Position numbers and translations under genes: made by a program. Below are positions 1-64,000 of a stretch of 64,000 nucleotides of DNA, piece by piece. The notes under the pieces are model-generated. The model was not told the DNA's origin, did not search any database, and saw only the letters and a list, made by a program, of their open reading frames with translations. Position 1 is the first letter of the stretch; each line of letters opens with the position of its first letter. The stretch is from Sphingomonadales bacterium (GTDB lineage: Bacteria; Pseudomonadota; Alphaproteobacteria; Sphingomonadales; Sphingomonadaceae): positions 434,001-498,000 of the forward strand of contig JAIXWO010000022.1 of assembly GCA_027491235.1 (NCBI GenBank), written 5' to 3'.

Positions 1-144
1 AAGGCCATTCAGCGTTTTGAAAAATGCATCGATCTCCATCCAGGCGATGGACTGTCAAAGACCTATATTGATCGCTGCCTGACGCTTCAGGCGTCTCCGC
101 CTGCCGGAGAATGGGATGGCGTGTGGACGATGAAGGATAAGTAG
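1..144 (+). CDS. Class III adenylate/guanylate-type cyclase, C-terminal end only
   Basis: Only the last 47 codons are present; the gene begins before the window. The frame is open from base 1 and ends in TAG at 142-144. The tail has the pattern F-x-x-A/C-x-x-L-x-P-x-D-G-x-S and ends in a Pro-Pro then W-D-G-V-W-x-M sequence. I recognise this as the usual C-terminus, after a TPR-like segment, of bacterial class III cyclases annotated as adenylate/guanylate cyclase. The catalytic domain is not visible, so the nucleotide made (cAMP, cGMP, cCMP or cUMP) cannot be read here. The stop is two bases before the start of the Pycsar-effector-like membrane gene, and that gene's ribosome site lies inside this one, so the two are almost certainly co-translated. 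The family call is moderate; the link to the next gene is strong on spacing. Confidence 0.62.
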   Translation, partial: KAIQRFEKCIDLHPGDGLSKTYIDRCLTLQASPPAGEWDGVWTMKDK

Positions 145-146
145 GA

Positions 147-713
147 ATGGACGACACAGGCCAGATTGATAGCGCTACGTCGGGCATTGTTCCGTCTGTT
201 GAAGGCACTTTGAGCTACGTGCCCAATGCCATTCATCTCATGCGCACAACCCAGCAGATGCAGTTGCAGCTTTCTCAAATGGCGGATCAGAAGGCGTCGA
301 TCCTGATGGGGGCGACATTTGTTTCGTTCACCATTTCCATCGGCCAGTTGGCGTCCGGAAAAGTGTCTCCCGCGTTGGTTATTCTTGCCACATTTGCACT
401 TCTAGCCGTTGTCCTGTCGATGATGGTCGTCATGCCACAGCTCGGCGTTGCCGGAACGCGCAAACTTGAAGGAAATCTGCTGTTTTTTGGCGAGTTTGCC
501 CGCATGTCCGAAGCGGACTTTAGAGCAACTTTGAAGCAACAACTGGTGTCTGATGATCTGGTCTATTCCGCAATTGCCCGTGATATTTATCAGAATGGGC
601 AAGTGTTGGCCTTCCGGAAATACCGGTACCTCACACTGGCCTACAGGACTTTTCTTGCGGGCCTTATCTTGTCATTTGTGGCCTTTGTAGCCCAGCAATG
701 GTTGCTTGTCTGA
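147..713 (+). CDS. Pycsar effector-like membrane protein (PycTM/DUF5706 type)
   Basis: The 188-residue protein has a roughly 47-residue cytoplasmic leader and hydrophobic segments near residues 50-67, 75-97 and 167-187. Family-like features are ADQKAS at 46-51 running into the first helix, LLFFGEFARMSE at 111-122, and a D-I-Y-x-x-G-x-V-L segment at 146-154 leading to the basic-aromatic FRKYRYL just before the last helix. I recognise this layout from the Pycsar transmembrane effector family (Pfam PF18967). In described Pycsar systems the effector senses a cyclic pyrimidine nucleotide and disrupts the inner membrane of an infected cell. Here it directly follows a cyclase, the expected partner. 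The ribosome site AAGGA overlaps the cyclase end. It could instead be a chromosomal signalling pair with another cyclic nucleotide. Family call fairly sure; immune role inferred. Confidence 0.72.
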   Translation: MDDTGQIDSATSGIVPSVEGTLSYVPNAIHLMRTTQQMQLQLSQMADQKASILMGATFVSFTISIGQLASGKVSPALVILATFALLAVVLSMMVVMPQLGVAGTRKLEGNLLFFGEFARMSEADFRATLKQQLVSDDLVYSAIARDIYQNGQVLAFRKYRYLTLAYRTFLAGLILSFVAFVAQQWLLV

Positions 714-716
714 GGC

Positions 717-1187
717 TCAGTCCAGCGCAATCCAAAGATCAAACATCGCAGCTTGGCCATGGCATACACCGCCTTCGTCAATCAAAGGCCAGGTGAGGGC
801 ATGCTGCACTCGAAAGCGGTTGCCCCGGCAAGATACGAGATTACCTGAATATTTGGCAACGCCGCCGGAACCCTTGACCGCCGCGAACAATCCGTTTGGG
901 CCATCCTGTCCATCCGTCTCGACGTGGGCACGCTGAAACTGAGGGCTGAAGCCGAGATAGTCTGTCTCATAGACCTCCAGCGCGCATCTGTTTGCAAAAC
1001 ATGTCATGCCGTCGGACAATTGATATTGGGCCAGTATCGCGCAAGGCGCCGTCCACAGGGCGGCAATGACGTCATCCGATGTTTTTACCAAGGGGCGGCG
1101 CGCCTGCCGGAAGTAGCTGGCAGCGATCAACTCGATTTTTGGGGCCATAACGGCGTCCCGGTAGGGCGGTGGAACGAAGCTGCTCAT
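717..1187 (-). CDS. MEKHL-domain protein
   Basis: 156 residues, convergent with the effector gene and only three bases from its stop. The protein resembles the MEKHL domain, a PAS-like fold named from the end of some plant homeodomain proteins and common as a free-standing protein in proteobacteria and cyanobacteria. Signs are the helix I-A-A-S-Y-F-R near residues 21-27, A-L-W-x-A-P near 43-48, C-F-A-N-R-C-A-L-E-V near 62-71, the loop Y-S-G-N-L-V-S near 112-118, R-F-R-V near 123-126, and the C-terminal G-Q-A-A-M-F-D-L-W. No catalytic residues or membrane segments are evident. The function of free-standing MEKHL proteins is not established; small-molecule or redox sensing is only a guess from the PAS-like fold. 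There is no link to its neighbours beyond position. Confidence 0.6.
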   Translation of the reverse strand: MSSFVPPPYRDAVMAPKIELIAASYFRQARRPLVKTSDDVIAALWTAPCAILAQYQLSDGMTCFANRCALEVYETDYLGFSPQFQRAHVETDGQDGPNGLFAAVKGSGGVAKYSGNLVSCRGNRFRVQHALTWPLIDEGGVCHGQAAMFDLWIALD

Positions 1188-1485
1188 TCAGTAAGGTAGC
1201 CCCAAAAATTGAAGAGATAGCCAAGCTCGCAAGATGATGATCGGACCATAGCGGGAGGGCGTTTCTGCTCAACAGAAGAAGAAGCAGAGTTGGTTGCATT
1301 GGCGCTTGCGGGTGTAATCCTTCCAATCAGGCGAGAATGTGGGGAGCCGGCGCGCCCAGAAACGCTGGCCTTAAGCGGTCCTATCCGGTCGGGACTTGTT
1401 GTAGTGCATCCTAAATGGCTCATTTCATTTGGATATTTGCGCCAATCCTGATCTCTTCCTCCTCGACATTGCGCCACGGTAAACT
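1188..1485. other. 298-base gap with a start-less open frame
   Basis: Divergent gap between the MEKHL gene (reverse) and ccmF (forward), so it should hold both promoters; no clear -35/-10 pair stands out. On the forward strand, frame 1221-1451 is open for 76 codons after an in-frame TAG and reads like real protein in places (a T-E-E-E-A-E-L-V-A-L-A-L-A-G-V segment, then V-V-V-H-P-K-W-L). It has no ATG or GTG; the first possible start is TTG at 1290 with a weak purine stretch before it. A second frame just upstream (1169 to about 1234) also reads well and would join it after a one-base shift near 1228-1234. This may be a decayed gene fragment or chance. No product assigned. Confidence 0.25.
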
Positions 1486-3426
1486 ATGCCTCAGACCATG
1501 TTAGCAGAACTTGGAATGGCGGCGCTTTGGATTGCGGCGTCGCTTGCCTTCCTCCAATTCGCCCTTGGTGTCGTCGTGCTCCGGCAGAATCGCGAGGACC
1601 TAGCTAGGACGATTGCGCCGCTTGCCGTCGCGCAGGCTGCCCTTTGCGGTCTGGCATTTTTGGTCCTGATGCTGCTGTTTCTCCGGTCGGACATGTCTGT
1701 CCTGCTTGTTGCGACAAACAGCCATTCCGAAAAGCCATGGCTCTACAAATTTGCCGGAACATGGGGCAACCATGAGGGATCCATGCTGCTATGGGTCGCT
1801 ATTTTGGGTGTTGCTGGGGCGACGGTCGCGCTTTTCGAACGTGCCTTGCGTGCAGATACCAAGATCGCGACGCTGACGGTTCAGGCCGCGATTTCTCTTG
1901 GTTTTTATGTTTTCCTGCTGGTTGCGTCTAATCCCTTTGCGCGGATCGCGGGCGTGACCGAGGGACAGGGGTTGAACCCGCTGCTGCAAGATCCTGGCCT
2001 CGCCTTTCATCCTCCCACACTTTACATCGGCTATGTCGGGATGTCGGCGGCGTTCAGTTTCGCCATTGGCGCGCTCATCACACGCGACGTAACCCCAAGC
2101 TTTGCCCGAGCCATGCGTCCTTGGATTTTGGGGGCATGGATTTTCCTTACGATCGGGATCACGGCAGGCAGCTATTGGGCCTATTATGAACTGGGCTGGG
2201 GCGGATGGTGGTTCTGGGATCCTGTCGAGAATGCGTCCCTGATGCCATGGCTCGCAGCGACGGCACTCTTCCATTCCGTCACAGTCCTTGCGACCCGAGA
2301 CGCTCTGCGGACTTGGACCATCATGCTGTCCTGTGTTGCCTTCTCCATGTCCATGGTCGGCACGTTTCTCGTGCGTTCCGGCATTTTGACGAGCGTGCAC
2401 AGCTTTGCGGTTGATCCCAAGCGAGGGATCTTCATCCTAGGACTGCTGGCGATCTACATTTGCGGCGCGTTGGCGCTCTTTGCTTTGCGCGTCGGCACAA
2501 TTTCCGAAGGCAAGCGTTTTGAGCCGGTGAGCCGGGAAGGTCTGCTGGTTATCAACAACCTCTTGCTTTCGGTCATCCTCGTCGTCGTGATGGTTGGCAC
2601 ACTTTATCCTTTGGCGCTGGAAGCCTTTACAGGTCAGAAAATTTCCGTCGGTGCGCCGTTCTTCAATGCGACAACGGGCCCACTCGCCCTTGCTCTGGTA
2701 GCATTCATGGCTGTCGGGCCTTTGCTGCGCTGGCGCCATGATGGAGGCAGAGACCTCATTGGCAAGCTTGCCATTCCTCTTCTGGTTTCTGTGATCACCT
2801 TGGGCGCCGTCTATTTCTTTGCCGGCAAAGCAGCGCTGCTCCCCGTGATGGGGCTCGTCGTTGCAGCAGGAGTGGCGGTAGGCAGTGTGGCTCCCCTGTG
2901 GAAGCGCAACTTGGCGCGGACACCTCTCTTTACCTGGGGCATGGTCATAGCCCATCTTGGTTGCGCGGTGAGCATCGCCGGGATGGCGGCAGACAGCGCC
3001 TTTATGAAGGAAGCACTTGTGCCCATGCGTGTCGGCGACACGCGCTCCATCGGCGACTTCCGCGTGACTTTTGAAGATGTGGCGCAGGTCCCTGGTCCCA
3101 ATTACGATGCCCTTCAGGCAACGCTAAGGGCCGAGCGTTCCAACGGCGATTCGTGGGCATTGAAACCCGCGCTGCATCGCTTTTCCACCCCGGCCATGGT
3201 TACCAATGAGGCGGCAATCCGGACGTTTTGGAATGGCCAGCTTTATGTTGTTGTGGGTGATGAGCGGCCCGGAAACGTGTGGGTCATCCGGATGTGGTGG
3301 AAGCCATTTGTGACTCTCATTTGGGCAGGCGGCCTTATGATTGCAGGCGGCGGCTTCCTGTCGTTGATTGGTCGTGTTCAGCGCAATGCGGCAGGACGTA
3401 AAGCCAAACGGCTCTCTGCTGCATGA
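1486..3426 (+). CDS. ccmF: Cytochrome c heme lyase subunit CcmF
   Basis: Core of the System I holocytochrome c synthase: a polytopic inner-membrane protein that takes heme from CcmE and, with CcmH and CcmI, attaches it to CXXCH motifs of apocytochromes in the periplasm. The 646 residues match the usual CcmF length. The tryptophan-rich WWD heme-handling motif is plain at about 237-255 (G-W-G-G-W-W-F-W-D-P-V-E-N), preceded by W-G-N-H-E-G-S at 93-99 and the conserved F-H-P-P-T-L-Y-I-G at 174-182. About fifteen hydrophobic segments are visible. The start at 1486 could instead be the ATG at 1498, giving the more typical M-x-A-E-L-G beginning. It opens a tightly overlapping operon with ccmG, ccmH and a ccmI piece; ccmA-ccmE are not in the window. 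The multiheme cytochromes next door would depend on this machinery. Confidence 0.96.
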   Translation: MPQTMLAELGMAALWIAASLAFLQFALGVVVLRQNREDLARTIAPLAVAQAALCGLAFLVLMLLFLRSDMSVLLVATNSHSEKPWLYKFAGTWGNHEGSMLLWVAILGVAGATVALFERALRADTKIATLTVQAAISLGFYVFLLVASNPFARIAGVTEGQGLNPLLQDPGLAFHPPTLYIGYVGMSAAFSFAIGALITRDVTPSFARAMRPWILGAWIFLTIGITAGSYWAYYELGWGGWWFWDPVENASLMPWLAATALFHSVTVLATRDALRTWTIMLSCVAFSMSMVGTFLVRSGILTSVHSFAVDPKRGIFILGLLAIYICGALALFALRVGTISEGKRFEPVSREGLLVINNLLLSVILVVVMVGTLYPLALEAFTGQKISVGAPFFNATTGPLALALVAFMAVGPLLRWRHDGGRDLIGKLAIPLLVSVITLGAVYFFAGKAALLPVMGLVVAAGVAVGSVAPLWKRNLARTPLFTWGMVIAHLGCAVSIAGMAADSAFMKEALVPMRVGDTRSIGDFRVTFEDVAQVPGPNYDALQATLRAERSNGDSWALKPALHRFSTPAMVTNEAAIRTFWNGQLYVVVGDERPGNVWVIRMWWKPFVTLIWAGGLMIAGGGFLSLIGRVQRNAAGRKAKRLSAA

Positions 3427-3950
3427 AGCGCTCTTGGGTTTTTTGGCTCCCGGTGGCGGCATCGATCGCCATGTTTGCGACCTTCTTCGTCGCTTTGGTG
3501 AGGCCGGCAGATAGGACCATCGTGTCGCAATTGGTCGGGCAGCCCTTGCCTGCGTTCGATGCCCCGGCTGCCATGCCTGATCAGGCCGGGACCAGCAGCC
3601 GTGATTATGCCGATGGCAAGCCCCGGCTGTTGAATGTCTTTGCCAGCTGGTGCGGCCCCTGTGTGGCTGAAATCCCCGTTCTGCTTCAACTCCAGGCTAT
3701 GGGTGTTGAGATCAACGGTGTCGCAATTCACGACAAGCCGGAGGATCTCGCCCGGTTTTTTGCCGAAAATGGAAATCCTTATGCGCGGGTGGGGCTGGAT
3801 CAAGGCGGTCGTGCCCAAATAGCCTTCGGGTCGGCTGGCGTCCCGGAGACCTTCATCATTGATGGCAAAGGACGGGTCGTTGACCAGCATATCGGTGTCA
3901 TCACCGAGGCCGACATTCCTGACATCCTCGCAAAACTGAAAGGCAGCTGA
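3423..3950 (+). CDS. ccmG: Thiol:disulfide interchange protein CcmG/DsbE
   Basis: A periplasmic thioredoxin-fold reductant, anchored to the inner membrane, that keeps the cysteines of apocytochrome CXXCH motifs reduced before heme attachment. It has 175 residues: an N-terminal membrane anchor at about 6-26, then a thioredoxin domain with the active site W-C-G-P-C (Cys77, Cys80) and the later G-V-P-E-T-F-I-I-D stretch with the cis-proline typical of CcmG. The ATG overlaps the ccmF stop by four bases (ATGA), which indicates translational coupling. It shares its last base with the ccmH start. Length and motif order are normal for the family, and nothing is missing. Confidence 0.95.
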   Translation: MKRSWVFWLPVAASIAMFATFFVALVRPADRTIVSQLVGQPLPAFDAPAAMPDQAGTSSRDYADGKPRLLNVFASWCGPCVAEIPVLLQLQAMGVEINGVAIHDKPEDLARFFAENGNPYARVGLDQGGRAQIAFGSAGVPETFIIDGKGRVVDQHIGVITEADIPDILAKLKGS

Positions 3951-4339
3951 TGCGTCGTTTTCTGATCGCAGCCACCTTATGCTTGGCTCAGCCAGTTTTG
4001 GGTCAGGATTATGCCGAGGAATCCCTTCCCGACGTTAATCAGGAAGCGCAGGCCGTCGCGTTGATGGATACGCTGCGTTGCGTGGTGTGTCAGGGTCAGC
4101 CTATCTCAGGCAGTAATGCAGATCTTGCGCGCGATATGCGCCGCCTTGTCCGGGAACGTATTGCTGCAGGGGAAAGCCCTGAGACGGTGCGGGCTTGGCT
4201 CGTCAGCCGCTATGGCCAGTGGGTTAGCCTGAAGCCGGAGGTCAACGAGTTGACCGCACCTTTGTGGCTGATCCCAATCATCGCCATGGGCGGCGCGGCC
4301 TTGCTCTATTCGCGGCGCTTCAAACGAAAGAAAAAGTAA
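3950..4339 (+). CDS. ccmH: Cytochrome c maturation protein CcmH (CcmL type)
   Basis: The thiol-oxidoreductase subunit of the heme lyase complex. It has 129 residues with a signal peptide at about 1-18, the diagnostic L-R-C-x-x-C motif with Cys44 and Cys47, a three-helix periplasmic domain including R-x-x-V-R-E-R-I-A-x-G-E-S, and a C-terminal membrane helix at about 105-121 followed by a lysine/arginine-rich tail. The motif pair exchanges disulfides with apocytochrome and CcmG. This is the short form lacking the TPR extension of E. coli CcmH; in that arrangement the TPR function is supplied by CcmI. Start and stop overlap both neighbours by one base, so it is part of the same translationally coupled operon. 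Confidence 0.94.
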   Translation: MRRFLIAATLCLAQPVLGQDYAEESLPDVNQEAQAVALMDTLRCVVCQGQPISGSNADLARDMRRLVRERIAAGESPETVRAWLVSRYGQWVSLKPEVNELTAPLWLIPIIAMGGAALLYSRRFKRKKK

Positions 4340-4518
4340 TGGCTTGGATCGGCGTCTTAATCCTCTGTGCTGCAACTTTCGGCGCCTTATGGTGGTCCGG
4401 CAGATTTTCCCGCACCGCGCTTGAGCTTCTCGGTGCAGCCTTGATGTTGGCCGTTGCGGGCTATGCCTGGCAGGGCACACCCAATCAGCCCGGTTTCCCG
4501 GTCAACGCTTCCAAATAA
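4339..4518 (+). CDS. CcmI N-terminal membrane portion only (59 residues)
   Basis: The ATG at 4339 overlaps the ccmH TAA by one base. The product has two hydrophobic segments (about 2-18 and 30-45) joined by a basic loop with G-R-F-S-R, and ends Q-G-T-P-N-Q-P-G-F-P. This is the layout of the CcmI membrane part in sphingomonads, where full CcmI continues into a periplasmic TPR domain that recruits apocytochromes. Here translation stops at TAA right after the Pro-Gly-rich hinge, and 59 bases later the convergent giant cytochrome gene ends. A TPR protein matching the missing half lies at 20468-21391. The gene may be a functional half of a split CcmI, or a truncated remnant. Coding call supported by the tight overlap and membrane pattern. 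Confidence 0.7.
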   Translation: MAWIGVLILCAATFGALWWSGRFSRTALELLGAALMLAVAGYAWQGTPNQPGFPVNASK

Positions 4519-4577
4519 TCGTTTCAGTTTAACCAGCGCCGAAATTGGCCGCCCGCATGGCGGACGGCCATCATCGC

Positions 4578-7500
4578 TTACTTCTTCTTTGGGACCCAAT
4601 CCGCAAAGGTCGGCTTATCGCTCACGCGGTAAAGGAAGCCGCTGCGGTTGCGATAGAAGCGTTCCATCTCTTCACGGTTGAACGGGCGTGAGCCCAAGCG
4701 GCCAAACACAGCCATCTGTCCGCCGGTTTCATCCACACCGCGATCCCGGTCGAGTCCCTTTGACATAGCGAGAGCAGGCGAGGGGGTCTTTGCCCATGCG
4801 ATCAGCTCCGGCTTGGGGGCCGGGGAGAAGCCATAGTAATTTGGCTGCGACGCCGGCGATGTGAGCTGCAGGACCTTCATGCCGTTGCGACCGTCCGCCA
4901 CATAGGCAAAGAGCGATGCATTGGTGGAGCCCACGATCACATCCTCAGCATCATTCAGCAGGCCGCCAAACGTCACCTTCTGGTAGATGGTCGGCTTTTC
5001 CGGGTTGGTCACGTTTAGAATTACGAGACCGTCCTGCTTGGCCGCAACATAAGCGTATGTCCTGGCAATGTAGATACGACGGGCGTTGCTGAGTGGTACT
5101 GTCGCTTCCGGAACAGGAACGATCTTGCGCGCATTGGTGATGTCGAACAGCTTCACACCGTCTTCATCAGTGACCCACAGATAGCGGAATTGGAGGGCAG
5201 ATGCCCGTGCTCCCTTGGCAGGGAGCACCTGCATGACACGGGGCTTGAGCGGATCGTTGAGATCAAGAACGACGACACCTGCATCCGCTGCGACATAGGC
5301 ATAATGCCCGCCGAGCGTGATGTGCGTTGCCCCCTTTAGGATGTTACCCTCATTCCATGTCAGCGCGCGACGAAGGAAGTTATTGCGCGGCTCACCATCA
5401 GCCAATGTGTTGATGTCGACAAGGATCAGACCTTCGACGCTGTCCGTCACAAATGCATAGTTATAGATCGGATGGAACGGTTGTTCCTGGTTCATGCTCC
5501 GCATTTCCGGCGTATTCTTCGCCGGGTTGATCGGCTGGTTGGTTGCCAGCGCCATGCAAGTTGCGTTGGTCGACTTCACCTGCGTGTCGTGGCCAAGCTG
5601 GGAGAAGGGGCCGGTCAGAATGCGTTCTGACACGCCCTTGTTTGCGACTGAGGCGATGTCATAGGCGCGGAAGCCCGCACGGCCTTCTGCAACATAGAGA
5701 TACTCTCCGCGCATCTGCAGACAACGGACGGCATCATCGGTGCCCTTCACCTCGTTACGGATGATTTCCTTGAGGCCGGTTTCACCGCTGAGCCGCTTGT
5801 CGAAGGATTTTCCGCGCGTCCAGTTGATGAGCTCGCGCTTATTCCGGTCGACATGGGCCTTGTAGAAGTCCGGATAAGCGTACTTCTGCAAATAGGATCC
5901 GAAGACGGCCTGAGGTTCGTCATACTCGGTGACGCGCACCGCTTCGACGCCGTTTTCCAGACCCGTCCATGCATACATGCCGACGAAATTGACGAAGTTT
6001 GTTCCCTGCAGGAGCAACTGGGCCATGATCGCGTTGTTGTCGTTATCCACCGACACATGGCAATCGCTACACTTCTTGGTCTCCGTCGTTCGGACGGTAT
6101 GCGGGAAGTGCGGTGCAAAGGCCTGCGATGAGAAGCCGACCGCAGAAATCGGCGGCTGCTGCACATAGATGCGTTCGCGGTTCACGTTGGTGGAGGACAG
6201 GATCAGGGCAGACGTCGATCGCACTGGCGTAATAATGTTGCCCTTAGTGGTCTGGTGGCGGCCAAGCTGGAACATGTCATCACGCGCGACTTGTGGGTTA
6301 TAGGTCGCAAAGTTGCGTGTCTCTTCACCCTCATATTTGTGGGATGTGGTCTTCCAGTTTGCCTCAATAGGCAGGTGGCAGCCGCCGCAGCTTGTCGTCC
6401 AGCTCAGATGGCAAGTGAAACATGCCATTTCGCTTTCCTTGTGCGCCAATTGATCGTCTGGAATGCCGGCGCCGAATTCAAACTTGCCGGTTTCAGAACC
6501 GGTTTTGGCCATCAGTTTTGATCGGGCAGCCTTCAGATTGAAATTCGGGCTATCCGGATCGACGCTGTCTTTGACGAGGCTCATGCGCCATTCCAGCTTA
6601 GGATCGAGCACGGAGCGCTGAACGAGATAGCGCTTCCCGTTATCGTCTTCCTTCCACTCAAAGCGGCGCTGGCCATCCGGATTGCGGATGAGCGAGAGGT
6701 TGTTGCCGCCGGGAGGGGCCGCAGGCCCTGAGGTCAGAAGCGTGGGGTCTGCTTTGCTCGTGCCATGGCAATCCTTGCAGCCAATCTCGATTGCATTGGC
6801 GACTTCACCATAGATGAGGCCATTGCCGTGGCTGTCCTGCGAGAAGTGGCAATCCACGCACTGCATGCCCTTTTCGGCATGGATATCCATCAGATGGACA
6901 GATTTTCCGGGGTTGGTGCCGATAGGAGGGAACTTGCCTTCACCCTTCCTTCGGAACTTTTCCGGATCGTCATACGCTACGACCTTGTCGTCGGCGTCGA
7001 GCAAATTGCCTTCACGGTCGCGCTTGAAAATCGCGCGGAAGTTCCAGCCATGACCATGATAATCCGCAAATTGAGTTTCTTTCGCCTGGGGATTGATATC
7101 TTCAGCCACGCGGCGGACGAAATCGACATCGGACCATTTCCCGCGAGGTGCAGCCCCTTCAGGGTTCCGATTTAGGACTTCATGCGTTTCAGCAGCCGTG
7201 GGGTATTTCTGCTTTTCCGGCCACATCAGTGGCGCGTCACTTTCATAGTCCCACATGGTGTAGCCAAGGAAAGAATTCAGGAAAATGTTCGGCTGATGCA
7301 TGTGGCAATTCATGCACTGCGCGGTCGGAATGGCGCGTGTGAAGGCGTGCTCAAGCGGGTGTCCGCTTTCCTTGCGCGGGTCAGGCGCATGGCTCTTTCC
7401 GTGCCCGTCGTCATGCCCAGATTTCTTTTCGCCGTGGCCGTGGACATCTCCATGCCCCTTGCCATGGCCCTTACCATGACTGTCGCCCAAGACCGCGCGC

Positions 7501-8621
7501 TTCTGCCCCTCCATCTTGTCAGCGATGGTTGGATCAAGCGTGAAGGTTTGTCCGTCATTGCCAAATTTGGCATAGGTCAGGCTCTGGGGTGCTTCCCGGC
7601 TGTTGGCATATGGCACGTGGCAGCTGGCGCAGCCCGAATGGCGATAATCGCCCGGCTGATCGTTCGTCCCCATGAACCAGGTGAAGGGATCGTTGAGGCG
7701 CGTCTTGTGGATGTTGAGCACCGGAATGGCGACGCGCAGGCCCGTACCGGGGCCTCGGTTGGACTGGCGAATGTCAGGACGGCCCGGTTCTTCCAAGCGC
7801 TGCAACTGGCCAGTCGAGTTCGGTAGCCCGACTTCAGGGAACTGCGTTCCGTTCGTGCGGCCACCGCGCTCGAACACGCGGAAAATGTCAGCCGGCGGAA
7901 CGACCTGCCATGTTGGCAGTGGGTAGAGTGCGGCGAGCGCGCCTCGTGCTTCCTGTTCCTTCGTTACGGTTCCGGGCGTGACCCCCGGTGACAGGATTTT
8001 CGCAGGCTCGCTTTTCTCGGTGTAAGCTTCGCCAAAAATGTAGTTTTTGAACGGGGCAATTCCGTTGTTGTACGCCGCACCACCCCATAGCATGGCGCCA
8101 GTCGACATGATGGAGCGGTCAGTCGCCTCAATCACCGACATGTGGCACGCGCCACACGAGTCCCGCACAACACGATAGTCGGACGGGTTGTTGAACCTTA
8201 CAAACTCCCGGCTTTCCTTGTTCAGAAGCGTGTAGCTCTGCTTCGGGTTGGCCGAAGACGGCCAGTTCCAAGCTTTGGGAAAGCGGGGCATGACATGCGC
8301 TTTGGACAGCGCGATCGTATAGGCTTTGTCGCCTTCTTTAGCGTTCTCGGGCGCAGATACTGTCGCGTTGCCGCCATGGCAGTCAGTGCAGCCCAACACG
8401 ACCGCTTCCGATCGGTGCATGCTATATGCGTCGGTCTTGGTGTGGCAGGACACGCAACCGATGCTTTTTGCCTTGGCCTGATCCGTCGTCTGTCCGGCGG
8501 GCGCCGCAGGAGCGCGGACAAGGGTGTAATCACGCGCCACCGGCTTCTCAGCATCAGAGGCGAGGAGACCGGACGGCACCATGAGCGCGATGACGAGGAG
8601 GAGGCGGGAAAGCAGTGACAT
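4578..8621 (-). CDS. Giant decaheme cytochrome c with LVIVD-repeat propeller
   Basis: 1347 residues, exported by a signal peptide of about 22 residues. Ten CXXCH heme sites start at Cys 56, 78, 156, 331, 436, 588, 615, 734, 745 and 851. A His/Gly-rich stretch at 382-411 (about ten His) sits between hemes 4 and 5 and may bind metal. Residues ~972-1256 carry at least six LVIVD-type beta repeats (pattern Y-A/L-Y/W-V-x-D/A-x-x-x-G-x-x-V/I-x-D/N), expected to close into a propeller. LVIVD repeats are typical of secreted or surface proteins, so a periplasmic end-station or outer-surface cytochrome is likely, probably with the porin-like protein encoded just upstream (start and stop share one base). 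No match to MtrC or OmcA is recognised. Last gene of the reverse-strand cluster; natural electron acceptor unknown. Confidence 0.88.
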   Translation of the reverse strand: MSLLSRLLLVIALMVPSGLLASDAEKPVARDYTLVRAPAAPAGQTTDQAKAKSIGCVSCHTKTDAYSMHRSEAVVLGCTDCHGGNATVSAPENAKEGDKAYTIALSKAHVMPRFPKAWNWPSSANPKQSYTLLNKESREFVRFNNPSDYRVVRDSCGACHMSVIEATDRSIMSTGAMLWGGAAYNNGIAPFKNYIFGEAYTEKSEPAKILSPGVTPGTVTKEQEARGALAALYPLPTWQVVPPADIFRVFERGGRTNGTQFPEVGLPNSTGQLQRLEEPGRPDIRQSNRGPGTGLRVAIPVLNIHKTRLNDPFTWFMGTNDQPGDYRHSGCASCHVPYANSREAPQSLTYAKFGNDGQTFTLDPTIADKMEGQKRAVLGDSHGKGHGKGHGDVHGHGEKKSGHDDGHGKSHAPDPRKESGHPLEHAFTRAIPTAQCMNCHMHQPNIFLNSFLGYTMWDYESDAPLMWPEKQKYPTAAETHEVLNRNPEGAAPRGKWSDVDFVRRVAEDINPQAKETQFADYHGHGWNFRAIFKRDREGNLLDADDKVVAYDDPEKFRRKGEGKFPPIGTNPGKSVHLMDIHAEKGMQCVDCHFSQDSHGNGLIYGEVANAIEIGCKDCHGTSKADPTLLTSGPAAPPGGNNLSLIRNPDGQRRFEWKEDDNGKRYLVQRSVLDPKLEWRMSLVKDSVDPDSPNFNLKAARSKLMAKTGSETGKFEFGAGIPDDQLAHKESEMACFTCHLSWTTSCGGCHLPIEANWKTTSHKYEGEETRNFATYNPQVARDDMFQLGRHQTTKGNIITPVRSTSALILSSTNVNRERIYVQQPPISAVGFSSQAFAPHFPHTVRTTETKKCSDCHVSVDNDNNAIMAQLLLQGTNFVNFVGMYAWTGLENGVEAVRVTEYDEPQAVFGSYLQKYAYPDFYKAHVDRNKRELINWTRGKSFDKRLSGETGLKEIIRNEVKGTDDAVRCLQMRGEYLYVAEGRAGFRAYDIASVANKGVSERILTGPFSQLGHDTQVKSTNATCMALATNQPINPAKNTPEMRSMNQEQPFHPIYNYAFVTDSVEGLILVDINTLADGEPRNNFLRRALTWNEGNILKGATHITLGGHYAYVAADAGVVVLDLNDPLKPRVMQVLPAKGARASALQFRYLWVTDEDGVKLFDITNARKIVPVPEATVPLSNARRIYIARTYAYVAAKQDGLVILNVTNPEKPTIYQKVTFGGLLNDAEDVIVGSTNASLFAYVADGRNGMKVLQLTSPASQPNYYGFSPAPKPELIAWAKTPSPALAMSKGLDRDRGVDETGGQMAVFGRLGSRPFNREEMERFYRNRSGFLYRVSDKPTFADWVPKKK

Positions 8622-10510
8622 CAGTATGACAAAACCGTGTTAAAAAGGACGGAATAGTGGCGTTTGTTGCCACTGGTGGTTGTGTAGAGGTCTTTGAATG
8701 CCGCTCCCGGTTCCAGCATGGCGCCGGAAAGACGGAACACGACGTTCTGGATCATGGAAGGCCTGTAAATCGCAGCTGCGGAGAGGTCCCAGCCGATGGC
8801 ACGGGGGATTGATCCTTCGTTGCGGAGTTCCCGGACAGTGGCTGTGTTGGCGAACCAGAGATGGTTGGCATTTGTGGATAGGCGGAATTGAGGCGTGATG
8901 TCGAAGTCCGCCCCGGCGCCGAGAAGGATCGTACCGGGATTGTTGAAATTGCTCTGCCCTTCATCCTTGGAGGAGCGAAGCGAATTGAGGACGCCGTTGC
9001 GGCCATTAATGCCGATGACACGCCCGCCGCCTGCAAAGGGAAGCGACTGACGGATCCAGTAGCTGGTGTCTGCACCGGCGAAGATCGGGTTTTCGACAAT
9101 GGCGTCAAATCCCGTTTCGCGATTGTCATATGGGTCATTGTCTCCAGTGGCGAAGAGCCCAGAGACGCGGAAACGCGCCCAATTTCTGTCGTAGCTTGCC
9201 TCGACTGCGGCAAAGCCAGCACGGATCTGGGCAGGCTTGCCGGTGAAGAAGCTGTTTCGGTCACTGCCAAGCGCGGCGTAAAGCGAGGTGGTGAGATTAA
9301 TCCGTCCCGCATGGCCATCTGCATTATAACCAAGATAGACCACGTCGTAATTTCGGCCGCGCAGATTGCCCAAAAGCGCCGGGCGGACCGGGAAGCCGTT
9401 ATCATCGATGTGGATGTTCTTGGCCTCGCGGTTCATGTTGTAAACCACGGTCAATTGGCTGGTGACGGCTGGGACGGGAAAGTCCTGCCGATACACATTG
9501 GCGAACGCGACCCAATCTTTGCGCGGCGTTTTGACCAGGCTGTTCAGGCCTGAGTTCGTGTCCTTTTCCAGCCGCCAGAAAACGCCATAATTATACTGGA
9601 CGCGGTTATTGTCGCGGTTGCCGAAATAGCGGATGCCAAGCTGCTGATCGTTAAACAGGAAGCCTCGGAAATCGGCCTGAAAAGGCTGAATGCCGATGCG
9701 GACGCTGTCAAAATCATATCGGTCAGAGACGTTACGCAAATGCTTGTCGAAAAACAGTTCCTGAACACCCAGGAAATGATCGAAGCGGTGGCTGCGGCGT
9801 GTGGGCTGAACGAAGAGCAATCGCCGCTCCGACACGTCGACAAAGGACGTGTTGAAGGCGAGGGCAATTTTATACTCGACATCTGGTGGCTTGAACGCTG
9901 TCGACCCCTTGAAGAGGGACGCTGCGGCAATGAAGGTTTGGGACGCGACGACGCTTGATGCCCGCCCGAAAACGTCCACATCGCCGACAGTTTCGTTCAC
10001 CTGACGCCCGACTGGCTGTGGGAAGCTGCGTGGCTCAACCACAGTATCGGAAATAAACGACGCAGCGAGGAACCAGTCCTCGCTCTTGATCGGCAGCCAT
10101 TTTGGCTTCTTGTGCAGATCAATCGGGCGGTCACCCTTATAGGTGTTCTGATTATACGGGTCCCACCAACGTTCCTTCACGATGCCAAGCGTCTGGATAA
10201 GACGCCAGCGATCAGGGATTGGCACTTGGTCGGTCGGAAAGGCTTCGGGCGGCGGCGCGCGGACAGCGCCGATGTTTTCCTGCGTAACCTTGTCCGGCAA
10301 CGGCCGTTCCCGACCGGGGATGCGTCGACCGACAATGAGCGCGCCGTCAGCATCGACCTCGAAAAGAGGCGGCAAGGCCTCACCGTCGGTAGCAACATCC
10401 GCAGGTGGCGGCGTGTCTAACGCAGGCGCTTCCTGAGCGGCTGCAATCTGCGGGCCGGCAGAGAGCAGAAGGAGTGGAAGCGGAAGGGTGCGTAGCCGCA
10501 TAGCGATCAT
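8621..10510 (-). CDS. Outer-membrane beta-barrel protein of the multiheme cluster
   Basis: 629 residues from the ATG at 10510, chosen because it overlaps the upstream gene's stop as ATGA; the frame is open further upstream but would lie inside that gene. A signal peptide (about 1-25, ending A-A-A-Q) is followed by a proline-rich linker and then many short alternating hydrophobic/polar strands rich in Tyr, Phe, Asn, Asp and Arg. The chain ends in a C-terminal tyrosine (N-T-V-L-S-Y), the usual outer-membrane barrel signature. I recognise no specific family. Placed between a lipoprotein and a giant multiheme cytochrome, it could form the barrel through which a cytochrome passes electrons, as MtrB and PioB do, but no homology to those is seen. 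Barrel call good; role inferred. Confidence 0.75.
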   Translation of the reverse strand: MIAMRLRTLPLPLLLLSAGPQIAAAQEAPALDTPPPADVATDGEALPPLFEVDADGALIVGRRIPGRERPLPDKVTQENIGAVRAPPPEAFPTDQVPIPDRWRLIQTLGIVKERWWDPYNQNTYKGDRPIDLHKKPKWLPIKSEDWFLAASFISDTVVEPRSFPQPVGRQVNETVGDVDVFGRASSVVASQTFIAAASLFKGSTAFKPPDVEYKIALAFNTSFVDVSERRLLFVQPTRRSHRFDHFLGVQELFFDKHLRNVSDRYDFDSVRIGIQPFQADFRGFLFNDQQLGIRYFGNRDNNRVQYNYGVFWRLEKDTNSGLNSLVKTPRKDWVAFANVYRQDFPVPAVTSQLTVVYNMNREAKNIHIDDNGFPVRPALLGNLRGRNYDVVYLGYNADGHAGRINLTTSLYAALGSDRNSFFTGKPAQIRAGFAAVEASYDRNWARFRVSGLFATGDNDPYDNRETGFDAIVENPIFAGADTSYWIRQSLPFAGGGRVIGINGRNGVLNSLRSSKDEGQSNFNNPGTILLGAGADFDITPQFRLSTNANHLWFANTATVRELRNEGSIPRAIGWDLSAAAIYRPSMIQNVVFRLSGAMLEPGAAFKDLYTTTSGNKRHYSVLFNTVLSY

Positions 10511-12450
10511 TTGCCTTGGCATACGTTTTGCGCCGCGGTGTCGAGGAAGGGCGCAAAGGGACATTGGGCATAGGGTAGGGCCGTGTTTCCAGCCTGCGGG
10601 AACAAGATGGCCGATGCGCGCAAGCTGCTCGGTGCATTGCCGATGCCGGAAATCTTCTCCGCAGCATTTGCAAGGCCGAGGAAGCTGATCATGTCATCCT
10701 GATCGATGCCATCTCCGGACGTTCCAATCGCTCCAATCAGCGTATTGCCGCGATAGATGGGTACAGCGCCCGGAAAGATTTGAATGCCGTTTTGAAGGCG
10801 GTTCTGGCCACCGGTAAAGGCGGGCAAGTTGGTGCACCGCGCCGGCGTATCCGTTTGGCTGGTGCCACCTACAAAAGCGAGATGCGCGGCCAAATCCCGA
10901 ACAATGAGCGCAGATTGCAGGCCGTTTGAGAAGGGACTGAATTGGCCCATGGGGCGGGACAGCGGGCCGTGCGGACGGTCGATCTGCCCATCTGGAAAAT
11001 AGGGGCGCGCCAAGAGACCGATCCAACGTGCGCTGATCGCCTTTTCACCCACCAGTTGCGACTGGTTGGAAAGGAAGGCCCGATAGGCTGTCAGATATTG
11101 GGAAACGTTGCTGTCGCTCGTCCCTTGAAGGTCGGATGCGGCTCCGGGGTTCGAGAAGAAGGCTGCAGTGCGGGCCTTTTGAAGCGAGACGTCAATCCCA
11201 AAGACCGGCGCGTCGGGAGAACGGACTTGCCCAAGCACGACGCCATTGGAATCAACGACAGAAACGGTCACTTCGGCCCTGCTGTCGAGCGGCTTGCGAA
11301 TTTGTGCCCGCGCCCGCTTCACGATGCGGAAGGCTTCTTCAAGGATTGTCCTGACCTCAATCGGCGTCAACGCCGACAGCGTTTCAGATCCCGCACGAAT
11401 GGGGAAACGGGCACTGCCTTGCCCGTTGGTGAGGAGGAACGCGTCGCTGTCTGAAAACTCGGCGCTCGTCGCCCGCCGGATGCCGGAGGCTTCGGTACCA
11501 TAAGGGGTGCCGGCTGTAATGACGGCATTGGCATATCCCGGAACGGCGACGAGCGACCCGGCAGTGCCTGCGAGTGCCGCGAAAGAGCGCGCTGGGCCGC
11601 GGGCCACTAGGCCTGTGGATGCCGCGTCCGCAAAGCGCAGGAAAGTCCCGTCGACGGAGATTCGGCCTGCCTGAATAGCTTCTGGCGCGGCAAAGCCCGT
11701 TGTTCCGGCGAGGGCGATAAACTCTTCATCGTCCTGATCGATGTCTAGCGTTGAAGGATCAAAACCATAGTCGCCATCGGCCATGATGCCGATCCCACCA
11801 ACGACCACGCCGTTTTTATAGAGAGGGAGACCGCCTGCATCTGCAGCCATCCCAAGTGGGGAGCGTTTCGGACCAATAGCGGCTTGGCCGAAGCGTGCGC
11901 TGAGGTCCGAGCAGGGCAACTGGCTAAACTGCACGCCAAAGAGCGGGCCGCTCTCAAGTCCGACCGTGCTTGGTCCGGGCGGAAAATGCTCCTGAACAAT
12001 TTGACTGGCGGTCCGCGTGGAAAAGGCATTCCCGCTCGACGATAGATAGGCGGCCGTGACGGCTTTGGCGATGGCGGCAGCTGTCGCTGGAACTGTCAGA
12101 TTCTGGGCGTCCGCGCTCTGACCATTGGAAGCCGCGCGGGTAACGGTTGTGGACCGCGCGCCGGTCATATTAAAGACGCCAAGGACATTGCCGACGCGAT
12201 CGACCACGGCAATCGTTGCCGGCAATCTCCGGGCAGACGCTTCTTCAATCGCCTGTGCGAGGATTTGCTCGACTTCCGCCGTTGTTAAAGCCTCGATCGT
12301 GCTGGCGGGATAGCTGCTGGTCGAGCCGATTGTCGTCGTCGGCGCAGATGTGGCCGCGGAGGTGCTTTCACCGGATCCGGGTCCGCAACTGGCGAGCAGA
12401 AACCCACTCAGAACAAGAGTTGATACTGGCTTAAACTGCCAAGGCCTCAT
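10507..12450 (-). CDS. Lipoprotein with two HbpS/GlcG-like (DUF336) domains
   Basis: 647 residues. The lipobox L-L-A-S-C places the lipidated Cys near residue 22, followed by a Ser/Thr-rich linker. Two copies of the heme-degrading/HbpS-GlcG fold can be seen: one from ~53 (T-T-A-E-V-E-Q-I-L-A-Q-A then I-A-V-V-D-R-x-G-N-V-L-G) and a second from ~355 (L-T-P-I-E-V-R-T-I-L-E-E-A then V-S-V-V-D-S-N-G-V-V-L-G). Each copy ends in a G-G-I-G-I-M-A-D-G-D or G-A-I-G-T-S-G-D-G-I-D-Q-D-D motif. Known HbpS proteins bind heme and sense redox stress; other members have unclear roles. Here a periplasm-facing lipid-anchored heme or cofactor binder between cytochromes is likely. It is translationally coupled to the pentaheme gene upstream (TAATG) and the barrel downstream (ATGA). 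Confidence 0.8.
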   Translation of the reverse strand: MRPWQFKPVSTLVLSGFLLASCGPGSGESTSAATSAPTTTIGSTSSYPASTIEALTTAEVEQILAQAIEEASARRLPATIAVVDRVGNVLGVFNMTGARSTTVTRAASNGQSADAQNLTVPATAAAIAKAVTAAYLSSSGNAFSTRTASQIVQEHFPPGPSTVGLESGPLFGVQFSQLPCSDLSARFGQAAIGPKRSPLGMAADAGGLPLYKNGVVVGGIGIMADGDYGFDPSTLDIDQDDEEFIALAGTTGFAAPEAIQAGRISVDGTFLRFADAASTGLVARGPARSFAALAGTAGSLVAVPGYANAVITAGTPYGTEASGIRRATSAEFSDSDAFLLTNGQGSARFPIRAGSETLSALTPIEVRTILEEAFRIVKRARAQIRKPLDSRAEVTVSVVDSNGVVLGQVRSPDAPVFGIDVSLQKARTAAFFSNPGAASDLQGTSDSNVSQYLTAYRAFLSNQSQLVGEKAISARWIGLLARPYFPDGQIDRPHGPLSRPMGQFSPFSNGLQSALIVRDLAAHLAFVGGTSQTDTPARCTNLPAFTGGQNRLQNGIQIFPGAVPIYRGNTLIGAIGTSGDGIDQDDMISFLGLANAAEKISGIGNAPSSLRASAILFPQAGNTALPYAQCPFAPFLDTAAQNVCQGK

Positions 12451-13856
12451 TAGAGGGCCCCAATCGCGTTGCTAGCCCGCGACAACGCAGCCCTGAATGC
12501 TGCAGGCTGGTAGCCATATGGATCTTTGACGGCGGCGTAGGCGCGGTTGATCTCAGCGCGGATCGAGGCCGCCTGTCCGGCAGACACAGATCCATTGTTC
12601 ACCAATGCATTTAGGAGTGTGTCGACAGCCATCACGGCCTGCGCGCTGCCATCATAGTCAGTGTAGCGGGGACGCATGGCTGAATCGCTGATGGTGGCCA
12701 CAAGCGCCTTGATATCCCCTGATGAGAAGCGCTTGCCCCCGAACGCCGCCAAGAGCGCATTCGTGGTGCTGCGAAGCCGAGCAGCTGCTTTCAGCGCCTT
12801 AGGGCGATCGCTGGCAAGGGCCGCGTGGAAGGCTTTGCTGTCCGCATCAAAACGTTGGGCCAGGGCAGGGGATGTCCGTCGCGCAGCAGCGCTGAGCATG
12901 ATCATGTTGCCATCACTGAAGGGCGCCATACCGCGCGGAATAGGACGACCTGGATTGGCTACAGCTGCAGCCCGGAAGGATGGATCGTCGGAAATACGGC
13001 GATGGCAGCTGTGGCAATCGAAGAAGTAGTATTCAGGAAAGATGCCTTCCTGACCAAGCCCGGCATCGGACCAGAGGGAAAGGGCGCGATCAAGCGCAAC
13101 AGCTTGTCCGACCGCCCAATCCTGAACCGGGTCGCGCTTCCCCTTGCGGCGCACATAGTCCGCATCTTCGTTATGATGGGCCTGAAGGCCTGTGAAAAGG
13201 TCCAGTTCAAAGGTCACGCGGGGGTGTCCCGCTGCCATGATCCGGTGGCTGACGAACTGGCCGGGCTTTGCCGAGCCAAAATGACAATCGAGGCAATTTG
13301 AGGCGCGGCTTTTCGGGTCGCTCAAAGGGATCATTCCCTGAGCAATGTTCCGCTGAGGACTGGCGCCGACGGCATAGTGGCTGCTGATCCACCCTGACGC
13401 TGCACCGTGGCAGGATTCGCAGCCCACACCGTCGGAAAGCTGATGTTTCGGGCCTGTCGCACTTGCATTGTCGCTGTGGCAGCCGAGGCACATTGGGGCT
13501 GTTTCAGCTGAGGCGAGGCCGAGGTTGCGGGCAATGGCCGCAGAGCGCGCCGTGCCGAGTGTGCGGAAGGCGCGGCTATGGGCGCCGGATGTGGAGGAGT
13601 CCTCCTGCCAGCGCAGCAGTTCATCCTGACGGACGACAGCGCCGTCGGCGACCTGACGTCCGTGGCAGGTTGAGCCAGCGCAGCTTGCGACCCCCAGATG
13701 CACGTTTTGAGCGACATCGGTTGCTGTCGCAGGTTGCGCGCCAGCCAGCATGACATAGGCGGCAGCGCCGATCGTCAGGATGGCAAACAGAAAACCAAAT
13801 AGGCGCGTAAATCCGCCTGATGAAGCGCCACTCTGGACGGGATCCGAACTGCCCAT
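12450..13856 (-). CDS. Pentaheme cytochrome c (cytochrome c554/c'-like)
   Basis: 468 residues from the ATG at 13856, preceded by a G-rich ribosome site (GGGGGCG). An upstream in-frame ATG at 13919 would add 21 residues with no hydrophobic logic. A single hydrophobic segment lies at about 20-42, acting as signal or membrane anchor. Heme sites: an unusual C-A-G-S-T-C-H (CX4CH) near residue 59, then CLGCH, CESCH, CLDCH and CHSCH, giving five. A CX4CH first site is seen in tetraheme c3 cytochromes and in several c554-like families, so it is probably functional. The C-terminal ~170 residues are helical and heme-free. It is probably the periplasmic relay between the inner-membrane cytochrome and the outer-membrane module, and opens the four-gene transcript running to 4578. 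Confidence 0.85.
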   Translation of the reverse strand: MGSSDPVQSGASSGGFTRLFGFLFAILTIGAAAYVMLAGAQPATATDVAQNVHLGVASCAGSTCHGRQVADGAVVRQDELLRWQEDSSTSGAHSRAFRTLGTARSAAIARNLGLASAETAPMCLGCHSDNASATGPKHQLSDGVGCESCHGAASGWISSHYAVGASPQRNIAQGMIPLSDPKSRASNCLDCHFGSAKPGQFVSHRIMAAGHPRVTFELDLFTGLQAHHNEDADYVRRKGKRDPVQDWAVGQAVALDRALSLWSDAGLGQEGIFPEYYFFDCHSCHRRISDDPSFRAAAVANPGRPIPRGMAPFSDGNMIMLSAAARRTSPALAQRFDADSKAFHAALASDRPKALKAAARLRSTTNALLAAFGGKRFSSGDIKALVATISDSAMRPRYTDYDGSAQAVMAVDTLLNALVNNGSVSAGQAASIRAEINRAYAAVKDPYGYQPAAFRAALSRASNAIGAL

Positions 13857-14140
13857 GAAAACGCCCCCAAATTGGCCATTATGAAATTGCCAAGCCCCCC
13901 TCGCCAATTTCCCAAACAAAGCGCGAAAACTGAAGAGAATCAGGGCCGCGGCATCATCCGGTCAGCAACTCGCTAGTGGAGAGTTGACTACCCAGAGGGT
14001 TGCGGAAAATATCGAGAAAAATCAAGTAAATCGCTGGATTGTTTATGCCGAAATGGAGGGGATAAGCGGCCAAGGTGGGAGGTGCCACTCGAAGGGCATC
14101 GCCGAAAAGGATCGGTCTCAATCTGTTTGGGCGATCTCGA
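13857..14140. promoter_or_regulatory. 284-base upstream region of the pentaheme-to-decaheme operon
   Basis: No gene is seen. The region must hold the promoter for the four-gene unit starting at 13856. An 8-base inverted repeat (AAATTGGC at 13869-13876, GCCAATTT at 13903-13910) sits just upstream of the ribosome site and would fold in the leader. Further up, at 14012-14025, is TCGAG-AAAA-ATCAA, where only the right half matches an FNR-type half site (ATCAA) and the left half is 3 of 5. I cannot assign a -35/-10 pair with confidence. Confidence 0.4.
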
Positions 14141-14983
14141 TTAGGTGTTCGGCACTAAACTTTGGACCAAGGGCTGCAAAGAGGCATCAAAACGAGCCAA
14201 CGTCGGATAATCGCCGGCCGTCTGGAAAAAGGTGACTAAGGCATCACCTGTCCAGTGATGAAGCGAGTAGCCCGGCTCTTCTGCCACGATCATCGGCCGA
14301 TTGTCTGGATTGGACGGATCGATTGGCGCGAGTTCCAGCGCCACTTGTGGGGCTGAGGATCCGGTGACGGCCAAAAGGTGCGTTTCAAAAGTCGTGGTGA
14401 AGGGGCGGTGGACATGGCCTGCCAACATTGCCCGAATATTGCTGCGGTTCTTCAGAACGCCGGAGAGTGTTTTGATCCATTCCGCATTTGGTTCCACATC
14501 CATCCATTCGATACCGTGCCGGACAGGTGGGTGGTGAAGGGCGATGACAACAGGCCGTTCCGAACACGCGTCCAGCGTGGCCGAGAGCCAGGCCGCCCGT
14601 CTTTCGCAAAAGGCGCCACCATGTTCGCCGGGCTCAAGAGTATCGAGCACAACAAGCACAAACGAACCCTTTTCGACGGCATAATGGACAAAGCCATCGC
14701 TTGTCGGCGTATCAGGAAAAACTTCTCGAAAGTTCTCACGCTCATCGTGATTGCCGATGCAAAGATGTGTTTCACATGGGGCGACCGTCAGCGCCTCTTT
14801 CAGCTGCCTATAGCTGCCAACATCGCCTTTGTCGGTAAGGTCGCCTGTGCAGATGAGCATGTCAGGCAGGGGTGTCATGGCGCCCAATTTCAGGAGAATG
14901 GCATCAAGTCGCTGGCGATTAAATTCTCTGGGATTATCGGGTTCAAACCCCAGATGAATGTCAGTAATTTGCGCAATCAGCAT
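14141..14983 (-). CDS. Metallophosphoesterase, cyclic-nucleotide phosphodiesterase (CpdA-like)
   Basis: 280 residues, cytoplasmic, no signal peptide. The full set of calcineurin-type metal ligands is present: D-x-H (Asp8, His10), G-D-L-T-D-K-G (Asp48), G-N-H-D (Asn78, His79), H-H-P-P near 151 and G-H-V-H near 190-193. The D-I-H-L-G...G-N-H-D-E-R layout is that of class III cyclic-nucleotide phosphodiesterases, which hydrolyse 3',5'-cAMP with Fe/Mn. Its place between the FHA-cytochrome gene and the pentaheme gene, in a cluster whose flavoprotein has two cyclic-nucleotide-binding domains, suggests it tunes the ligand of that protein. It has its own gap on each side (227 and 284 bases) and could be transcribed separately. 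The exact substrate is not proven; related enzymes act on other phosphodiesters. Confidence 0.82.
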   Translation of the reverse strand: MLIAQITDIHLGFEPDNPREFNRQRLDAILLKLGAMTPLPDMLICTGDLTDKGDVGSYRQLKEALTVAPCETHLCIGNHDERENFREVFPDTPTSDGFVHYAVEKGSFVLVVLDTLEPGEHGGAFCERRAAWLSATLDACSERPVVIALHHPPVRHGIEWMDVEPNAEWIKTLSGVLKNRSNIRAMLAGHVHRPFTTTFETHLLAVTGSSAPQVALELAPIDPSNPDNRPMIVAEEPGYSLHHWTGDALVTFFQTAGDYPTLARFDASLQPLVQSLVPNT

Positions 14984-15138
14984 TTTTTAGCCTCTAGTAG
15001 AGCTCATGGCGGCTGCGCGACCCACACCTGACAGCGAAGGTTGCGCCCTATCTTAGTTTGTCATCCCCGCGACGTCTGTCTTTGCCGCTAAGGGAGCCAC
15101 CTTTCCTATTTCCTAAACTGATGCAAATTAAAATTTAC

Positions 15139-15153
15139 ATATTGTAACAATAT
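15139..15153. promoter_or_regulatory. Perfect palindrome ATATTGT-A-ACAATAT, operator-like
   Basis: Seven-base arms around one base, in the AT-rich part of the 227-base gap (14984-15210) between the FHA-decaheme gene and the phosphodiesterase gene, both on the reverse strand. It is 156 bases upstream of the phosphodiesterase start and 58 bases past the cytochrome stop. The symmetry and AT content fit a dimeric repressor or activator site. I do not recognise the regulator. A run of eight T at 15161-15168 and a 12-base palindrome ATTGGCGCCAAT at 15176-15187 lie next to it. Nothing else is seen in this gap, and there is no convincing terminator hairpin. Confidence 0.4.
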
Positions 15154-15210
15154 AAGGAGATTTTTTTTGAGCTGAATTGGCGCCAATGATTTCGCACGTT
15201 TCGCGCGCCC

Positions 15211-16998
15211 TTATCCGGTCGTTGTACCCCGCCACTTTTGAACTGCCGTCGTTTTCGGCCCGGTTGCGGCGGGTTTCGATTTCAAAGGATCTTCGAAGTG
15301 ATACCCGTGGCACATGGAGCAGGTCGACGGCACCTTATCATGCTCCGGAGTGGCACCCGCATGGCAGCTCTGACAGGATTTAATGCCCGGCATCAAAACG
15401 TCAGCCGCGCTCTTCGACTTCGGTGCCGTGTGGCAGCTTTCACATTTCGACGTGTCATGCGCCTTATGATCGAACCAGGCCTTTGGCATATAGTATTTCG
15501 GCACGGAGACTGGCTTGATCGTGAAGTTCAGGCTTGCCGGATTGGCAGGGGCTACGACCTGATGGCATTCATAGCACGCGCCACCCTGTGAAAAGACGCG
15601 ACGGATGGCCGCATCAGGGCTTGAGCTTCCGACATCGAAGCGCGGTGTGGGGCGGCTGCTTCCGGGAACGTGTCTTCCCTGAAGGAACCCGTTGCCCGCC
15701 GGATTTTGAGGACCAACGCCGCGATACAGAGCTCTGATCTGAGCGATGGTCTGCGGAACATCGCCATGACGTAGGGTAAGAACCGTACTTCCAACCTTTC
15801 CAAATCCGAGGCTGTGGCAAGCGCCGCAGTTCTTTTCCATCTCGACCGGGACAAAGGTTGATTTGTCGGCGGATGCGGTATGACAATCACTGCATTTCAG
15901 GCCCGCGCTTCCCGCGCCTTTATAGGCAGGGAGTGTCATCGCCATTTTCGCGACACCGTTTGTGGACGACAAATGCAAAGCATGGGGGAACTTCAGGCCC
16001 GTGTTTTCCTTTGGTTTTGAAGCAAGGGAGATACGCTGAATTGTCGGCGGTTCGCCGGGAGATGTCACAATTGATGGGCGGAACTCGGGATGATCCTTCG
16101 CGAAATCGCCAACGTCGAGAAGTTTGGTTGTCTTGACCCGTGTGCTCAAACCGACATGGCAATCGGTGCAGAAGCGCTGCGGCGTTGGCGGCGCGGAGAC
16201 GGCACCTTCATGCTCCATATGGCAGTCGACACAGCTATTTTCAGGCCGATTGAACATGCGGGATGTCGCATTCAACACTTGTCGGAATGGATTGGGCTCA
16301 CCCTTGGCACCCATCAGGCTTTTGGGGTCGGCGTGGTCGTGCACTTTGGTATGACAGGCAACGCAACTGCTGTCGCGCACCGATTCAAAGGCGTTTACGT
16401 GGCAGGCCTGACAATCCTTTGCCAAAGAAGCATGGCCGAGCGAGAGTTTGCCGGACGACCAGCTTTGGTCTGCGTGAAATGTATCCGCGCGGCTTTTGGC
16501 CATATGGAAGTTAGACCATGTCCAGATCGGCCAGACCAGCAGGGTCGCGAGAATCGTGACAACCAAGATCCACGCAGGGAGGCGCATTTTGCCGCCGGCC
16601 TTGCCGAGGGAAAAGACAAACTTGCTGTCTTTGGCTTCGCTGGAATCGGCCACAGCGCTTTTGCGTTCCACGCGGATGGCCACATCTTCTGCGGTGCGGC
16701 TGATGATGAATTCATGGCTACCAAAGTTGATAACGGCACCATCGCCGCGACCAATCTTCAAGGTGGTGACGCTGCGACCGTTGGCCATAAAGGGCGCGCC
16801 TGCGATTGCGTCTACCGAGATTGTCCCATCCGCGTTGGCTGTAATGCGGGCATGGTCGAGCGGCACCGACACGTCGGGCAGGGCAATGTCACAGCTGGGG
16901 CCGCGGCCAACGGACAGTGTCGGTTGGTCATAGTCCTTCGACCGGATGATTTCGCGGCCGTCATTCGTGAAGCTGACGTGGTGAACGGTAAAAATCAT
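15211..16998 (-). CDS. FHA domain - membrane helix - decaheme cytochrome c fusion
   Basis: 595 residues from the ATG at 16998, eight bases after the previous stop with GGTGA as ribosome site. An earlier ATG at 17031 lies inside the upstream gene. Residues ~1-110 form an FHA fold (G-R at 31-32, D-H-A-R-I near 48-52); a membrane helix spans ~142-160; then come ten CXXCH sites at Cys 196, 212, 256, 277, 369, 391, 475, 519, 542 and 560. With the N-terminus inside, the FHA domain faces the cytoplasm and the hemes the periplasm. The canonical Ser-Arg-x-His of phosphothreonine binding reads P-L-D-H here, so phosphopeptide binding may be lost or altered. It probably takes electrons from the neighbouring di-heme b membrane protein and passes them to periplasmic cytochromes. 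Third gene of the unit starting at 20329. Confidence 0.88.
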   Translation of the reverse strand: MIFTVHHVSFTNDGREIIRSKDYDQPTLSVGRGPSCDIALPDVSVPLDHARITANADGTISVDAIAGAPFMANGRSVTTLKIGRGDGAVINFGSHEFIISRTAEDVAIRVERKSAVADSSEAKDSKFVFSLGKAGGKMRLPAWILVVTILATLLVWPIWTWSNFHMAKSRADTFHADQSWSSGKLSLGHASLAKDCQACHVNAFESVRDSSCVACHTKVHDHADPKSLMGAKGEPNPFRQVLNATSRMFNRPENSCVDCHMEHEGAVSAPPTPQRFCTDCHVGLSTRVKTTKLLDVGDFAKDHPEFRPSIVTSPGEPPTIQRISLASKPKENTGLKFPHALHLSSTNGVAKMAMTLPAYKGAGSAGLKCSDCHTASADKSTFVPVEMEKNCGACHSLGFGKVGSTVLTLRHGDVPQTIAQIRALYRGVGPQNPAGNGFLQGRHVPGSSRPTPRFDVGSSSPDAAIRRVFSQGGACYECHQVVAPANPASLNFTIKPVSVPKYYMPKAWFDHKAHDTSKCESCHTAPKSKSAADVLMPGIKSCQSCHAGATPEHDKVPSTCSMCHGYHFEDPLKSKPAATGPKTTAVQKWRGTTTG

Positions 16999-17005
16999 GA
17001 GCGGA

Positions 17006-17884
17006 TCACCAATAGAAGAAGACGCTGACAACGTGCGCCGTCAGGGCCGCAATCAGCGCGAACGTCACAGGGACGTGGAAATAGAGCCAAATCTCAAGCT
17101 GTGCCTTCAACTGAAGATGCCGCCGAATATTGGAAAGCGCGGTCACCTTGCGCGACAGCAGCTGAGCTGCACGCACGATGTCATCCACATTGTCGGTTGC
17201 TCTCGATCGCGACGCCGCACCAACCGTTTCAAAGGCGTATTGCGTCGGGCAGGAGGGGTATTGGTTCTTCAAACGCGCGAGGATGGAACCCGCGAACGGA
17301 TCGTCGTTGAGCGACGCGCCGATGATATTGGCCAATTCTGTGCTCAATGGCTGCGTTGCGTCGTGCAACTGCCGGTCGATGCTGCGCAGATTGTCGAGCA
17401 TTTCGACCTGCGTCATGTCGCCCCGGTTGGAACTGAGTTGTTTGGGCAGGATGGTGTAGGCGCAAATGCCATAGATGCCCGAAAGGATGACGATCATCAT
17501 TAAGACATAGGCGAGCGTGTGGACGTTCCAGCCGAACTGGAATGCACAGTGGAGTGTCGCAACAACAATCAGCGACACGCCGAGCCAGACGTGCGCGGAC
17601 ACCCAAGATTTGAGGGTCCACTGACCGGGCTTGATGGAACGTTTGCGCCAGCCGAGAAGGGCAAGCCAGAGGATGAGAATGGCGCCGATCGTGCCGAGCG
17701 TGTAGCCATACCAACTGTTCCCGCTGTGGCGCGGTTCGACGTCGATAAGGGCGTAGATCAGTATCGTGAGCGCAGAAAATCCGGCTGCGATTTTGAGCCA
17801 ACGGTAATCCGCATATTTCAAAAACGACACGTGGCTCGATGGCCCGGAACGTTTCGCGGCCTTGTTACGGGCGAAAAATGCCAT
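17006..17884 (-). CDS. Five-helix membrane protein, putative di-heme b cytochrome
   Basis: 292 residues. Hydrophobic segments lie at about 31-48, 60-78, 95-115, 123-146 and 265-288, with a ~115-residue soluble, charged, helical region between the fourth and fifth. His98/His112 lie on helix 3 and His270/His284 on helix 5, each pair 14 residues apart. This is the spacing used by b-type cytochromes to hold two hemes, one near each face, between two helices; His122 opens helix 4. I do not recognise a named family. Position between a cytoplasmic flavin/Fe-S protein (stop three bases upstream) and a membrane-anchored decaheme cytochrome (downstream start eight bases after its stop) fits a transmembrane electron carrier. 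Heme binding is inferred from His geometry only. Confidence 0.68.
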   Translation of the reverse strand: MAFFARNKAAKRSGPSSHVSFLKYADYRWLKIAAGFSALTILIYALIDVEPRHSGNSWYGYTLGTIGAILILWLALLGWRKRSIKPGQWTLKSWVSAHVWLGVSLIVVATLHCAFQFGWNVHTLAYVLMMIVILSGIYGICAYTILPKQLSSNRGDMTQVEMLDNLRSIDRQLHDATQPLSTELANIIGASLNDDPFAGSILARLKNQYPSCPTQYAFETVGAASRSRATDNVDDIVRAAQLLSRKVTALSNIRRHLQLKAQLEIWLYFHVPVTFALIAALTAHVVSVFFYW

Positions 17885-17887
17885 GGC

Positions 17888-20329
17888 CTAGTCGCCCTTC
17901 TGCATGTGAGAAACGCTCAGGAACTGTTCCGGCGAAATGCGGATGGCAGCGCCGGTGGGGCAGGCGCGTACGCAGCTTGGGCCACCTTCTAGGCCCGCGC
18001 ACATGTCGCACTTAATCGCCTTTTTCGGGGCTTCCGGATTGCCATGTTTCTTGGCCCATTTGGCATTGGGTTCGCCGGGGCCAGGGCCGCTGCCGAACAA
18101 CAGCCAGTTGAGAAGCGGCGGCTTTTTCGGCGGCACCTTGTCCATGCGGATCACGCCATAAGGGCAGCCACGCTGGCAATTTCCGCAACCGATACAGGTG
18201 TCGTCAATGAAGACTTCCCCGTCCATCCCACGGTGGATCGCGTTCGGCGGGCAATCGGCCATGCAATGCGGGTGTTCACAGTGGCGGCAGGAAGTCGGGA
18301 CATGAAGATGGGCGTAGGTCTTGCCCGCTTCACGGTCCAAACGGGACAACCCATCATGGCTGTCGGCACACGCCTTTTCGCAATTGTCGCAACCGACACA
18401 AAGCCGTTCATCGATGAGCAAAACGTCGGTTGCTTCGCCGATACCGTTTTCGACAAGGAAGCTCGCAACCGACGAATACATGTCTGCAACGTCAGAGAAG
18501 GTGCTCTTCATCGTTTCGATATGTGCGTTGACGTCCTTGCGCGTCGCCATGTCGATCTTGAGACGCTCGAGGAGCGCCGGATTGCGGTCGAGCAAGCCGC
18601 GGAACGCATCGCCGTTGAGCTTGATGACTTCGGATTTCACCGCAGCGCGGACTGACGCTGTTCTGCGTCCGCCCTCAATCAACGCCATTTCGCCGACATA
18701 TGAGCCGGCGGGCAGGTAAGAAATGAACACCGTTTTCCCGGCGATGGTCCGCTCCACGACCATAGACCCGACGCGAATGACGTAGATGTCGTAACTCTCA
18801 TCACCTTCGGCAATGATGGACTCACCGGCACGGACGCTGATTGTCTCGGCGCTTTCAACGACCCCTGCGATGTCAGATGGACTCAAGCCGGCCTTGAAAA
18901 GCTGAAGCAACTGGCGCTCGATCGAAACGCGCGTCACGGCCCGCTTCACAGCCGGCACGGTCGCAATCAGCTTCAACGCAGCATTGCGGGGGATTTCCAT
19001 CAGGATGCTGTCTTCAGCCGCGACCACCGTGGCACCGCGTTTGCGGCCGGAAATTAGCCCGACTTCCCCAAACATCGCGCCTGTGCCGATGGGGACAACA
19101 ATGCTTGGATCGCTAGGGTTCACTTGGACATGGACACTGCCGGAGGCGACATTGAACAGAGAGGAACCGGGGGCCCCGCGTTCAAAGATGACATCTCCCT
19201 TGCTGACAAAGCTCACGTCGCTGTCGAGCGTGAATTCACGCATTTGCAGCGGGGTAAGATCGCGCAGGATGTCTATTTCCGTGCGCAGCAGGTCCAGCCA
19301 TTCATCGACGGATCGCTTGCCGGGTAGCTTGCTGAACTTGGCTTCGAGAATTGGTTCATCGGCGGGCTTGAGATTGGTGTTGCCGTTGATGAATTCGACA
19401 ACGTCATAGCCCTGGTTCATGCAGTGCTTGATGAGGGGGTAGCCGGCAAGGGCGCCAATCACGAAGATGCCGGGCGCTGTCGATTCAAACACGGGTGAGA
19501 GGATAGGGAAGGCTTCCCGATCCTTGCTGCTGAATTCAATGCCGCAGCTTTCCACAAAACCTCGGGGTGGTGCTGAGCCCATGCGCGCAATGATGCGGTT
19601 GCACGGGATACGCAATTCACCGTCACGCGTGTCGAGCACGATGTGGTCAGGTTCGATCCGGTTGGTCGACGTTTCCGTCAGGATGGTGATGCGGCCTTCT
19701 TCAGCCGCAGACGTCAGGGCTTTGACGTTGGCGTCTTTTGCGCGGCTGAAATCTGCCGAGCGATTGACGATCGTCACGACATTGCGCTGCTCAGGGTCTG
19801 CTGCGAGGCCTAAAGCGTTTTCAATCCCGGCGTCGCCCGCGCCAATGACGGTAATGTGTTCGTCTAAGATGGCCGTCGGATCGTCGAGCTGATACTCGAC
19901 ATGCGGAAGATCACCGCCCGGACACCGCATGAGGTTTGGATTTCCCTGGGTCCCGATGGCAAGGATAACAGTCTCGGCGGAGATGGTGTCGCCATCGGCC
20001 AGTTTGATAGTGAACGCTCCCGGGGCGCCGGTGATGGCCGTCACTTCCGACCGATAGCGGACCTGCACGTTTTGGCTGGCGGCCTGATCGTTCCAAGTTT
20101 GAAGAATTTTCTCGCGCTTGCCGGCGTCAAAATCAAAGTCCGAGCGCAGCACCAACTGGCTCGGCGTCGCCATGACGTGCTTGCCCTTTTGGTACCGGAA
20201 AATCGTATCAGAGAGGTGATCCGTCTTTTCCAGAAGGACGTGCGCCATCCCAAGCTGCGCTGCACGTGCAGCTGCACTTAATCCCGCCGGACCTGATCCG
20301 ACAATTGCCACCTTATAGGTGCTCGTCAC
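17888..20329 (-). CDS. FAD/NAD(P) oxidoreductase - two cNMP-binding domains - four [4Fe-4S] fusion
   Basis: 813 residues from a GTG at 20329, with GAAGG before it. Domain order: FAD-binding Rossmann motif G-S-G-P-A-G at 11-16; NAD(P)-binding motif G-A-G-D-A-G at 163-168; FAD closing motif ~288-312; first cyclic-nucleotide domain ~360-460 (phosphate cassette F-G-E-V-G-L at 420-425, Arg431); second ~475-600 (V-G-E-M-A-L at 545-550, Arg556); ferredoxin part ~638-805 with CxxCxxCxxxC at 644-654, CxxCxxxxCxxxC at 681-693, CxxCxxCxxxC at 712-722 and CxxC...CxxxC at 774-790, enough for four cubanes as in NrfC/DmsB subunits. No CxxC lies in the flavin half, so it is not a thioredoxin reductase. No signal peptide: cytoplasmic. 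Likely NAD(P)H dehydrogenase feeding the membrane b protein, gated by cyclic nucleotides. Confidence 0.9.
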   Translation of the reverse strand: MTSTYKVAIVGSGPAGLSAAARAAQLGMAHVLLEKTDHLSDTIFRYQKGKHVMATPSQLVLRSDFDFDAGKREKILQTWNDQAASQNVQVRYRSEVTAITGAPGAFTIKLADGDTISAETVILAIGTQGNPNLMRCPGGDLPHVEYQLDDPTAILDEHITVIGAGDAGIENALGLAADPEQRNVVTIVNRSADFSRAKDANVKALTSAAEEGRITILTETSTNRIEPDHIVLDTRDGELRIPCNRIIARMGSAPPRGFVESCGIEFSSKDREAFPILSPVFESTAPGIFVIGALAGYPLIKHCMNQGYDVVEFINGNTNLKPADEPILEAKFSKLPGKRSVDEWLDLLRTEIDILRDLTPLQMREFTLDSDVSFVSKGDVIFERGAPGSSLFNVASGSVHVQVNPSDPSIVVPIGTGAMFGEVGLISGRKRGATVVAAEDSILMEIPRNAALKLIATVPAVKRAVTRVSIERQLLQLFKAGLSPSDIAGVVESAETISVRAGESIIAEGDESYDIYVIRVGSMVVERTIAGKTVFISYLPAGSYVGEMALIEGGRRTASVRAAVKSEVIKLNGDAFRGLLDRNPALLERLKIDMATRKDVNAHIETMKSTFSDVADMYSSVASFLVENGIGEATDVLLIDERLCVGCDNCEKACADSHDGLSRLDREAGKTYAHLHVPTSCRHCEHPHCMADCPPNAIHRGMDGEVFIDDTCIGCGNCQRGCPYGVIRMDKVPPKKPPLLNWLLFGSGPGPGEPNAKWAKKHGNPEAPKKAIKCDMCAGLEGGPSCVRACPTGAAIRISPEQFLSVSHMQKGD

Positions 20330-20467
20330 GCCTTCGCCCCCCGCTCAGCCGCACGCCCCAAACGTGTCTTACAAAATCAACGAAATCTAAAATCGCTTCT
20401 ACTTATCGTGTCGCACAGTCTATGAGGTAAGTGCAAGCGACATGACCCGGATATCGGGGGAGTATAA

Positions 20468-21391
20468 ATGCCAAAGAGATTTGAAATTCAGTCTAAATAC
20501 ATTCTATTTGGTTCAATTATATTGGCCATATCGGCTATTTCTTGGTCTGTTTATGGATCTATTGAACAGAAGCCAGCGGTAGGGGCCGATAATTCTCAAA
20601 CTCCTGCAAAAGGCGTTGAGGATTCTATTGCCAAATTGGAGCAGAAGCTCGCCGAAAATCCCGACGATGCGGAGGGCTGGCGGATGCTCGGCTGGTCTCA
20701 CTTCAATATGGGTGCGTACGTTAAGGCTGCAGAGGCCTATCGGAAGGCGACCCAACTCGCGCCGAATAATGCTGACTATTGGTCGTCTCTGGGCGAATCG
20801 CTTGTGCAGGAGGCCACAGGCCCGTTTGCAGACGAAGCTGTAGCCGCTTTCCGACGGGCAGTGGCAATCGATCCGCAAGACCCGCGGTCCCGGTATTTCT
20901 TAGGCGTTCAGAAGGATCTCGTCGGTGATAGCGAGGGCGCGATCAATGATTGGATCGCGCTTTTGAATGATACGCCCAAGGGGGCGCCATGGGAGCAGGG
21001 TGTCCGCGACACGATTGAGAAGGTTGCACGCGAGCATAAGATTGATGTGTCTGGCCGAATGGTCGCATCAGCGCCAACGCGGATGCCGAGCACCCCAGCA
21101 ACAGATGCTATTCCAGGGCCGACCGCGAGCCAGTTGGCACAGGCCTCCTCTCTCCCGCCCAGCCAACAGCAGGCCATGGTCAGTCAAATGGTCGAGGGCT
21201 TGGAGCGCAAGCTGGCGGCGGATGGCAAAAACGAAGCCGGATGGCTGCGGCTGATGCGTGCGCGCATGGTGATGGGTCAGACAGACAAGGCACGGCAGGC
21301 AAGGGACAAAGCCCTGCAGATTTTCCGCGCAGACAATGCGGCAATCGCACGCATCAACGCGGCGGCGGATACGCTCGCCATTCCACGCTAG
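20468..21391 (+). CDS. Membrane-anchored TPR protein, CcmI/CycH TPR half
   Basis: 307 residues. One membrane helix at about 11-29 is followed by a linker and then TPR repeats. The block beginning I-A-K-L-E-Q-K-L-A-E-N-P-D-D-A-E-G-W-R is the hallmark of the CcmI/CycH (NrfG-like) apocytochrome chaperone. Further repeats read A-E-A-Y-R-K-A-T-x-L-x-P-x-N-A-D-Y-W and A-F-R-R-A-V-A-I-D-P-x-D-P-R-S-R-Y-F-L-G, and the domain ends I-D-V-S-G-R. A second TPR-like stretch at ~235-275 (M-V-x-x-L-x-x-K-L-A-x-D-G-K-N-E-A-G-W) completes it. In System I the TPR domain holds the C-terminal helix of apocytochromes for the heme lyase. It is divergent from the flavin/Fe-S gene across 138 bases, with GGGGGAG as ribosome site. 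It likely complements the 59-residue membrane piece at 4339-4518. Confidence 0.82.
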   Translation: MPKRFEIQSKYILFGSIILAISAISWSVYGSIEQKPAVGADNSQTPAKGVEDSIAKLEQKLAENPDDAEGWRMLGWSHFNMGAYVKAAEAYRKATQLAPNNADYWSSLGESLVQEATGPFADEAVAAFRRAVAIDPQDPRSRYFLGVQKDLVGDSEGAINDWIALLNDTPKGAPWEQGVRDTIEKVAREHKIDVSGRMVASAPTRMPSTPATDAIPGPTASQLAQASSLPPSQQQAMVSQMVEGLERKLAADGKNEAGWLRLMRARMVMGQTDKARQARDKALQIFRADNAAIARINAAADTLAIPR

Positions 21392-21440
21392 TTAATCAAC
21401 CTGGCTTCGTTCTGAAAAGAGAAGCGAGGGTACATAAAAA

Positions 21441-21477
21441 GGGAGCCGCCCGAAATGTCGGACGGCTCCCTCTTTTT
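21441..21477. terminator. Bidirectional intrinsic terminator
   Basis: Stem GGGAGCCG (21441-21448) pairs with CGGCTCCC (21463-21470); after one mismatch four more pairs close on the loop AATG (21454-21457). A T-run follows on the forward strand (21473-21478), and an A-run before the stem (21436-21440) gives a T-run on the reverse strand. It therefore serves both the forward TPR gene (ends 21391) and the reverse glutamate dehydrogenase gene (ends 21498). Confidence 0.88.
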
Positions 21478-21497
21478 TGGCACTTGGGGAGTCGGTT

Positions 21498-22853
21498 TTA
21501 GACGACGCCGAAAGCAAGCATCGCATCAGCGACCTTCTTGAAGCCGGCAATGTTCGCGCCGCGAACATAATCGACATGGCCTTTGCCATCGCTGCCATAT
21601 TGCACGCAGCGGGCATGGATGCCTTCCATGATGTCGAGGAGCATCTGCTGAAGCTCTTCTTCCTTCCAGGACCGGCGTTCGCTGTTCTGGCTCATTTCGA
21701 GGCCGGACACAGCGACACCACCGGCATTTGCGGCCTTGCCGGGAGCGAAGAGGATCTTCGCATCGCGGAAGACATGCGCACCTTCCAGATTGGTCGGCAT
21801 GTTTGCGCCTTCGCTGACCGCGATGCAGCCATTGGCCACAAGAGCGCGGGCATCGTCACCCAACAATTCATTCTGCGTGGCGCAGGGCAGGGCAACGTCG
21901 CAAGGGACGTTCCAAGGCGTCTTTCCGGCATGGAAGACGGCCTTTGGATAGGCTGCGACATATTCTTCAATACGGCCGCGGCGCTTGTTCTTCAGTTCCT
22001 TGACCCAGTTGATCTTGTCCTGGTCCATCCCGTCGGGATCGTGAACGAAGCCGCTGCTGTCTGACAAAGTCAGCACCTTGCCGCCCAATTGGGTAACCTT
22101 TTCAGCAGCGTGTGTAGCGACATTGCCCGAGCCCGAAATGACGGCTGTCTTGCCCTTAAGATCTTGACCCTTGGTGCGCAGCATGGCCGCAAGGAAGTAG
22201 ACCGCGCCATAGCCGGTCGCTTCAGGACGGATGGCCGAGCCACCATATTCGAGACCCTTGCCGGTGAGCACGCCGTTCCACTGGTTCGTCAGGCGCTTAT
22301 ACTGGCCGAACATGAAGCCGATTTCGCGGCCACCGACACCAATGTCGCCTGCGGGAACGTCGCAATCCGGGCCGATGTGGCGATAGAGTTCATTCATGAA
22401 GCTCTGGCAGAAGCGCATGATTTCGCGGTCGCTCTTGCCCTTCGGGTTGAAGTTGGAACCGCCCTTGCCGCCGCCCATAGGCAGGCCGGTCAGCGAGTTC
22501 TTGAACGTCTGTTCAAACGCCAGGAACTTCAGGATCGATTCCGTCACGCTCGGGTGGAAGCGAATGCCGCCCTTATATGGCCCGATGGCGTTGTTGTTCT
22601 GGACGCGCCAGCCGCGCTGAACGCGGATGTTGCCATTGTCATCTTCCCAGCAGACGCGGAAGCTGACGACGCGATCCGGCTCTGCGATGCGGCGCAGGAT
22701 CTGCTCGCGGTGATAATCTTCCTTATCTTCCATGAAGTCATAAATATCTTCAGCAACTTCCTGAACTGCCTGAATGAACTCAGTCTGCCCCGGATTGCGG
22801 CGGGCGACGCCTGCCATGAAATCAGCTAGATTTACGTGATCGTTATTCGCCAT
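21498..22853 (-). CDS. gdhA: NADP-specific glutamate dehydrogenase
   Basis: Reductive amination of 2-oxoglutarate with ammonium and NADPH to glutamate; a cytoplasmic hexamer. 451 residues, the normal length of the ~450-residue bacterial NADP type. Diagnostic stretches: K-G-G-I-R-F-H-P-S near 94-102, the catalytic-Lys region G-L-P-M-G-G-G-K-G-G near 123-132, P-A-G-D-I-G-V-G-x-R-E-I near 167-178, and the Rossmann motif G-S-G-N-V-A near 241-246. It ends just before the shared terminator. Upstream, on the same strand, lie an aldehyde dehydrogenase (55-base gap) and an acetolactate-synthase-type gene, so it may be the third gene of one transcript, though a separate promoter is possible. Confidence 0.95.
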   Translation of the reverse strand: MANNDHVNLADFMAGVARRNPGQTEFIQAVQEVAEDIYDFMEDKEDYHREQILRRIAEPDRVVSFRVCWEDDNGNIRVQRGWRVQNNNAIGPYKGGIRFHPSVTESILKFLAFEQTFKNSLTGLPMGGGKGGSNFNPKGKSDREIMRFCQSFMNELYRHIGPDCDVPAGDIGVGGREIGFMFGQYKRLTNQWNGVLTGKGLEYGGSAIRPEATGYGAVYFLAAMLRTKGQDLKGKTAVISGSGNVATHAAEKVTQLGGKVLTLSDSSGFVHDPDGMDQDKINWVKELKNKRRGRIEEYVAAYPKAVFHAGKTPWNVPCDVALPCATQNELLGDDARALVANGCIAVSEGANMPTNLEGAHVFRDAKILFAPGKAANAGGVAVSGLEMSQNSERRSWKEEELQQMLLDIMEGIHARCVQYGSDGKGHVDYVRGANIAGFKKVADAMLAFGVV

Positions 22854-22908
22854 TCTATGTTCCCCCTCTTTAGAAATATGCGGTTTCGTTGTGAGTTTTT
22901 CCGGCCCG

Positions 22909-24345
22909 TCAGGGCTGCTTGCGCCGGATGACGAGGTTCCGGATTTCGGTCATGTCTTCCATGGCAAAGCGGACGCCTTCGCGGCCGATGCCGGAGTCTT
23001 TCACGCCGCCATAAGGCATGTTGTCGACGCGGTAGCTCGGCACGTCGTTGACGACGACACCACCGACATCAAGGTCATCCCAAGCGTCGAGAATCTTGAA
23101 GATATCACGCGTGAAAATACCGGCCTGGAGCCCGAACTTGGAGTCATTGCAAATGTGCAGCGCTTCTTCCCAAGTGCGAAAACGGATGAGAAAAGCAACA
23201 GGCCCAAAAGCCTCTTCGCGATTCAGCTTGGTGCTGGGGTCGACATTCTCAAGCAGCGTTGCTTTGAGCATCGCGCCCTCACGCTTGCCGCCGCACAGAA
23301 GTGCCGCGCCTTTCCCGAGCGCTTCCTCGATCCAGTTTTCGAGACGCGCCGCTTCTTTCACATCGATCATCGGACCAACAAAGGTCTTTTCATCGTGCGG
23401 GCTGCCCGCGATCAATGTCGAGGTTTTGGCGACAAGCTTTGCCTTGAAGGCGTCGTACACAGCATCATGCACCAAGATACGCTGGACGCCGATGCAGGAC
23501 TGACCCGATTGGTAGAAGGCACCGAAAACCGTCCGGTCGACCGCGTCGTCCAGGTCCGCATCTGCATCGATGATGACTGCTGCGTTGCCACCCAGTTCCA
23601 ACACAACCTTCTTCTTGCCGGATTTCGCCTTGAGATCCCAACCCACATCCGGAGAACCGGTGAAGGACAGCAGCTTAAGACGGTCATCGACCGTAAACAG
23701 ATCTGCCCCGTCACGCGTTGCCGGAAGGATGGAGAAGGCGCCCTTCGGCAAGTTCGTCTCAGCCAGTACCTCGCCCATGATGATCGCGCCCAGCGGTGTG
23801 CGGCTTGCAGGTTTCATCACGAAGGGGCAGCCGACAGCGATGGCAGGTGCAATTTTGTGGGCGGCCAAGTTCAGCGGGAAATTGAACGGTGAAATGAAGG
23901 AGCAGGGGCCGATGGGAACCCGCTTCCAAATGCCCTGATACCCACGTGCCCGCGGGCTGATGTCGAGCGGCTGGACTTCACCCGTCATCCGCACCGATTC
24001 TTCGGCGGCGATACGGAAAGTGTCGATGAGACGCCCCACTTCGCCGCGGGAATCGTTAATGGGCTTTCCGGCTTCAATGCACAGCGCATAGGCCAGTTCG
24101 TCCTTGCGCTCGATAAAGCGGTCGACACAGTGCTGGAGCACATCGCGCCGTTCATAGCTGGCCATCCGGGCCATCGGTTGAGCGGCCTTCACCGCCGCGC
24201 CGATGGCTTCATCAATCATGGCCGCATCGGCCAGTGCGACGCGCGTGGCCACTTCCCCGGTGAACTTGTCCGTAACAGCCAGATCGGTGTTCGGCTGAAG
24301 GGCTTCATTCGCCAGATAGAGTGGATATTGATCGCGAAGTTTCAT
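22909..24345 (-). CDS. NAD(P)-dependent aldehyde dehydrogenase
   Basis: 478 residues, cytoplasmic, full ALDH fold. Catalytic residues are present: Glu250 in L-E-L-G-G-N and Cys284 in G-Q-S-C-I-G-V-Q-R. N-F-P-L-N-L at 155-160 is the oxyanion region (Asn155), M-K-P-A-S-R lies at 177-182, and S-F-T-G-S lies at 227-231. The G-Q-S-C-I-G-V-Q-R variant is common in lactaldehyde, succinate-semialdehyde and sulfolactaldehyde-type enzymes, so the natural aldehyde cannot be fixed from sequence. It starts 40 bases after the upstream ThDP enzyme gene and ends 55 bases before gdhA. A role in oxidising aldehyde made or handled with the ThDP enzyme is possible but not shown. Confidence 0.88.
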   Translation of the reverse strand: MKLRDQYPLYLANEALQPNTDLAVTDKFTGEVATRVALADAAMIDEAIGAAVKAAQPMARMASYERRDVLQHCVDRFIERKDELAYALCIEAGKPINDSRGEVGRLIDTFRIAAEESVRMTGEVQPLDISPRARGYQGIWKRVPIGPCSFISPFNFPLNLAAHKIAPAIAVGCPFVMKPASRTPLGAIIMGEVLAETNLPKGAFSILPATRDGADLFTVDDRLKLLSFTGSPDVGWDLKAKSGKKKVVLELGGNAAVIIDADADLDDAVDRTVFGAFYQSGQSCIGVQRILVHDAVYDAFKAKLVAKTSTLIAGSPHDEKTFVGPMIDVKEAARLENWIEEALGKGAALLCGGKREGAMLKATLLENVDPSTKLNREEAFGPVAFLIRFRTWEEALHICNDSKFGLQAGIFTRDIFKILDAWDDLDVGGVVVNDVPSYRVDNMPYGGVKDSGIGREGVRFAMEDMTEIRNLVIRRKQP

Positions 24346-24385
24346 GACTAAAATCCTTCAATGACTGTCCAAAGTGGACAGGCGC

Positions 24386-26038
24386 TCAAACCTGCTGGCT
24401 GAGCGCCTTGATGTCCTTGTTCAGGATTTGGTCGTTCTCCGTGTAATCCACAGGGCAGTCGATAAGGTGGACGCCGGGCGTGTTCAGCGTGTGCTGAAGC
24501 AGTTCCTTCAGGTGCGCCGCGCTTTCGACACGATGGCCAAAGGCGCCATAGCTTTCGGCATATTTGACGAAATCAGGATTGCCATAGGTCAGGCCCCAAT
24601 CGTCAAAGCCCATGTTCGCCTGCTTCCAGCGGATCATGCCGTAGCTGGAATCATTGAGGATCAGCACAGTCAGGTTGAGCCCCAGACGGACCGCCGTTTC
24701 CATTTCCTGGCTGTTCATCATGAAGCCGCCATCGCCGCAGATCGCCATGATCTTGCGGTCCGGATAGACCATTGCAGAGGCCATCGCCGATGGCAGGCCC
24801 GCGCCCATGGTTGCCAGAGCGTTGTCGAGCAGAACCGTGTTCTGCTGGCGCGCCTCATAGTTGCGGGCGAACCAGATTTTGTAGACGCCGTTATCAAGGC
24901 AGATGATGCCGTTTGCAGGCATTGCCTCGCGAATTTCACGCACCAAGTAAGGCGGGAAGATCGGGAAGCGCGCATCACCGTCAAGCGATTTGGTGTGCGC
25001 GACTTCGGCCTGACGGGCCTTGTACATGAAATCAAAGTTCCAAGTGCCGGAAGGAACGACGTCTTCCTTGATCTGCCAGATGGCATTGGCGATGTCGCCA
25101 ATGACCTCAATCTGCGGGAAGTAGACAGGGTCAACTTCGGCAGACTTGGAACTGATGTGGATCACTTCCGTGCCACCGTCCTTCATGAAGAAGGGCGGCT
25201 TTTCAATAACATCATGGCCGATGTTCACGATCAGATCGGCATGCTCGATGGAGCGGTGAACGAAATCACCTGCCGAGAGAGCAGCGCAGCCAAGGAACTT
25301 GGGATGCGTTTCGTCGATCGTGCCCTTGCCGAGCTGCGTCGTGACAAAAGGAATGCCTGTCTTTTCAATGAATTGCAGCAGCATGCGACTTGTCATGGTG
25401 CGGTTTGCGCCTGCGCCAATCACCAGAACCGGCGCCTTGGCCGCTTCAATCTTCTGGACAGCTGCCCGGATTGATTTAGGGTCTGCATTCGGACGGCGGA
25501 CATTGCTGCGCTTCATCGGGACAGCGTCGGTATGTTCGTCGGCAATATCTTCCGGGAACTCGATGTGCGTCGCGCCGGGCTTTTCTTCTTCCGCCAGGCG
25601 GAACGCTTCGCGGATGCGGCTTGGGATATTGTCAGCAGACGTCAGTTGCTGGGTAAACTTGGTGATTGGACGCATCATGTCGACAACGTCGAGAATCTGG
25701 AAGCGACCCTGCTTGGATTTCTTGATCGGCTTTTGGCCTGTGACCATCAGCATTGGCATCCCGCCAAGATAGGCATAGGCCGCCGCTGTCACGAAGTTTG
25801 TAGCACCCGGTCCAAGCGTTGCCATGCAGACGCCTGTCTTTCCGGTGTGCCGGCCATAAGTGGCGGCCATAAAGCCTGCGCCCTGCTCATGCCGTGTCAG
25901 GATCAATTTGATCTTGTTGGAACGCGAAAGGCTGTCCAGCATGTCCAGGTTTTCTTCTCCCGGAACGCCGAAGATATACTCACAGCCTTCATCCTCAAGG
26001 CATTGTACAAACAGATCTGAAGCTTTCGTGGCCACCAT
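24386..26038 (-). CDS. Thiamine-diphosphate enzyme, acetolactate synthase large-subunit type
   Basis: 550 residues from the ATG at 26038, chosen for the strong GGGGAG ribosome site; an upstream in-frame ATG at 26071 has none. It has three ThDP-enzyme domains: the N-terminal Pyr domain with catalytic Glu51 (R-H-E-Q-G-A-G-F-M-A), the central Rossmann-like domain (V-L-V-I-G-A-G-A-N near 191-199), and the C-terminal PP domain with the Mg/ThDP motif G-D-G-G-F-M-M-N continuing to L-N-D-S-S-Y-G. No ilvN-type regulatory subunit follows. That and the sequence style suggest a catabolic acetolactate synthase (pyruvate to 2-acetolactate) or a related carboligase rather than the valine/isoleucine enzyme. 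First gene of a possible unit with the aldehyde dehydrogenase and gdhA. Confidence 0.85.
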   Translation of the reverse strand: MVATKASDLFVQCLEDEGCEYIFGVPGEENLDMLDSLSRSNKIKLILTRHEQGAGFMAATYGRHTGKTGVCMATLGPGATNFVTAAAYAYLGGMPMLMVTGQKPIKKSKQGRFQILDVVDMMRPITKFTQQLTSADNIPSRIREAFRLAEEEKPGATHIEFPEDIADEHTDAVPMKRSNVRRPNADPKSIRAAVQKIEAAKAPVLVIGAGANRTMTSRMLLQFIEKTGIPFVTTQLGKGTIDETHPKFLGCAALSAGDFVHRSIEHADLIVNIGHDVIEKPPFFMKDGGTEVIHISSKSAEVDPVYFPQIEVIGDIANAIWQIKEDVVPSGTWNFDFMYKARQAEVAHTKSLDGDARFPIFPPYLVREIREAMPANGIICLDNGVYKIWFARNYEARQQNTVLLDNALATMGAGLPSAMASAMVYPDRKIMAICGDGGFMMNSQEMETAVRLGLNLTVLILNDSSYGMIRWKQANMGFDDWGLTYGNPDFVKYAESYGAFGHRVESAAHLKELLQHTLNTPGVHLIDCPVDYTENDQILNKDIKALSQQV

Positions 26039-26444
26039 GTAATCTCCCCACCCAAAAATATGACGCCGCAATTCGGTGCCCGTTCACACCGCGCGACGAA
26101 GAGCCATGCAGACTCTAAAATTCTCTCGGGGGGAGACATCACTGCATTTGACGAAAATAGCACGTTAATCTGGGACCATATTGGCACATCTCACTGGTTA
26201 AAGTGGATTGAATAATGCTGTCATATTAAGGGTTTAAAAGATGGTCCTTTTGGGAACTCCCGTCCGCGGCGGCGTCCTTTTTACCAGTTTTTCTGTGTTC
26301 AGACCCGGCAGAGGCATAGGCCGTCATGGAGGTCTTTGTGTCGCAGTTTATCGCATGGCGAGGGTGCATCCGTATGCACCATTCTTGTCTCTTGCGGCAA
26401 TTTCCCTAGGACGAACCAGACATCTTTAACAGGGCAGGTAACCA
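26039..26444. promoter_or_regulatory. 406-base divergent promoter region (ThDP enzyme / zwf)
   Basis: No convincing gene. One forward frame (26241-26429) has no ribosome site and no recognisable content. The region should carry the promoter for the zwf-edd-glk-eda operon and the reverse-strand ThDP gene. The only clear element is the inverted repeat at 26363-26380. A conventional -35/-10 pair is not evident by eye. Confidence 0.5.
26363..26380. promoter_or_regulatory. Inverted repeat GGTGCAT-N4-ATGCACC upstream of zwf
   Basis: Perfect seven-base arms with a CCGT spacer, 64 bases before the zwf start codon. This is a good position for an operator of a dimeric regulator controlling the Entner-Doudoroff operon. 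It does not match the HexR consensus I know (TGTARTWAAAWTTACA type). The regulator is unknown, and a small leader hairpin is the alternative. Confidence 0.45.
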
Positions 26445-27884
26445 ATGCGATTTGTAGCCGACAAGCTTATTTTATTTGGTGCATCAGGCGATCTATCGCA
26501 GCGCATGTTGTTGCCATCGCTGTGTGCGCTGCATGCCGATGGGCTGGTTCGTGAAGACCTCCAGATTTTCGGCACCGCGCGTTCGGAGATGACGGACGAG
26601 AGCTTTCGGGCCTTCGCGGCAGCGGCGCTGGAGCGTTATCTGCCGGAGGACCGCAAAGCGGCGATCCCGTCCTTCCTCAACTGCCTTTTCTACCAGAAGG
26701 TAGATGCCTCGATCCCTGAGGAGTTTCCTGCACTGGCCCAAAAGGTAGGGCCCGCGCGCGACGGGCTGGCCATTTTCCTGTCGACCGCGCCCTCGCTTTT
26801 TGAGCGTACGATTGCCGGACTGTCCGCGACCGGTCTTGCAGAAGGCAATAGCCGCATCGGTCTTGAAAAGCCGCTAGGCACGGACTTGGCAACCAGCAAG
26901 CAGATCAATGATGCGGTGGCGGCCGCCTTTTCGGAGGATCGGATTTTCCGCATCGACCATTATCTGGGCAAGGAAACGGTCCAGAATCTTCTCGCGCTGC
27001 GCTTTGCCAACATCCTCTTTGAGCCGCTGTGGAACGCCAGTCATATCGATCATGTCCAGATTACAGTGTCCGAAACTGTGGGTCTTGAAGGACGTGTCGG
27101 ATTTTATGACGGGGCCGGCGCGCTTCGGGATATGGTGCAGAACCATATGCTCCAGCTTCTTGCCCTTGTGGCCATGGAACCGCCGTCGAGTTTTGATGCG
27201 ACTGCCGTCCGTGATGAGAAGGTCAAAGTTTTGCGTTCGCTTCGGAAGGTGGAGGCGTCAGAGAGCGTCACTGGTCAGTACCGGGCAGGGGCCATCGCGG
27301 GCCAAGCCGTGCCCGGTTATGATGAGGAACTTGGCGCCGCGTCCATCACCGAGACCTTTGTCGCGCTGAAGGCCCATGTCGACAATTGGCGCTGGAAAGG
27401 TGTGCCCTTCTATCTGCGGACCGGCAAACGCCTGCCCGAACGCAAGACGGAGATTGCCATCCAGTTCAAGCCGGTGCCGCATTCGATCTTTGCAGGGCAT
27501 GGCGCAAATTCAGAGCCCAACCGGCTGATCATCGGCATTCAGCCGCAGGAAAATGTCCGGATGTCCGTGATGGCAAAGGTACCAGGGCTGGACAGGGGCG
27601 GGCTGCGTCTGCGGGAAGTTCCGTTGGATATTTCCATGCCCAATGCCTTTGCCGGCGCGCGTCGACGCATCGCTTATGAGCGGCTGCTGCTCGATCTGAT
27701 CGAGGGTGATCAGACCTTGTTCGTCCGACGCGACGAGGTGGAAGCGCAGTGGCAGTGGATTGATGCCATTCGCCAGTCTTGGACAGACAATCAGCTGGAG
27801 CCCAAGACCTATACGGCAGGTAGCTGGGGACCATCGGCTGCGATTGCCCTCGCTGAAAGGGATGGAGTGACCTGGCATGAGTAA
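26445..27884 (+). CDS. zwf: Glucose-6-phosphate 1-dehydrogenase
   Basis: Oxidises glucose 6-phosphate to 6-phosphogluconolactone with NADP(+) or NAD(+); entry step of the Entner-Doudoroff and pentose phosphate routes. 479 residues, typical length. The nucleotide-binding G-A-S-G-D-L at 12-17, E-K-P-L-G at 141-145 and the substrate-binding signature D-H-Y-L-G-K-E at 171-177 are intact. First gene of zwf-edd-glk-eda; its end overlaps edd by eight bases. No separate 6-phosphogluconolactonase gene (pgl) is seen between zwf and edd, so lactone hydrolysis must be encoded elsewhere or be spontaneous. Confidence 0.97.
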
Positions 27885-29688
27885 CCTGCACCCAGTCATT
27901 GAGGCCGTGACGGCGCGGATCATCGAAAAGAGCAAGCCGGGGCGGCAGCGCTATCTCGATCTGATCGCGCGACAGGGCGAAGCCGGGGTGAACCGGGAGC
28001 GGATGTCCTGTGGCAACCTCGCCCACGCCTTTGCCGCATCGGGGGATGACAAGGGCGCCATCCGCGCGGGCGGCGCGATGAATATGGGCATTGTGACAGC
28101 CTATAACGATATGCTCTCTGCGCATCAGCCCTATGGCCGCTATCCCGAAGCCATCAAGATGTTCGCGCGCGAAGTGGGGGCGACAGCTCAGGTTGCCGGT
28201 GGCGTCCCGGCCATGTGTGATGGTGTGACGCAAGGCCAATCCGGCATGGAACTATCCCTGTTCAGCCGCGATACGATCGCACTCGGCACGGCAGTCGCGC
28301 TCAGCCATGCGATGTTTGAAGGCGTGTTGCTGCTCGGCATTTGCGACAAGATTGTGCCCGGCCTGCTGATGGGTGCCCTGCGCTTTGGCCATTTGCCGAC
28401 TATCCTTGTGCCTGCAGGGCCGATGCCGACGGGGCTTGCCAATAAGGAAAAGCAGCGTGTTCGCCAGCTTTATGCCGAAGGCAAGGCGACGCGCACGGAG
28501 CTGCTCGATGCAGAAGCGGCGTCCTATCATGGAGCGGGCACCTGCACCTTTTACGGCACCGCCAATTCCAACCAGATGATGATGGAGGTTATGGGGCTCC
28601 ACATGCCCGGCGCGGCCTTCATCAATCCGGGCACCAAGCTGCGGACGGAATTGACGCGTGCGGCCGTGCACCGTCTGGCGGAGATTGGTGCGGAAGGGGA
28701 CTATCGTCCGCTTGGCCATTGTGTGGACGAAAAGGCGATTGTGAACGCCTGTGTCGGGCTGCTCGCCACAGGCGGGTCGACCAATCACGCCATCCACATT
28801 CCGGCGATCGCCCGCGCTGCCGGCATCAAAATTGACTGGCAAGACCTTGATGAGCTCTCAGCGGCGGTCCCGCTCATCGCGAGGGTTTATCCCAATGGCG
28901 CGGGCGATGTGAACCATTTTCATGCCGCGGGTGGCATCGGCTTTGTCATCCGAACGCTGCTCGACGCTGGGCTCCTCCATCGCGACATTATGACTGTCGC
29001 TGGCACTAATTTGGGTGATTACGGGCGTGAGCCTGTTCTCAATGAGGACAAGCTGATGTGGCGTGACGGTCCTGCCGAGAGTGCGGACGACACGATGCTC
29101 CGTCGGCCCGAAATGCCGTTTCAGCCGGATGGCGGCATGCGGCTGGTGCAGGGCAATCTCGGTCGTGCAACGTTCAAGACCAGCGCTGTTGATAAGGAAC
29201 GCTGGACCATCGAAGCCCCATGCCGTGTTTTTGAAACGCAGGAAGCCGTGATCGCCGCGTTCAAGGCGGGCGAGCTGGAAAAGGATGTGGTTGTCGTTGT
29301 CCGCTTTCAGGGGCCGCGCGCCAATGGAATGCCCGAATTGCACAAGCTGACGCCGCCCTTGGGCGTCTTGCAGGATCGGGGATTCAAGGTCGCCCTCGTC
29401 ACCGATGGCCGGATGTCGGGCGCGAGTGGCAAAGTGCCTGCGGCCATCCACCTAACGCCTGAGGCACTTGGCGGCGGTCCGATTGCGTATTTGCGTGACG
29501 GCGATGTCGTCCGTTTGTGTGGGCATGATGGGTCGCTCCAAGTGTTGACTGATATTTCTGGAAGAGATCCTGCGCCGCAGCCCCAAAGCGAGGATGGGCT
29601 TGGCCGGGAATTGTTCGCCATGATGCGCCACGCAGCGGACGGTGCGGAGATGGGTGCTTCCGCCATGCTGTCGGCGGCTGGCCTATGA
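27877..29688 (+). CDS. edd: 6-Phosphogluconate dehydratase
   Basis: Dehydrates 6-phosphogluconate to 2-keto-3-deoxy-6-phosphogluconate (KDPG), using an Fe-S cluster; IlvD/EDD family. 603 residues, the usual length. Family stretches visible: [11 protein letters not shown] near 76-86, [14 protein letters not shown] near 110-123 (first cluster Cys), G-I-C-D-K near 155-159 (second Cys), and [12 protein letters not shown] near 224-235 (third Cys). The start lies inside the zwf end (eight-base overlap), and its last four bases overlap the glk start, so expression is coupled across the operon. Confidence 0.97.
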
Positions 29689-30656
29689 CGCAAATCGTTG
29701 CCGTCGACATCGGAGGCACGCATGCCCGCTTTGCGCTGGCTGAGGTGGCGGACGGACAGGTCCTTGCCCTAGGCCAGGCCTTCACGCTCCAGACAGCCGA
29801 CCACGCATCCTTCCAGACGGCCTGGGAGGCCTTTGCCGAACAGATCGGGCAAAGCCTGCCAAAGGCGGTCGGCGTCGCTGTTGCAGGGCCGGTGGACGGC
29901 GATGTGATCAAGTTCACTAACAATCCATGGGTGCTTCAGCCGACGCAGTTACCGGCCCAATTGCAGGTTGATGCGCTGTCGCTTGTCAATGACTTCGGGG
30001 CGGTCGGCCACGCCGTCGCACAGGCTGGCCCAGAACATTTTCTGCAGTTGTGCGGACCGGAAACTGACTTGTCGCCCGACGGCACGATCAGTGTCGTTGG
30101 ACCGGGCACGGGGCTTGGTGTGTCGCAAGTCTGGCGCGCAGGTGCAGACTACCATGTCGTCGCGACTGAAGGTGGCCATGCCGATTTCGCCCCGCTTGAT
30201 GCCATCGAGGATGAAATTCTAAGCCAGCTGCGCAAGCGTTATCGCCGGGTGTCGGTGGAGCGGATTGTTGCTGGACCCGGCTTGGTCGACATTTATCAAA
30301 CGCTCGCGCGGATCGAAGGGCGGGCTATCCAGCAATTTGACGACAAAGCTCTTTGGGCGCTGGGTATGTCTGGTGAAGATAGTCTGGCAACTGCCGCGAT
30401 TGATCGCTTCTGCCTGTCGCTCGGGAGTGTGGCGGGGGATATCGCACTGACACAGGGCGCATCTGCGGTGGTTATCGCCGGTGGTCTGGGTCTGCGGATC
30501 AAGGACGTTCTTCTCACTTCTGGCTTTGCCGAACGATTCCGCGCCAAAGGGCGTTTTGAGGCCATGATGGCGCGGATGCCCGTTAAACTTATCACCCATC
30601 CCCAGCCGGGCCTGTTTGGCGCTGCGGCAGCCTTTTGCAAGGAGCACGGAATTTGA
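29685..30656 (+). CDS. glk: Glucokinase
   Basis: ATP-dependent phosphorylation of glucose to glucose 6-phosphate, supplying zwf in the same operon. 323 residues; Pfam glucokinase (E. coli Glk) type rather than ROK. Motifs: [11 protein letters not shown] at 6-16 (phosphate loop), G-V-A-V-A-G-P-V near 63-70, S-L-V-N-D-F-G-A near 98-105 (catalytic Asp), G-P-G-T-G-L-G near 141-147 and E-G-G-H-A-D-F near 163-169. ATGA overlap with edd. The eda TTG start overlaps its stop. Confidence 0.95.
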
Positions 30657-31270
30657 CACCCATTGAAACCATCATGCGCACATCACCCGTCATTCCTGTG
30701 CTGGTCATTGAGGATGTGGCGCATGCCCGCCCGATTGCCGAAGCGCTGGTCGAGGGCGGCCTGCGGGTGCTGGAGGTTACGCTGCGCACGGCGGCGGCGC
30801 TTGAGGTGATCCGGGAGATGAAGAAGGTCGATGGCACTATTGTTGGGGCAGGGACGGTCCTCAACGAAGCGGACTTGCGGGCATCGCTCAACGCCGGAGC
30901 TGAGTTCATTGTGTCGCCCGGTCTGACAGAACCGCTGGGCAAGGCTGCCATCGCCTCTGGGGTGCCGTTTCTGCCCGGCATCGCCAATGCGGGTGACATT
31001 ATGCGCGGGCTTGATCTGGGCCTGTCGCACTTCAAATTCTTTCCTGCAGAAGCGTCCGGCGGATTGCCAGCGCTCAAGGCTTTGTCGGCACCGTTCTCGC
31101 AGGCCAGCTTCTGCCCGACGGGCGGGATTTCGCTGGAGACGGCGCCGCTTTGGCTGGCGCATGCGCCTGTGCTTTGTGTCGGGGGCAGCTGGGTCGTCGG
31201 GCGCGGCGCGCCGGATCGTGCGGCGATTACGGACTCAGCGAAGCGGAGCGCTGCCCTAGGACACGCTTAA
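30653..31270 (+). CDS. eda: KDPG aldolase (2-dehydro-3-deoxy-phosphogluconate aldolase)
   Basis: Class I aldolase splitting KDPG into pyruvate and glyceraldehyde 3-phosphate, last step of the Entner-Doudoroff pathway. 205 residues from the TTG at 30653. This start gives the family beginning T-P-I-E-T-I-M and has AAGGAG seven bases ahead (30639-30644). The only upstream ATG (30635) lies inside glk without a ribosome site. The catalytic Glu is in V-L-E-V-T-L-R-T, the Schiff-base Lys in H-F-K-F-F-P-A-E, and the phosphate loop in C-P-T-G-G-I. Ends in a four-base convergent overlap with galE. Confidence 0.94.
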   Translation: MTPIETIMRTSPVIPVLVIEDVAHARPIAEALVEGGLRVLEVTLRTAAALEVIREMKKVDGTIVGAGTVLNEADLRASLNAGAEFIVSPGLTEPLGKAAIASGVPFLPGIANAGDIMRGLDLGLSHFKFFPAEASGGLPALKALSAPFSQASFCPTGGISLETAPLWLAHAPVLCVGGSWVVGRGAPDRAAITDSAKRSAALGHA

Positions 31271-32277
31271 AGCGCCCGTCGCTGCAGTTCCTTTTCCCAA
31301 GCCAGCGCATGGGTGACGATGGTGTCGAGATCCTCATAGGCCGGTGTCCAAGGCAGTCGCGCGCGGATGCGGCGGTTGTCCGCGGTCAAGGCATCGGGAT
31401 CACCCGCTCTACGCCCTTCGAACTTGCGGTTGATTTTGACATCGGCCACGCGGTCAACGGCATCGAGCACTTCGGTCACGGAAAAGCCGCGCCCGTAGCC
31501 GCAATTCATGGTCAGGCACTCTGTAGGGGCCTCGACAAGGGCCTTGAGTGCCAGGACGTGCGCGTTGGCGAGGTCGGAGACGTGGATATAGTCTCGAACG
31601 CCAGTGCCGTCCGGTGTGTCATAATCGGTGCCAAAAACGCTGACATGGTCTCGCTTGCCTAACGCTGCTTCAACCGCAACTTTAATGAGGTGCGTGGCAC
31701 CCGCCGTTGATTGGCCGGTGCGCCCCTTGGGGTCGGCGCCGGCCACATTGAAATAGCGCAGCGCGCAGTAGTTTATGGGATGTGCCTTGGCGACGTCTGC
31801 CAGCATGTGCTCGGTCATTAACTTTGACATGCCATAGGGGTTGATCGGTTGTTTCGGCGCGTCTTCCGTGACGGGCACTTGGTCTGGAATGCCATAGGTC
31901 GCGGCAGTCGAGGAAAAGATGAAGTGGCGCACGCCGCTGGTCACCGCAGCTTCAATAAGCGCGCGCGAGTTAGACGTATTATTTTCATAATATTTGAGAG
32001 GATTAGATACAGATTCTGGTACGACGACTGAACCTGCGAAATGCAGAATGGCACCAATATCATGGTCCTGAATCTGACTGGACACCCACGCCAAATCGCC
32101 GACATCTCCTTCGATAAGTGGAACATCTTCCGGAACGGCCCAGCGAAATCCCGTCGTCAGATTATCGATGACAATTGTCTTGATGCCATGATCCCGAAGC
32201 GCAAGCACAGCGTGACTTCCAATATAGCCGGCGCCGCCCGAAACGAGAACCGTCAAGCTATCCAGCGATTTTGTCAT
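31267..32277 (-). CDS. galE: UDP-glucose 4-epimerase
   Basis: Interconverts UDP-glucose and UDP-galactose; an extended short-chain dehydrogenase with tightly bound NAD. 336 residues, typical. Rossmann motif G-G-A-G-Y-I-G-S near 14-21; catalytic S-S-T-A-A-T-Y-G near 120-127; Y-G-M-S-K (catalytic Tyr and Lys) near 146-150; L-R-Y-F-N-V-A-G-A-D near 172-181. It may supply sugar nucleotides for surface polysaccharide, fitting the EPS locus further along, but is not part of it. Monocistronic by layout. Confidence 0.95.
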   Translation of the reverse strand: MTKSLDSLTVLVSGGAGYIGSHAVLALRDHGIKTIVIDNLTTGFRWAVPEDVPLIEGDVGDLAWVSSQIQDHDIGAILHFAGSVVVPESVSNPLKYYENNTSNSRALIEAAVTSGVRHFIFSSTAATYGIPDQVPVTEDAPKQPINPYGMSKLMTEHMLADVAKAHPINYCALRYFNVAGADPKGRTGQSTAGATHLIKVAVEAALGKRDHVSVFGTDYDTPDGTGVRDYIHVSDLANAHVLALKALVEAPTECLTMNCGYGRGFSVTEVLDAVDRVADVKINRKFEGRRAGDPDALTADNRRIRARLPWTPAYEDLDTIVTHALAWEKELQRRAL

Positions 32278-32343
32278 GGAGATTGTCTTTCACCCGATTG
32301 CGACCCTGAGAAGGGCAGAGAACCGGTCACAACCGTCCGGCGA

Positions 32344-32721
32344 CTATCTCAGTTCCGAGACCTTCGCGCCTTCGATAGCGGCAATTAGTTCATGTTCGCT
32401 AAACGGCTTGTGCAAAATTGCAGACAGGCCGAGCGCAATCGCTTCGGCCTCCAAATCGCTATCGCCGTGGCCAGTCATAAGGACGACCGCATTCTGATAA
32501 CGGGCGGCGCGTAACTTACGGAAGACCGCAAAGCCGTCATGCTCGGGCATGCGGAGGTCGAGCAGAACGATATGTCCTTCTGCGAGCGATAGTTGTTCAA
32601 GGAAGCAAAAGGCAGAGTTCCACGTTCGGACGCGATGACCCAAGAGCTTCAATAGCATTGCCGTTGATTCAAGTACGTTCACATCGTCATCGACGATGTG
32701 AACCACAGCTTCGCAGGTCAT
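32344..32721 (-). CDS. Stand-alone response-regulator receiver protein
   Basis: 125 residues from the ATG at 32721, which has a GGAGGG ribosome site about 12 bases ahead; an earlier in-frame ATG (32769) would add 16 residues without family sense. A single FixJ/CheY-type receiver: acidic triad D-D-D at 11-13, phospho-acceptor Asp55 in L-L-D-L-R-M-P, Thr near 82 (L-M-T-G-H-G-D) and conserved Lys-Pro near 105 (H-K-P-F). No DNA-binding or enzymatic output domain follows. No kinase is adjacent. Likely a phosphorelay or output-less regulator acting through protein contact; target unknown. Confidence 0.82.
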   Translation of the reverse strand: MTCEAVVHIVDDDVNVLESTAMLLKLLGHRVRTWNSAFCFLEQLSLAEGHIVLLDLRMPEHDGFAVFRKLRAARYQNAVVLMTGHGDSDLEAEAIALGLSAILHKPFSEHELIAAIEGAKVSELR

Positions 32722-33065
32722 TTTATCGTATCCCTCCGAACTCCATGCCATGCTTAACGACACTTCCAACCCGGAATTGCGTTACGCCCCCTCGGCAAAA
32801 CAGCTCTTGTCTTACGCATTACCCTTTTGTCATTTTATGGGCCCTCACCCATATCTGCTTGGCCGTTACGTCTCGCCAGATATCTTTCCTCGGACGAACC
32901 CTGCGACGAAACTGCCAATTTGCATGATACCATGTAACCCGCACCGATTATATCCAAAAGCGATCAATTCAGGGTAAATACGGAAGCGCACAGGCAGGCA
33001 TTGCATTGATCTGCTTTGTGGCCCTATGGCCTTCGCCAATTTCAAGCAAAGTTCGGGTTCAAAAT
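32722..33065. other. 344-base gap upstream of trxB
   Basis: Divergent gap holding the promoters of the receiver gene and trxB. Two short forward frames here lack ribosome sites and recognisable content. AT-rich patches occur near 32900-32960, but I cannot assign a promoter, operator or RNA gene. Confidence 0.3.
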
Positions 33066-34037
33066 ATGCCAAAGACAATCACCACGCGCATGATCATCAT
33101 GGGGTCCGGTCCCGCCGGATTGTCCGCTGCAATTTATGCGGCGCGCGCCGGAATGAAGCCGATTGTCGTGCAGGGTTTGCAGCCGGGCGGGCAATTGACG
33201 ATTACGACGGACGTCGAAAACTATCCCGGATTTCGCAGTGTCATCCAGGGCCCATGGCTGATGGAAGAAATGCAGGCGCAGGCCGAACATGTCGGGACGC
33301 AAATGGTGTGGGACATCATCACAGATGTCGACTTTTCGCAGCGGCCCTTCCGCCTGACCGGCGATAGTGGAGATGTTTATGTGGCGGACACCGTTGTCAT
33401 TGCGACAGGCGCTCAGGCCAAGTGGCTTGGCCTGGAAAGCGAAATGACGCTGCAGGGCAAGGGCATTTCCGCCTGCGCGACATGCGACGGGTTCTTCTAT
33501 CGCGGCAAGAAGGTCGCCGTCATCGGTGGCGGCAATACAGCGGTTGAAGAAGCGCTCTATCTCACCAATCATAGCCCCGATGTGACGTTGATCCATCGTC
33601 GGGACAGTCTGCGTGCAGAAAAGATCCTTCAAGATCGACTCTTCGCCCATCCGGGTATCAAAGTGCTTTGGAACAAGGCGGTGGATCGCTTCGTTGGCTC
33701 CGGCACGCCAGAAGTCGTCACCGGGCTTGACCTGCGCGACACCGTGACGGGCGAAGTCTCGCATCTGGAAACAGACGGCGCATTCGTGGCCATTGGGCAC
33801 AAGCCAGCGACAGAAGTCTTCGCGGGACATCTGCCGATGGACGGAGAGGGCTATCTTCTCGTTGAAACGGGCAGCACGCGGACGTCCATCCCCGGTGTGT
33901 TTGCAGCGGGCGACGTGACCGACAAGATTTATCGTCAGGCTGTAACGGCGGCCGGCATGGGCTGCATGGCGGCGTTGGACGCGGAGAAGTTCCTCGCCCA
34001 TGCGGACTTTGAAGCCCGCGCCTCAGTTCCCGCTTAA
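33066..34037 (+). CDS. trxB: Thioredoxin reductase
   Basis: NADPH-dependent FAD flavoenzyme reducing thioredoxin in the cytoplasm. 323 residues from the ATG at 33066; the frame is open to 33006, but the extra 20 residues are not family-like. FAD motif G-S-G-P-A-G at 13-18, redox-active C-A-T-C at 137-140, NADPH motif G-G-G-N-T-A near 154-159 and closing F-A-A-G-D-V near 280-285. Its 3' end overlaps the convergent hydrolase gene by 15 bases. Confidence 0.95.
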   Translation: MPKTITTRMIIMGSGPAGLSAAIYAARAGMKPIVVQGLQPGGQLTITTDVENYPGFRSVIQGPWLMEEMQAQAEHVGTQMVWDIITDVDFSQRPFRLTGDSGDVYVADTVVIATGAQAKWLGLESEMTLQGKGISACATCDGFFYRGKKVAVIGGGNTAVEEALYLTNHSPDVTLIHRRDSLRAEKILQDRLFAHPGIKVLWNKAVDRFVGSGTPEVVTGLDLRDTVTGEVSHLETDGAFVAIGHKPATEVFAGHLPMDGEGYLLVETGSTRTSIPGVFAAGDVTDKIYRQAVTAAGMGCMAALDAEKFLAHADFEARASVPA

Positions 34038-34820
34038 ACTCTCGAGAAGGGCGCTCCTCAGCGCCGCATAGTCAGCAGCGCGCGCAAAGCTGTGTGCGCT
34101 GCTGTCGAGCGTTGTGATGCGGTAGAGGCCTGATTTTCGGGCCGCACCAAATGCAGGCGATTGCCATGCTTCAGTGAAGGCGAGGGCTGTCCCGTCTCTG
34201 CGCGCCAGAAGGATGCATGCCGGGATCGTGCCACTGGCCATGGCATTGGCCACCCGATCAGAAAGCGCAGACGGCGCCTTTGGAGTAGCCAGTCGGGCAA
34301 GACCGGAGAAGAGTTTGCGGAAATTGATCGCCCCGGTCGCAAGCGCGAGCCACGCTTTTGGGTCCTTCAGGCGTTGCAGATAGTGGGATTTGATGGCGGC
34401 AGTCGGCGGCAGATCATCCGTCGGCTCCACAACCCAGATATTGGACAGGACAAGCGCAGCGAGTCCTTCCGGCTGGTGTAAAAGCAGCGCGCTGGCCGCA
34501 TCACAATTACCGAAAGCGACGATGCGTTTCAGGGAAGGGCAGGCGGCTTTAAACGCGTGGATGGCGGCCTGAATGTCCGGCCCGCTCGCTTCAAATCCGC
34601 CATTTGCGCCTTCGCTATCGCCGATGCCGCGCCGGTCAAATCGGAAGACGGGATGGCCAAGGGCTGCAAGATCAGCCGACACTTTCTCCAGGCCGCGATG
34701 CGCGCCAATGCGGATCTCGTTGCCGCCTGACACAATCAAGAGGCCGCTTTCACCCGGAGCGTCATCCAATGTGGCGGCGAGCGTTGCACCTTCGCAGGCA
34801 AAGTTCAGGAAATGCCGCAT
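34023..34820 (-). CDS. Exosortase A system-associated hydrolase 1
   Basis: 265 residues, alpha/beta-hydrolase fold. The start is set at 34820 to give the family beginning M-R-x-x-L-x-F-x-C-E-G; an ATG at 34832 would add four residues. The family pattern includes G-G-N-E-I-R-I-G-A-H-R-G near 32-43, F-D-R-R-G-I-G-D-S-E-G near 63-73, and the nucleophile-elbow region with G-N-C-D-A-A-S near 102-108, where Cys replaces the usual Ser. I recognise this as TIGR03100, found only beside XrtA loci; the substrate is unknown. It overlaps hydrolase 2 by 16 bases and trxB by 15. Confidence 0.82.
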   Translation of the reverse strand: MRHFLNFACEGATLAATLDDAPGESGLLIVSGGNEIRIGAHRGLEKVSADLAALGHPVFRFDRRGIGDSEGANGGFEASGPDIQAAIHAFKAACPSLKRIVAFGNCDAASALLLHQPEGLAALVLSNIWVVEPTDDLPPTAAIKSHYLQRLKDPKAWLALATGAINFRKLFSGLARLATPKAPSALSDRVANAMASGTIPACILLARRDGTALAFTEAWQSPAFGAARKSGLYRITTLDSSAHSFARAADYAALRSALLESLSGN

Positions 34821-35473
34821 GTCACCGCCCATTGCAGTATGTCTTCGGCAAGCAACTCGGCAAGCGCCGGGTCTTCGCCCGGCTCAGCATGGCGCCACAA
34901 GGGGCTCGCCTCCACGTGGCGGTCTGCATCAGTCCGGTCGGTGGCAAGGCGCAACGTCCGTAGCCTTGACGGATCAGGGAGCGGCAAGCGCGACAATTCA
35001 TCAAGAAAGTCGCGGCAGACCCACTGGCCATTGACGAAAATGAGAGTTTCGTTGGACTCTTCTGGTGTTTCCGTCCGCATCAGGGTCCGCACGAGGCGGT
35101 CGCCCGGTTCAGGGGCAAAGCGCCAGTTCGCCGATGCTCGGGGGAGGGCGTCAAAAAGGCAGGCTGCTCGGAAGCTTGCGACAAGGATAGGTCGACCATG
35201 GTTGGCCAAGGCGTCGCATAGTGCCTTTGAAGCTGTTTCGATGTCGCGGACAGCAACTTTAACGGCACCCATGGGATGTTCGCCCATGCCGGGGAGATCA
35301 GGGATCGCGACACCGACGCCTCTGTCGTCCAGCGCGCGCGCCATGAGCGCCAATGTCCGGCGCATACGGTTGGCTTCTTCAAAAAAAGGCTGCAAGATCA
35401 GAACGATAAGGCGTTGATCTGCAAGATTGTTTAATGTCGGTAGTCCCGCCAACCAGCGGGTCTCAAAGGTCAC
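34805..35473 (-). CDS. Exosortase A system-associated hydrolase 2
   Basis: 222 residues, a second alpha/beta-hydrolase-like protein of the XrtA locus (TIGR03101 type). The family-like core is P-F-F-E-E-A-N-R-M-R-R near 29-39, then D-L-P-G-M-G-E near 58-64. The usual Ser of the nucleophile elbow is replaced by the sequence V-A-S-F-R-A-A near 98-104, which keeps a Ser. Probably acts on a lipid- or acyl-linked intermediate together with the acyl carrier protein, ligase and decarboxylase encoded next to it, but this is inference. It overlaps the acyl carrier protein gene by four bases and hydrolase 1 by 16, so the reverse-strand genes 36784 to 34023 form one unit. Confidence 0.8.
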   Translation of the reverse strand: MTFETRWLAGLPTLNNLADQRLIVLILQPFFEEANRMRRTLALMARALDDRGVGVAIPDLPGMGEHPMGAVKVAVRDIETASKALCDALANHGRPILVASFRAACLFDALPRASANWRFAPEPGDRLVRTLMRTETPEESNETLIFVNGQWVCRDFLDELSRLPLPDPSRLRTLRLATDRTDADRHVEASPLWRHAEPGEDPALAELLAEDILQWAVTCGIS

Positions 35474-35739
35474 CTGGACAATTTTCCGCTAACGAAATCG
35501 ACCAGTCCGCCAAATGTCCCAAGCATGTCGCCATCGACTTCATCTGCGTCGACGATGATGCCCAATCGATCTTCGAGTTCTGCGAGAAGATTGGCTACCG
35601 CCATCGAATCCAGTTCCGGCAATGATCCGAACAATTCCGTGGAATCCGTGAAGGTTGCGGCACGATCTTCGGCAATTCCTAGAACATCGGATAGCAGGCT
35701 GCGGATATCGTCGGAAATGGCGTTACGGTCGATTGGCAC
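35470..35739 (-). CDS. Acyl carrier protein of the XrtA locus
   Basis: 89 residues from a GTG at 35739, one base after the upstream gene's stop; the in-frame ATG further up (35805) lies within that gene. Four-helix carrier pattern with the phosphopantetheine site in L-D-S-M-A-V (Ser about residue 46) and acidic helix 2 (L-A-E-L-E-D-R-L). Holds an acyl or amino-acyl group as thioester; the ligase at 36834 is a likely loading enzyme and the GNAT protein a likely consumer. Acyl carrier proteins are regular members of XrtA clusters. Confidence 0.85.
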   Translation of the reverse strand: MPIDRNAISDDIRSLLSDVLGIAEDRAATFTDSTELFGSLPELDSMAVANLLAELEDRLGIIVDADEVDGDMLGTFGGLVDFVSGKLSR

Positions 35740-35740
35740 G

Positions 35741-36784
35741 TCAGGTCTTCTTTCGAGGTTTGAGGGCGTTCCAGGCGCGGCTGGCGGCTGATTTTGCCAG
35801 TCCAAGCAGGCCCGTTACGCTCAAAGGGTTGAAGAATTCCAAAATGTACAATTGGTCGCGTTGGTCCATCCAATCGCGCTTATAGCCGTCATCGCCGGTG
35901 CCGTAGCTGATCGACTTTGCTTTGTCGGTGTCGATGGCGTGGCGGAACATGGCGGCGGACAATAGGGTTCCCGGCGACATTTGGCCGCTGTCGTCTCGAT
36001 AGGCGAGTTTGTGGATGATCGCATGGCCATGGTCTACGGTCCATAATTGGGCGGCGATCGGTCGTCCTTCATAGGACGCAAAGCCAAGGCGGAGGGAGCC
36101 CTTTTTGCTTTGGTGCGCGGCCAAAGCACGCAGAAACTCTGGAGCGCCCTCATCACCTTTCCAACTGTCCGCAAAAATCGCTTCGTACTGCGCCCAAAGG
36201 TTTGTCGTCACTTCAGAATGAACATGAAGATTCATCGGAAACTTTTTGGCACGCCGGTCATGCGTGCTTCGGACTTGCCCCGGCCGCTGTGACCAGAATT
36301 CGTCAAAACTTATACCATCAACGCTGGTGAACCAATTGCCGGTCTTGGGAGAAGACGCAACGGACCAGCCCGCCTTACGGAACGCGCGGACGAGCATATC
36401 CTTCGTCCCATCAGCATCGGGCACGGGTTCAAGACGGAAAGCCCCCAGCGTCTTGCGCAGGCGACGCCCCATGGCAACCAGCAGTGCGTATCTGATGTTG
36501 GTCGGTACATCGGCGGAAAAGACGGGCCGAAAGGCTAGCGTATACCAACTGCCGAGCCCCTGAGCGGCCTTAGGGGCTGAGCGGTCCAGAAACAGCCAGG
36601 CGTCATGGCCCTGCGCATGGGCATAGGCGATCAGCGGGCGGGCATCTGATCGAGCGTAAGTCTTTGTTAATTCATACCAAGTTAGTCGATCAAAGAGGTG
36701 TGGCTGTACATCATCGCTCAGCCGATCAGCAAATCGGGCCGCGACAGATTGCAGGTCATCGAACAACTCCCCCTTAACCCACAT
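35741..36784 (-). CDS. GNAT/FemAB-like acyltransferase of the XrtA locus
   Basis: 347 residues from the ATG at 36784 (M-W-V-K-G-E-L); the frame is open further upstream but runs into the divergent gene. The C-terminal half is a GNAT-type acetyltransferase of the CelD/BioF2 kind: S-L-R-L-G-F-A-S-Y-E-G-R-P-I-A-A-Q near 248-264, then K-L-A-Y-R-D-D-S near 280-287, and Y-G-T-G-D-D-G-Y-K near 318-326. It probably transfers an acyl group, perhaps from the adjacent acyl carrier protein, to a sugar or amine of the exopolysaccharide. One base separates its stop from the carrier protein's GTG start. Acceptor unknown. Confidence 0.72.
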   Translation of the reverse strand: MWVKGELFDDLQSVAARFADRLSDDVQPHLFDRLTWYELTKTYARSDARPLIAYAHAQGHDAWLFLDRSAPKAAQGLGSWYTLAFRPVFSADVPTNIRYALLVAMGRRLRKTLGAFRLEPVPDADGTKDMLVRAFRKAGWSVASSPKTGNWFTSVDGISFDEFWSQRPGQVRSTHDRRAKKFPMNLHVHSEVTTNLWAQYEAIFADSWKGDEGAPEFLRALAAHQSKKGSLRLGFASYEGRPIAAQLWTVDHGHAIIHKLAYRDDSGQMSPGTLLSAAMFRHAIDTDKAKSISYGTGDDGYKRDWMDQRDQLYILEFFNPLSVTGLLGLAKSAASRAWNALKPRKKT

Positions 36785-36833
36785 TGTGCTAACCCCACAT
36801 TTCCTTGATAATTCTGGGCCTGAAGGAAGTAGA

Positions 36834-38357
36834 GTGCAATCCCCTGACCCGACGCCATATCCTTTGGACCACCTGCTATTGCGCGGAGGGCCGGATAGCC
36901 CTGCTCTTATCATGCGCGATGAAACAATTTCTTACGCCGCGGTGGAAAAGATTGTGGCTGGTCTGTCTGCGGCCCTGCGCGACATGGGTCTAAACGACGG
37001 GGACCGCGTTGCGACTTGGCTGCCCAAGACGCGGCTCGCCTGCCTGATGTCGTTGGCGGCGGCGCGGGCAGGGCTTGTCCATGTGCCGATTAATCCGGCG
37101 CTCAAACGCGCGCAGGTGGGGCATATCCTCGCCGATAGTGGGGCAAGGCTGCTTGTGACGCCTCCTGCGCGGGCTGTGCTTCTGGCTGAGGGCGATGTGC
37201 CGGAGGCGTGTCGGGTGTGTGTACCGGACGATCTTGAGGAACAGGCGCGCTCTGCCTCCCCGCTGCCGCCGTCGGCCCATGATCCTGACACGCTTGCTGC
37301 TATTCTGTATACGTCTGGCTCCACCGGGCGGCCCAAGGGCGTTATGCTTAGTCATGCCAATATGTGGCTTGGGGCGATCAGCGTTGCGCATTATCTGAAG
37401 GTTGGGGCTACGGACCGGGTGCTTGCCGTCCTTCCGCTCAGCTTCGATTATGGCCAGAACCAATTGCTCTCGACATGGGCTGCGGGTGGGGCAGTCATAC
37501 CGCTCGACTATCTGACCGCGCGGGACGTCATCAAGGCTGTTGAACGTCATGACGTCACGACGATAGCAGGGGTGCCGCCGCTTTGGATCCAGCTGTGTGA
37601 GGCCGTCTGGCCGTCGGAAATCGCCACGAAAGTAAGACGGGTCACCAATTCGGGCGGCGCGCTGACCGCTACACTGGTGCGGCAGATGCGAAGTCTCTTC
37701 CGCAATGCAGACCTCTATCCGATGTACGGTTTGACCGAGGCTTTCCGGTCGACCTATCTCGATCCTGCGCTGGTCGACACGCACCCGACATCGATGGGGA
37801 AGGCCATTCCCTTTGCTGAAATCATGGTCGTGCGGCCGGATGGGCAGGAGGCGGGTATCGATGAACCCGGTGAGCTCGTTCATGCAGGGCCATTGGTGGC
37901 GCACGGATACTGGCAGGATGCCGAACGCACGGCGCTCCGCTACAAGCCCGCGCCGTCATGGTCGCTTCATGGCGGCACCGCTGTCTGGTCCGGGGATACC
38001 GTGCGTCGGGATGCAGAGGGCTTGCTCTATTTTGTCGGGCGGGATGACGAAATGATCAAGAGCTCCGGCAACCGCATAAGCCCGGCTGAACTGGAGGAAG
38101 CCGCCACCGCGAGCGGCATCGCCGCGGAGGCCGTTGCCTTGGGCGTTCCGGATCCGCGGCTGGGTCAAGCGATCGTCATGATTGTTCGGGGGGATCAGAC
38201 CCGTTCCGAAGCGCTCGAGCAGTATCTCAAACAGGAGCTTCCGTCCTTCATGCAGCCCAACCGCGTGGAATGGTGGCCAGAAATGCCCCGAAACCCGAAC
38301 GGAAAACTGGACCGCGCGGCCATTCGTGGACGTCTGATGCAGGAGTTGGCCGTATGA
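36834..38357 (+). CDS. Acyl-CoA ligase (AMP-forming), exosortase A system-associated
   Basis: 507 residues from a GTG at 36834, chosen because AAGGA sits eight bases ahead; the ATG at 36786 has no site. ANL superfamily: AMP-binding P-loop Y-T-S-G-S-T-G-R-P-K-G near 160-170, Y-G-L-T-E near 302-306, the adenylate-contacting G-D-T and R-D-D-E-M-I-K near 385-410, and catalytic Lys near the end in N-P-N-G-K-L-D-R. TIGR03098 type. Expected to activate an acid as acyl-AMP and load the nearby acyl carrier protein. Divergent from the GNAT gene across 49 bases. Couples to the decarboxylase gene by an ATGA overlap. Confidence 0.85.
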   Translation: MQSPDPTPYPLDHLLLRGGPDSPALIMRDETISYAAVEKIVAGLSAALRDMGLNDGDRVATWLPKTRLACLMSLAAARAGLVHVPINPALKRAQVGHILADSGARLLVTPPARAVLLAEGDVPEACRVCVPDDLEEQARSASPLPPSAHDPDTLAAILYTSGSTGRPKGVMLSHANMWLGAISVAHYLKVGATDRVLAVLPLSFDYGQNQLLSTWAAGGAVIPLDYLTARDVIKAVERHDVTTIAGVPPLWIQLCEAVWPSEIATKVRRVTNSGGALTATLVRQMRSLFRNADLYPMYGLTEAFRSTYLDPALVDTHPTSMGKAIPFAEIMVVRPDGQEAGIDEPGELVHAGPLVAHGYWQDAERTALRYKPAPSWSLHGGTAVWSGDTVRRDAEGLLYFVGRDDEMIKSSGNRISPAELEEAATASGIAAEAVALGVPDPRLGQAIVMIVRGDQTRSEALEQYLKQELPSFMQPNRVEWWPEMPRNPNGKLDRAAIRGRLMQELAV

Positions 38358-39586
38358 AGCCGATGGGTCCCATACCGCAGGCTTTCGGCTGTACCGACGG
38401 CGTGATGACGATCGGCGGAAAGCGCATTGATGAGATTGTGAGTGCGGCAGGCTCTACGCCGCTTTTTGTCTATGATTTTCAGTTAATTAAGAGAAATATC
38501 ACACAACTAAAGGCTGCAATGCCGCCGCAATTGGCAGTGCATTTTGCGATCAAGGCCAACCCTCTGCCTGCGTTGGTCAATTTGATCGCGCCGTTGGTCG
38601 ATGGCCTTGACGTGGCATCCGGTGGTGAACTGGGTGTGGCACTGGCAACGGGGACAAAGCACATTTCCTTCGCAGGGCCCGGCAAGACGGCTGCCGAACT
38701 GACGGCGGCGCTCGAGGCGGGAGTCATCCTCAATCTGGAATCAGAAGGCGAAATGCGGCGCGCATTGGCAATTGCCGATAAGCTCGGAAAACGGCCAAAA
38801 TTCGCTGTGCGGGTCAATCCCGACTTTGACCTGAAGGGCTCTGGCATGCGCATGGGCGGAGGTGCAAAGCCGTTCGGTGTTGATGCTGCACGCGTTCCGG
38901 GGATGGTCCGGGATATCATTGCGAACGGGGCGGATTGGCGCGGTTTCCATATCTTCGCAGGCTCCCAAGCATTGGATGCAGCCGCCATTGCCGAGACCCA
39001 GCGGCAGACGATTGCCCTGGCTGCGCAGCTTTCAGACGAAGCCGGCGCTGCGGCGCCTTTCGTCAATCTCGGCGGTGGCTTCGGCGTGCCCTATTTTCCC
39101 AATGACGTTGCCCTGGACGTCGAAAAGGTCGGTCAGAAGCTCGCTAAGTATCTGGAACAACGCGCTGATATTCTTGAGGAAACGAAGTTCGCAATAGAAT
39201 TGGGTCGTTACCTCGTCGCGGAAGCCGGGGTTTATCTCACGCGGGTGGTCGACCGTAAGGAAAGCCATGGCGAGGTTTTCCTGGTGACAGACGGTGGCAT
39301 GCACCACCAATTGGCGGCGAGCGGCAATTTTGGGACTGTCGTCCGGCGGAATTACCCCATCGCTGTCGCGTCCAAATTTGATACGCCGCCGAGCGAAGTT
39401 GCCTCGGTCGTCGGGTGCCTGTGCACGCCGCTTGATCGACTGGGGGATCAGGTGCTTCTGCCACAGGCTGGGGAGGATGACGTCATCGCGGTCTTTCTGG
39501 CGGGTGCCTATGGTGCAACGGCCAGTCCTTCGGCCTTTCTGGGTCATCCGGCGGCCCGTGAAATGATCGTCGGTATCGACGACTGA
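38354..39586 (+). CDS. PLP-dependent decarboxylase, exosortase A system-associated
   Basis: 410 residues from the ATG at 38354, which overlaps the ligase stop (ATGA). Fold-type III, related to diaminopimelate and ornithine decarboxylases: the PLP Lys is in H-F-A-I-K-A-N near 57-63, with G-S-G-M-R-M-G-G-G near 158-166, H-I-F-A-G-S-Q near 197-203, F-V-N-L-G-G-G-F-G near 237-245 and P-L-x-x-x-D after V-V-G-C-L-C-T near 351-362. TIGR03099 type. It may make a small amine (or a carrier-bound one) for EPS modification, together with the ligase and acyl carrier protein. Substrate not established. A 156-base gap follows before the export operon. Confidence 0.87.
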   Translation: MKPMGPIPQAFGCTDGVMTIGGKRIDEIVSAAGSTPLFVYDFQLIKRNITQLKAAMPPQLAVHFAIKANPLPALVNLIAPLVDGLDVASGGELGVALATGTKHISFAGPGKTAAELTAALEAGVILNLESEGEMRRALAIADKLGKRPKFAVRVNPDFDLKGSGMRMGGGAKPFGVDAARVPGMVRDIIANGADWRGFHIFAGSQALDAAAIAETQRQTIALAAQLSDEAGAAAPFVNLGGGFGVPYFPNDVALDVEKVGQKLAKYLEQRADILEETKFAIELGRYLVAEAGVYLTRVVDRKESHGEVFLVTDGGMHHQLAASGNFGTVVRRNYPIAVASKFDTPPSEVASVVGCLCTPLDRLGDQVLLPQAGEDDVIAVFLAGAYGATASPSAFLGHPAAREMIVGIDD

Positions 39587-39663
39587 CGTCATCTTTGATG
39601 GCCAGAAGAGCCGCAGAATGATGCCAAAAACAATTCGTTCCTAACGGTATCTTCACCTCTTTG

Positions 39664-39699
39664 GCGCACAACGCAGTCCTGAATGGATGGGTTGTGCGC
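39664..39699. promoter_or_regulatory. Nine-base inverted repeat before the EPS export operon
   Basis: GCGCACAAC (39664-39672) and GTTGTGCGC (39691-39699) are perfect complements around an 18-base loop, 43 bases ahead of the export-protein start codon. It could be a leader hairpin or an operator. No T-run follows, so it is not a classic terminator. It lies in the only sizeable gap inside the XrtA/EPS locus. Confidence 0.45.
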
Positions 39700-39742
39700 G
39701 GAGCTTCCGGGTGCGGCCTCGGCAGTTACAAGGGACGCAAAA

Positions 39743-40387
39743 ATGCGAATGGGGCGAAATTCCAAGGTGTTGATGGGCGTTAGCCTTGTCGCGCTGGCCT
39801 TGTCGGGATGTGCTGGTGGACGCAGTGGGCCGGAACTTCCGCCCGCGTCGTTTGTCGCGATGCAGGAAGGGCCGGGCGAAGAATATGTCATCGGCCCGCT
39901 CGATCAGCTGAACATCTTTGTCTGGCGCAATCCGGAACTGTCAGCAAAGGTGCAGGTGCGCCCAGATGGCCGCATCACGACGCCGCTGATTACAGACATG
40001 CCTGCCGTCGGCAAATCACCGACGATGCTCGCGCAGGACATTAAGCTCGCTTTGTCCGAATATATCCGTGACCCGCTGGTTTCGGTGATCGTTGACAATT
40101 TCGCCGGCACCTATTCGCAGCAGGTGCGTGTGGTGGGGGCGACGGAAAAGCCAGCCTCTATCCCGTTCCGGGCGAACATGACGCTGTTGGACGCTATGAT
40201 CTCGGTTGGCGGTCTTTCCGAATTCGCATCGGGCAACCGGGCAAGGCTCATCCGTTTTGATCGGGTGTCGGGCCGACAGCGTGAATATTCGTTGCGGATT
40301 GGAAACCTGCTGAAGCGGGGCGATACGACCGCCAATGTGCGTCTCCAGCCAGGCGACGTCATCATCATCCCAGAATCTGCCTTCTGA
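39743..40387 (+). CDS. XrtA-type polysaccharide export lipoprotein (Wza-like)
   Basis: 214 residues from the ATG at 39743, with AAGGGA ahead; an upstream ATG at 39683 lacks a site. Signal peptide with lipobox L-S-G-C (Cys near 24). Poly_export domain begins Y-V-I-G-P-L-D-Q-L-N-I-F-V-W near 49-62, with V-R-P-D-G-R-I-T-T-P-L-I near 72-83, then a SLBB domain (V-R-V-V-G-A-T-E-K-P near 129-138) and the usual end L-Q-P-G-D-V-I-I-I-P. TIGR03027 type. Forms the periplasmic/outer-membrane channel for exopolysaccharide. Followed in ten bases by the chain-length protein. Confidence 0.9.
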   Translation: MRMGRNSKVLMGVSLVALALSGCAGGRSGPELPPASFVAMQEGPGEEYVIGPLDQLNIFVWRNPELSAKVQVRPDGRITTPLITDMPAVGKSPTMLAQDIKLALSEYIRDPLVSVIVDNFAGTYSQQVRVVGATEKPASIPFRANMTLLDAMISVGGLSEFASGNRARLIRFDRVSGRQREYSLRIGNLLKRGDTTANVRLQPGDVIIIPESAF

Positions 40388-40397
40388 TCCGCGCATC

Positions 40398-41921
40398 ATG
40401 GGTAACATCTATCAAGAAATTCAGCTGATACTGCACGGCATCTGGCGCCGTCGGTGGATCGCGCTTGGCGTGGCCTGGGGCGTGTGTCTGATCGGCTGGA
40501 TCGTCGTCAGCATGGTGCCGAACCGGTATGAATCGCAGGCGCGGGTGTTTGTGCAGATGCAAAGCCTGTTGAGTGACAAGATCGGCGTCACGCCGCTGGA
40601 ACAGCAGCGCGACATTGACCGCGTTAAACGCACGCTGACGTCTACAGTGAACCTCGAAAAGGTTGTCCGTGGGACGGACCTTGCGAACACTGTGTCGACT
40701 GACAAGGAAGTGACGGGCGCAGCGTCCGGCCTGCGCGATGCCATCAAGGTGACCGAGCAGCAGGAAAACCTGTTCGAGATCAAAGCGAAAATCGGCTTGC
40801 CCGGCCTGTCCGACCCGGAAAATGCGAAGCTTTCCCGCGCGGTCGTGCAGAAGATGATCGACATCTTTGTTGAGGAAAATCTGAGCGGAGACCGCCGTGA
40901 AACGTCGCAGTCGCTCAAGTTTCTCGACCAGCAGATTGTCCAGAAGGAAGAGCAGCTTCGGACTGCGGAAACACGCCGCGTTGAGTTTGAGCGCAATTCG
41001 CTTGGCCTGCTCCCCGGCGTTGGATCGGTGCAGTCGCGAATGGAATCCGCGCGCGCTGAGCTGAACCAGATCGATTCCAACCTGATGGCGGCGCAGGGCT
41101 CATTGGCCGCAGTGAACGGACAACTGGCCGCCACTCCGCCGACGATTTCCATGCCGGGCTTGGGCGGCGGCGGCGATAGCCGCGTGGCCATTCTTGAAGG
41201 TCAGCTCTCCGAAGCACAATCGCGCGGCTGGACCGATAGCCATCCCGATATGCAGGCCCTGCGCAGTCAGCTTGCCCGGGCCCGGGCTTCTGGTTCACGG
41301 GGCGGCGGGGGAGGCTATTCGACGCCCAATCCGGCCTATTCCTCGCTCCGCGCGATACAGGCGGAAAAGCAGGCTGCTGTTGGCGCTATGTCTGCCCGCA
41401 AAGCCCAGCTTCAGGCGGAATTATCGCAATTTGCGGCTCGTCAGGTGGAACAGCCCGGTGCCGAGGCGGAACAGGACCGCCTGTCGCGCGACTATGAGGC
41501 CATCAAGCTTCAGTATGACAAGCTGCTCGCCGACCGCGAAGCGATCCGTATGCGTGGTCAGGTCGCGTCCTCGACGGACTCAGTCGCGTTTCGTGTCATT
41601 GATCCGCCGTCCAGCCCGCGCCAGCCGGTCGCGCCAGATCGTCCATTGTTGATGGCGGGCGTGTTGATCGCTGGGCTGTTGGCCGGTCTCGGAACAGCCT
41701 TTGCGCTCAGCCAGCTCAACAGCGGCTTTGCGACCCCGCAAAAGTTGGCCGCCGTAACTGGCATGTCCGTTGTCGGTGCTGTCGGTGAGGTTGAAACACC
41801 TGCGCGCCAAGCGGTGACGGCAAAGCGGAAGAAGATGTTTCTGGGCGGTGTCGCCGGGTTGGGTGGCGTGTTCGCGCTGCTCGTCGTGGTGGACATGATC
41901 CAGCGGAGCGGAGTGGCGTAA
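40398..41921 (+). CDS. XrtA system polysaccharide chain-length determinant (Wzz/BY-kinase adaptor)
   Basis: 507 residues from the ATG at 40398 (M-G-N-I-Y-Q-E-I); the longer frame upstream lies in the export gene. N-terminal Wzz segment with membrane helix at ~20-41, a long periplasmic coiled-coil region (~150-400, rich in Gln, Glu, Arg, with a Gly-rich insert near 308-318), and a C-terminal helix near 420-440 preceded by the conserved P-x-x-P-R-x-P motif (D-P-P-S-S-P-R-Q-P-V-A-P). A third hydrophobic stretch lies at ~485-500. TIGR03007 type. Controls chain length and links to the tyrosine kinase gene, whose ATG overlaps this stop by one base. Confidence 0.88.
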   Translation: MGNIYQEIQLILHGIWRRRWIALGVAWGVCLIGWIVVSMVPNRYESQARVFVQMQSLLSDKIGVTPLEQQRDIDRVKRTLTSTVNLEKVVRGTDLANTVSTDKEVTGAASGLRDAIKVTEQQENLFEIKAKIGLPGLSDPENAKLSRAVVQKMIDIFVEENLSGDRRETSQSLKFLDQQIVQKEEQLRTAETRRVEFERNSLGLLPGVGSVQSRMESARAELNQIDSNLMAAQGSLAAVNGQLAATPPTISMPGLGGGGDSRVAILEGQLSEAQSRGWTDSHPDMQALRSQLARARASGSRGGGGGYSTPNPAYSSLRAIQAEKQAAVGAMSARKAQLQAELSQFAARQVEQPGAEAEQDRLSRDYEAIKLQYDKLLADREAIRMRGQVASSTDSVAFRVIDPPSSPRQPVAPDRPLLMAGVLIAGLLAGLGTAFALSQLNSGFATPQKLAAVTGMSVVGAVGEVETPARQAVTAKRKKMFLGGVAGLGGVFALLVVVDMIQRSGVA

Positions 41922-42928
41922 TGGGAATCCCGGATATGAAACCCGAAAAGCCGTCGCACGATACGATGTCGCTCATCGAGCGCGCGTCTTCGCGTTACGG
42001 TCTGTCCGCCTCAAGCGAGCCCCGCGCCCGCAAGCGGCTTGATGTTCCGTTGATCCCGGAACCTGTTGTCGCAGGGGTGGACGCTGTTTCAGTGGCTCCA
42101 GTTGAACCGGTTCTTCCTGAAGTGCTGTCGGAAGCGGTGCCGGAACCCGCGCCAGTCCCAGCGCCAATCACGGCAGCGCCACGTTTGGCGAAAGCTGCGG
42201 GCACAGCAGAGATCAATCTTCAGCGCTTGGCAGATCTTGGCTTCATCGTGCCGGGCCACCCGCCGACAGCCTTGTCGGAGGAATTTCGCATCGTGAAGCG
42301 GCCGCTGCTGCTCAATGCATTTGGGGGACGTTCAACCCCGTCAGTCGACCGTGGGCGCGCCATCCTCGTCTGTTCTGCGCATCCCAATGAGGGCAAGACT
42401 TTCTGCTCGATCAATCTCGCCATGTCGCTCGTTAACGAACGTAATGTGGAGGTGGTGCTCGTCGACGCTGACGTGGCGAAGCCAGAGATTCTCTCAACGC
42501 TGGGCGTGACAGGCGCTGCCGGATTGTTGGATGCCATCGTGCAGGATGTTGATCCGGAAACGCTGATCATTCCAACGAGCATCCCGGGGCTGTCTGTGCT
42601 TCCGGCAGGTCATCAAACGACGAATGATACCGAGTTGCTGTCTTCGGCCGAGGCCTTTGCACTGGTCGAGGCGCTGCTTGCGAAAAACCCGGCGCGGATC
42701 GTCATCTTTGATTGCGCACCGGCGCTTGCGGCGTCGCCCGCATCCGCGCTGGCGCATCACATTGGGCAAATTCTGTTGGTCGTCCGTGCGGACCGCACCA
42801 GCGAGAATGACCTGTCCGAAGCAGTTAAACTGCTCGCCGGTCAGGCCCCGATACAGCTGCTTTTGAACGGGATGACTTTCCCGGGAAGCAGCCAGAAATA
42901 CGGTTCTTACTATGGGTATGGAGGCTGA
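41921..42928 (+). CDS. XrtA-associated tyrosine autokinase (CpsD/CapB family)
   Basis: 335 residues. A Pro/Ala/Val-rich N-terminal linker (~40-90) precedes the kinase domain: Walker A variant S-A-H-P-N-E-G-K-T near 150-158, Walker A' V-V-L-V-D-A-D-V near 180-187, Walker B V-I-F-D-C-A-P-A near 262-269. The C-terminus is a tyrosine cluster (K-Y-G-S-Y-Y-G-Y), the usual autophosphorylation tail of BY-kinases. TIGR03018 type. Works with the chain-length protein at the inner membrane; phosphorylation cycles drive EPS assembly. Overlaps the chain-length gene by one base and ends two bases before the outer-membrane gene. Confidence 0.9.
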   Translation: MGIPDMKPEKPSHDTMSLIERASSRYGLSASSEPRARKRLDVPLIPEPVVAGVDAVSVAPVEPVLPEVLSEAVPEPAPVPAPITAAPRLAKAAGTAEINLQRLADLGFIVPGHPPTALSEEFRIVKRPLLLNAFGGRSTPSVDRGRAILVCSAHPNEGKTFCSINLAMSLVNERNVEVVLVDADVAKPEILSTLGVTGAAGLLDAIVQDVDPETLIIPTSIPGLSVLPAGHQTTNDTELLSSAEAFALVEALLAKNPARIVIFDCAPALAASPASALAHHIGQILLVVRADRTSENDLSEAVKLLAGQAPIQLLLNGMTFPGSSQKYGSYYGYGG

Positions 42929-42930
42929 GT

Positions 42931-44544
42931 ATGGCCAAGTATAACACCCTGACACGGCACGGTTCGATGATCGCGCTGGTCGCAACGTCCGTTTTTGCAT
43001 CACCGGCACAGGCGCGGACGGATGTGTCGCCCTATTTGGAAGTCGGCCAGATCGCGACGGCGGACCTCAAGAACGGCGGAGACGTGCTGACCTACAGCAC
43101 GGTTGCGGCGGGCGTTGATGCCTCGATCAGTGGCCCTCGGGCTGAAGTGCAGGCGAATTACCGCTATGAGCGGCGTTTTGCTTGGCAGAAGGATGTCGCG
43201 GACGAGACGGTTCATACCGGTATCCTCCGTGCACGGATGGACGTGGCGCCAGAATTGCTAAGCATTGAGGCTGGCGCCTTGGCGACACGTGTCCGCACGG
43301 ACATTCGTGGGGAAGCCGCACCTCTGCTCGTCGGCAATGTGTCGAACACGTCTCAACTCTATTCGGTCTATGCCGGTCCGTCACTGGCGACGTCTGTCGG
43401 TGCGCTTGATGTGGCCGCCGCTTATCGCGTCGGCTATACCAAGGTGGAGGCCAATGACGGCCTGATCCTGCCGGTGGGGCAGCCTGAGCTCGACCAGTTT
43501 GACGACTCGGTGTCGCACTTTGCCACGGCAAGTATCGGCATGCAGCCAGGCACTCTGCCCTTCGGCTGGTCGGTGTCTGGCGCCTATGAACGCGAGGATG
43601 CGAGCCAACTGGATCAACGCTTTGAAGGCAAGAATGTTCGTGGCGACGTAACATTCCCCATCACCCCGACGGTCGCTCTTGTCGGTGGCGTCGGCTATGA
43701 GGATATCCAGATCAGTCAGCGTCCAGTCCTGCTGGATCCGACCGGCGGACCCGTTGTGGATGGCAATGGTCGCTTCGTCACGGACGCCGCTGCGGGACGC
43801 CAACTCGCTTATGAATTTGACGGGCTCTATTGGGATGCCGGTGTTCTCTGGCAACCGAGCAGCCGCACGTCTCTCGAAGCGCGCGCCGGGCGCCGTTATG
43901 GCTCGATGACGTATTTCGGGACGTTCAGCTGGCAGGCAACGCAGAATAGCGGGCTGCAGCTGGCCGTTTATGATGAGTTGCAGACCTTCGGCCAGCAGTT
44001 GAGCGATAATCTGTCGCGCCTGCCGACATCCTTCAATGTGCCGCGTAATGCCTTGGCCAATAACTTGAATGGTTGTGTGTTCGGTGGGGCTGGATCGGGT
44101 GGCTGCCTGAATGATGCGCTGGGCGCGATCAACACCTCCGCCTATCGCAGCCGTGGCCTTGCGCTCTTGTGGTCAACCACGCGCGGTCGTTTCAACGCTG
44201 GCGTTGGCGGTGGGTACACCCAACGCAAATTTGTCGCGCCGACGCAGGCCGGGGTCTTCTCGACCAACGGTGTGAAGGATGAGATGTGGTATGCGCAGGG
44301 TAATGTTGGTTACGCGCTGTCGCCGCGGACGGACTTCACCGGCGATGTTTATGTGACCTTGTTTGATCCGGGCATCGTCGGCGCGGGGAACGTGACTTCG
44401 CTGGGCGGCACCGGGGCACTGACCCACCGCTTTACCCGCAACCTCGACGCCAATGCCACGCTCGGTCTTTATTCGACCCGTGTGGAGGGCTTCACCAGCG
44501 ATCTGGTCGCCTCGGCCTTTGCCGGTCTGCGGTACTCATTCTAA
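42931..44544 (+). CDS. XrtA/PEP-CTERM-associated outer-membrane beta-barrel protein
   Basis: 537 residues with a signal peptide of about 29 (ending A-Q-A) and a long series of amphipathic strands; the final residues A-F-A-G-L-R-Y-S-F give the terminal Phe of an outer-membrane barrel. I recognise it as the TIGR03016-like barrel always found next to the XrtA kinase and ATPase. Homologues are sometimes mislabelled as YajC, which it does not resemble. Probable role is exopolysaccharide passage or anchoring at the outer membrane; evidence is by context. Its stop shares a base with the next gene's start. Confidence 0.8.
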   Translation: MAKYNTLTRHGSMIALVATSVFASPAQARTDVSPYLEVGQIATADLKNGGDVLTYSTVAAGVDASISGPRAEVQANYRYERRFAWQKDVADETVHTGILRARMDVAPELLSIEAGALATRVRTDIRGEAAPLLVGNVSNTSQLYSVYAGPSLATSVGALDVAAAYRVGYTKVEANDGLILPVGQPELDQFDDSVSHFATASIGMQPGTLPFGWSVSGAYEREDASQLDQRFEGKNVRGDVTFPITPTVALVGGVGYEDIQISQRPVLLDPTGGPVVDGNGRFVTDAAAGRQLAYEFDGLYWDAGVLWQPSSRTSLEARAGRRYGSMTYFGTFSWQATQNSGLQLAVYDELQTFGQQLSDNLSRLPTSFNVPRNALANNLNGCVFGGAGSGGCLNDALGAINTSAYRSRGLALLWSTTRGRFNAGVGGGYTQRKFVAPTQAGVFSTNGVKDEMWYAQGNVGYALSPRTDFTGDVYVTLFDPGIVGAGNVTSLGGTGALTHRFTRNLDANATLGLYSTRVEGFTSDLVASAFAGLRYSF

Positions 44545-45602
44545 TGGGAAGTGAAAGTCCAGTGTCTATGGATACCGAACATTATGGCCTCACGGGCCGG
44601 CCCTTCCAGCTCACGCCTGATGCAAGCTTCTGGTACGAAAGTGCCACGCACCGAAAGGCGATGGCCTATCTCGGCTATGGCCTTGCGCTGGGCGAAGGTT
44701 TCATCGTCATCACCGGCGAGATCGGCGCGGGTAAGACGACGCTTTTGTCGCACCTTCTGGAGACGATCGATCCCAACCGGGTAGAGGCCATCCAATTGGC
44801 TTCGACGCTGGTGCGCGGGGACGATGTGCTGAAGCTTGTCGCCCATGCGATGGGGGAAGATTGCAGCGGTTCTGATCGGGCAAAGGTACTGACCGTCATT
44901 GAGGCGCAGCTGAAGGAGCGCGCGCGCGCAGGGAAGCGCGTGTTGATTGTCGTCGACGAAGTGCAGAACATGACGATCGGCGCGCTGGAAGAGCTGCGCA
45001 TGGTCTCCAACTTCTCAACCGGCAGCCAGCCGGTGGTGCAGTTACTTCTGCTGGGGCAGCCCGAGTTTAAGGACACGATTGCCTCAGCACCGCTTGAACA
45101 GTTGAAGCAGCGGGTCATCGCGACGCATCACCTTGGCCCGATGGAGGCTGAGGAAGTTCAGCCCTATATCGAACACCGGCTCCGCAATGTCGGCTGGCAG
45201 GGGCGTCCTCGCATCTCCGAAGAGTCCGTTGAACAGGTCTTTGAACGCAGTGGCGGTATTCCCCGGCGCATCAATCAGATGATGACGCGGGCGATGCTGA
45301 TGGCGGCGCTGGAAGACAGCGATGTCGTATCGGACAGCCTGATGGTATCGGTCATCGCAGACCTCTCCCGCGAGGAAGAAGCGGGCCGCCCTGTTGCAGA
45401 TGCGCTTGGATCCGATACATCATCGGGCACGGCGTCGGCACTGATCACAGATGATGTCGCGCTCGACATCGTGGCGCGTATCACGATACTTGAAGCCCAA
45501 GTCGCGGAACAGGAAGCCACACTTCGCCGTGTGCTGAACCTGCTGATCGATTGGGTCGAACGCGAAAATGTGGGACGTCGTGTTCCCGTCGCTGCCGTCT
45601 GA
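44544..45602 (+). CDS. XrtA/PEP-CTERM system-associated ATPase (GspA/ExeA-like)
   Basis: 352 residues. AAA+ fold: F-x-L-T-P-D-A-S-F-W-Y near 21-31, Walker A G-E-I-G-A-G-K-T-T at 58-66, Walker B V-L-I-V-V-D-E-V-Q near 132-140, then L-L-L-L-G-Q-P-E-F near 167-175 and an arginine-rich sensor region (G-I-P-R-R-I-N). TIGR03015 type. The C-terminal ~50 residues form a coiled coil. Likely energises or times assembly of the EPS export apparatus. An internal ATG at 44568 (M-D-T-E-H-Y-G) is the alternative start and gives a more typical N-terminus. Confidence 0.88.
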   Translation: MGSESPVSMDTEHYGLTGRPFQLTPDASFWYESATHRKAMAYLGYGLALGEGFIVITGEIGAGKTTLLSHLLETIDPNRVEAIQLASTLVRGDDVLKLVAHAMGEDCSGSDRAKVLTVIEAQLKERARAGKRVLIVVDEVQNMTIGALEELRMVSNFSTGSQPVVQLLLLGQPEFKDTIASAPLEQLKQRVIATHHLGPMEAEEVQPYIEHRLRNVGWQGRPRISEESVEQVFERSGGIPRRINQMMTRAMLMAALEDSDVVSDSLMVSVIADLSREEEAGRPVADALGSDTSSGTASALITDDVALDIVARITILEAQVAEQEATLRRVLNLLIDWVERENVGRRVPVAAV

Positions 45603-45614
45603 CCAAGGTGTGCG

Positions 45615-46460
45615 ATGATCCGAAATGCCTTGTCTGTCGATGTGGAAGACTGGTTCCAGGTCGGTGCCTTTGAAACCGTCATCCGCAAGGAGGACTGGCC
45701 CCATTATCCTGTGCGCGTTGAGGCAAACACCGACGCTGTTCTTCAGCTCTTTGCCGATTCAGACGTAAAGGCGACGTTCTTCACGCTGGGCTGGGTCGCT
45801 GAGCGCTTTCCCGCCCTGATCCGCCGGATCGCCGAGCAGGGGCATGAAGTGGCGAGCCACGGATGCGACCATAAGCGCGTGTTCCAGATGTCGCCGGATG
45901 AATTCGCAGCAGACATCGCGACATCAAAGGCGCAGTTGGAGGATGCAGGCGGGGTTGCTGTTGCGGGATATCGCGCGCCCAATTTCTCCATTGATCAGCG
46001 CACGCCATGGGCACATGGCCTCCTTGCGGAAGCGGGTTATCTGTATTCGTCAAGTGTCGCGCCGCTGGCCCATGATCATTATGGCTGGCCGCAGTCGCCT
46101 CGCTTCTTATGGAAGCCGTTGTCAGATGCGGACCTGCTCGAACTGCCGGTATCGACGGTGCGGGTGGGTGGACGGAACTTTGCGGCCGGTGGTGGTGGGT
46201 TCTTCCGCCTGCTGCCTTATCCCGTGTCCCGCGCGACGATTGGCCGCGTGAACGGGGAGGGGCGGCCCGCCGTCTTCTATTTTCATCCATGGGATATGGA
46301 TCCCGGCCAGCCCTTCATGGCGAATGCGCCGTTGAAGTCGCGCCTGCGGCACTACACCAATCTGTCCAAGATGGCGGGCAAGCTGCGCCGGGTGACACGC
46401 GACTTTGGCTGGGGACGGGTAGATGAGGTTGTGGCGGACGAGCGCGGGCGCCTGTCATGA
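45615..46460 (+). CDS. XrtA system polysaccharide deacetylase
   Basis: 281 residues, no signal peptide. NodB-type domain with D-V-E-D (Asp9, Asp12) as base and metal ligand, H-E-V-A-S-H-G-C-D-H near 76-85 (metal His), R-A-P-N-F-S near 120-125 and the C-terminal H-P-W-D-M-D-P-G-Q-P near 219-228, which marks the DUF3473-bearing TIGR03006 type. Removes N-acetyl groups from exopolysaccharide or its lipid-linked precursor. Ends in an ATGA overlap with the FemAB gene. Confidence 0.9.
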   Translation: MIRNALSVDVEDWFQVGAFETVIRKEDWPHYPVRVEANTDAVLQLFADSDVKATFFTLGWVAERFPALIRRIAEQGHEVASHGCDHKRVFQMSPDEFAADIATSKAQLEDAGGVAVAGYRAPNFSIDQRTPWAHGLLAEAGYLYSSSVAPLAHDHYGWPQSPRFLWKPLSDADLLELPVSTVRVGGRNFAAGGGGFFRLLPYPVSRATIGRVNGEGRPAVFYFHPWDMDPGQPFMANAPLKSRLRHYTNLSKMAGKLRRVTRDFGWGRVDEVVADERGRLS

Positions 46461-47518
46461 ACGTGCCTGCGACCTTCGCGCCCATCGTGACCCGTCTCGC
46501 CATTCTTGCTGATGTGGCCGAGGTGTCCCGCATTGAGAGCTTCGTAGCGGCCCATCCGAGCTCGACGCCCTTCCACCGTCCGGCGTGGAGCATCGCCATT
46601 GAGCGGGGATGTGGCGCGAAATCGCATTATCTTTTGGCAGAGCGTGACGGCGATTTGATCGCTGTGCTGCCGCTGCATGAGATCCGTTCTCCGCTCTTTG
46701 GCAATGCGCTGGTCTCCTCGGGCTTTGCTGTCGGCGGGGGGATTCTTGGTGAGGCGCCGGTCTTGGCCGAAGAGGCGCTGCAGTTGGCAATGCGCCTCGG
46801 ATGCCAGACGATTGAGTTGCGTGGAGGAACGCTCCCTGTCTCCGGCTGGAAGATCGACACGGAAACCTATCTTGGCTTTCGGCAAGAGCTGAAGGCTGAT
46901 GACGAAGCTCAATTGCTCGCCATTCCGCGCAAGCAGCGCGCCGAAGTTCGGCGGGCCTTGGGCCTCGAACTTGATGTCAGTGTGGGCAAAAGCGCGCAGC
47001 TGATCGAAGGCCATTATCAGGTCTATTCCGAGAGCGTCCGCAATCTGGGAACGCCCGTTTTCCCGCGCAGCCTGTTCAAAGAGGTTCTCACGGCTTTTGG
47101 CGAAGATGCGGACATTCTCACTGTCAGCCATAAGGGAAGGGCGCTTTCGTCTGTCCTCTCGCTCTACCATCAGGGCATAGTCATGCCCTATTGGGGCGGC
47201 GGCGTTGCCGATGCGCGGACCTGGCGCGCGAACGAGTTGATGTATTACGCCCTGATGCTTCATGCACGGGCGAAGAAGGGCTGCCACAGCTTCGATTTCG
47301 GTCGGTCCAAAGCGGGCACTGGTCCTGCATCGTTCAAGAAGAATTTCGGCTTCGAGCCCAAGGTGCTGCACTATGCCAAGCGGGCGCTGGACGGGGGCGA
47401 GATCCGCGATATCAATCCGCTCAGCCCCAAATACCGGATGCAGATTGCCTTGTGGCAGAAGCTTCCGCTCCCCGTCGCGAACATGATAGGTCCATGGATA
47501 TCCCGGGGGCTGGGATGA
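46457..47518 (+). CDS. FemAB-family protein, XrtA/PEP-CTERM-associated
   Basis: 353 residues, cytoplasmic. Double GNAT (FemABX/BioF2) fold: P-F-H-R-P-A-W near 36-42, a G-x-x-L-x-x-x-P-V segment near 92-100, R-x-x-V-R-R-A-L near 161-168 and the C-terminal L-Y-H-Q-G-I-V-M-P-Y-W-G-G-G near 236-249, followed by F-D-F-G-R-S-K near 279-285. TIGR03019 type. FemAB proteins transfer amino-acyl groups from tRNA to an amine; here it may decorate the polysaccharide or its anchor. Overlaps both neighbours by four bases. Confidence 0.87.
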   Translation: MNVPATFAPIVTRLAILADVAEVSRIESFVAAHPSSTPFHRPAWSIAIERGCGAKSHYLLAERDGDLIAVLPLHEIRSPLFGNALVSSGFAVGGGILGEAPVLAEEALQLAMRLGCQTIELRGGTLPVSGWKIDTETYLGFRQELKADDEAQLLAIPRKQRAEVRRALGLELDVSVGKSAQLIEGHYQVYSESVRNLGTPVFPRSLFKEVLTAFGEDADILTVSHKGRALSSVLSLYHQGIVMPYWGGGVADARTWRANELMYYALMLHARAKKGCHSFDFGRSKAGTGPASFKKNFGFEPKVLHYAKRALDGGEIRDINPLSPKYRMQIALWQKLPLPVANMIGPWISRGLG

Positions 47519-48729
47519 ATGGCGATATTCTGTTTCTGGCGCATAGGCAGCCTTTCCCGCCCAATCGCGGGGATAGCATCCGCAGCTGGAGCATCCTGAA
47601 GGCACTGGCCAAGCTTGGGCCTGTTCATCTGGTTTCCTTTGGCGATGACGATCCTGAGACACGTCATGCGCTTGAGCGGGTGTGCGCGTCAGTTCACCTG
47701 ATCCGGAACCAACGCAGCAAGACGTCGGCCATGGCGGCAGCGTTGGTGTCTGGTCGTCCGGCATCAGTTGAGATGTTCCGGTCGACCGCCTTTGCAAATG
47801 CGGTGGATGATCTGATTGGCTCGCGCGATATTGCTGCCGTCTATGCCTTTTCAGGCCAAATGGGCCAGTATGTGAGCGCCCTGCCGCAATCTGTGCGCTT
47901 CATCATGGACTTTACAGACGTCGACTCCGAAAAATTCGCGTCCTATGGTCGTACGGCCGGTGGCGTGGCGGGTTTTGCCAACCGCTTTGAGGCGCGTCGG
48001 TTGCGGGCGTTTGAATTGCAGATCGCCAGACGCGCAGACATAAACTTGTTCGTCAGTGGAGCCGAAGAGCAGCTGTTTCGTCGTGTGGTAGGAAAGGGCA
48101 ACGTCCCGCTCGGGACCCTCGAAAACGGAGTGGATCTTGATCGGTTTTCGCCCGGTCACGCTCTTTGCGACAATATTGAGCCTGGCGCGCCGCTGATCGT
48201 GTTTACCGGGCAGATGGATTATCCCCCCAATGTGGATGCGGCGTCCTTCTTTGCGCGGGAGGTTTTGCCGATTGTGCGAGACCGGCAGGCTGACGCCCGC
48301 TTCGCGATCGTCGGTCGTGCGCCAACAGAGGATGTGCGCCAGCTTGCAGATTTGCCCGGTGTCATGGTGACAGGCGAGGTACCGGACACCCGGCCTTGGC
48401 TTGCCTCGGCGCGTGTCGTGGTCGCTCCCTTGCGGATTGCGCGTGGCATTCAGAATAAGGTTCTGGAGGCCATGGCGTCGGGTAAGGCTGTCGTCGCTTC
48501 CCCGGAAGCCGCGGAAGGCATTGATGCCTGCAATGGCCAAGAGATTCTGATCGCCGGGAGTGCGGCTGCGCAGGCAGATGCGATCATCTCGCTCTTGCAC
48601 GATCCTGTCAGACGGGAGCGGATGGAACTGGCTGCCCGAGCCGCCATGGAGGCGCGGTATAGCTGGGATGCCAAGATGGCCCCGCTTGCCGCGTTTGTAT
48701 TCCCGTCCAACGAACGGGTGGCTGCGTGA
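47515..48729 (+). CDS. XrtA/PEP-CTERM system glycosyltransferase (TIGR03087 type)
   Basis: 404 residues from the ATG at 47515 (ATGA overlap with the FemAB stop). GT-B fold of family GT4. N-terminal domain starts I-L-F-L-A-H-R-Q-P-F-P-P-N-R-G-D near 5-20, the acceptor-side motif; the C-terminal donor domain has V-F-T-G-Q-M-D-Y-P-P-N near 229-239, V-V-V-A-P-L-R-I-A-R-G-I-Q-N-K-V-L-E-A-M near 301-320 and the E-A-M-A-S-G-K near 318-324. Adds a hexose during repeat-unit assembly. It hands over to the exosortase gene by a GTGA overlap. Confidence 0.88.
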   Translation: MNGDILFLAHRQPFPPNRGDSIRSWSILKALAKLGPVHLVSFGDDDPETRHALERVCASVHLIRNQRSKTSAMAAALVSGRPASVEMFRSTAFANAVDDLIGSRDIAAVYAFSGQMGQYVSALPQSVRFIMDFTDVDSEKFASYGRTAGGVAGFANRFEARRLRAFELQIARRADINLFVSGAEEQLFRRVVGKGNVPLGTLENGVDLDRFSPGHALCDNIEPGAPLIVFTGQMDYPPNVDAASFFAREVLPIVRDRQADARFAIVGRAPTEDVRQLADLPGVMVTGEVPDTRPWLASARVVVAPLRIARGIQNKVLEAMASGKAVVASPEAAEGIDACNGQEILIAGSAAAQADAIISLLHDPVRRERMELAARAAMEARYSWDAKMAPLAAFVFPSNERVAA

Positions 48730-50273
48730 GCCGGGCGACGAGCAACGCGGCGTTAGGTTCGCCCGCAAAGGGCATCCCATCCGCATGGCGGCTCCCACTG
48801 TTTCAGATGGCTGCGGCGGCACTGGGCCTATGCCTGTTGTTTGCGTCTGACCTGCGCGACATGGTGGCGATCTGGCTCACGGCCTCAACTTATAATCACT
48901 GTGCCCTTATTCCCTTTCTGAGCGGCTGGCTTGCCTGGCAGCGCCGGGATGAACTGGCCCATCTCACGCCGCAGCCGTCTTTGGCGGGCCTGCTGCTGCT
49001 TGGCTCTGGGGCCGCGCTCTGGCTGTTGGGGGATGCAGGAGAGGTGGCGGTGGCGCGGCAAACCGCATTGGTGCTGATGCTGCAATCGCTCGTGCCACTC
49101 TTCCTTGGGCTGACGCTGTCCCGGGCGCTTCTGTTTCCAGTCGCTTATTTGTTGTTTTGTGTGCCCATCGGTGAGGAGCTGCTTCCGGTCCTCCAGACCC
49201 TGACCGCGAAAATGTCGATGGCGATGCTCGATTGGGTTGGCATACCGGCGCATATCGAAGGGATCTTCATCACCACCCCCAATGGTTATTACAAAGTGGC
49301 CGAAGCCTGTGCCGGCGTGAAGTTTCTGGTCGCGATGGTCGCGTATGGAGCGCTGGTCGCGAATATGTGCTTCCGGGCATGGTCACGCCGCATTGCCTTC
49401 ATGGCGGCGTGCATCATCATCCCGATTCTTGCTAACGGGGTCCGCGCCTTTGCGACCATGTATGTGGGCTATCTGACGACCGCTGATACGGCATCCAGCT
49501 TTGACCATGTCTTTTATGGCTGGTTCTTCTTCGCCATGGTCATGGCGCTGGTCATGGCGATGGCCTGGCCTTTTTTTGACCGCAAGCTGACAGACCCCTG
49601 GCTTGCGCAGCAGGTCATCAGCGATGGTCGGCCGGCGAGAACGTCGTCACGCATCCTTGTTCCGGCGATTCTGATCGCGCTGGCGCCGATTGGCTGGTCG
49701 CATGTGAGTGCGGCCATTGGCCGTGTGCCGATGCCTGCGCCTATTGGATTGCCCACTATTTCCGGTTGGTCGCGTGTCGAGCCGAAAGGCCTTGTCCCAT
49801 GGGCGCCACGATATGCGGGCGCAGATCATCTCGTCATCGGGCATTATGCGGACGGCAAAGGGCGTATCGTTGATCTCGCCATTGTTCTTTACGCCTCGCA
49901 GGCGGAAGGACGGGAGATCATCGGCTATGGCCAAGGTGCGGCAGGGCTTGACGCCGACCGCTGGGTCTGGTCCTCGGCAGGTCCGATGATCGACACTGCC
50001 CGAACCGAATATCTGACGGCACCCGGAGCCATCCGACGTCTGGCCGCGACATGGTATGTGGCGGGCGGGCGCGTGACGGGATCACCAATTCGGGTGAAGC
50101 TCGACACCATGGTGTCGCGCCTTGTCGGGCGGGATCAAGCTGTTGCGGCCGTCATCGTGTCTGCGCAGGACCGGGAAGGTTTCCCGGCAGATGCGGCAGT
50201 GCGCGCCTTTACGCAGGGCCTCGGTAGCCCTGAGAAGATTGCAGCCCAAGCCATCACAGAGGCGCGGCGATAA
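48726..50273 (+). CDS. xrtA: Exosortase A fused to an EpsI domain
   Basis: 515 residues from a GTG at 48726 (GTGA overlap with the glycosyltransferase stop). Residues ~25-285 are the exosortase: about eight membrane helices with the catalytic triad Cys195 (E-A-C-A-G), Arg240 (N-G-V-R-A-F) and His261 (F-D-H-V-F-Y-G-W). Residues ~300-515 are the EpsI domain, a periplasmic domain with one helix near 303-320. Exosortase A cleaves PEP-CTERM sorting signals and is thought to transfer the protein to polysaccharide or lipid. The XrtA-EpsI fusion is known in sphingomonads and other proteobacteria. No PEP-CTERM substrate gene is seen in this window, so its substrates must lie elsewhere. Confidence 0.92.
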   Translation: MSRATSNAALGSPAKGIPSAWRLPLFQMAAAALGLCLLFASDLRDMVAIWLTASTYNHCALIPFLSGWLAWQRRDELAHLTPQPSLAGLLLLGSGAALWLLGDAGEVAVARQTALVLMLQSLVPLFLGLTLSRALLFPVAYLLFCVPIGEELLPVLQTLTAKMSMAMLDWVGIPAHIEGIFITTPNGYYKVAEACAGVKFLVAMVAYGALVANMCFRAWSRRIAFMAACIIIPILANGVRAFATMYVGYLTTADTASSFDHVFYGWFFFAMVMALVMAMAWPFFDRKLTDPWLAQQVISDGRPARTSSRILVPAILIALAPIGWSHVSAAIGRVPMPAPIGLPTISGWSRVEPKGLVPWAPRYAGADHLVIGHYADGKGRIVDLAIVLYASQAEGREIIGYGQGAAGLDADRWVWSSAGPMIDTARTEYLTAPGAIRRLAATWYVAGGRVTGSPIRVKLDTMVSRLVGRDQAVAAVIVSAQDREGFPADAAVRAFTQGLGSPEKIAAQAITEARR

Positions 50274-50276
50274 TCC

Positions 50277-52169
50277 ATGTGCGGCATCGCAGGCCTTTTT
50301 CATCTGGAGACGGCAAAGCCGGTTGCCGAAGCGCGTGTGCGGGCGATGGCGGATGCACAGGCACATCGCGGCCCGGATGGTTCGGGTGTCTGGACCGCAC
50401 CCGGCGTGGGTTTGGGTCATCGGCGTCTGTCCATCATTGACGTTGCGGGAAGCCCGCAGCCCATGCACGCCGCAGACGGGCAGCTTACAATCATCTTCAA
50501 TGGCGAGATCTATAACTTTCAGGAGTTGCGGGAAGAGCTGAAGCGCCTCGGCCATATCTTTACAACATCAGGCGACACAGAGGTCATCCTCCACGGCTAT
50601 CGGCAATGGGGCCCGCAGGTGCTGCCCCGGCTGAACGGCATGTTCGCCTTTGCCATCCATGATGCGCGCACGCAGCAACTCTTCCTTGCCCGTGACCGCT
50701 TTGGCGTAAAGCCGCTTCATTACATGATGTTGGCAGATGGCAGTGTTGCGTTCTCCTCAGAACTCAAAGGACTGCTCGCCAATCCGGCAGTCCGGCGGGA
50801 GCCCGATGTCCGGGCGGTCGAGGATTATATGGCGTTCGGCTATGTGCCTGATGACGCGTGCATCGTCGCCGGCGTGCGGAAGCTTCCCGCTGGCAGCTTT
50901 CTAATGCTGTCCCGCGGCAAGCCGCTGCCGCAGCCGTCCATCTGGTGGGATTTGGATTTCAGTCAACGGACCAGCGCATCCATCGGGTCGTTGCAAGAAG
51001 AACTGCGCCACTTGCTTCATGACGCCGTGGCATCGCGCATGGTGGCGGACGTGCCGTTGGGCGCGTTTCTTTCTGGCGGTGTCGACAGCTCGACTGTCGT
51101 TGCCTTCATGGCGGAGATCAGCGCAAAGCCAGTTGAAACCTGCTCCATTGGCTTTGACGTCGGGGCACTGGACGAAACCCAGTTTGCGGACCGTGTGGCC
51201 GCCAGATTTGGCACACATCATCGTAAGCGGACAGTCGCCTCTGATGATTTTGCGGCGATGAACATTCTAGCTGACGCCTTTGACGAACCTTTTGCCGATG
51301 CGTCGGCCCTGCCGACCTGGCGGGTCTGCCAACTTGCTCGGGAAACGGTGACAGTTGCTCTGTCGGGCGATGGGGCGGACGAAGCCTTTGCCGGGTATCG
51401 CCGCCACAAATTCCAACATGCCGAAGAGCGGATACGTGGCCTCCTTCCGGCGGGGTTGCGTCATGGCGTCTTCGGTGCGCTTGGCCGTCATTATCCCAAG
51501 GCAGATTGGGCGCCGCGTTTTCTACGCGCAAAGACGACCTTCCAGTCGCTCGCGCGTGGCGGAGGAGAGGCTTATGCGCGGTCGGTGGGTGTTACGTTGC
51601 CGGAACAGCGCTCCAGTTTGTTCACCGGTGCATTTCAAAGAAGCCTTTCCGGCCACCGCGCTGAAGACCGCTACATCACGGCCATGGCCAATGCTCCGGC
51701 CCGTGAAGCCTTGGATCGGGCGCAATATGCCGACATGAAGATCTGGCTACCGGGAGACATTCTGACCAAGGTGGATCGCACCAGCATGAATGTGAGCCTC
51801 GAGGCGCGGGAGCCGCTGCTCGACTATAAGCTTGTCGAATTCGCGGCGCGTCTGCCGGTCTCGCTACGTTTGAGCGGTGGGGAAGGGAAGTGGCTCCTCA
51901 AAAAGACGATGGAAGGTCATCTGCCCGATGACATTCTCTATCGGCAGAAAATGGGCTTTGTGACGCCAATCTCGGCGTGGTTTAAAGGTCCGCTGGCAGA
52001 AGAGGCGGCTGATCTAGCGACCAGCTCTACATTGGCAGAAACTGGCTGGTTTGATGCCGCCATCATCGCCAAGGCGGCACGTGACCATAAGTCCGGGCTG
52101 GCCGACAATGGCCGGCTGCTGTGGCAGTTGGTTATGCTCGAAAAGTCGGTGAAGCGCGTGTTTGGCTAA
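50277..52169 (+). CDS. XrtA/PEP-CTERM system amidotransferase (asparagine synthase-like)
   Basis: 630 residues. Class II glutamine amidotransferase N-terminus with catalytic Cys2 (M-C-G-I-A-G), R-G-P-D-G near 37-41 and N-G-E-I-Y-N near 78-83; then a synthetase domain with the PP-loop F-L-S-G-G-V-D-S-S near 263-271 and a second region A-L-S-G-D-G-A-D-E near 362-370. TIGR03108 type. Compared with AsnB it most likely amidates a sugar acid (uronic) of the exopolysaccharide with glutamine as nitrogen donor, using ATP. Only three bases follow the exosortase stop. Last gene of the EPS transcript; a 56-base gap separates it from the convergent truA. Confidence 0.9.
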   Translation: MCGIAGLFHLETAKPVAEARVRAMADAQAHRGPDGSGVWTAPGVGLGHRRLSIIDVAGSPQPMHAADGQLTIIFNGEIYNFQELREELKRLGHIFTTSGDTEVILHGYRQWGPQVLPRLNGMFAFAIHDARTQQLFLARDRFGVKPLHYMMLADGSVAFSSELKGLLANPAVRREPDVRAVEDYMAFGYVPDDACIVAGVRKLPAGSFLMLSRGKPLPQPSIWWDLDFSQRTSASIGSLQEELRHLLHDAVASRMVADVPLGAFLSGGVDSSTVVAFMAEISAKPVETCSIGFDVGALDETQFADRVAARFGTHHRKRTVASDDFAAMNILADAFDEPFADASALPTWRVCQLARETVTVALSGDGADEAFAGYRRHKFQHAEERIRGLLPAGLRHGVFGALGRHYPKADWAPRFLRAKTTFQSLARGGGEAYARSVGVTLPEQRSSLFTGAFQRSLSGHRAEDRYITAMANAPAREALDRAQYADMKIWLPGDILTKVDRTSMNVSLEAREPLLDYKLVEFAARLPVSLRLSGGEGKWLLKKTMEGHLPDDILYRQKMGFVTPISAWFKGPLAEEAADLATSSTLAETGWFDAAIIAKAARDHKSGLADNGRLLWQLVMLEKSVKRVFG

Positions 52170-52225
52170 GGGCGACGGGTGGTAGGATCGCTGCAGCGCC
52201 TCCGACCCCAATACTGGACCAAGGA

Positions 52226-52969
52226 TTAGGCTGGGTAGTTTGCCTCAATGAAATAGAGGCCGTCCGGCGGAGCGTTGAAGCCGAGGGCGGTCCTGTCTTT
52301 GGCGTCGAGTGCTGCTTTCAAATCGTCCGCAGACCATTTGCCTTCTCCAACAAGGACCAGGCAGCCGACCATGGAGCGGACCTGATGGTGCAGGAAAGAG
52401 CGCGCGGCGACCTCCACTTCCAGTTCCTCGCCAAAGCGGCGCACGACCATCCGGTCGATGGACTTGATCGGGCTGGCGGATTGGCAGTGGACAGACCGGA
52501 AGGTCGTGAAGTCATGCGTACCGACAAAGATTTGCGCGGCATCGTGCATGGCTTCATGGTCTAGTGACGGCACAACCCGCCATGCCCGTCCATGATCCAG
52601 TGCCAGTGGCGCCCGACGGTTCACGATCCGGTAAATGTAACGGCGCCCCGTGCAGGAAAATCGGGCATGCCAATCATCCGAAACGACGGTGCAATCCAAA
52701 ATGGCGATCGGCTGTGGGCGCATGACCGCATTCAGGGCTTCCATGAGGCGGAAAGGCGTCATCTCTTTGGTGATGTTGAGATGCGCGACCATCGCTTCGG
52801 CATGAACGCCGGCATCGGTCCGGCCCGCGGCGTAAACAACAACATCTTCCCCGGTGACCTTCTTCGCCGCGTCTTCAATAGCGGCCTGCACACTGGAGCC
52901 GTGCGCCTGCCGCTGCCAGCCCATGAAGGGCCGCCCATCAAATTCCACCGACAGCCGAAAGCGTGTCAT
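52226..52969 (-). CDS. truA: tRNA pseudouridine synthase A
   Basis: Makes pseudouridine at positions 38-40 of the tRNA anticodon stem. 247 residues, typical. Substrate motif G-R-T-D-A-G-V-H-A near 50-58 holds the catalytic Asp; F-D-G-R-P-F-M-G-W near 10-18, R-Y-I-Y-R-I near 108-113, F-L-H-H-Q-V-R near 195-201 (S-F-L-H-H). Starts inside the fmt end (four-base overlap), so fmt-truA form one unit. Confidence 0.95.
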
Positions 52970-53871
52970 GACAGGATGGAGCCCTGCGGAATCGCAAAAC
53001 CGCGCAGCAGTTCGGCTGGCGTCATGGCGGATTTTCCTGCCCGCTGGATAAGCGTTGGCCGAATGGCACCTGTGCCGCAGGCGAGTGTCAGCTGGTCGTC
53101 CAGCACTGTGCCCACAGTGCCAGTCTCTGTGCGTATTTGCGCCGAGAGAATGCGGAACCGTTCCCCCGCAAATTCGAAAAAGGCGCCTGGGGCTGGGGTA
53201 AAGGCGCGGATTTGGCGCTCCACCGCTTCGGCTGTCTGCTGGAAATTGATCCGGCTTTCCGCTTTGTCGATTTTCGCGGCATAGGTGACGCCGTCCTCTG
53301 GTTGCGTGACGGGAGGATGGGCTGACAAATAACCCAGAACCGTGACAAGCAGATCCGCCCCCAAATGTGCGAGTTCATCCGTCAGTTCGCCCGCTGTTTT
53401 CGCATCAACATCAATATGAACCTTGGCCAGCATGGGGCCGGTATCCAGCCCTGCCTCCATCTGCATGATTGTGACGCCGGTTTCCGTGTCTCCCGCAAGG
53501 ATCGCGCGCTGGATGGGGGCTGCTCCACGCCAGCGGGGGAGGAGCGAGGCGTGGACGTTTACGCAGCCCAGCTTTGGTGCGTCGAGAATGACTTGGGGCA
53601 GAATCAGCCCATAGGCCGCGACCACGGCAATGTCGGCGTCCAGTTCGGCAAAGGCCGTCTGTTCTTCCGACAATTTGAGGGAGACGGGGTTGCGCACCGG
53701 CAGCCCCAGCTCTTCCGCGCGCTTATGCACCGGTGTCGGGGAGAGCGATTTTCCGCGTCCGGCCCGCCGTGGTGGCTGGGAATAAACGGCGCAGATATCG
53801 TGCCGTGCCGCCGCCAAGGCGTCCAGCGTTGGAACCGCAAAATCGGGGGTGCCCATGAAGATGATCCGCAT
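52966..53871 (-). CDS. fmt: Methionyl-tRNA formyltransferase
   Basis: Formylates initiator Met-tRNA with 10-formyl-THF. 301 residues from the ATG at 53871, with GGAG eight bases ahead; an earlier in-frame ATG at 53901 lacks a site. [10 protein letters not shown] near 5-14, and the formyl-binding core [11 protein letters not shown] near 109-119 with G-V-T-I-M-Q-M near 131-137. Followed by truA and divergent from recR by 53 bases, all genes of translation and repair housekeeping as often found around def. Confidence 0.95.
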
Positions 53872-53924
53872 GATCTTCTCCAAGCCCTTGGCAAGGCACA
53901 TTGCAAGCCCCTATCAGCATCATC

Positions 53925-54521
53925 ATGGCATCGCCCGAGATAGATCGACTGACACAGGCGCTGGCGCGCTTACCCGGCCTTGGCCCGCGTTCGGCGCGGC
54001 GTGCGGTGCTTTACCTGCTTAAAAAGCGCGAAGGGGCCATGGTCCCTCTGCTGGAAGCGCTCGCGCTGGTGAACGAGAATCTCTCGACCTGCGGAGTGTG
54101 CGGTAATGTCGACACCACTGATCCGTGTGGCATTTGCCGTGACGTGCGACGGGACAGCCGAATGCTCTGCGTGGTGGAAGACGTGCCGGACCTTTGGGCG
54201 CTGGAACGCTCCCGCCTGTTTCCCGGTAAATTCCACGTGCTGGGTGGCCGACTGTCTGCGCTGGAGGGCGTTCGGCCGGAAGATTTGAACATCGCGCCTC
54301 TGCTCGCCCGAATTTCCGAGGGGGGCATTGATGAGGTTGTGTTGGCGATGAATGCCACGCTCGAAGGGCAGACAACCGCGCACTATATCGCGGAAAAGCT
54401 GGAAACATCTCCAGTCCGGATCACACAATTGGCGCATGGCCTTCCCGTTGGCGGGGAACTCGACTATCTTGATGACGGCACATTGGCGCAGGCGCTTCGG
54501 GCCCGTCGGCCTGTGGCTTGA
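53925..54521 (+). CDS. recR: Recombination mediator RecR
   Basis: With RecF/RecO loads RecA at gaps. 198 residues from the ATG at 53925, the family length; an ATG at 53901 would add eight residues. Helix-hairpin-helix start ([11 protein letters not shown] near 15-25), zinc finger C-x-x-C...C-x-x-C (C-G-V-C, C-G-I-C near 57-73) and Toprim domain (V-V-E-D-V-P-D near 84-90). No strong ribosome site is seen. Followed by def after 31 bases. Confidence 0.93.
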
Positions 54522-54552
54522 CCATCAGCAACCCCATACCTAACTGAGCGAC

Positions 54553-55080
54553 ATGGCACTTCTTCCGATTATCGAAACACCCGATCCGCGCCTCAAGGCG
54601 ATTTCTGCGCCCGTCGAAAAGGTGGATGATGACCTGCGCGTGTTCATCGCCGACATGTTCGAGACGATGTACGACGCGCCGGGCATCGGCCTTGCTGCCA
54701 TTCAGGTGGGCCTCGCCAAGCGCGTTCTTGTCATCGATCTTCAGGATAAAGATGAGGAAACGGGCAAAACTATCAAAGATCCAAGGGTTTTCATCAATCC
54801 GGAGATCCTCGAAGAATCGGAAGAGCTGAGCGTTTACAGCGAAGGCTGCCTGTCGGTGCCGGAGCAATATGCTGATGTCGCCCGCCCGGCGGTGATCAAA
54901 GCCAAATGGCTTGATGCCGATGGAAAAGAGCATGTCGAGCAGATTGACGGGCTCCTGGCCACCTGTCTCCAGCATGAGATGGACCATCTGAACGGCATCC
55001 TCTTCATCGATCACTTATCGAAGCTGAAGCGTGACATCGTGCTCAAGAAGCTCGCAAAGGCGCGCAAAATGGCGGCCTGA
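54553..55080 (+). CDS. def: Peptide deformylase
   Basis: Removes the N-formyl group of new proteins; Fe(2+)/Zn hydrolase. 175 residues, typical. Motif 1 [10 protein letters not shown] near 44-53, motif 2 E-G-C-L-S-V-P (Cys99), motif 3 H-E-M-D-H (His141, Glu142, His145). Paired on the opposite strand with fmt, which makes the formyl group it removes. Confidence 0.96.
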
Positions 55081-55156
55081 CCGCCAAATTGAGGCGCTCT
55101 GCTGCACGATTTTAAAACGGCTTCCAATGTAGGATTGTTCGTTCTATGTTCCGCGC

Positions 55157-56539
55157 ATGATGGCGGGAACTTCGATGCAATATTTGGGAATTCTGCTGCT
55201 CGGCCTGGTGCTGGGTGGCGTCGTTGGCTGGCTGTTTGCGGGCCGCGCAACTGCGGCACTGCAGGCCGAGCGCGATGCCGCGCGGACTGATCGGGACCGG
55301 GTCGAGGCCGACTTTAAGGCGGCCATTGTTGATCTCGAAGCTGCTCTGGCCGAACGCAATTCCCTTAACGCCCAACTCGCAGGGGCAACGGCCGAGCACA
55401 AGGCGCGCGAAGAAGCGCATGAGGCGCAACTCCGCTCGTTGCAGGACGCCAAAGAGGCACTGTCGGCGCAGTTCAGCGAAGTGGGGGGCAAACTCCTCGA
55501 ATCAGCGCAAAAGCAGTTCTTGGAACGCGCGGAGGCGCGGTTCCGCCAATCCGAGGAAACGTCCGGTCAGGGTCTGAAAGCGCTGCTACAACCGGTCCAT
55601 GAGCGTCTTCAGAAATATGAAGAGCAAGTGACAAAGGTTGAGGCCGAACGGCGCGACGCCTTCGGGCTTCTGCATGGCCAGATCGCCTCCATGCGTGAAG
55701 GCACTGAACGGGTGTCGAGTGAGGCGGCAAAGCTGGTCAATGCGCTGCGCAATGCACCCAAAGCGCGCGGTCGCTGGGGTGAACAGCAGTTGCGTAACGT
55801 GCTCGAAAGCTGCGGTTTATCTGACCATGTCGACTTTGCGACCGAAGTCAGCGTGTCAGATGGAGAGGGCGGTCGCCTGCGCCCTGATGTGATTGTGCGG
55901 GTGCCGGGTGGGAATTCGCTGGTGATCGATGCCAAAGTGTCGCTCAACGCCTATCAGGACGCTTTTGGTGCTGTTGATGAGCGGGAGCGGGAAATCCATT
56001 TGGCCGCTCACGCCGCTGCCATGAAGGCGCACGTTAACACGCTTGGTGCCAAGGCTTATTGGAGCCAGTTTGACGACGCACCCGATTACGTGATCATGTT
56101 TGTGCCCGGTGAGCATTTCCTGACCGCAGCGCTAGAACAGGACAATCAGCTTTGGGATTATGCGTTTGATCGTAAGGTCTTATTGGCTACACCTACGAAC
56201 TTGATCGCAATTGCCCGGACCGTGTCCGCTGTGTGGAAACAGGAAAAAATGGCGGGCCAAGCGCGCGAAATCGCCGAACTTGGTCGTGAACTCTATTCGC
56301 GTCTGGCGACGATGGGTGGCCATGTCAGTCGTGTTGGCAAGAACCTCGACACGGCCGTCAACGCCTATAACCAGATGGTCGGCAGCCTTGAAAGTCAGGT
56401 GATGAGCTCGGCCCACAAGTTTGAGAAACTCGGCATCGATACCGGCGCCAAATCCATCGAAGCGCTGCCGATTGTGGAGGGCCATTCTCGGCCGCTGGTG
56501 AAGCTAGTGGCCAATTCCGGCGAGAATGATCCGGCTTAA
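55157..56539 (+). CDS. rmuC: DNA recombination protein RmuC
   Basis: 460 residues. N-terminal membrane helix (~8-30), a long coiled coil (~35-190), and the RmuC nuclease-like domain with R-G-R-W-G-E-Q-Q-L near 203-211, R-P-D-V-I-V near 235-240 and V-I-D-A-K-V-S-L near 248-255, then Y-V-I-M-F-V-P near 310-316. RmuC limits genome inversions; the fold is that of PD-(D/E)XK enzymes and the D-x-K motif is present. ATGs at 55160 and 55175 are possible starts. Confidence 0.92.
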   Translation: MMAGTSMQYLGILLLGLVLGGVVGWLFAGRATAALQAERDAARTDRDRVEADFKAAIVDLEAALAERNSLNAQLAGATAEHKAREEAHEAQLRSLQDAKEALSAQFSEVGGKLLESAQKQFLERAEARFRQSEETSGQGLKALLQPVHERLQKYEEQVTKVEAERRDAFGLLHGQIASMREGTERVSSEAAKLVNALRNAPKARGRWGEQQLRNVLESCGLSDHVDFATEVSVSDGEGGRLRPDVIVRVPGGNSLVIDAKVSLNAYQDAFGAVDEREREIHLAAHAAAMKAHVNTLGAKAYWSQFDDAPDYVIMFVPGEHFLTAALEQDNQLWDYAFDRKVLLATPTNLIAIARTVSAVWKQEKMAGQAREIAELGRELYSRLATMGGHVSRVGKNLDTAVNAYNQMVGSLESQVMSSAHKFEKLGIDTGAKSIEALPIVEGHSRPLVKLVANSGENDPA

Positions 56540-57339
56540 CGCCGCCGCAACTGGTTCAACACTTCATAGGCCATCACAGACGTCGCGACGGCGGCGTTGA
56601 GGCTATCAGCCTTGCCCATCATCGGCATTTTAACGAGCAGGTCGCAGTCCGCCTCATAGGCCTCTGGTAGGCCCTGCGACTCATTGCCGACGAGGAGGAA
56701 CACTGGCGGCGCATATGCCGGGTCTTGATAGTCATTGTCGGTATTTAGGCTGGTGCCAACCAGCTGGCCCGGCCCCTGACGCAGCCATGCGATGAATTCC
56801 GGCCAGCTTGCCTTGCTGATGGACTGTGTAAACAGGGCGCCCATGCTTGCGCGCACCGCTTCAACCGAGAAGGGGTCGGTGCAGTCGTCAATCAGGATCA
56901 GCCCGCCTGCACCCACGGCATCACCCGTGCGCAGGATGGTGCCCAGATTGCCGGGGTCGCGCAGACGTTCCGCAACCATCCAGATGGGGGCGGTCGACCG
57001 GTCAATATCTGCAAGCGGCGTCCAGTGTTCGGGATAGATACCGATGACAGCCCCCGGATTGTCCTTGCCGGAAATCTTCGAAAGAATGTCCCGCGGGGTA
57101 ACGAACACTTCGCCGCCATGGGCTTCTGTTGCGGCAACCAATGTCTCAACGAGCGGATGCCGGGCGCTTTCGGATGAAAACCAGAGCATGTCGGGCGCCC
57201 TGCCTGCGTCGAGTGCCTCGGTGAGGATGCGCAGACCTTCAGCAAGGAACAGGCCCTCTTCGCGGCGACCCTTTTTGTCCCGCAGCGATCGGACCCGCTT
57301 GACGAGAGGGTTGGAAAATCCGGTAATTTCGCGGAACAT
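56536..57339 (-). CDS. SpoU/TrmH-family RNA 2'-O-methyltransferase
   Basis: 267 residues. N-terminal RNA-substrate-binding domain (S-N-P-L-V-K-R-V-R-S-L near 8-18, with F-L-A-E-G near 31-35) and a SPOUT methyltransferase domain with the three family motifs: E-R-L-R-D-P-G-N-L-G-T-I-L-R near 124-137, L-L-V-G-N-E-S-Q-G-L near 215-224 and the closing S-L-N-A-A-V-A near 245-251. Methylates ribose 2'-OH of rRNA or tRNA; target not deducible. Overlaps the rmuC end by four bases, convergent. Confidence 0.9.
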   Translation of the reverse strand: MFREITGFSNPLVKRVRSLRDKKGRREEGLFLAEGLRILTEALDAGRAPDMLWFSSESARHPLVETLVAATEAHGGEVFVTPRDILSKISGKDNPGAVIGIYPEHWTPLADIDRSTAPIWMVAERLRDPGNLGTILRTGDAVGAGGLILIDDCTDPFSVEAVRASMGALFTQSISKASWPEFIAWLRQGPGQLVGTSLNTDNDYQDPAYAPPVFLLVGNESQGLPEAYEADCDLLVKMPMMGKADSLNAAVATSVMAYEVLNQLRRR

Positions 57340-57345
57340 TGCGGC

Positions 57346-57618
57346 TTATTCAGCCTCGTGAAAACGGGCTTCGACAAGCTCTGCGAGTGCCTGAACGGCC
57401 TGTTCTGCGCCGTCGCCCGACGCGCTAATGACAATCTCATCGCCGAGCGCCGCGCCCAACATCATCAGTCCCATGATCGATGTTCCGACAACACTCGATC
57501 CGTCCTTTTCGACGTGAACCTGCGCGGCCAGCCCGGATGCCATCGTCACAAATTTCGCACTGGCCCGGGCATGTAGACCCCGCACATTACAGATTTGAAC
57601 GGTGCGGCTGACGCTCAT
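57346..57618 (-). CDS. ptsH: Phosphocarrier protein HPr (PTS-Ntr type)
   Basis: 90 residues. Active His16 in R-G-L-H-A-R-A-S-A-K; Ser47 in G-T-S-I-M-G is the site of HPr kinase. In alphaproteobacteria HPr relays phosphate from EI-Ntr to EIIA proteins and acts as a regulator rather than for sugar uptake. Both sites are intact, and the kinase gene hprK lies nearby. The ATG overlaps the EIIA stop by four bases. Confidence 0.94.
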   Translation of the reverse strand: MSVSRTVQICNVRGLHARASAKFVTMASGLAAQVHVEKDGSSVVGTSIMGLMMLGAALGDEIVISASGDGAEQAVQALAELVEARFHEAE

Positions 57619-58025
57619 GCCGCTTGTTCGCCAAGCACTTCCGAAGCGACGGAGATGTATTTGCGGCCTGCTTCGCGCGCGGCGGCGACCGCTTCGACCA
57701 CTTTCATGCGGCGGCGTGCGCTTTCGAGGCGGATCAGCATGGGAAGATTGATGCCGGCGATGACTTCAACCCGGCCGACATCCATCAGCGAGATGGCGAG
57801 GTTGGAAGGGGTGCCACCGAACAGATCGGTCAGGACGATGACGCCGCTGCCGCTCTCCACTTTGGCGATGGCGGCGGCGATGTCGGCGCGGCGCGCCTCC
57901 ATGTCATCTTCTGGGCCGATGCAGATCGCCTCAATGGCTGTTTGCGGACCCACCACATGTTCCATGGCCGTCACGAACTCGGTGGCGAGCCGCCCATGCG
58001 TTACAAGCACAAGACCAATCATCAA
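57615..58025 (-). CDS. PTS EIIA component, mannose-family fold
   Basis: 136 residues. EIIA-Man fold with active His10 in L-V-T-H-G-R and D-L-F-G-G-T-P-S-N near 67-75. No EIIB/C permease is encoded, so it is a regulatory EIIA of the nitrogen/energy-sensing PTS, phosphorylated by HPr. In related bacteria EIIA-Man acts on ChvG-type signalling or other targets, which fits this cluster, but the link is inferred. A second ATG at 58022 is equivalent. Confidence 0.9.
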   Translation of the reverse strand: MMIGLVLVTHGRLATEFVTAMEHVVGPQTAIEAICIGPEDDMEARRADIAAAIAKVESGSGVIVLTDLFGGTPSNLAISLMDVGRVEVIAGINLPMLIRLESARRRMKVVEAVAAAREAGRKYISVASEVLGEQAA

Positions 58026-58062
58026 CTACCCCGTCTTCAACATCGACTACGCGTTTACAACT

Positions 58063-58968
58063 TTACATCCGTGGGACCGGTTCTTCCGTTCCGTCCCCCA
58101 CGTCGCGGTGGGAAAGCGTAGGAGTAAAGCCTGCGCTCGCCAAGTGGGCCGCGACTCGTTCCGCGACATGCACGGACCGGTGGCGGCCGCCCGTACACCC
58201 AAAAGCAATTGTGACATAGGCCTTTCCTTCGGCCTTGTATCGAGGAAGGAGGGTTAAAAGCAGGCCTTCAATACGCGACACCGCATCCTCATATGCAGGG
58301 TCTGACCGCACATAGTCGCTAACCTGCGCATTACGCCCGGTCAGTTGGCGCAGCTCTTCCACCCAATAGGGGTTTTGCAGAAACCGCATGTCAAAAACGA
58401 GGTCCGCATTGCGCGGTAATCCGCGGGAAAAGCCGAAGGACAAAATGGCAAGGCTCATTCCCGCATTGCCCCAGTCGCTGAACCGTGTGCGGATTTCCTG
58501 CTTCAGGTCGTTGGTCGTGCTGGATGTCGTGTCGACGACATGAGCGGCCCATTGCCGCAAAGGGGCCACCAATTCGCGTTCCCGCGCAATGCCGTCGGCA
58601 GCAGGGCGATCAAGTGCGAGCGGATGGCGCCTGCGCGTTTCGGAATAACGGCGTTCGAGTTCGGCTCCGGAGCAGTCCATGAAAAGCACGGAAATGTTGT
58701 TTTCGCGGCGCTCATTCATGGATTTGACGCGGTCAATGATGGCTTGTGCGCCAAATCCGCGAGTGCGGCTGTCAATGCCAAGGGCGAGCGGGCGTTCATC
58801 GGAGATGCCGGCGGGGGCCTCTGTGGCGAGCAAGCGGTCGAGAAGCTGAAACGGCAGGTTGTCCACGACTTCCCAGCCCATATCCTCAAGCGTGTTCAGC
58901 ACAGTCGATTTGCCCGCGCCGGACATACCCGTCACCAGAAGAATACGGTCCGGCCGTCTCTGCTTCAT
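58063..58968 (-). CDS. rapZ: RNase adapter RapZ / P-loop nucleotide-binding protein
   Basis: 301 residues, YvcJ/RapZ family. Walker A G-M-S-G-A-G-K-S-T at 14-22; G-I-D-S-R-T-R-G-F near 64-72 and F-M-D-C-S-G-A near 96-102; the C-terminal region has F-G-F-S-R-G-L-P near 177-184, D-M-R-F-L-x-N-P-Y near 192-200 and the GCTGG-type I-A-F-G-C-T-G-G-x-H-R-S-V near 258-270. In E. coli it guides GlmZ sRNA to RNase E; here a GTP/ATP-binding regulator linked to PTS phosphorylation. Overlaps hprK by four bases. Confidence 0.93.
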   Translation of the reverse strand: MKQRRPDRILLVTGMSGAGKSTVLNTLEDMGWEVVDNLPFQLLDRLLATEAPAGISDERPLALGIDSRTRGFGAQAIIDRVKSMNERRENNISVLFMDCSGAELERRYSETRRRHPLALDRPAADGIARERELVAPLRQWAAHVVDTTSSTTNDLKQEIRTRFSDWGNAGMSLAILSFGFSRGLPRNADLVFDMRFLQNPYWVEELRQLTGRNAQVSDYVRSDPAYEDAVSRIEGLLLTLLPRYKAEGKAYVTIAFGCTGGRHRSVHVAERVAAHLASAGFTPTLSHRDVGDGTEEPVPRM

Positions 58969-59390
58969 GTCGTGCCAACTCCCTGTGAAAGCGCGAGCTC
59001 AATCTTGATCGGCGCGGAAGCTCTATGAGGTGCAAGCCTCAGAAGCGGAAGAGAAATTCCTTCCAAGGTGTAGATTTGCTCTTCCGGTAGACGCTCCTCG
59101 TCATCGCCCAAATGAACGATTAAGGTGACGACAGTTTCCTGCTGGGCCGGGACGTCGCAAATGCCGACACCGCGGACTTCCAGCTTGCCGAACAGGGGGC
59201 CGGGTGTCGCGGCGATCAGCGTTCCGTCTTGGCAGCGCACGGCCACCTGATCATCGCTGACCAGCTTGGCACCCCGGTCGATCAGGCGCAGTGCAAGGTC
59301 GGACTTGCCGCTGCCCGATGGGCCGAGGAGGAGGACACCCCCTGCATCTGTTGCGACGCAAGTCGCATGGATGTGGCGGGTGCCGCTCAT
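58965..59390 (-). CDS. hprK: Short HPr kinase/phosphorylase
   Basis: 141 residues: only the C-terminal kinase half of Firmicute HprK. Walker A G-P-S-G-S-G-K-S at 23-30, D-D-Q-V near 46-49 and the K-L-E-V-R-G-V-G near 68-75. The short form without the N-terminal domain is normal in alphaproteobacteria. Phosphorylates/dephosphorylates HPr on Ser47. Positioned between chvG and rapZ with four-base overlaps on both sides, as in rhizobia and sphingomonads. Confidence 0.93.
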   Translation of the reverse strand: MSGTRHIHATCVATDAGGVLLLGPSGSGKSDLALRLIDRGAKLVSDDQVAVRCQDGTLIAATPGPLFGKLEVRGVGICDVPAQQETVVTLIVHLGDDEERLPEEQIYTLEGISLPLLRLAPHRASAPIKIELALSQGVGTT

Positions 59391-60922
59391 TGTGTTGCAG
59401 CCGTAAGCGTCACGACGAAGACGGCGCCCTGCTGCGCATCCGCCCGATCGCGCAAGATGAGGCTGCCGTCATGACCGGAGATGATGGTGCGTGCGATGGC
59501 CAGACCTAGGCCGGAATGCTTGCCAAAGGCTTCTCCTTCGGGACGCAGACTGTGAAAACGCTCAAAAATTTGGTCGCGCGCATGTTCCGGCACGCCTGGG
59601 CCTTCATCCTCGACCGTGGCAATGACCGCGTCACCTGATCGCGTGGCAGAGATCCGCACGACGCCGGCCGAGGGAGAAAATGACACCGCGTTGTCGATGA
59701 GATTGTCAAACACGCGCATCAACCCGCCCTTGTCTCCCATGACACGGGTGGATCCCCGCTGCGGGCGGGCAAAGGCAATGCGAACGTCGCGGTTGGCAGA
59801 TCTCGACTCCCGCTCCTTAAGGATGGTTTCAAGGATGGCGCCAATATCAACGACATCAAACCGCGTGCGCGTCAGTTGAGCGTCCAAACGCGACGCTTCG
59901 GAAATATCCGAGATGAGACGATCAAGACGACGGACATCGTCGGTGGCGACCTGCATCAACTGGGCCCGAAGGGCTTCGTCGGTGACACGTTGAAGGCCTT
60001 GAACGGCGGACGCCAAAGAGGCGAGGGGGTTCTTCAGTTCGTGCGACACATCAGCGGCAAAAGCTTCGGTCGCGTCAATTCGCTCTCGCAGGGTCTCCGT
60101 CATGTCGGAGAGCGAACGGGCCAGATGGCCGATTTCATCGCTGCGGAACGGCAGGCGGGGGATTACGACCTCGCGTGCGCGGCCAAGCCGCACGCGCTCT
60201 GCAGCGATCGCCAGGAAGCGGAGTGGGCGCACGATGGTCCGCGCGAGAAACAATGACAAAAGAATGGAGGCAAGGGCCGCGGTGCCAACGATCAGGGCTA
60301 ATTGCCCACGATCCGCGCGCGCGAGCCTTCGGATGTCGCGCACATTCCTGTCGATGACGATGCGCGTGCCCTCACGTTCCGGCAGAGCAGCTGCAGTCGA
60401 GACGATGTGTGTCCGATCCTCAGTTAGCCATATTTTCTGACCGCGGTCCAGCGGCGGCCCAAAGCCTGGGAAGCGGGGAATAGGTCGGGCACGGACAATC
60501 GCATCGATGCCATCATCCAGCAAGGCTGCAGCCCGGCGTTCAAGGCCTTCCTGTGCTGGGTTGCCGATGGTGATGTTGGGCGGCTGGCCGACCCAACTGT
60601 CGGCTATGATCTTTCCATTGGGTCCGACAACACGGATTCGCGCGCCAATGGCCCGCCCAATGCGCCGTGCTTCCAAGGGCAGCCGGTTTGATGGAACCTG
60701 CGCAAAAACAGTCGCGAGCAACCTCACCTGTTCAACTGATTGTGTCAGGCGCTCCTCAATCAGCCGTTCCCGGATGACATCGAGATACAGGAGGCTGCCC
60801 GCCAGCAGGATGATGGGCAGAAAATTAACAGCAAGAATCCGCCGCGTGAGCGACATCCGCCCCGACCAACGCAGCGTCATGCCGGTTGGGTCAATTTTCG
60901 GAGAATCTGTATCCGGCGCCAT
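59387..60922 (-). CDS. chvG: Sensor histidine kinase ChvG
   Basis: 511 residues. Two membrane helices (~28-48 and ~207-228) enclose a periplasmic sensor; HAMP ~228-280; phospho-acceptor His294 in [10 protein letters not shown] box D-N-L-I-D-N-A near 402-408; G boxes D-E-G-P-G-V and G-L-G-L-A-I-A. The kinase is known for sensing acid or envelope stress in Agrobacterium and rhizobia. The ATG at 60922 overlaps chvI by 32 bases; an internal ATG at 60880 (M-T-L-R-W) is an alternative outside chvI. Its stop overlaps the hprK start by four bases. Confidence 0.93.
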
Positions 60923-61601
60923 ATAGGGTATCTATGGCATCAAATTCGGCGTCGGCCTGACGGAATTTGCGACGCAGACGTTTGATGTGACTGTCTATGG
61001 TCCGATCATCGACGTAAACGTCATCTTGATAAGCGGCATCCATCAGCTGATTTCGCGATTTGACGACATCGGGGCGCTGGGCGAGGGCCTCTAAGATCAT
61101 AAATTCTGTGACGGTGAGCGCCACGTCCTTGCCGGCCCAGCGGACGCGGTGGCGGGACGGGTCCATTTGCAGGCGCCCGCGAACCATGATTTCGGCATCG
61201 GTCTCCCCGGTGCCATCGTCTGGTGATGCTTTGGCATATGCGACGCGGCGCAGAATTGCTCGGATACGAGCAATCAGAAGCCGCTGGGAAAACGGCTTTG
61301 AGATATAATCATCCGCGCCAAGAGCGAGGCCCATGGCTTCGTCAATTTCATCATCCTTGGACGTCAGGAAGATAACCGGAAGGTTGGATTTTGCGCGCAG
61401 CTGGCGGAGCAATTCCAGGCCGTCCATGCGCGGCATCTTGATATCGAAGACGCCAAGATCAGGCGGATTTTCGATGAGGGCCTTCAGTGCAGTTTCCCCA
61501 TCAGTGTAAAGACGCGTCCTAAATCCTTCAGACTGAAGGGCAATTGAGACGGACGTCAAAATGTTCCGATCGTCGTCGACGAGCGCGATGGTTGCGTCCA
61601 T
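60891..61601 (-). CDS. chvI: Response regulator ChvI (OmpR family)
   Basis: 236 residues. Receiver with D-D-D near 9-11, phospho-acceptor Asp53 and Lys near 103 (S-K-P-F), then an OmpR/PhoB winged helix (~140-236) with [27 protein letters not shown] and the closing Y-G-A-G-Y-R-F. Partner of ChvG. Divergent from pckA across 156 bases, the arrangement conserved in Rhizobiales and sphingomonads; pckA regulation by ChvI is plausible. Confidence 0.94.
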
Positions 61602-61757
61602 TAAAGCTTACCTGAATCGCGCAGCATGAAATCTTCTCTAGAAACAATCGATGTTAACGGCAATCTCAGGCGATAAACGCGTTTGCTCTGCTTGACGCTG
61701 CGGACTGCCGCGTTTAGGCGCCCTGCGAGCTTTCTACACAATTCGGAGATAAAATCC

Positions 61758-63362
61758 GTGGCTGACCGCGTCCCCGCTTTCACCCTTGTCGATCAGGGCC
61801 TGCATACGAATGCGGCACTTCACTGGAATCTCCTGACCCCGTCGTTGGTGGAAGAAGCCATTCGCCGCAATGAAGGCGTGCTCGCAGCAGACGGCCCGCT
61901 GGTTGTTGAAACCGGCAAGCACACCGGGCGCTCTGCCAAGGACAAGTATATCGTCAAGGATGCCGAAACCGCCGATACGGTCTGGTGGGGCAAGACGAAC
62001 GTCCCGATGGACCCCGCGCACTTCGCGGCCCTAAAGGAAGACTTCCTCGCTGAAATCGCCGGTCGCGGCGATCTGTTTGTGGCCGATTTGTTTGGTGGAT
62101 CGCAGCCGGAACATCGCGTTAATGTGCGCGTGATCAATGAACTCGCCTGGCATAATTTGTTCATCCGCACGCTGCTGGTTCGGCCGTCGGACGCGGAACT
62201 GGCCAGCTTCGTTCCCGAATATACGATCATTGACTTGCCAAGCTTCCGTGCTGATCCTGCGCGTCATGGCTGCCGCAGTGAGACGGTCGTTGCCGTTAAT
62301 TTCACTGAAAAGCTGATTCTCATCGGCGGCACGGCCTATGCCGGTGAAATGAAGAAGTCGGTCTTCGGCATCCTCAACTATCTCCTGCCGACTCGCGGCG
62401 TTATGCCGATGCACTGTTCTGCCAATATTGGCGCGAATGGCGACACGGCGGTTTTCTTCGGCCTGTCGGGCACGGGCAAAACAACCCTTTCTGCAGATGC
62501 AAGCCGCACGCTGATCGGCGATGACGAGCATGGCTGGTCAGATACGGCAGTCTTCAACTTTGAAGGCGGCTGCTACGCCAAGATGATCCGCCTGTCGGCC
62601 GAAGCCGAGCCGGAAATCTTCGCGACCACCAAGCGCTTCGGCACGGTGCTCGAGAATGTTGTGATCGATCCGGTCACGCGTCAGCTCGACTTTGACGATA
62701 ACAGCCTCGCTGAAAACAGCCGTGGGTCGTATCCGATTGATTTCATTCCGAATGCGTCGGCCGAAAACATGGGTCCAGTGCCCAAGAACATCATCATGCT
62801 GACAGCGGACGCCTATGGCGTTCTGCCTCCGATTGCGAAGTTGACGCCGGATCAGGCCATGTATCACTTCCTCTCGGGCTACACGGCCCGCGTGGCCGGG
62901 ACAGAAATCGGCGTGACCGAGCCGGAAGCGACCTTCTCCACCTGCTTTGGCGCGCCCTTCATGCCGCGCCACCCGAGCATCTACGGCAACCTGCTGAAGG
63001 AGCGCATTGCAAAGGGCAATGTGACCTGCTGGCTGGTCAATACCGGCTGGACCGGCGGCAAGGCAACGATGCCGGGCATCAGCCGCATGCCGATCAAGGC
63101 AACACGCGCGCTGCTCAATGCCGCACTCGATGGCAGCCTGAACGCGGTTGAGTTCGCCAAAGACCCGAACTTTGGCTTCGACGTGCCGGTTGCTGTGCCG
63201 GGCGTGGACACCAAGCTGCTCAATCCGCGTGATGCCTGGGAAGACAAGTCCCAGTATGACGCAACCGCGCGGACGCTCGTCCAGCAATTCGTCGATAACT
63301 TCGCTCAGTTTGAAGACCATGTCGACGAAGGTGTGAAGCAGGCGGCGCCGAAAGCGGCCTAA
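61758..63362 (+). CDS. pckA: Phosphoenolpyruvate carboxykinase (ATP)
   Basis: Oxaloacetate + ATP to phosphoenolpyruvate + CO2, first step of gluconeogenesis. 534 residues from a GTG at 61758 with GGAG nine bases ahead; the in-frame ATG at 61683 would lengthen it by 25 residues with no family sense and no site. P-loop G-L-S-G-T-G-K-T-T near 233-241, D-D-E-H-G-W near 252-257, with F-E-G-G-C-Y near 264-269 and R-G-S-Y-P near 318-322. Needed by a bacterium with the Entner-Doudoroff operon above when growing on organic acids. Confidence 0.96.
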
Positions 63363-63645
63363 TGTTTGGCTGAACCGGGTTGCCTGATATAGGGCGCCCG
63401 GTCTCCAAACGGCACGAAGACTAACTGCAGCTGGACGATCCCAGAAAGCGTCGCTGGCCGAGTCGCAGCGGCCGTCTCATTTTTGAGGTAGCGGGCGTCA
63501 TTTTTTCGGCATCCACGAAGATACTCATCACAAAGACTTTTCTTCAAGGTTGCGCAACGGCGCTTTGGTGAGCCAGACATTTGACTTTGGATTGCCGCAA
63601 AACTGCGGTTAGCCTCATGACGTCACGCGTAGCTGGAGAATGATC
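63363..63645. other. 283-base gap between pckA and the DUF937-like gene
   Basis: No gene is supported; a reverse frame at 63359-63580 has no recognisable content. Just after pckA an imperfect hairpin is visible: TTTGG (63365-63369) and CCGGG (63375-63379) pair with CCCGG (63397-63401) and CCAAA (63405-63409). It has no T-run, so it is at most a weak terminator. Confidence 0.3.
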
Positions 63646-63963
63646 ATGGGTCTTCTGGATGGAATTCTGGGCCAATTGGGTGGTGCGGATCAGATTGGCA
63701 AACTCGCCAGTCAGTTTGGTATCAGTGAAGAGCAGGTTCAGACGGCAATGGCCGCGCTTGGCCAGGCCCACGCCGAGCCTGGAGACACGGTCGCGAGTGC
63801 CGCAGCGGCAACCGGGCTATCGGCAGATACGCTGCAGGGTCTGTTGGGCCAGATTGGCGGCGAAGGTGCGCTCGATAAGATTTCAGGAATGATCGACCGC
63901 GACGGTGACGGTAATCCTGTGAATGACATCATGGGTATGGCTGGAAAACTTTTCGGTAGATGA
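63646..63963 (+). CDS. DUF937/YidB-like small protein
   Basis: 105 residues from the ATG at 63646 (M-G-L-L-D-G-I-L-G-Q); an ATG two codons earlier (63640) also exists. Pattern: Gly/Leu-rich N-terminus, helix-turn A-S-Q-F-G-I-S-E-E-Q-V near 20-30, a second helical repeat A-A-A-A-T-G-L-S-A-D-T-L-Q-G-L-L near 49-64, and a C-terminal EF-hand-like acidic loop D-R-D-G-D-G-N-P near 83-90. Resembles DUF937/YidB family proteins, small soluble proteins with no known function. The acidic loop might bind a metal. Confidence 0.75.
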   Translation: MGLLDGILGQLGGADQIGKLASQFGISEEQVQTAMAALGQAHAEPGDTVASAAAATGLSADTLQGLLGQIGGEGALDKISGMIDRDGDGNPVNDIMGMAGKLFGR

Positions 63964-63972
63964 AGTGAATAG

Positions 63973-64000
63973 TCAGGCGCGGTCCAGTTGAAGGGCCGAG
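63973..64000 (-). CDS. Possible C-terminal end of a reverse-strand gene
   Basis: On the reverse strand a TGA at 63973-63975 ends a frame that stays open to the window edge and encodes only S-A-L-Q-L-D-R-A before the stop. Nine codons cannot prove coding. Listed because the DUF937-like gene ends just ten bases away and a convergent neighbour would fit the spacing. Confidence 0.2.

Follow-up and report, generated by a model that had tools for sequence, protein, structure and literature searches.

An eight-gene multihaem cluster of Sphingomonadaceae as a candidate cyclic-nucleotide-switched electron export line

Results

Eight minus-strand genes in two tight blocks

The window, a 64,000-nucleotide stretch of Sphingomonadales DNA, contains eight minus-strand open reading frames, A to H, all of which were found open at 4578-20329. 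Read along that strand, H (17888..20329, 813 aa) joins an NAD(P)H/FAD domain to two cyclic nucleotide (cNMP)-binding domains and four [4Fe-4S]-type cysteine sets; G (17006..17884, 292 aa) is a predicted five-helix membrane protein with two histidine pairs; and F (15211..17031, 606 aa) carries an FHA-like domain, one helix (residues 151-169) and a decahaem domain. E (14141..14983, 280 aa) is a predicted metallophosphatase-type cyclic nucleotide phosphodiesterase, similar to SpdA/CpdA, and is followed by the pentahaem, cytochrome c554-like D (12450..13919, 489 aa), the predicted lipoprotein C with HbpS-like domains (10507..12450, 647 aa), the modelled outer-membrane barrel B (8621..10564, 647 aa) and A (4578..8621, 1347 aa), a decahaem cytochrome that is predicted to be exported and has LVIVD repeats at its C-terminal end.

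The coordinates place H, G and F in one tight block (a gap of 3 bp, then an overlap of 26 bp) and D, C, B and A in another (overlaps of 1, 58 and 1 bp), with E set apart from its neighbours by 227 and 221 bp. The original prediction had listed eight reverse-strand genes in order; their place was confirmed, with the correction that they form two tight blocks with E between them, and its description of the genes agreed with the open reading frames, haem sites and domain searches.

At least 593 public genome regions encode a relative of A, and the best 80 of them serve here as named loci; their titles are nearly all alphaproteobacterial (that of L118 says only Proteobacteria). Gene counts in these 80 best loci are lower bounds, many loci being cut by contig ends: B was found in at least 76, C in 69, D in 67, E in 57, F in 55, G in 52 and H in 49, and all eight genes in at least 41.

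Linked genes extend past 4578-20329, all of them on the plus strand. The last codons of a class III cyclase (GAF-GAF-PAS, 763 aa) that starts before the window lie at 1..144, followed at 147..713 by a PycTM-family membrane protein (Pycsar effector family), a recurrent neighbour that is also present in 8 of the 80 best loci and whose membership in the system is uncertain. Cytochrome c maturation genes for a CcmF/NrfE-like haem lyase (1486-3426), a CcmG-like redoxin (3423-3950) and CcmH (3950-4339) lie between these and A. I, a CcmI/CycH-like TPR protein (20468..21391), is divergent from H. Ccm genes also lie close to the cluster in L035, L052 and L157, and in part in L046; among the 80 best loci they lie near it in only one (L108), and I is found in 46. 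A TpsB/TpsA secretion pair lies upstream of D-C-B-A in 14 of 20 chosen regions, for which only the TpsA/TpsB count is informative because the regions were picked for a nearby cyclase. Since TpsA or TpsB was found in only 4 of the 80 best loci, whose flanks are short, and a CHASE2 cyclase lies directly upstream of D in 16 of these loci, TPS is not a constant part of the arrangement. CHAT was found in 12 of the same short-flanked loci.

The gene set is inherited together in two classes

In 149 genomes of the family (Sphingomonadaceae, judged from named matches), A and B were each present in 53 and F and H in 52, with the same set of carriers for all four genes except in G022, a genome that is 67% complete. 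The set is present in roughly one in three of the family genomes sampled (53/149), and named isolates are among the loci. The distance between A and F in 52 genomes was at most 20 kb in 27 and 32 kb to 2.2 Mb on one contig in 14, and the other 11 had the two genes on separate contigs. D-C-B-A and E-F-G-H therefore co-occur even where the two halves are split, as in the 14 genomes with both on one contig. Genera g15, g35, g37, g72, g78 and g79 each include both a carrier and a genome lacking the set.

The same pairing was observed at greater distance. H was present in all 12 carriers of B in a sample of 398 genomes from the phylum, presumably Pseudomonadota, and in all 12 carriers of A among 274 genomes of a second class, probably Gammaproteobacteria. 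Four loci of this second class (L048, L176, L179 and L183) encode H-G-F-C-B-A-D as a single run, and E was not found in these runs. Mirror-tree correlations ranged from 0.77 to 0.91; they come without an outside control and are not used as evidence. Taken together, co-occurrence and synteny in the family and in a second class indicate that A-H is one conserved system, as had been proposed. Chance grouping of the genes is rejected by their co-occurrence together with the two gene orders.

Three cytochromes carry 25 c-haem sites

The window proteins contain 10 CXXCH motifs in A, 4 in D and 10 in F, and D has an additional CX4CH site (CAGSTCH at residue 80), so the 25 c-haem sites originally counted were recovered as 24 CXXCH plus one CX4CH. 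Because shuffled versions of A, D and F average only 0.005 to 0.03 CXXCH, this content is not due to chance. Among orthologues from the 80 best loci (coverage of 85% or more, reading frame intact), 10 CXXCH were present in 78 of 79 A sequences, with 9 in the other, and in 51 of 51 F sequences, and the CX4CH site was kept in 48 of 48 D sequences.

Pfam matched multihaem families in F, and both LVIVD and multihaem families in A, which has a signal-like N-terminus and otherwise no hydrophobic helix. D resembles cytochrome c554 (1bvb, E 0.0027) and has an N-terminal hydrophobic helix at residues 40-58. The lowest mean pairwise distance among the six proteins measured across 22 loci was that of A (0.24, compared with 0.51 for F). 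The AlphaFold model of A residues 24-945 had a pLDDT of 36, and searches for solved relatives returned only matches at E 0.78 or worse, with none at 0.1 using a profile. There is no support for placing the set among the known enzyme families for nitrite, tetrathionate or selenite, given that no NCBIfam model for these families scored above its cut-off and that A lacks a close solved relative.

F scored just under the Pfam cut-offs for FHA (20.3 vs 20.7 bits) and YscD-type FHA (29.4 vs 33.2 bits). FHA domains that bind phosphothreonine share a Gly-Arg and a Ser-x-x-His motif. In alignment columns of 52 F sequences, Gly-Arg was kept in 52 and the His in 50, but the position three residues before the His was Glu in 36, Asp in 7, Ala in 3 and Thr in 3, and is Pro in the window copy; in six F sequences from outside the alphas, inspected by eye, Ser occupied this position only in L178 and L154. 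Because the serine is not conserved among the 52 F sequences, phosphothreonine binding by F is doubtful on sequence grounds, as is the "FHA input" that had been proposed.

H and G resemble an NAD(P)H-to-b-haem entry module

Pfam identified Pyr_redox, two cNMP_binding and 4Fe-4S domains in H; the matches listed (25 of 30) include no DNA-binding or kinase domain. The flavin domain is TrxR/YpdA-like and lacks a CXXC, since CXXC motifs occur only from residue 644 onward, where 16 cysteines form four sets. H also contains an NADP-type motif, NRxxxFxxAK, and NADPH is the likely electron source.

G has six hydrophobic windows, two of which overlap, giving five helices. Its histidine pairs (H98/H112 and H270/H284) are each 14 residues apart and invariant in 21 of 21 sequences, which gives G two histidine pairs on two transmembrane helices, as in a ferric reductase-like b-haem domain. 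The scores of G were below the gathering score of PF01794 (Ferric_reduct; 19.5 vs 28 bits) and the Pfam cut-off for cytochrome b561 (16.5 vs 30.1); PF01794 matched 3 of 21 G members at E 0.01. Judged from its ligands and helices, G likely holds a membrane-spanning pair of b-haems. H and G form one polypeptide in G181 and G297, two genomes that belong to a single genus; at the level of loci, the fusion is seen in L153 and L154. The domains and this fusion support the predicted path from NAD(P)H through flavin and Fe-S clusters to b-haem and on to F.

Conserved nucleotide pockets and linked cyclases

PF00027 matched two stretches of H above its cut-off (123.3 bits). In 48 alphaproteobacterial orthologues, the pocket Glu was present in all 48 for one pocket and in 47 for the other, and the Arg in all 48 for both, so that H has both the repeated family match and the pocket residues of cNMP-binding domains. 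The pocket motifs are also intact in both pockets of 5 of 6 H sequences from outside the alphas; in the sixth, L048, the second pocket is one residue off the search pattern. E belongs to the Metallophos domain family of Pfam and contains the motifs TDIH, GDL, GNHD, HH and GHVH; its score against the SpdA model NF050112 (2',3'-cyclic nucleotide phosphodiesterase) was below the cut-off (134 vs 400 bits).

A class III cyclase was present in 53 of 53 carriers of A and in 10 of 96 non-carriers among the 149 family genomes (Fisher p 1.4e-30, uncorrected for kinship). It lies within 30 kb of the cluster in 42 of the 53 carriers; in the remaining 11, cyclases are on other contigs (5 genomes) or at least 120 kb away (6 genomes). 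The 80 best loci include a class III cyclase in 27, and in L123, L127, L132 and L133 the gene between A and E is that of a CHASE2 cyclase. The second class showed no separation, with a cyclase in 11 of 12 carriers vs 13 of the 20 non-carriers tested (a subset of 262). In the remaining carrier, G726, which is 99% complete, A and H are present and a class III cyclase was not found, so the switch there must differ or use another nucleotide source. The pocket residues of H and the linked cyclases support the idea that cyclic nucleotides gate electron entry, and they do so more firmly than the original prediction could.

B is modelled as an AlgE-type barrel

B is modelled as an 18-strand barrel whose best fold matches are of the AlgE/OprD type (Z 26.5, rmsd 3.1 over 369 residues; Foldseek E 9e-16); MtrB-type barrels were not among the 50 matches listed, which excludes nothing. 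Window B matched no Pfam family, and across 51 B members PF13372 (Alginate_exp) was the only family found, weakly, in 4 (best E 8.7e-4). All 63 B orthologues from the 80 best loci end in Tyr or Phe. Conservation was 0.81 in the outside loops, 0.78 in the strands and 0.83 in the inner turns, and reached 0.88 in loop 473-545 (73 residues), which is modelled with low confidence. Because the outside loops match the strands in conservation and loop 473-545 exceeds them, the outer side of B may hold a fixed partner or plug. C matched HbpS-like families in three stretches and is predicted to be a lipoprotein; of 67 orthologues from the 80 best loci, 60 contain a loosely defined lipobox.

On this model, a multihaem cytochrome threaded through B cannot be assumed. 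Of the complete cytoplasm-to-exterior path that had been proposed, the leg through H, G and F is therefore retained on domain grounds, while the exterior leg is not, B being an AlgE-like 18-strand barrel. These features bear on an alternative in which electrons go no further than the periplasm, with A as a terminal reductase or store and B as a porin that imports the substrate. The fold of B would suit such a porin, the strong conservation of A would suit an enzyme, and A has no hydrophobic helix beyond its signal-like N-terminus. However, the conserved outside loops of B and loop 473-545 point to a fixed partner or plug, C resembles a lipoprotein, and the TpsB/TpsA pair recurs upstream of D-C-B-A. 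LVIVD repeats are moreover typical of surface proteins according to the available part of PMC6315138, which describes one Methanosarcina LVIVD surface protein. We consider a purely periplasmic role rather unlikely.

Discussion

A proposed electron export line

The reading that we favor, with a probability of roughly 0.6, is that A-H export electrons along a line that cyclic nucleotides switch and that NADPH most likely feeds. It draws on what the sequences show, namely the domain content, the conserved ligands, the joint inheritance and order of the genes and their linkage to cyclases, from which we infer the order and direction of transfer, the sign of the switch, the place of A and the acceptor. 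A sensor cyclase of the CHASE2 or GAF type would produce cAMP or cGMP, which E would clear, and nucleotide bound in both pockets of H would open or close the flow. Electrons from NADPH would pass to FAD and the four Fe-S clusters within H, cross the inner membrane on the two b-haems of G, and proceed from G to the decahaem domain of F, to the pentahaem D and to the decahaem A at the outer membrane, where A, together with C (the lipoprotein) and B (the AlgE-type barrel), would act on an acceptor located beyond that membrane or immediately below it. Because the source appears to be NADPH, not quinol, and the named cultured carriers are aerobic heterotrophs, we would expect the line to process an acceptor, balance redox state or serve surface chemistry in preference to respiration.

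Multihaem lines can in principle run either way, and sequence leaves the direction here unfixed. Electrons could flow inward, with A accepting them from a donor beyond the cell and D, F and G relaying them to H to yield NADPH or a signal; the Pio and Mto lines do run inward. In contrast, uptake to NADPH through b-haems would need a low-potential donor or the membrane potential, and the parallel with the b-haems of NADPH oxidase and ferric reductase points outward, which makes inward flow improbable. That the cytochromes merely report outside redox state to H, with nucleotide binding setting the expression of an adhesin or other genes, is very improbable: the sensor cyclase linkage, the TPS adhesin pair in many family loci and the Sinorhizobium route in which an outer-membrane barrel feeds a CHASE2 cyclase (available part of PMC13001267) fit such a sensor, but 25 haems and an entire NAD(P)H dehydrogenase exceed its needs, and the Pfam matches listed for H (25 of 30) offer no DNA-binding or kinase output.

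Returning to the export line, a broader and more tentative proposal is that it represents a new class of trans-envelope conduit, in bacteria from which none is known. A sensor cyclase in the envelope would use cyclic nucleotide to switch a cytoplasmic NADPH dehydrogenase, and electrons would pass along b-haems and the 25 c-haems, by way of a barrel of the AlgE type and a decahaem/LVIVD protein on the surface, to an outside acceptor; a secreted TPS filament would often be associated with the conduit. If the export line is real, cyclic nucleotide would directly switch an electron-transfer chain whose likely source is NADPH, and such a chain would be present in bacteria regarded as plain aerobes.

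Comparison with known systems

No model covering the cluster as a conduit was found in the scanned Pfam and NCBIfam libraries, and the genes of the annotated copy in Sphingobium herbicidovorans, located on pMSHV, have only general labels, among them hypothetical protein, multiheme c-type cytochrome and cytochrome c3 family protein. A partial search of the open-access journal literature found no published description of the cluster; the available part of PMC12055684 concerns cytochromes other than the A-H set, and that of PMC5192318 describes a CHASE2 histidine kinase operon. The gene set is apparently undescribed.

Like MtrCAB and PioAB, the cluster combines an outer-membrane barrel with multihaem cytochromes and has a decahaem cytochrome at its end. 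Barrels of the MtrCAB/PioAB type have 26 or more strands, whereas B is modelled with 18 AlgE-type strands, and no Pfam homology to the MtrB/PioB barrel was found in window B or the 51 B members; the earlier statement that no MtrCAB/PioAB homologue is recognised at the locus agrees with the Pfam and NCBIfam scans. The source also differs, being a quinol dehydrogenase in those systems and an NAD(P)H/Fe-S/b-haem module with cyclic-nucleotide domains here. ExtM, ExtN and ExtO form conduits in Geobacter; A has local NCBIfam matches to ExtM, and the scores are below the cut-offs (74 vs 800 bits for ExtM, 26-27 vs 200 bits for ExtN and ExtO). B shares the barrel fold of the alginate exporter AlgE but is only 12% identical to it and has cytochromes as neighbours.

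G resembles ferric reductase/NADPH oxidase and cytochrome b561 in having two His pairs 14 residues apart on two helices, suited to two stacked b-haems, and differs from them in its five helices and sub-cut-off scores. The use of pyridine nucleotide and FAD as the source is shared with ferric reductase and NADPH oxidase, although H has a TrxR/YpdA-type flavin domain, with Fe-S clusters between it and the haems. This flavin domain has the fold of YpdA and thioredoxin reductase (TIGR04018, 130.3 bits, below the cut-off of 339.9); it differs from them in lacking a CXXC and in being fused to cNMP-binding and Fe-S domains.

A parallel to the proposed switch is found in Sinorhizobium meliloti, where, according to the available part of PMC13001267, CHASE2 cyclases are fed by the outer-membrane barrel NsrA and act through the effector Clr. 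Both systems combine a CHASE2 cyclase, an outer-membrane barrel and an effector that binds cyclic nucleotide; Clr, however, is a transcription regulator, whereas the effector here, H, would be an oxidoreductase.

Two co-inherited gene blocks

The window spans G000:C22:434001-498000, and the named sequences that match it closely come from Sphingomonadaceae. All eight minus-strand genes of the original prediction were found as open reading frames, namely H (17888-20329), G (17006-17884), F (15211-17031), E (14141-14983), D (12450-13919), C (10507-12450), B (8621-10564), and A (4578-8621). They form two tight blocks, H-G-F and D-C-B-A, with E separated from its neighbours by 227 and 221 bp. The predicted total of 25 c-haem sites was also recovered, with ten in A, ten in F, and four CXXCH plus one CX4CH in D; chance CXXCH motifs averaged <0.03 in shuffled proteins.

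The co-occurrence that the original prediction had proposed checking was borne out in the sphingomonad family. Among 149 family genomes (taken to be Sphingomonadaceae), A and B were each present in 53 and F and H in 52, and the carrier sets were identical except for a 67% complete genome (G022) that has A and B. Six genera (g15, g35, g37, g72, g78, g79) each contain a carrier as well as a genome that lacks the set. A and F lie <20 kb apart in 27 of 52 genomes, on one contig at 32 kb to 2.2 Mb in 14, and on different contigs in 11. In a phylum sample of 398 genomes, B was found in 12 genomes, all of which have H; H also occurs in three more, which have H-G-F, or H alone as a second copy, without B. 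In a second class (taken to be Gammaproteobacteria; 274 genomes), all 12 genomes with A also had H.

D, C, B, and A share one orientation wherever present in all 80 named loci (the best 80 of at least 593 relatives of A; many are cut by contig ends, so gene counts are lower bounds). E, F, G, and H are coherent in orientation in the 58 loci showing any of them, and in 57 of these they run against A; the eight genes of the window all have the same direction. Four second-class loci (L048, L176, L179, L183) have the order H-G-F-C-B-A-D, and in both copies in genome G637 several kb, including a cyclase, separate H from G-F-C-B-A-D; no D was seen in L178, and other second-class loci are truncated at contig or region ends. 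In G181 and G297, which belong to one genus, H and G are fused into a single protein. We therefore conclude that H-G-F is a core that also occurs alone and that D-C-B-A is the outer half.

Locus L152 (genome G149, 2469-9962) carries H without G and F; a large class III cyclase close to it has, by eye, a different set of sensor domains. In L154 (G181, 3864-6255), the H-G fusion and F, in which we counted 9 CXXCH, are a few kb away from genes resembling, by eye, dissimilatory sulphite reductase subunits. By eye, the genes beside the cluster in L185 (G678, 1096-5209) encode a stand-alone NqrF-like reductase, a cytochrome resembling c554, and a protein in which two cNMP-type domains are combined with Fe-S motifs; together these are perhaps a split version of H.

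Conserved features of the encoded proteins

A domain search identified Pyr_redox, two cNMP_binding, and 4Fe-4S domains in H. Among 48 H proteins (the window and 47 named loci), the first and second cNMP pockets retain Glu in 48/48 and 47/48, respectively, and Arg in 48/48 each. Outside the alphaproteobacteria, both pocket motifs are present in five loci (L047, L151, L152, L153, L154), while in L048 the first was matched by pattern and the second is the same motif when read by eye. H also carries the motif NRxxxFxxAK after the second Rossmann strand. The NADPH-binding motif of thioredoxin reductase is HRRxxFRAxK; because the H motif resembles it, NADPH is the likelier donor. CXXC occurs in H only from residue 644 onward, within the Fe-S part.

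G has five hydrophobic helices, matches Ferric_reduct and b561 weakly, and has invariant His pairs (H98/H112 and H270/H284) in 21 sequences (17 alphaproteobacteria, 4 other lineages). F combines an FHA-like domain, one helix, and ten haems; Gly-Arg is retained in the FHA-like domain, and the Ser of Ser-x-x-His is not conserved. E is a Metallophos protein with residues typical of such phosphodiesterases, D is c554-like, and C is HbpS-like, with a loose lipobox pattern in 60/67. A combines ten haems with LVIVD repeats, and all ten CXXCH are invariant across the window copy and six relatives of 59-71% identity, the 59% one being from the second class.

The AlphaFold model of B (mean pLDDT 66.5, 51 sequences in the alignment) has 18 strands by our count, and its closest folds are AlgE (Z 26.5, rmsd 3.1, 369 residues, 12% identity) and OprD-type porins. 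Loop 473-545, modelled at low confidence, would lie outside if strands are numbered from a periplasmic N-terminus. Its conservation is 0.88, compared with 0.78 for strands, 0.81 on average for outside loops, and 0.83 for inner turns. Porin loops usually vary, which makes a fixed partner or a plug for B probable.

Linkage to class III cyclases

The source genome has three class III cyclases in 3.39 Mb, and two of them have their catalytic domains at 4.7 and 16 kb from A, a short way beyond the left edge of the window. A class III cyclase was present in 53/53 A carriers versus 10/96 other family genomes (Fisher p 1.4e-30, kinship not corrected); carriers average 2.1 cyclases, and 42/53 have one <30 kb from A, B, F, or H. 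Cyclase domains occurred in 27/80 named loci (28/80 with a wider query), against ~1.5 expected by our arithmetic from the source-genome density and the 1.69 Mb searched. A CHASE2 cyclase lies just upstream of D on the same strand in 16 of the 80, and between A and E in Phenylobacterium loci L123, L132, and L133 and in L127. In the second class, 11/12 carriers versus 13/20 non-carriers tested have a cyclase, <25 kb away in five of the 12 (G505, G637, G688, G765, G775); no class III cyclase was found in the genome of carrier G726.

Flanking genes

On Sphingobium herbicidovorans pMSHV, the order is a CHASE2 protein, a hypothetical protein, a ShlB-type TpsB, a 6.3-kb TpsA-like gene, D, C, B, and A, followed by two small genes and E-F-G-H reversed. 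In 20 family regions picked because a cyclase is nearby, TpsB and TpsA separate the cyclase from the D-C-B-A side in 14 (in 11 of the 14, the retrieved sequence includes D), and all 20 have a small protein of unknown family accompanying the CHASE2 cyclase. Left of the window are, in order, CHAT-TPR, a small protein, the CHASE2 cyclase, TpsB, TpsA (2345 aa), and a GAF-PAS cyclase; PycTM, CcmF-G-H, and the cluster follow within the window. The TPR-CHAT protein and the small protein without a Pfam family preceding the CHASE2 cyclase lie at L174 17-2724. The L048/L155 flank has a TPR protein, FecR, a large lipoprotein, a metallo-beta-lactamase, a CHASE2 cyclase, and a cNMP-MscS channel.

The PycTM-family protein directly follows the GAF-GAF-PAS class III cyclase (G000:C22:431853-434144; L174:13854-16145), the last codons of the cyclase and the PycTM gene together taking up window 1-713. 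PADLOC PycC and PycTM models match this pair, which resembles a cyclase with its effector of the Pycsar type; 8/80 loci have PycTM relatives close to the cytochrome cluster. A MEKHLA-domain protein (PF08670; 717-1187) lies on the other strand between PycTM and CcmF. A CcmF/NrfE-like haem lyase, CcmG, and CcmH (1486-4339) and a CcmI-like TPR gene (20468-21391) flank the cluster and may be there to serve the unusual CX4CH site of D. Glutamate and aldehyde dehydrogenase genes, named by eye, occupy 21498-24345; relatives of the latter occur in 23/80 named loci, where they often stand immediately upstream of D.

Proposed electron route and comparison with known systems

Alongside the observed parts, ligands, and linkage, we infer the order and direction of transfer, the sign of control, and the acceptor. 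A nucleotide made by the CHASE2 or GAF cyclase and broken by E would bind H and set NADPH-to-haem flow; electrons would cross the inner membrane via G and be carried outward by F, D, and A, with A held or served at the outer membrane by B and C. We put the probability of export, with the acceptor either outside the outer membrane or just beneath it, at roughly 60%. A purely periplasmic reductase is a less probable alternative, inward electron flow is improbable, and a sensor is very unlikely.

No domain or family model scanned covers the cluster, A and B have no significant solved relative by sequence, and searches of an open-access library turned up no paper on it. The nearest signal precedent is the Sinorhizobium CHASE2 cyclase/NsrA barrel/Clr route (PMC13001267). 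In our judgement, the cluster belongs with trans-envelope multihaem electron chains as a variant; proof of export would make it a new class.
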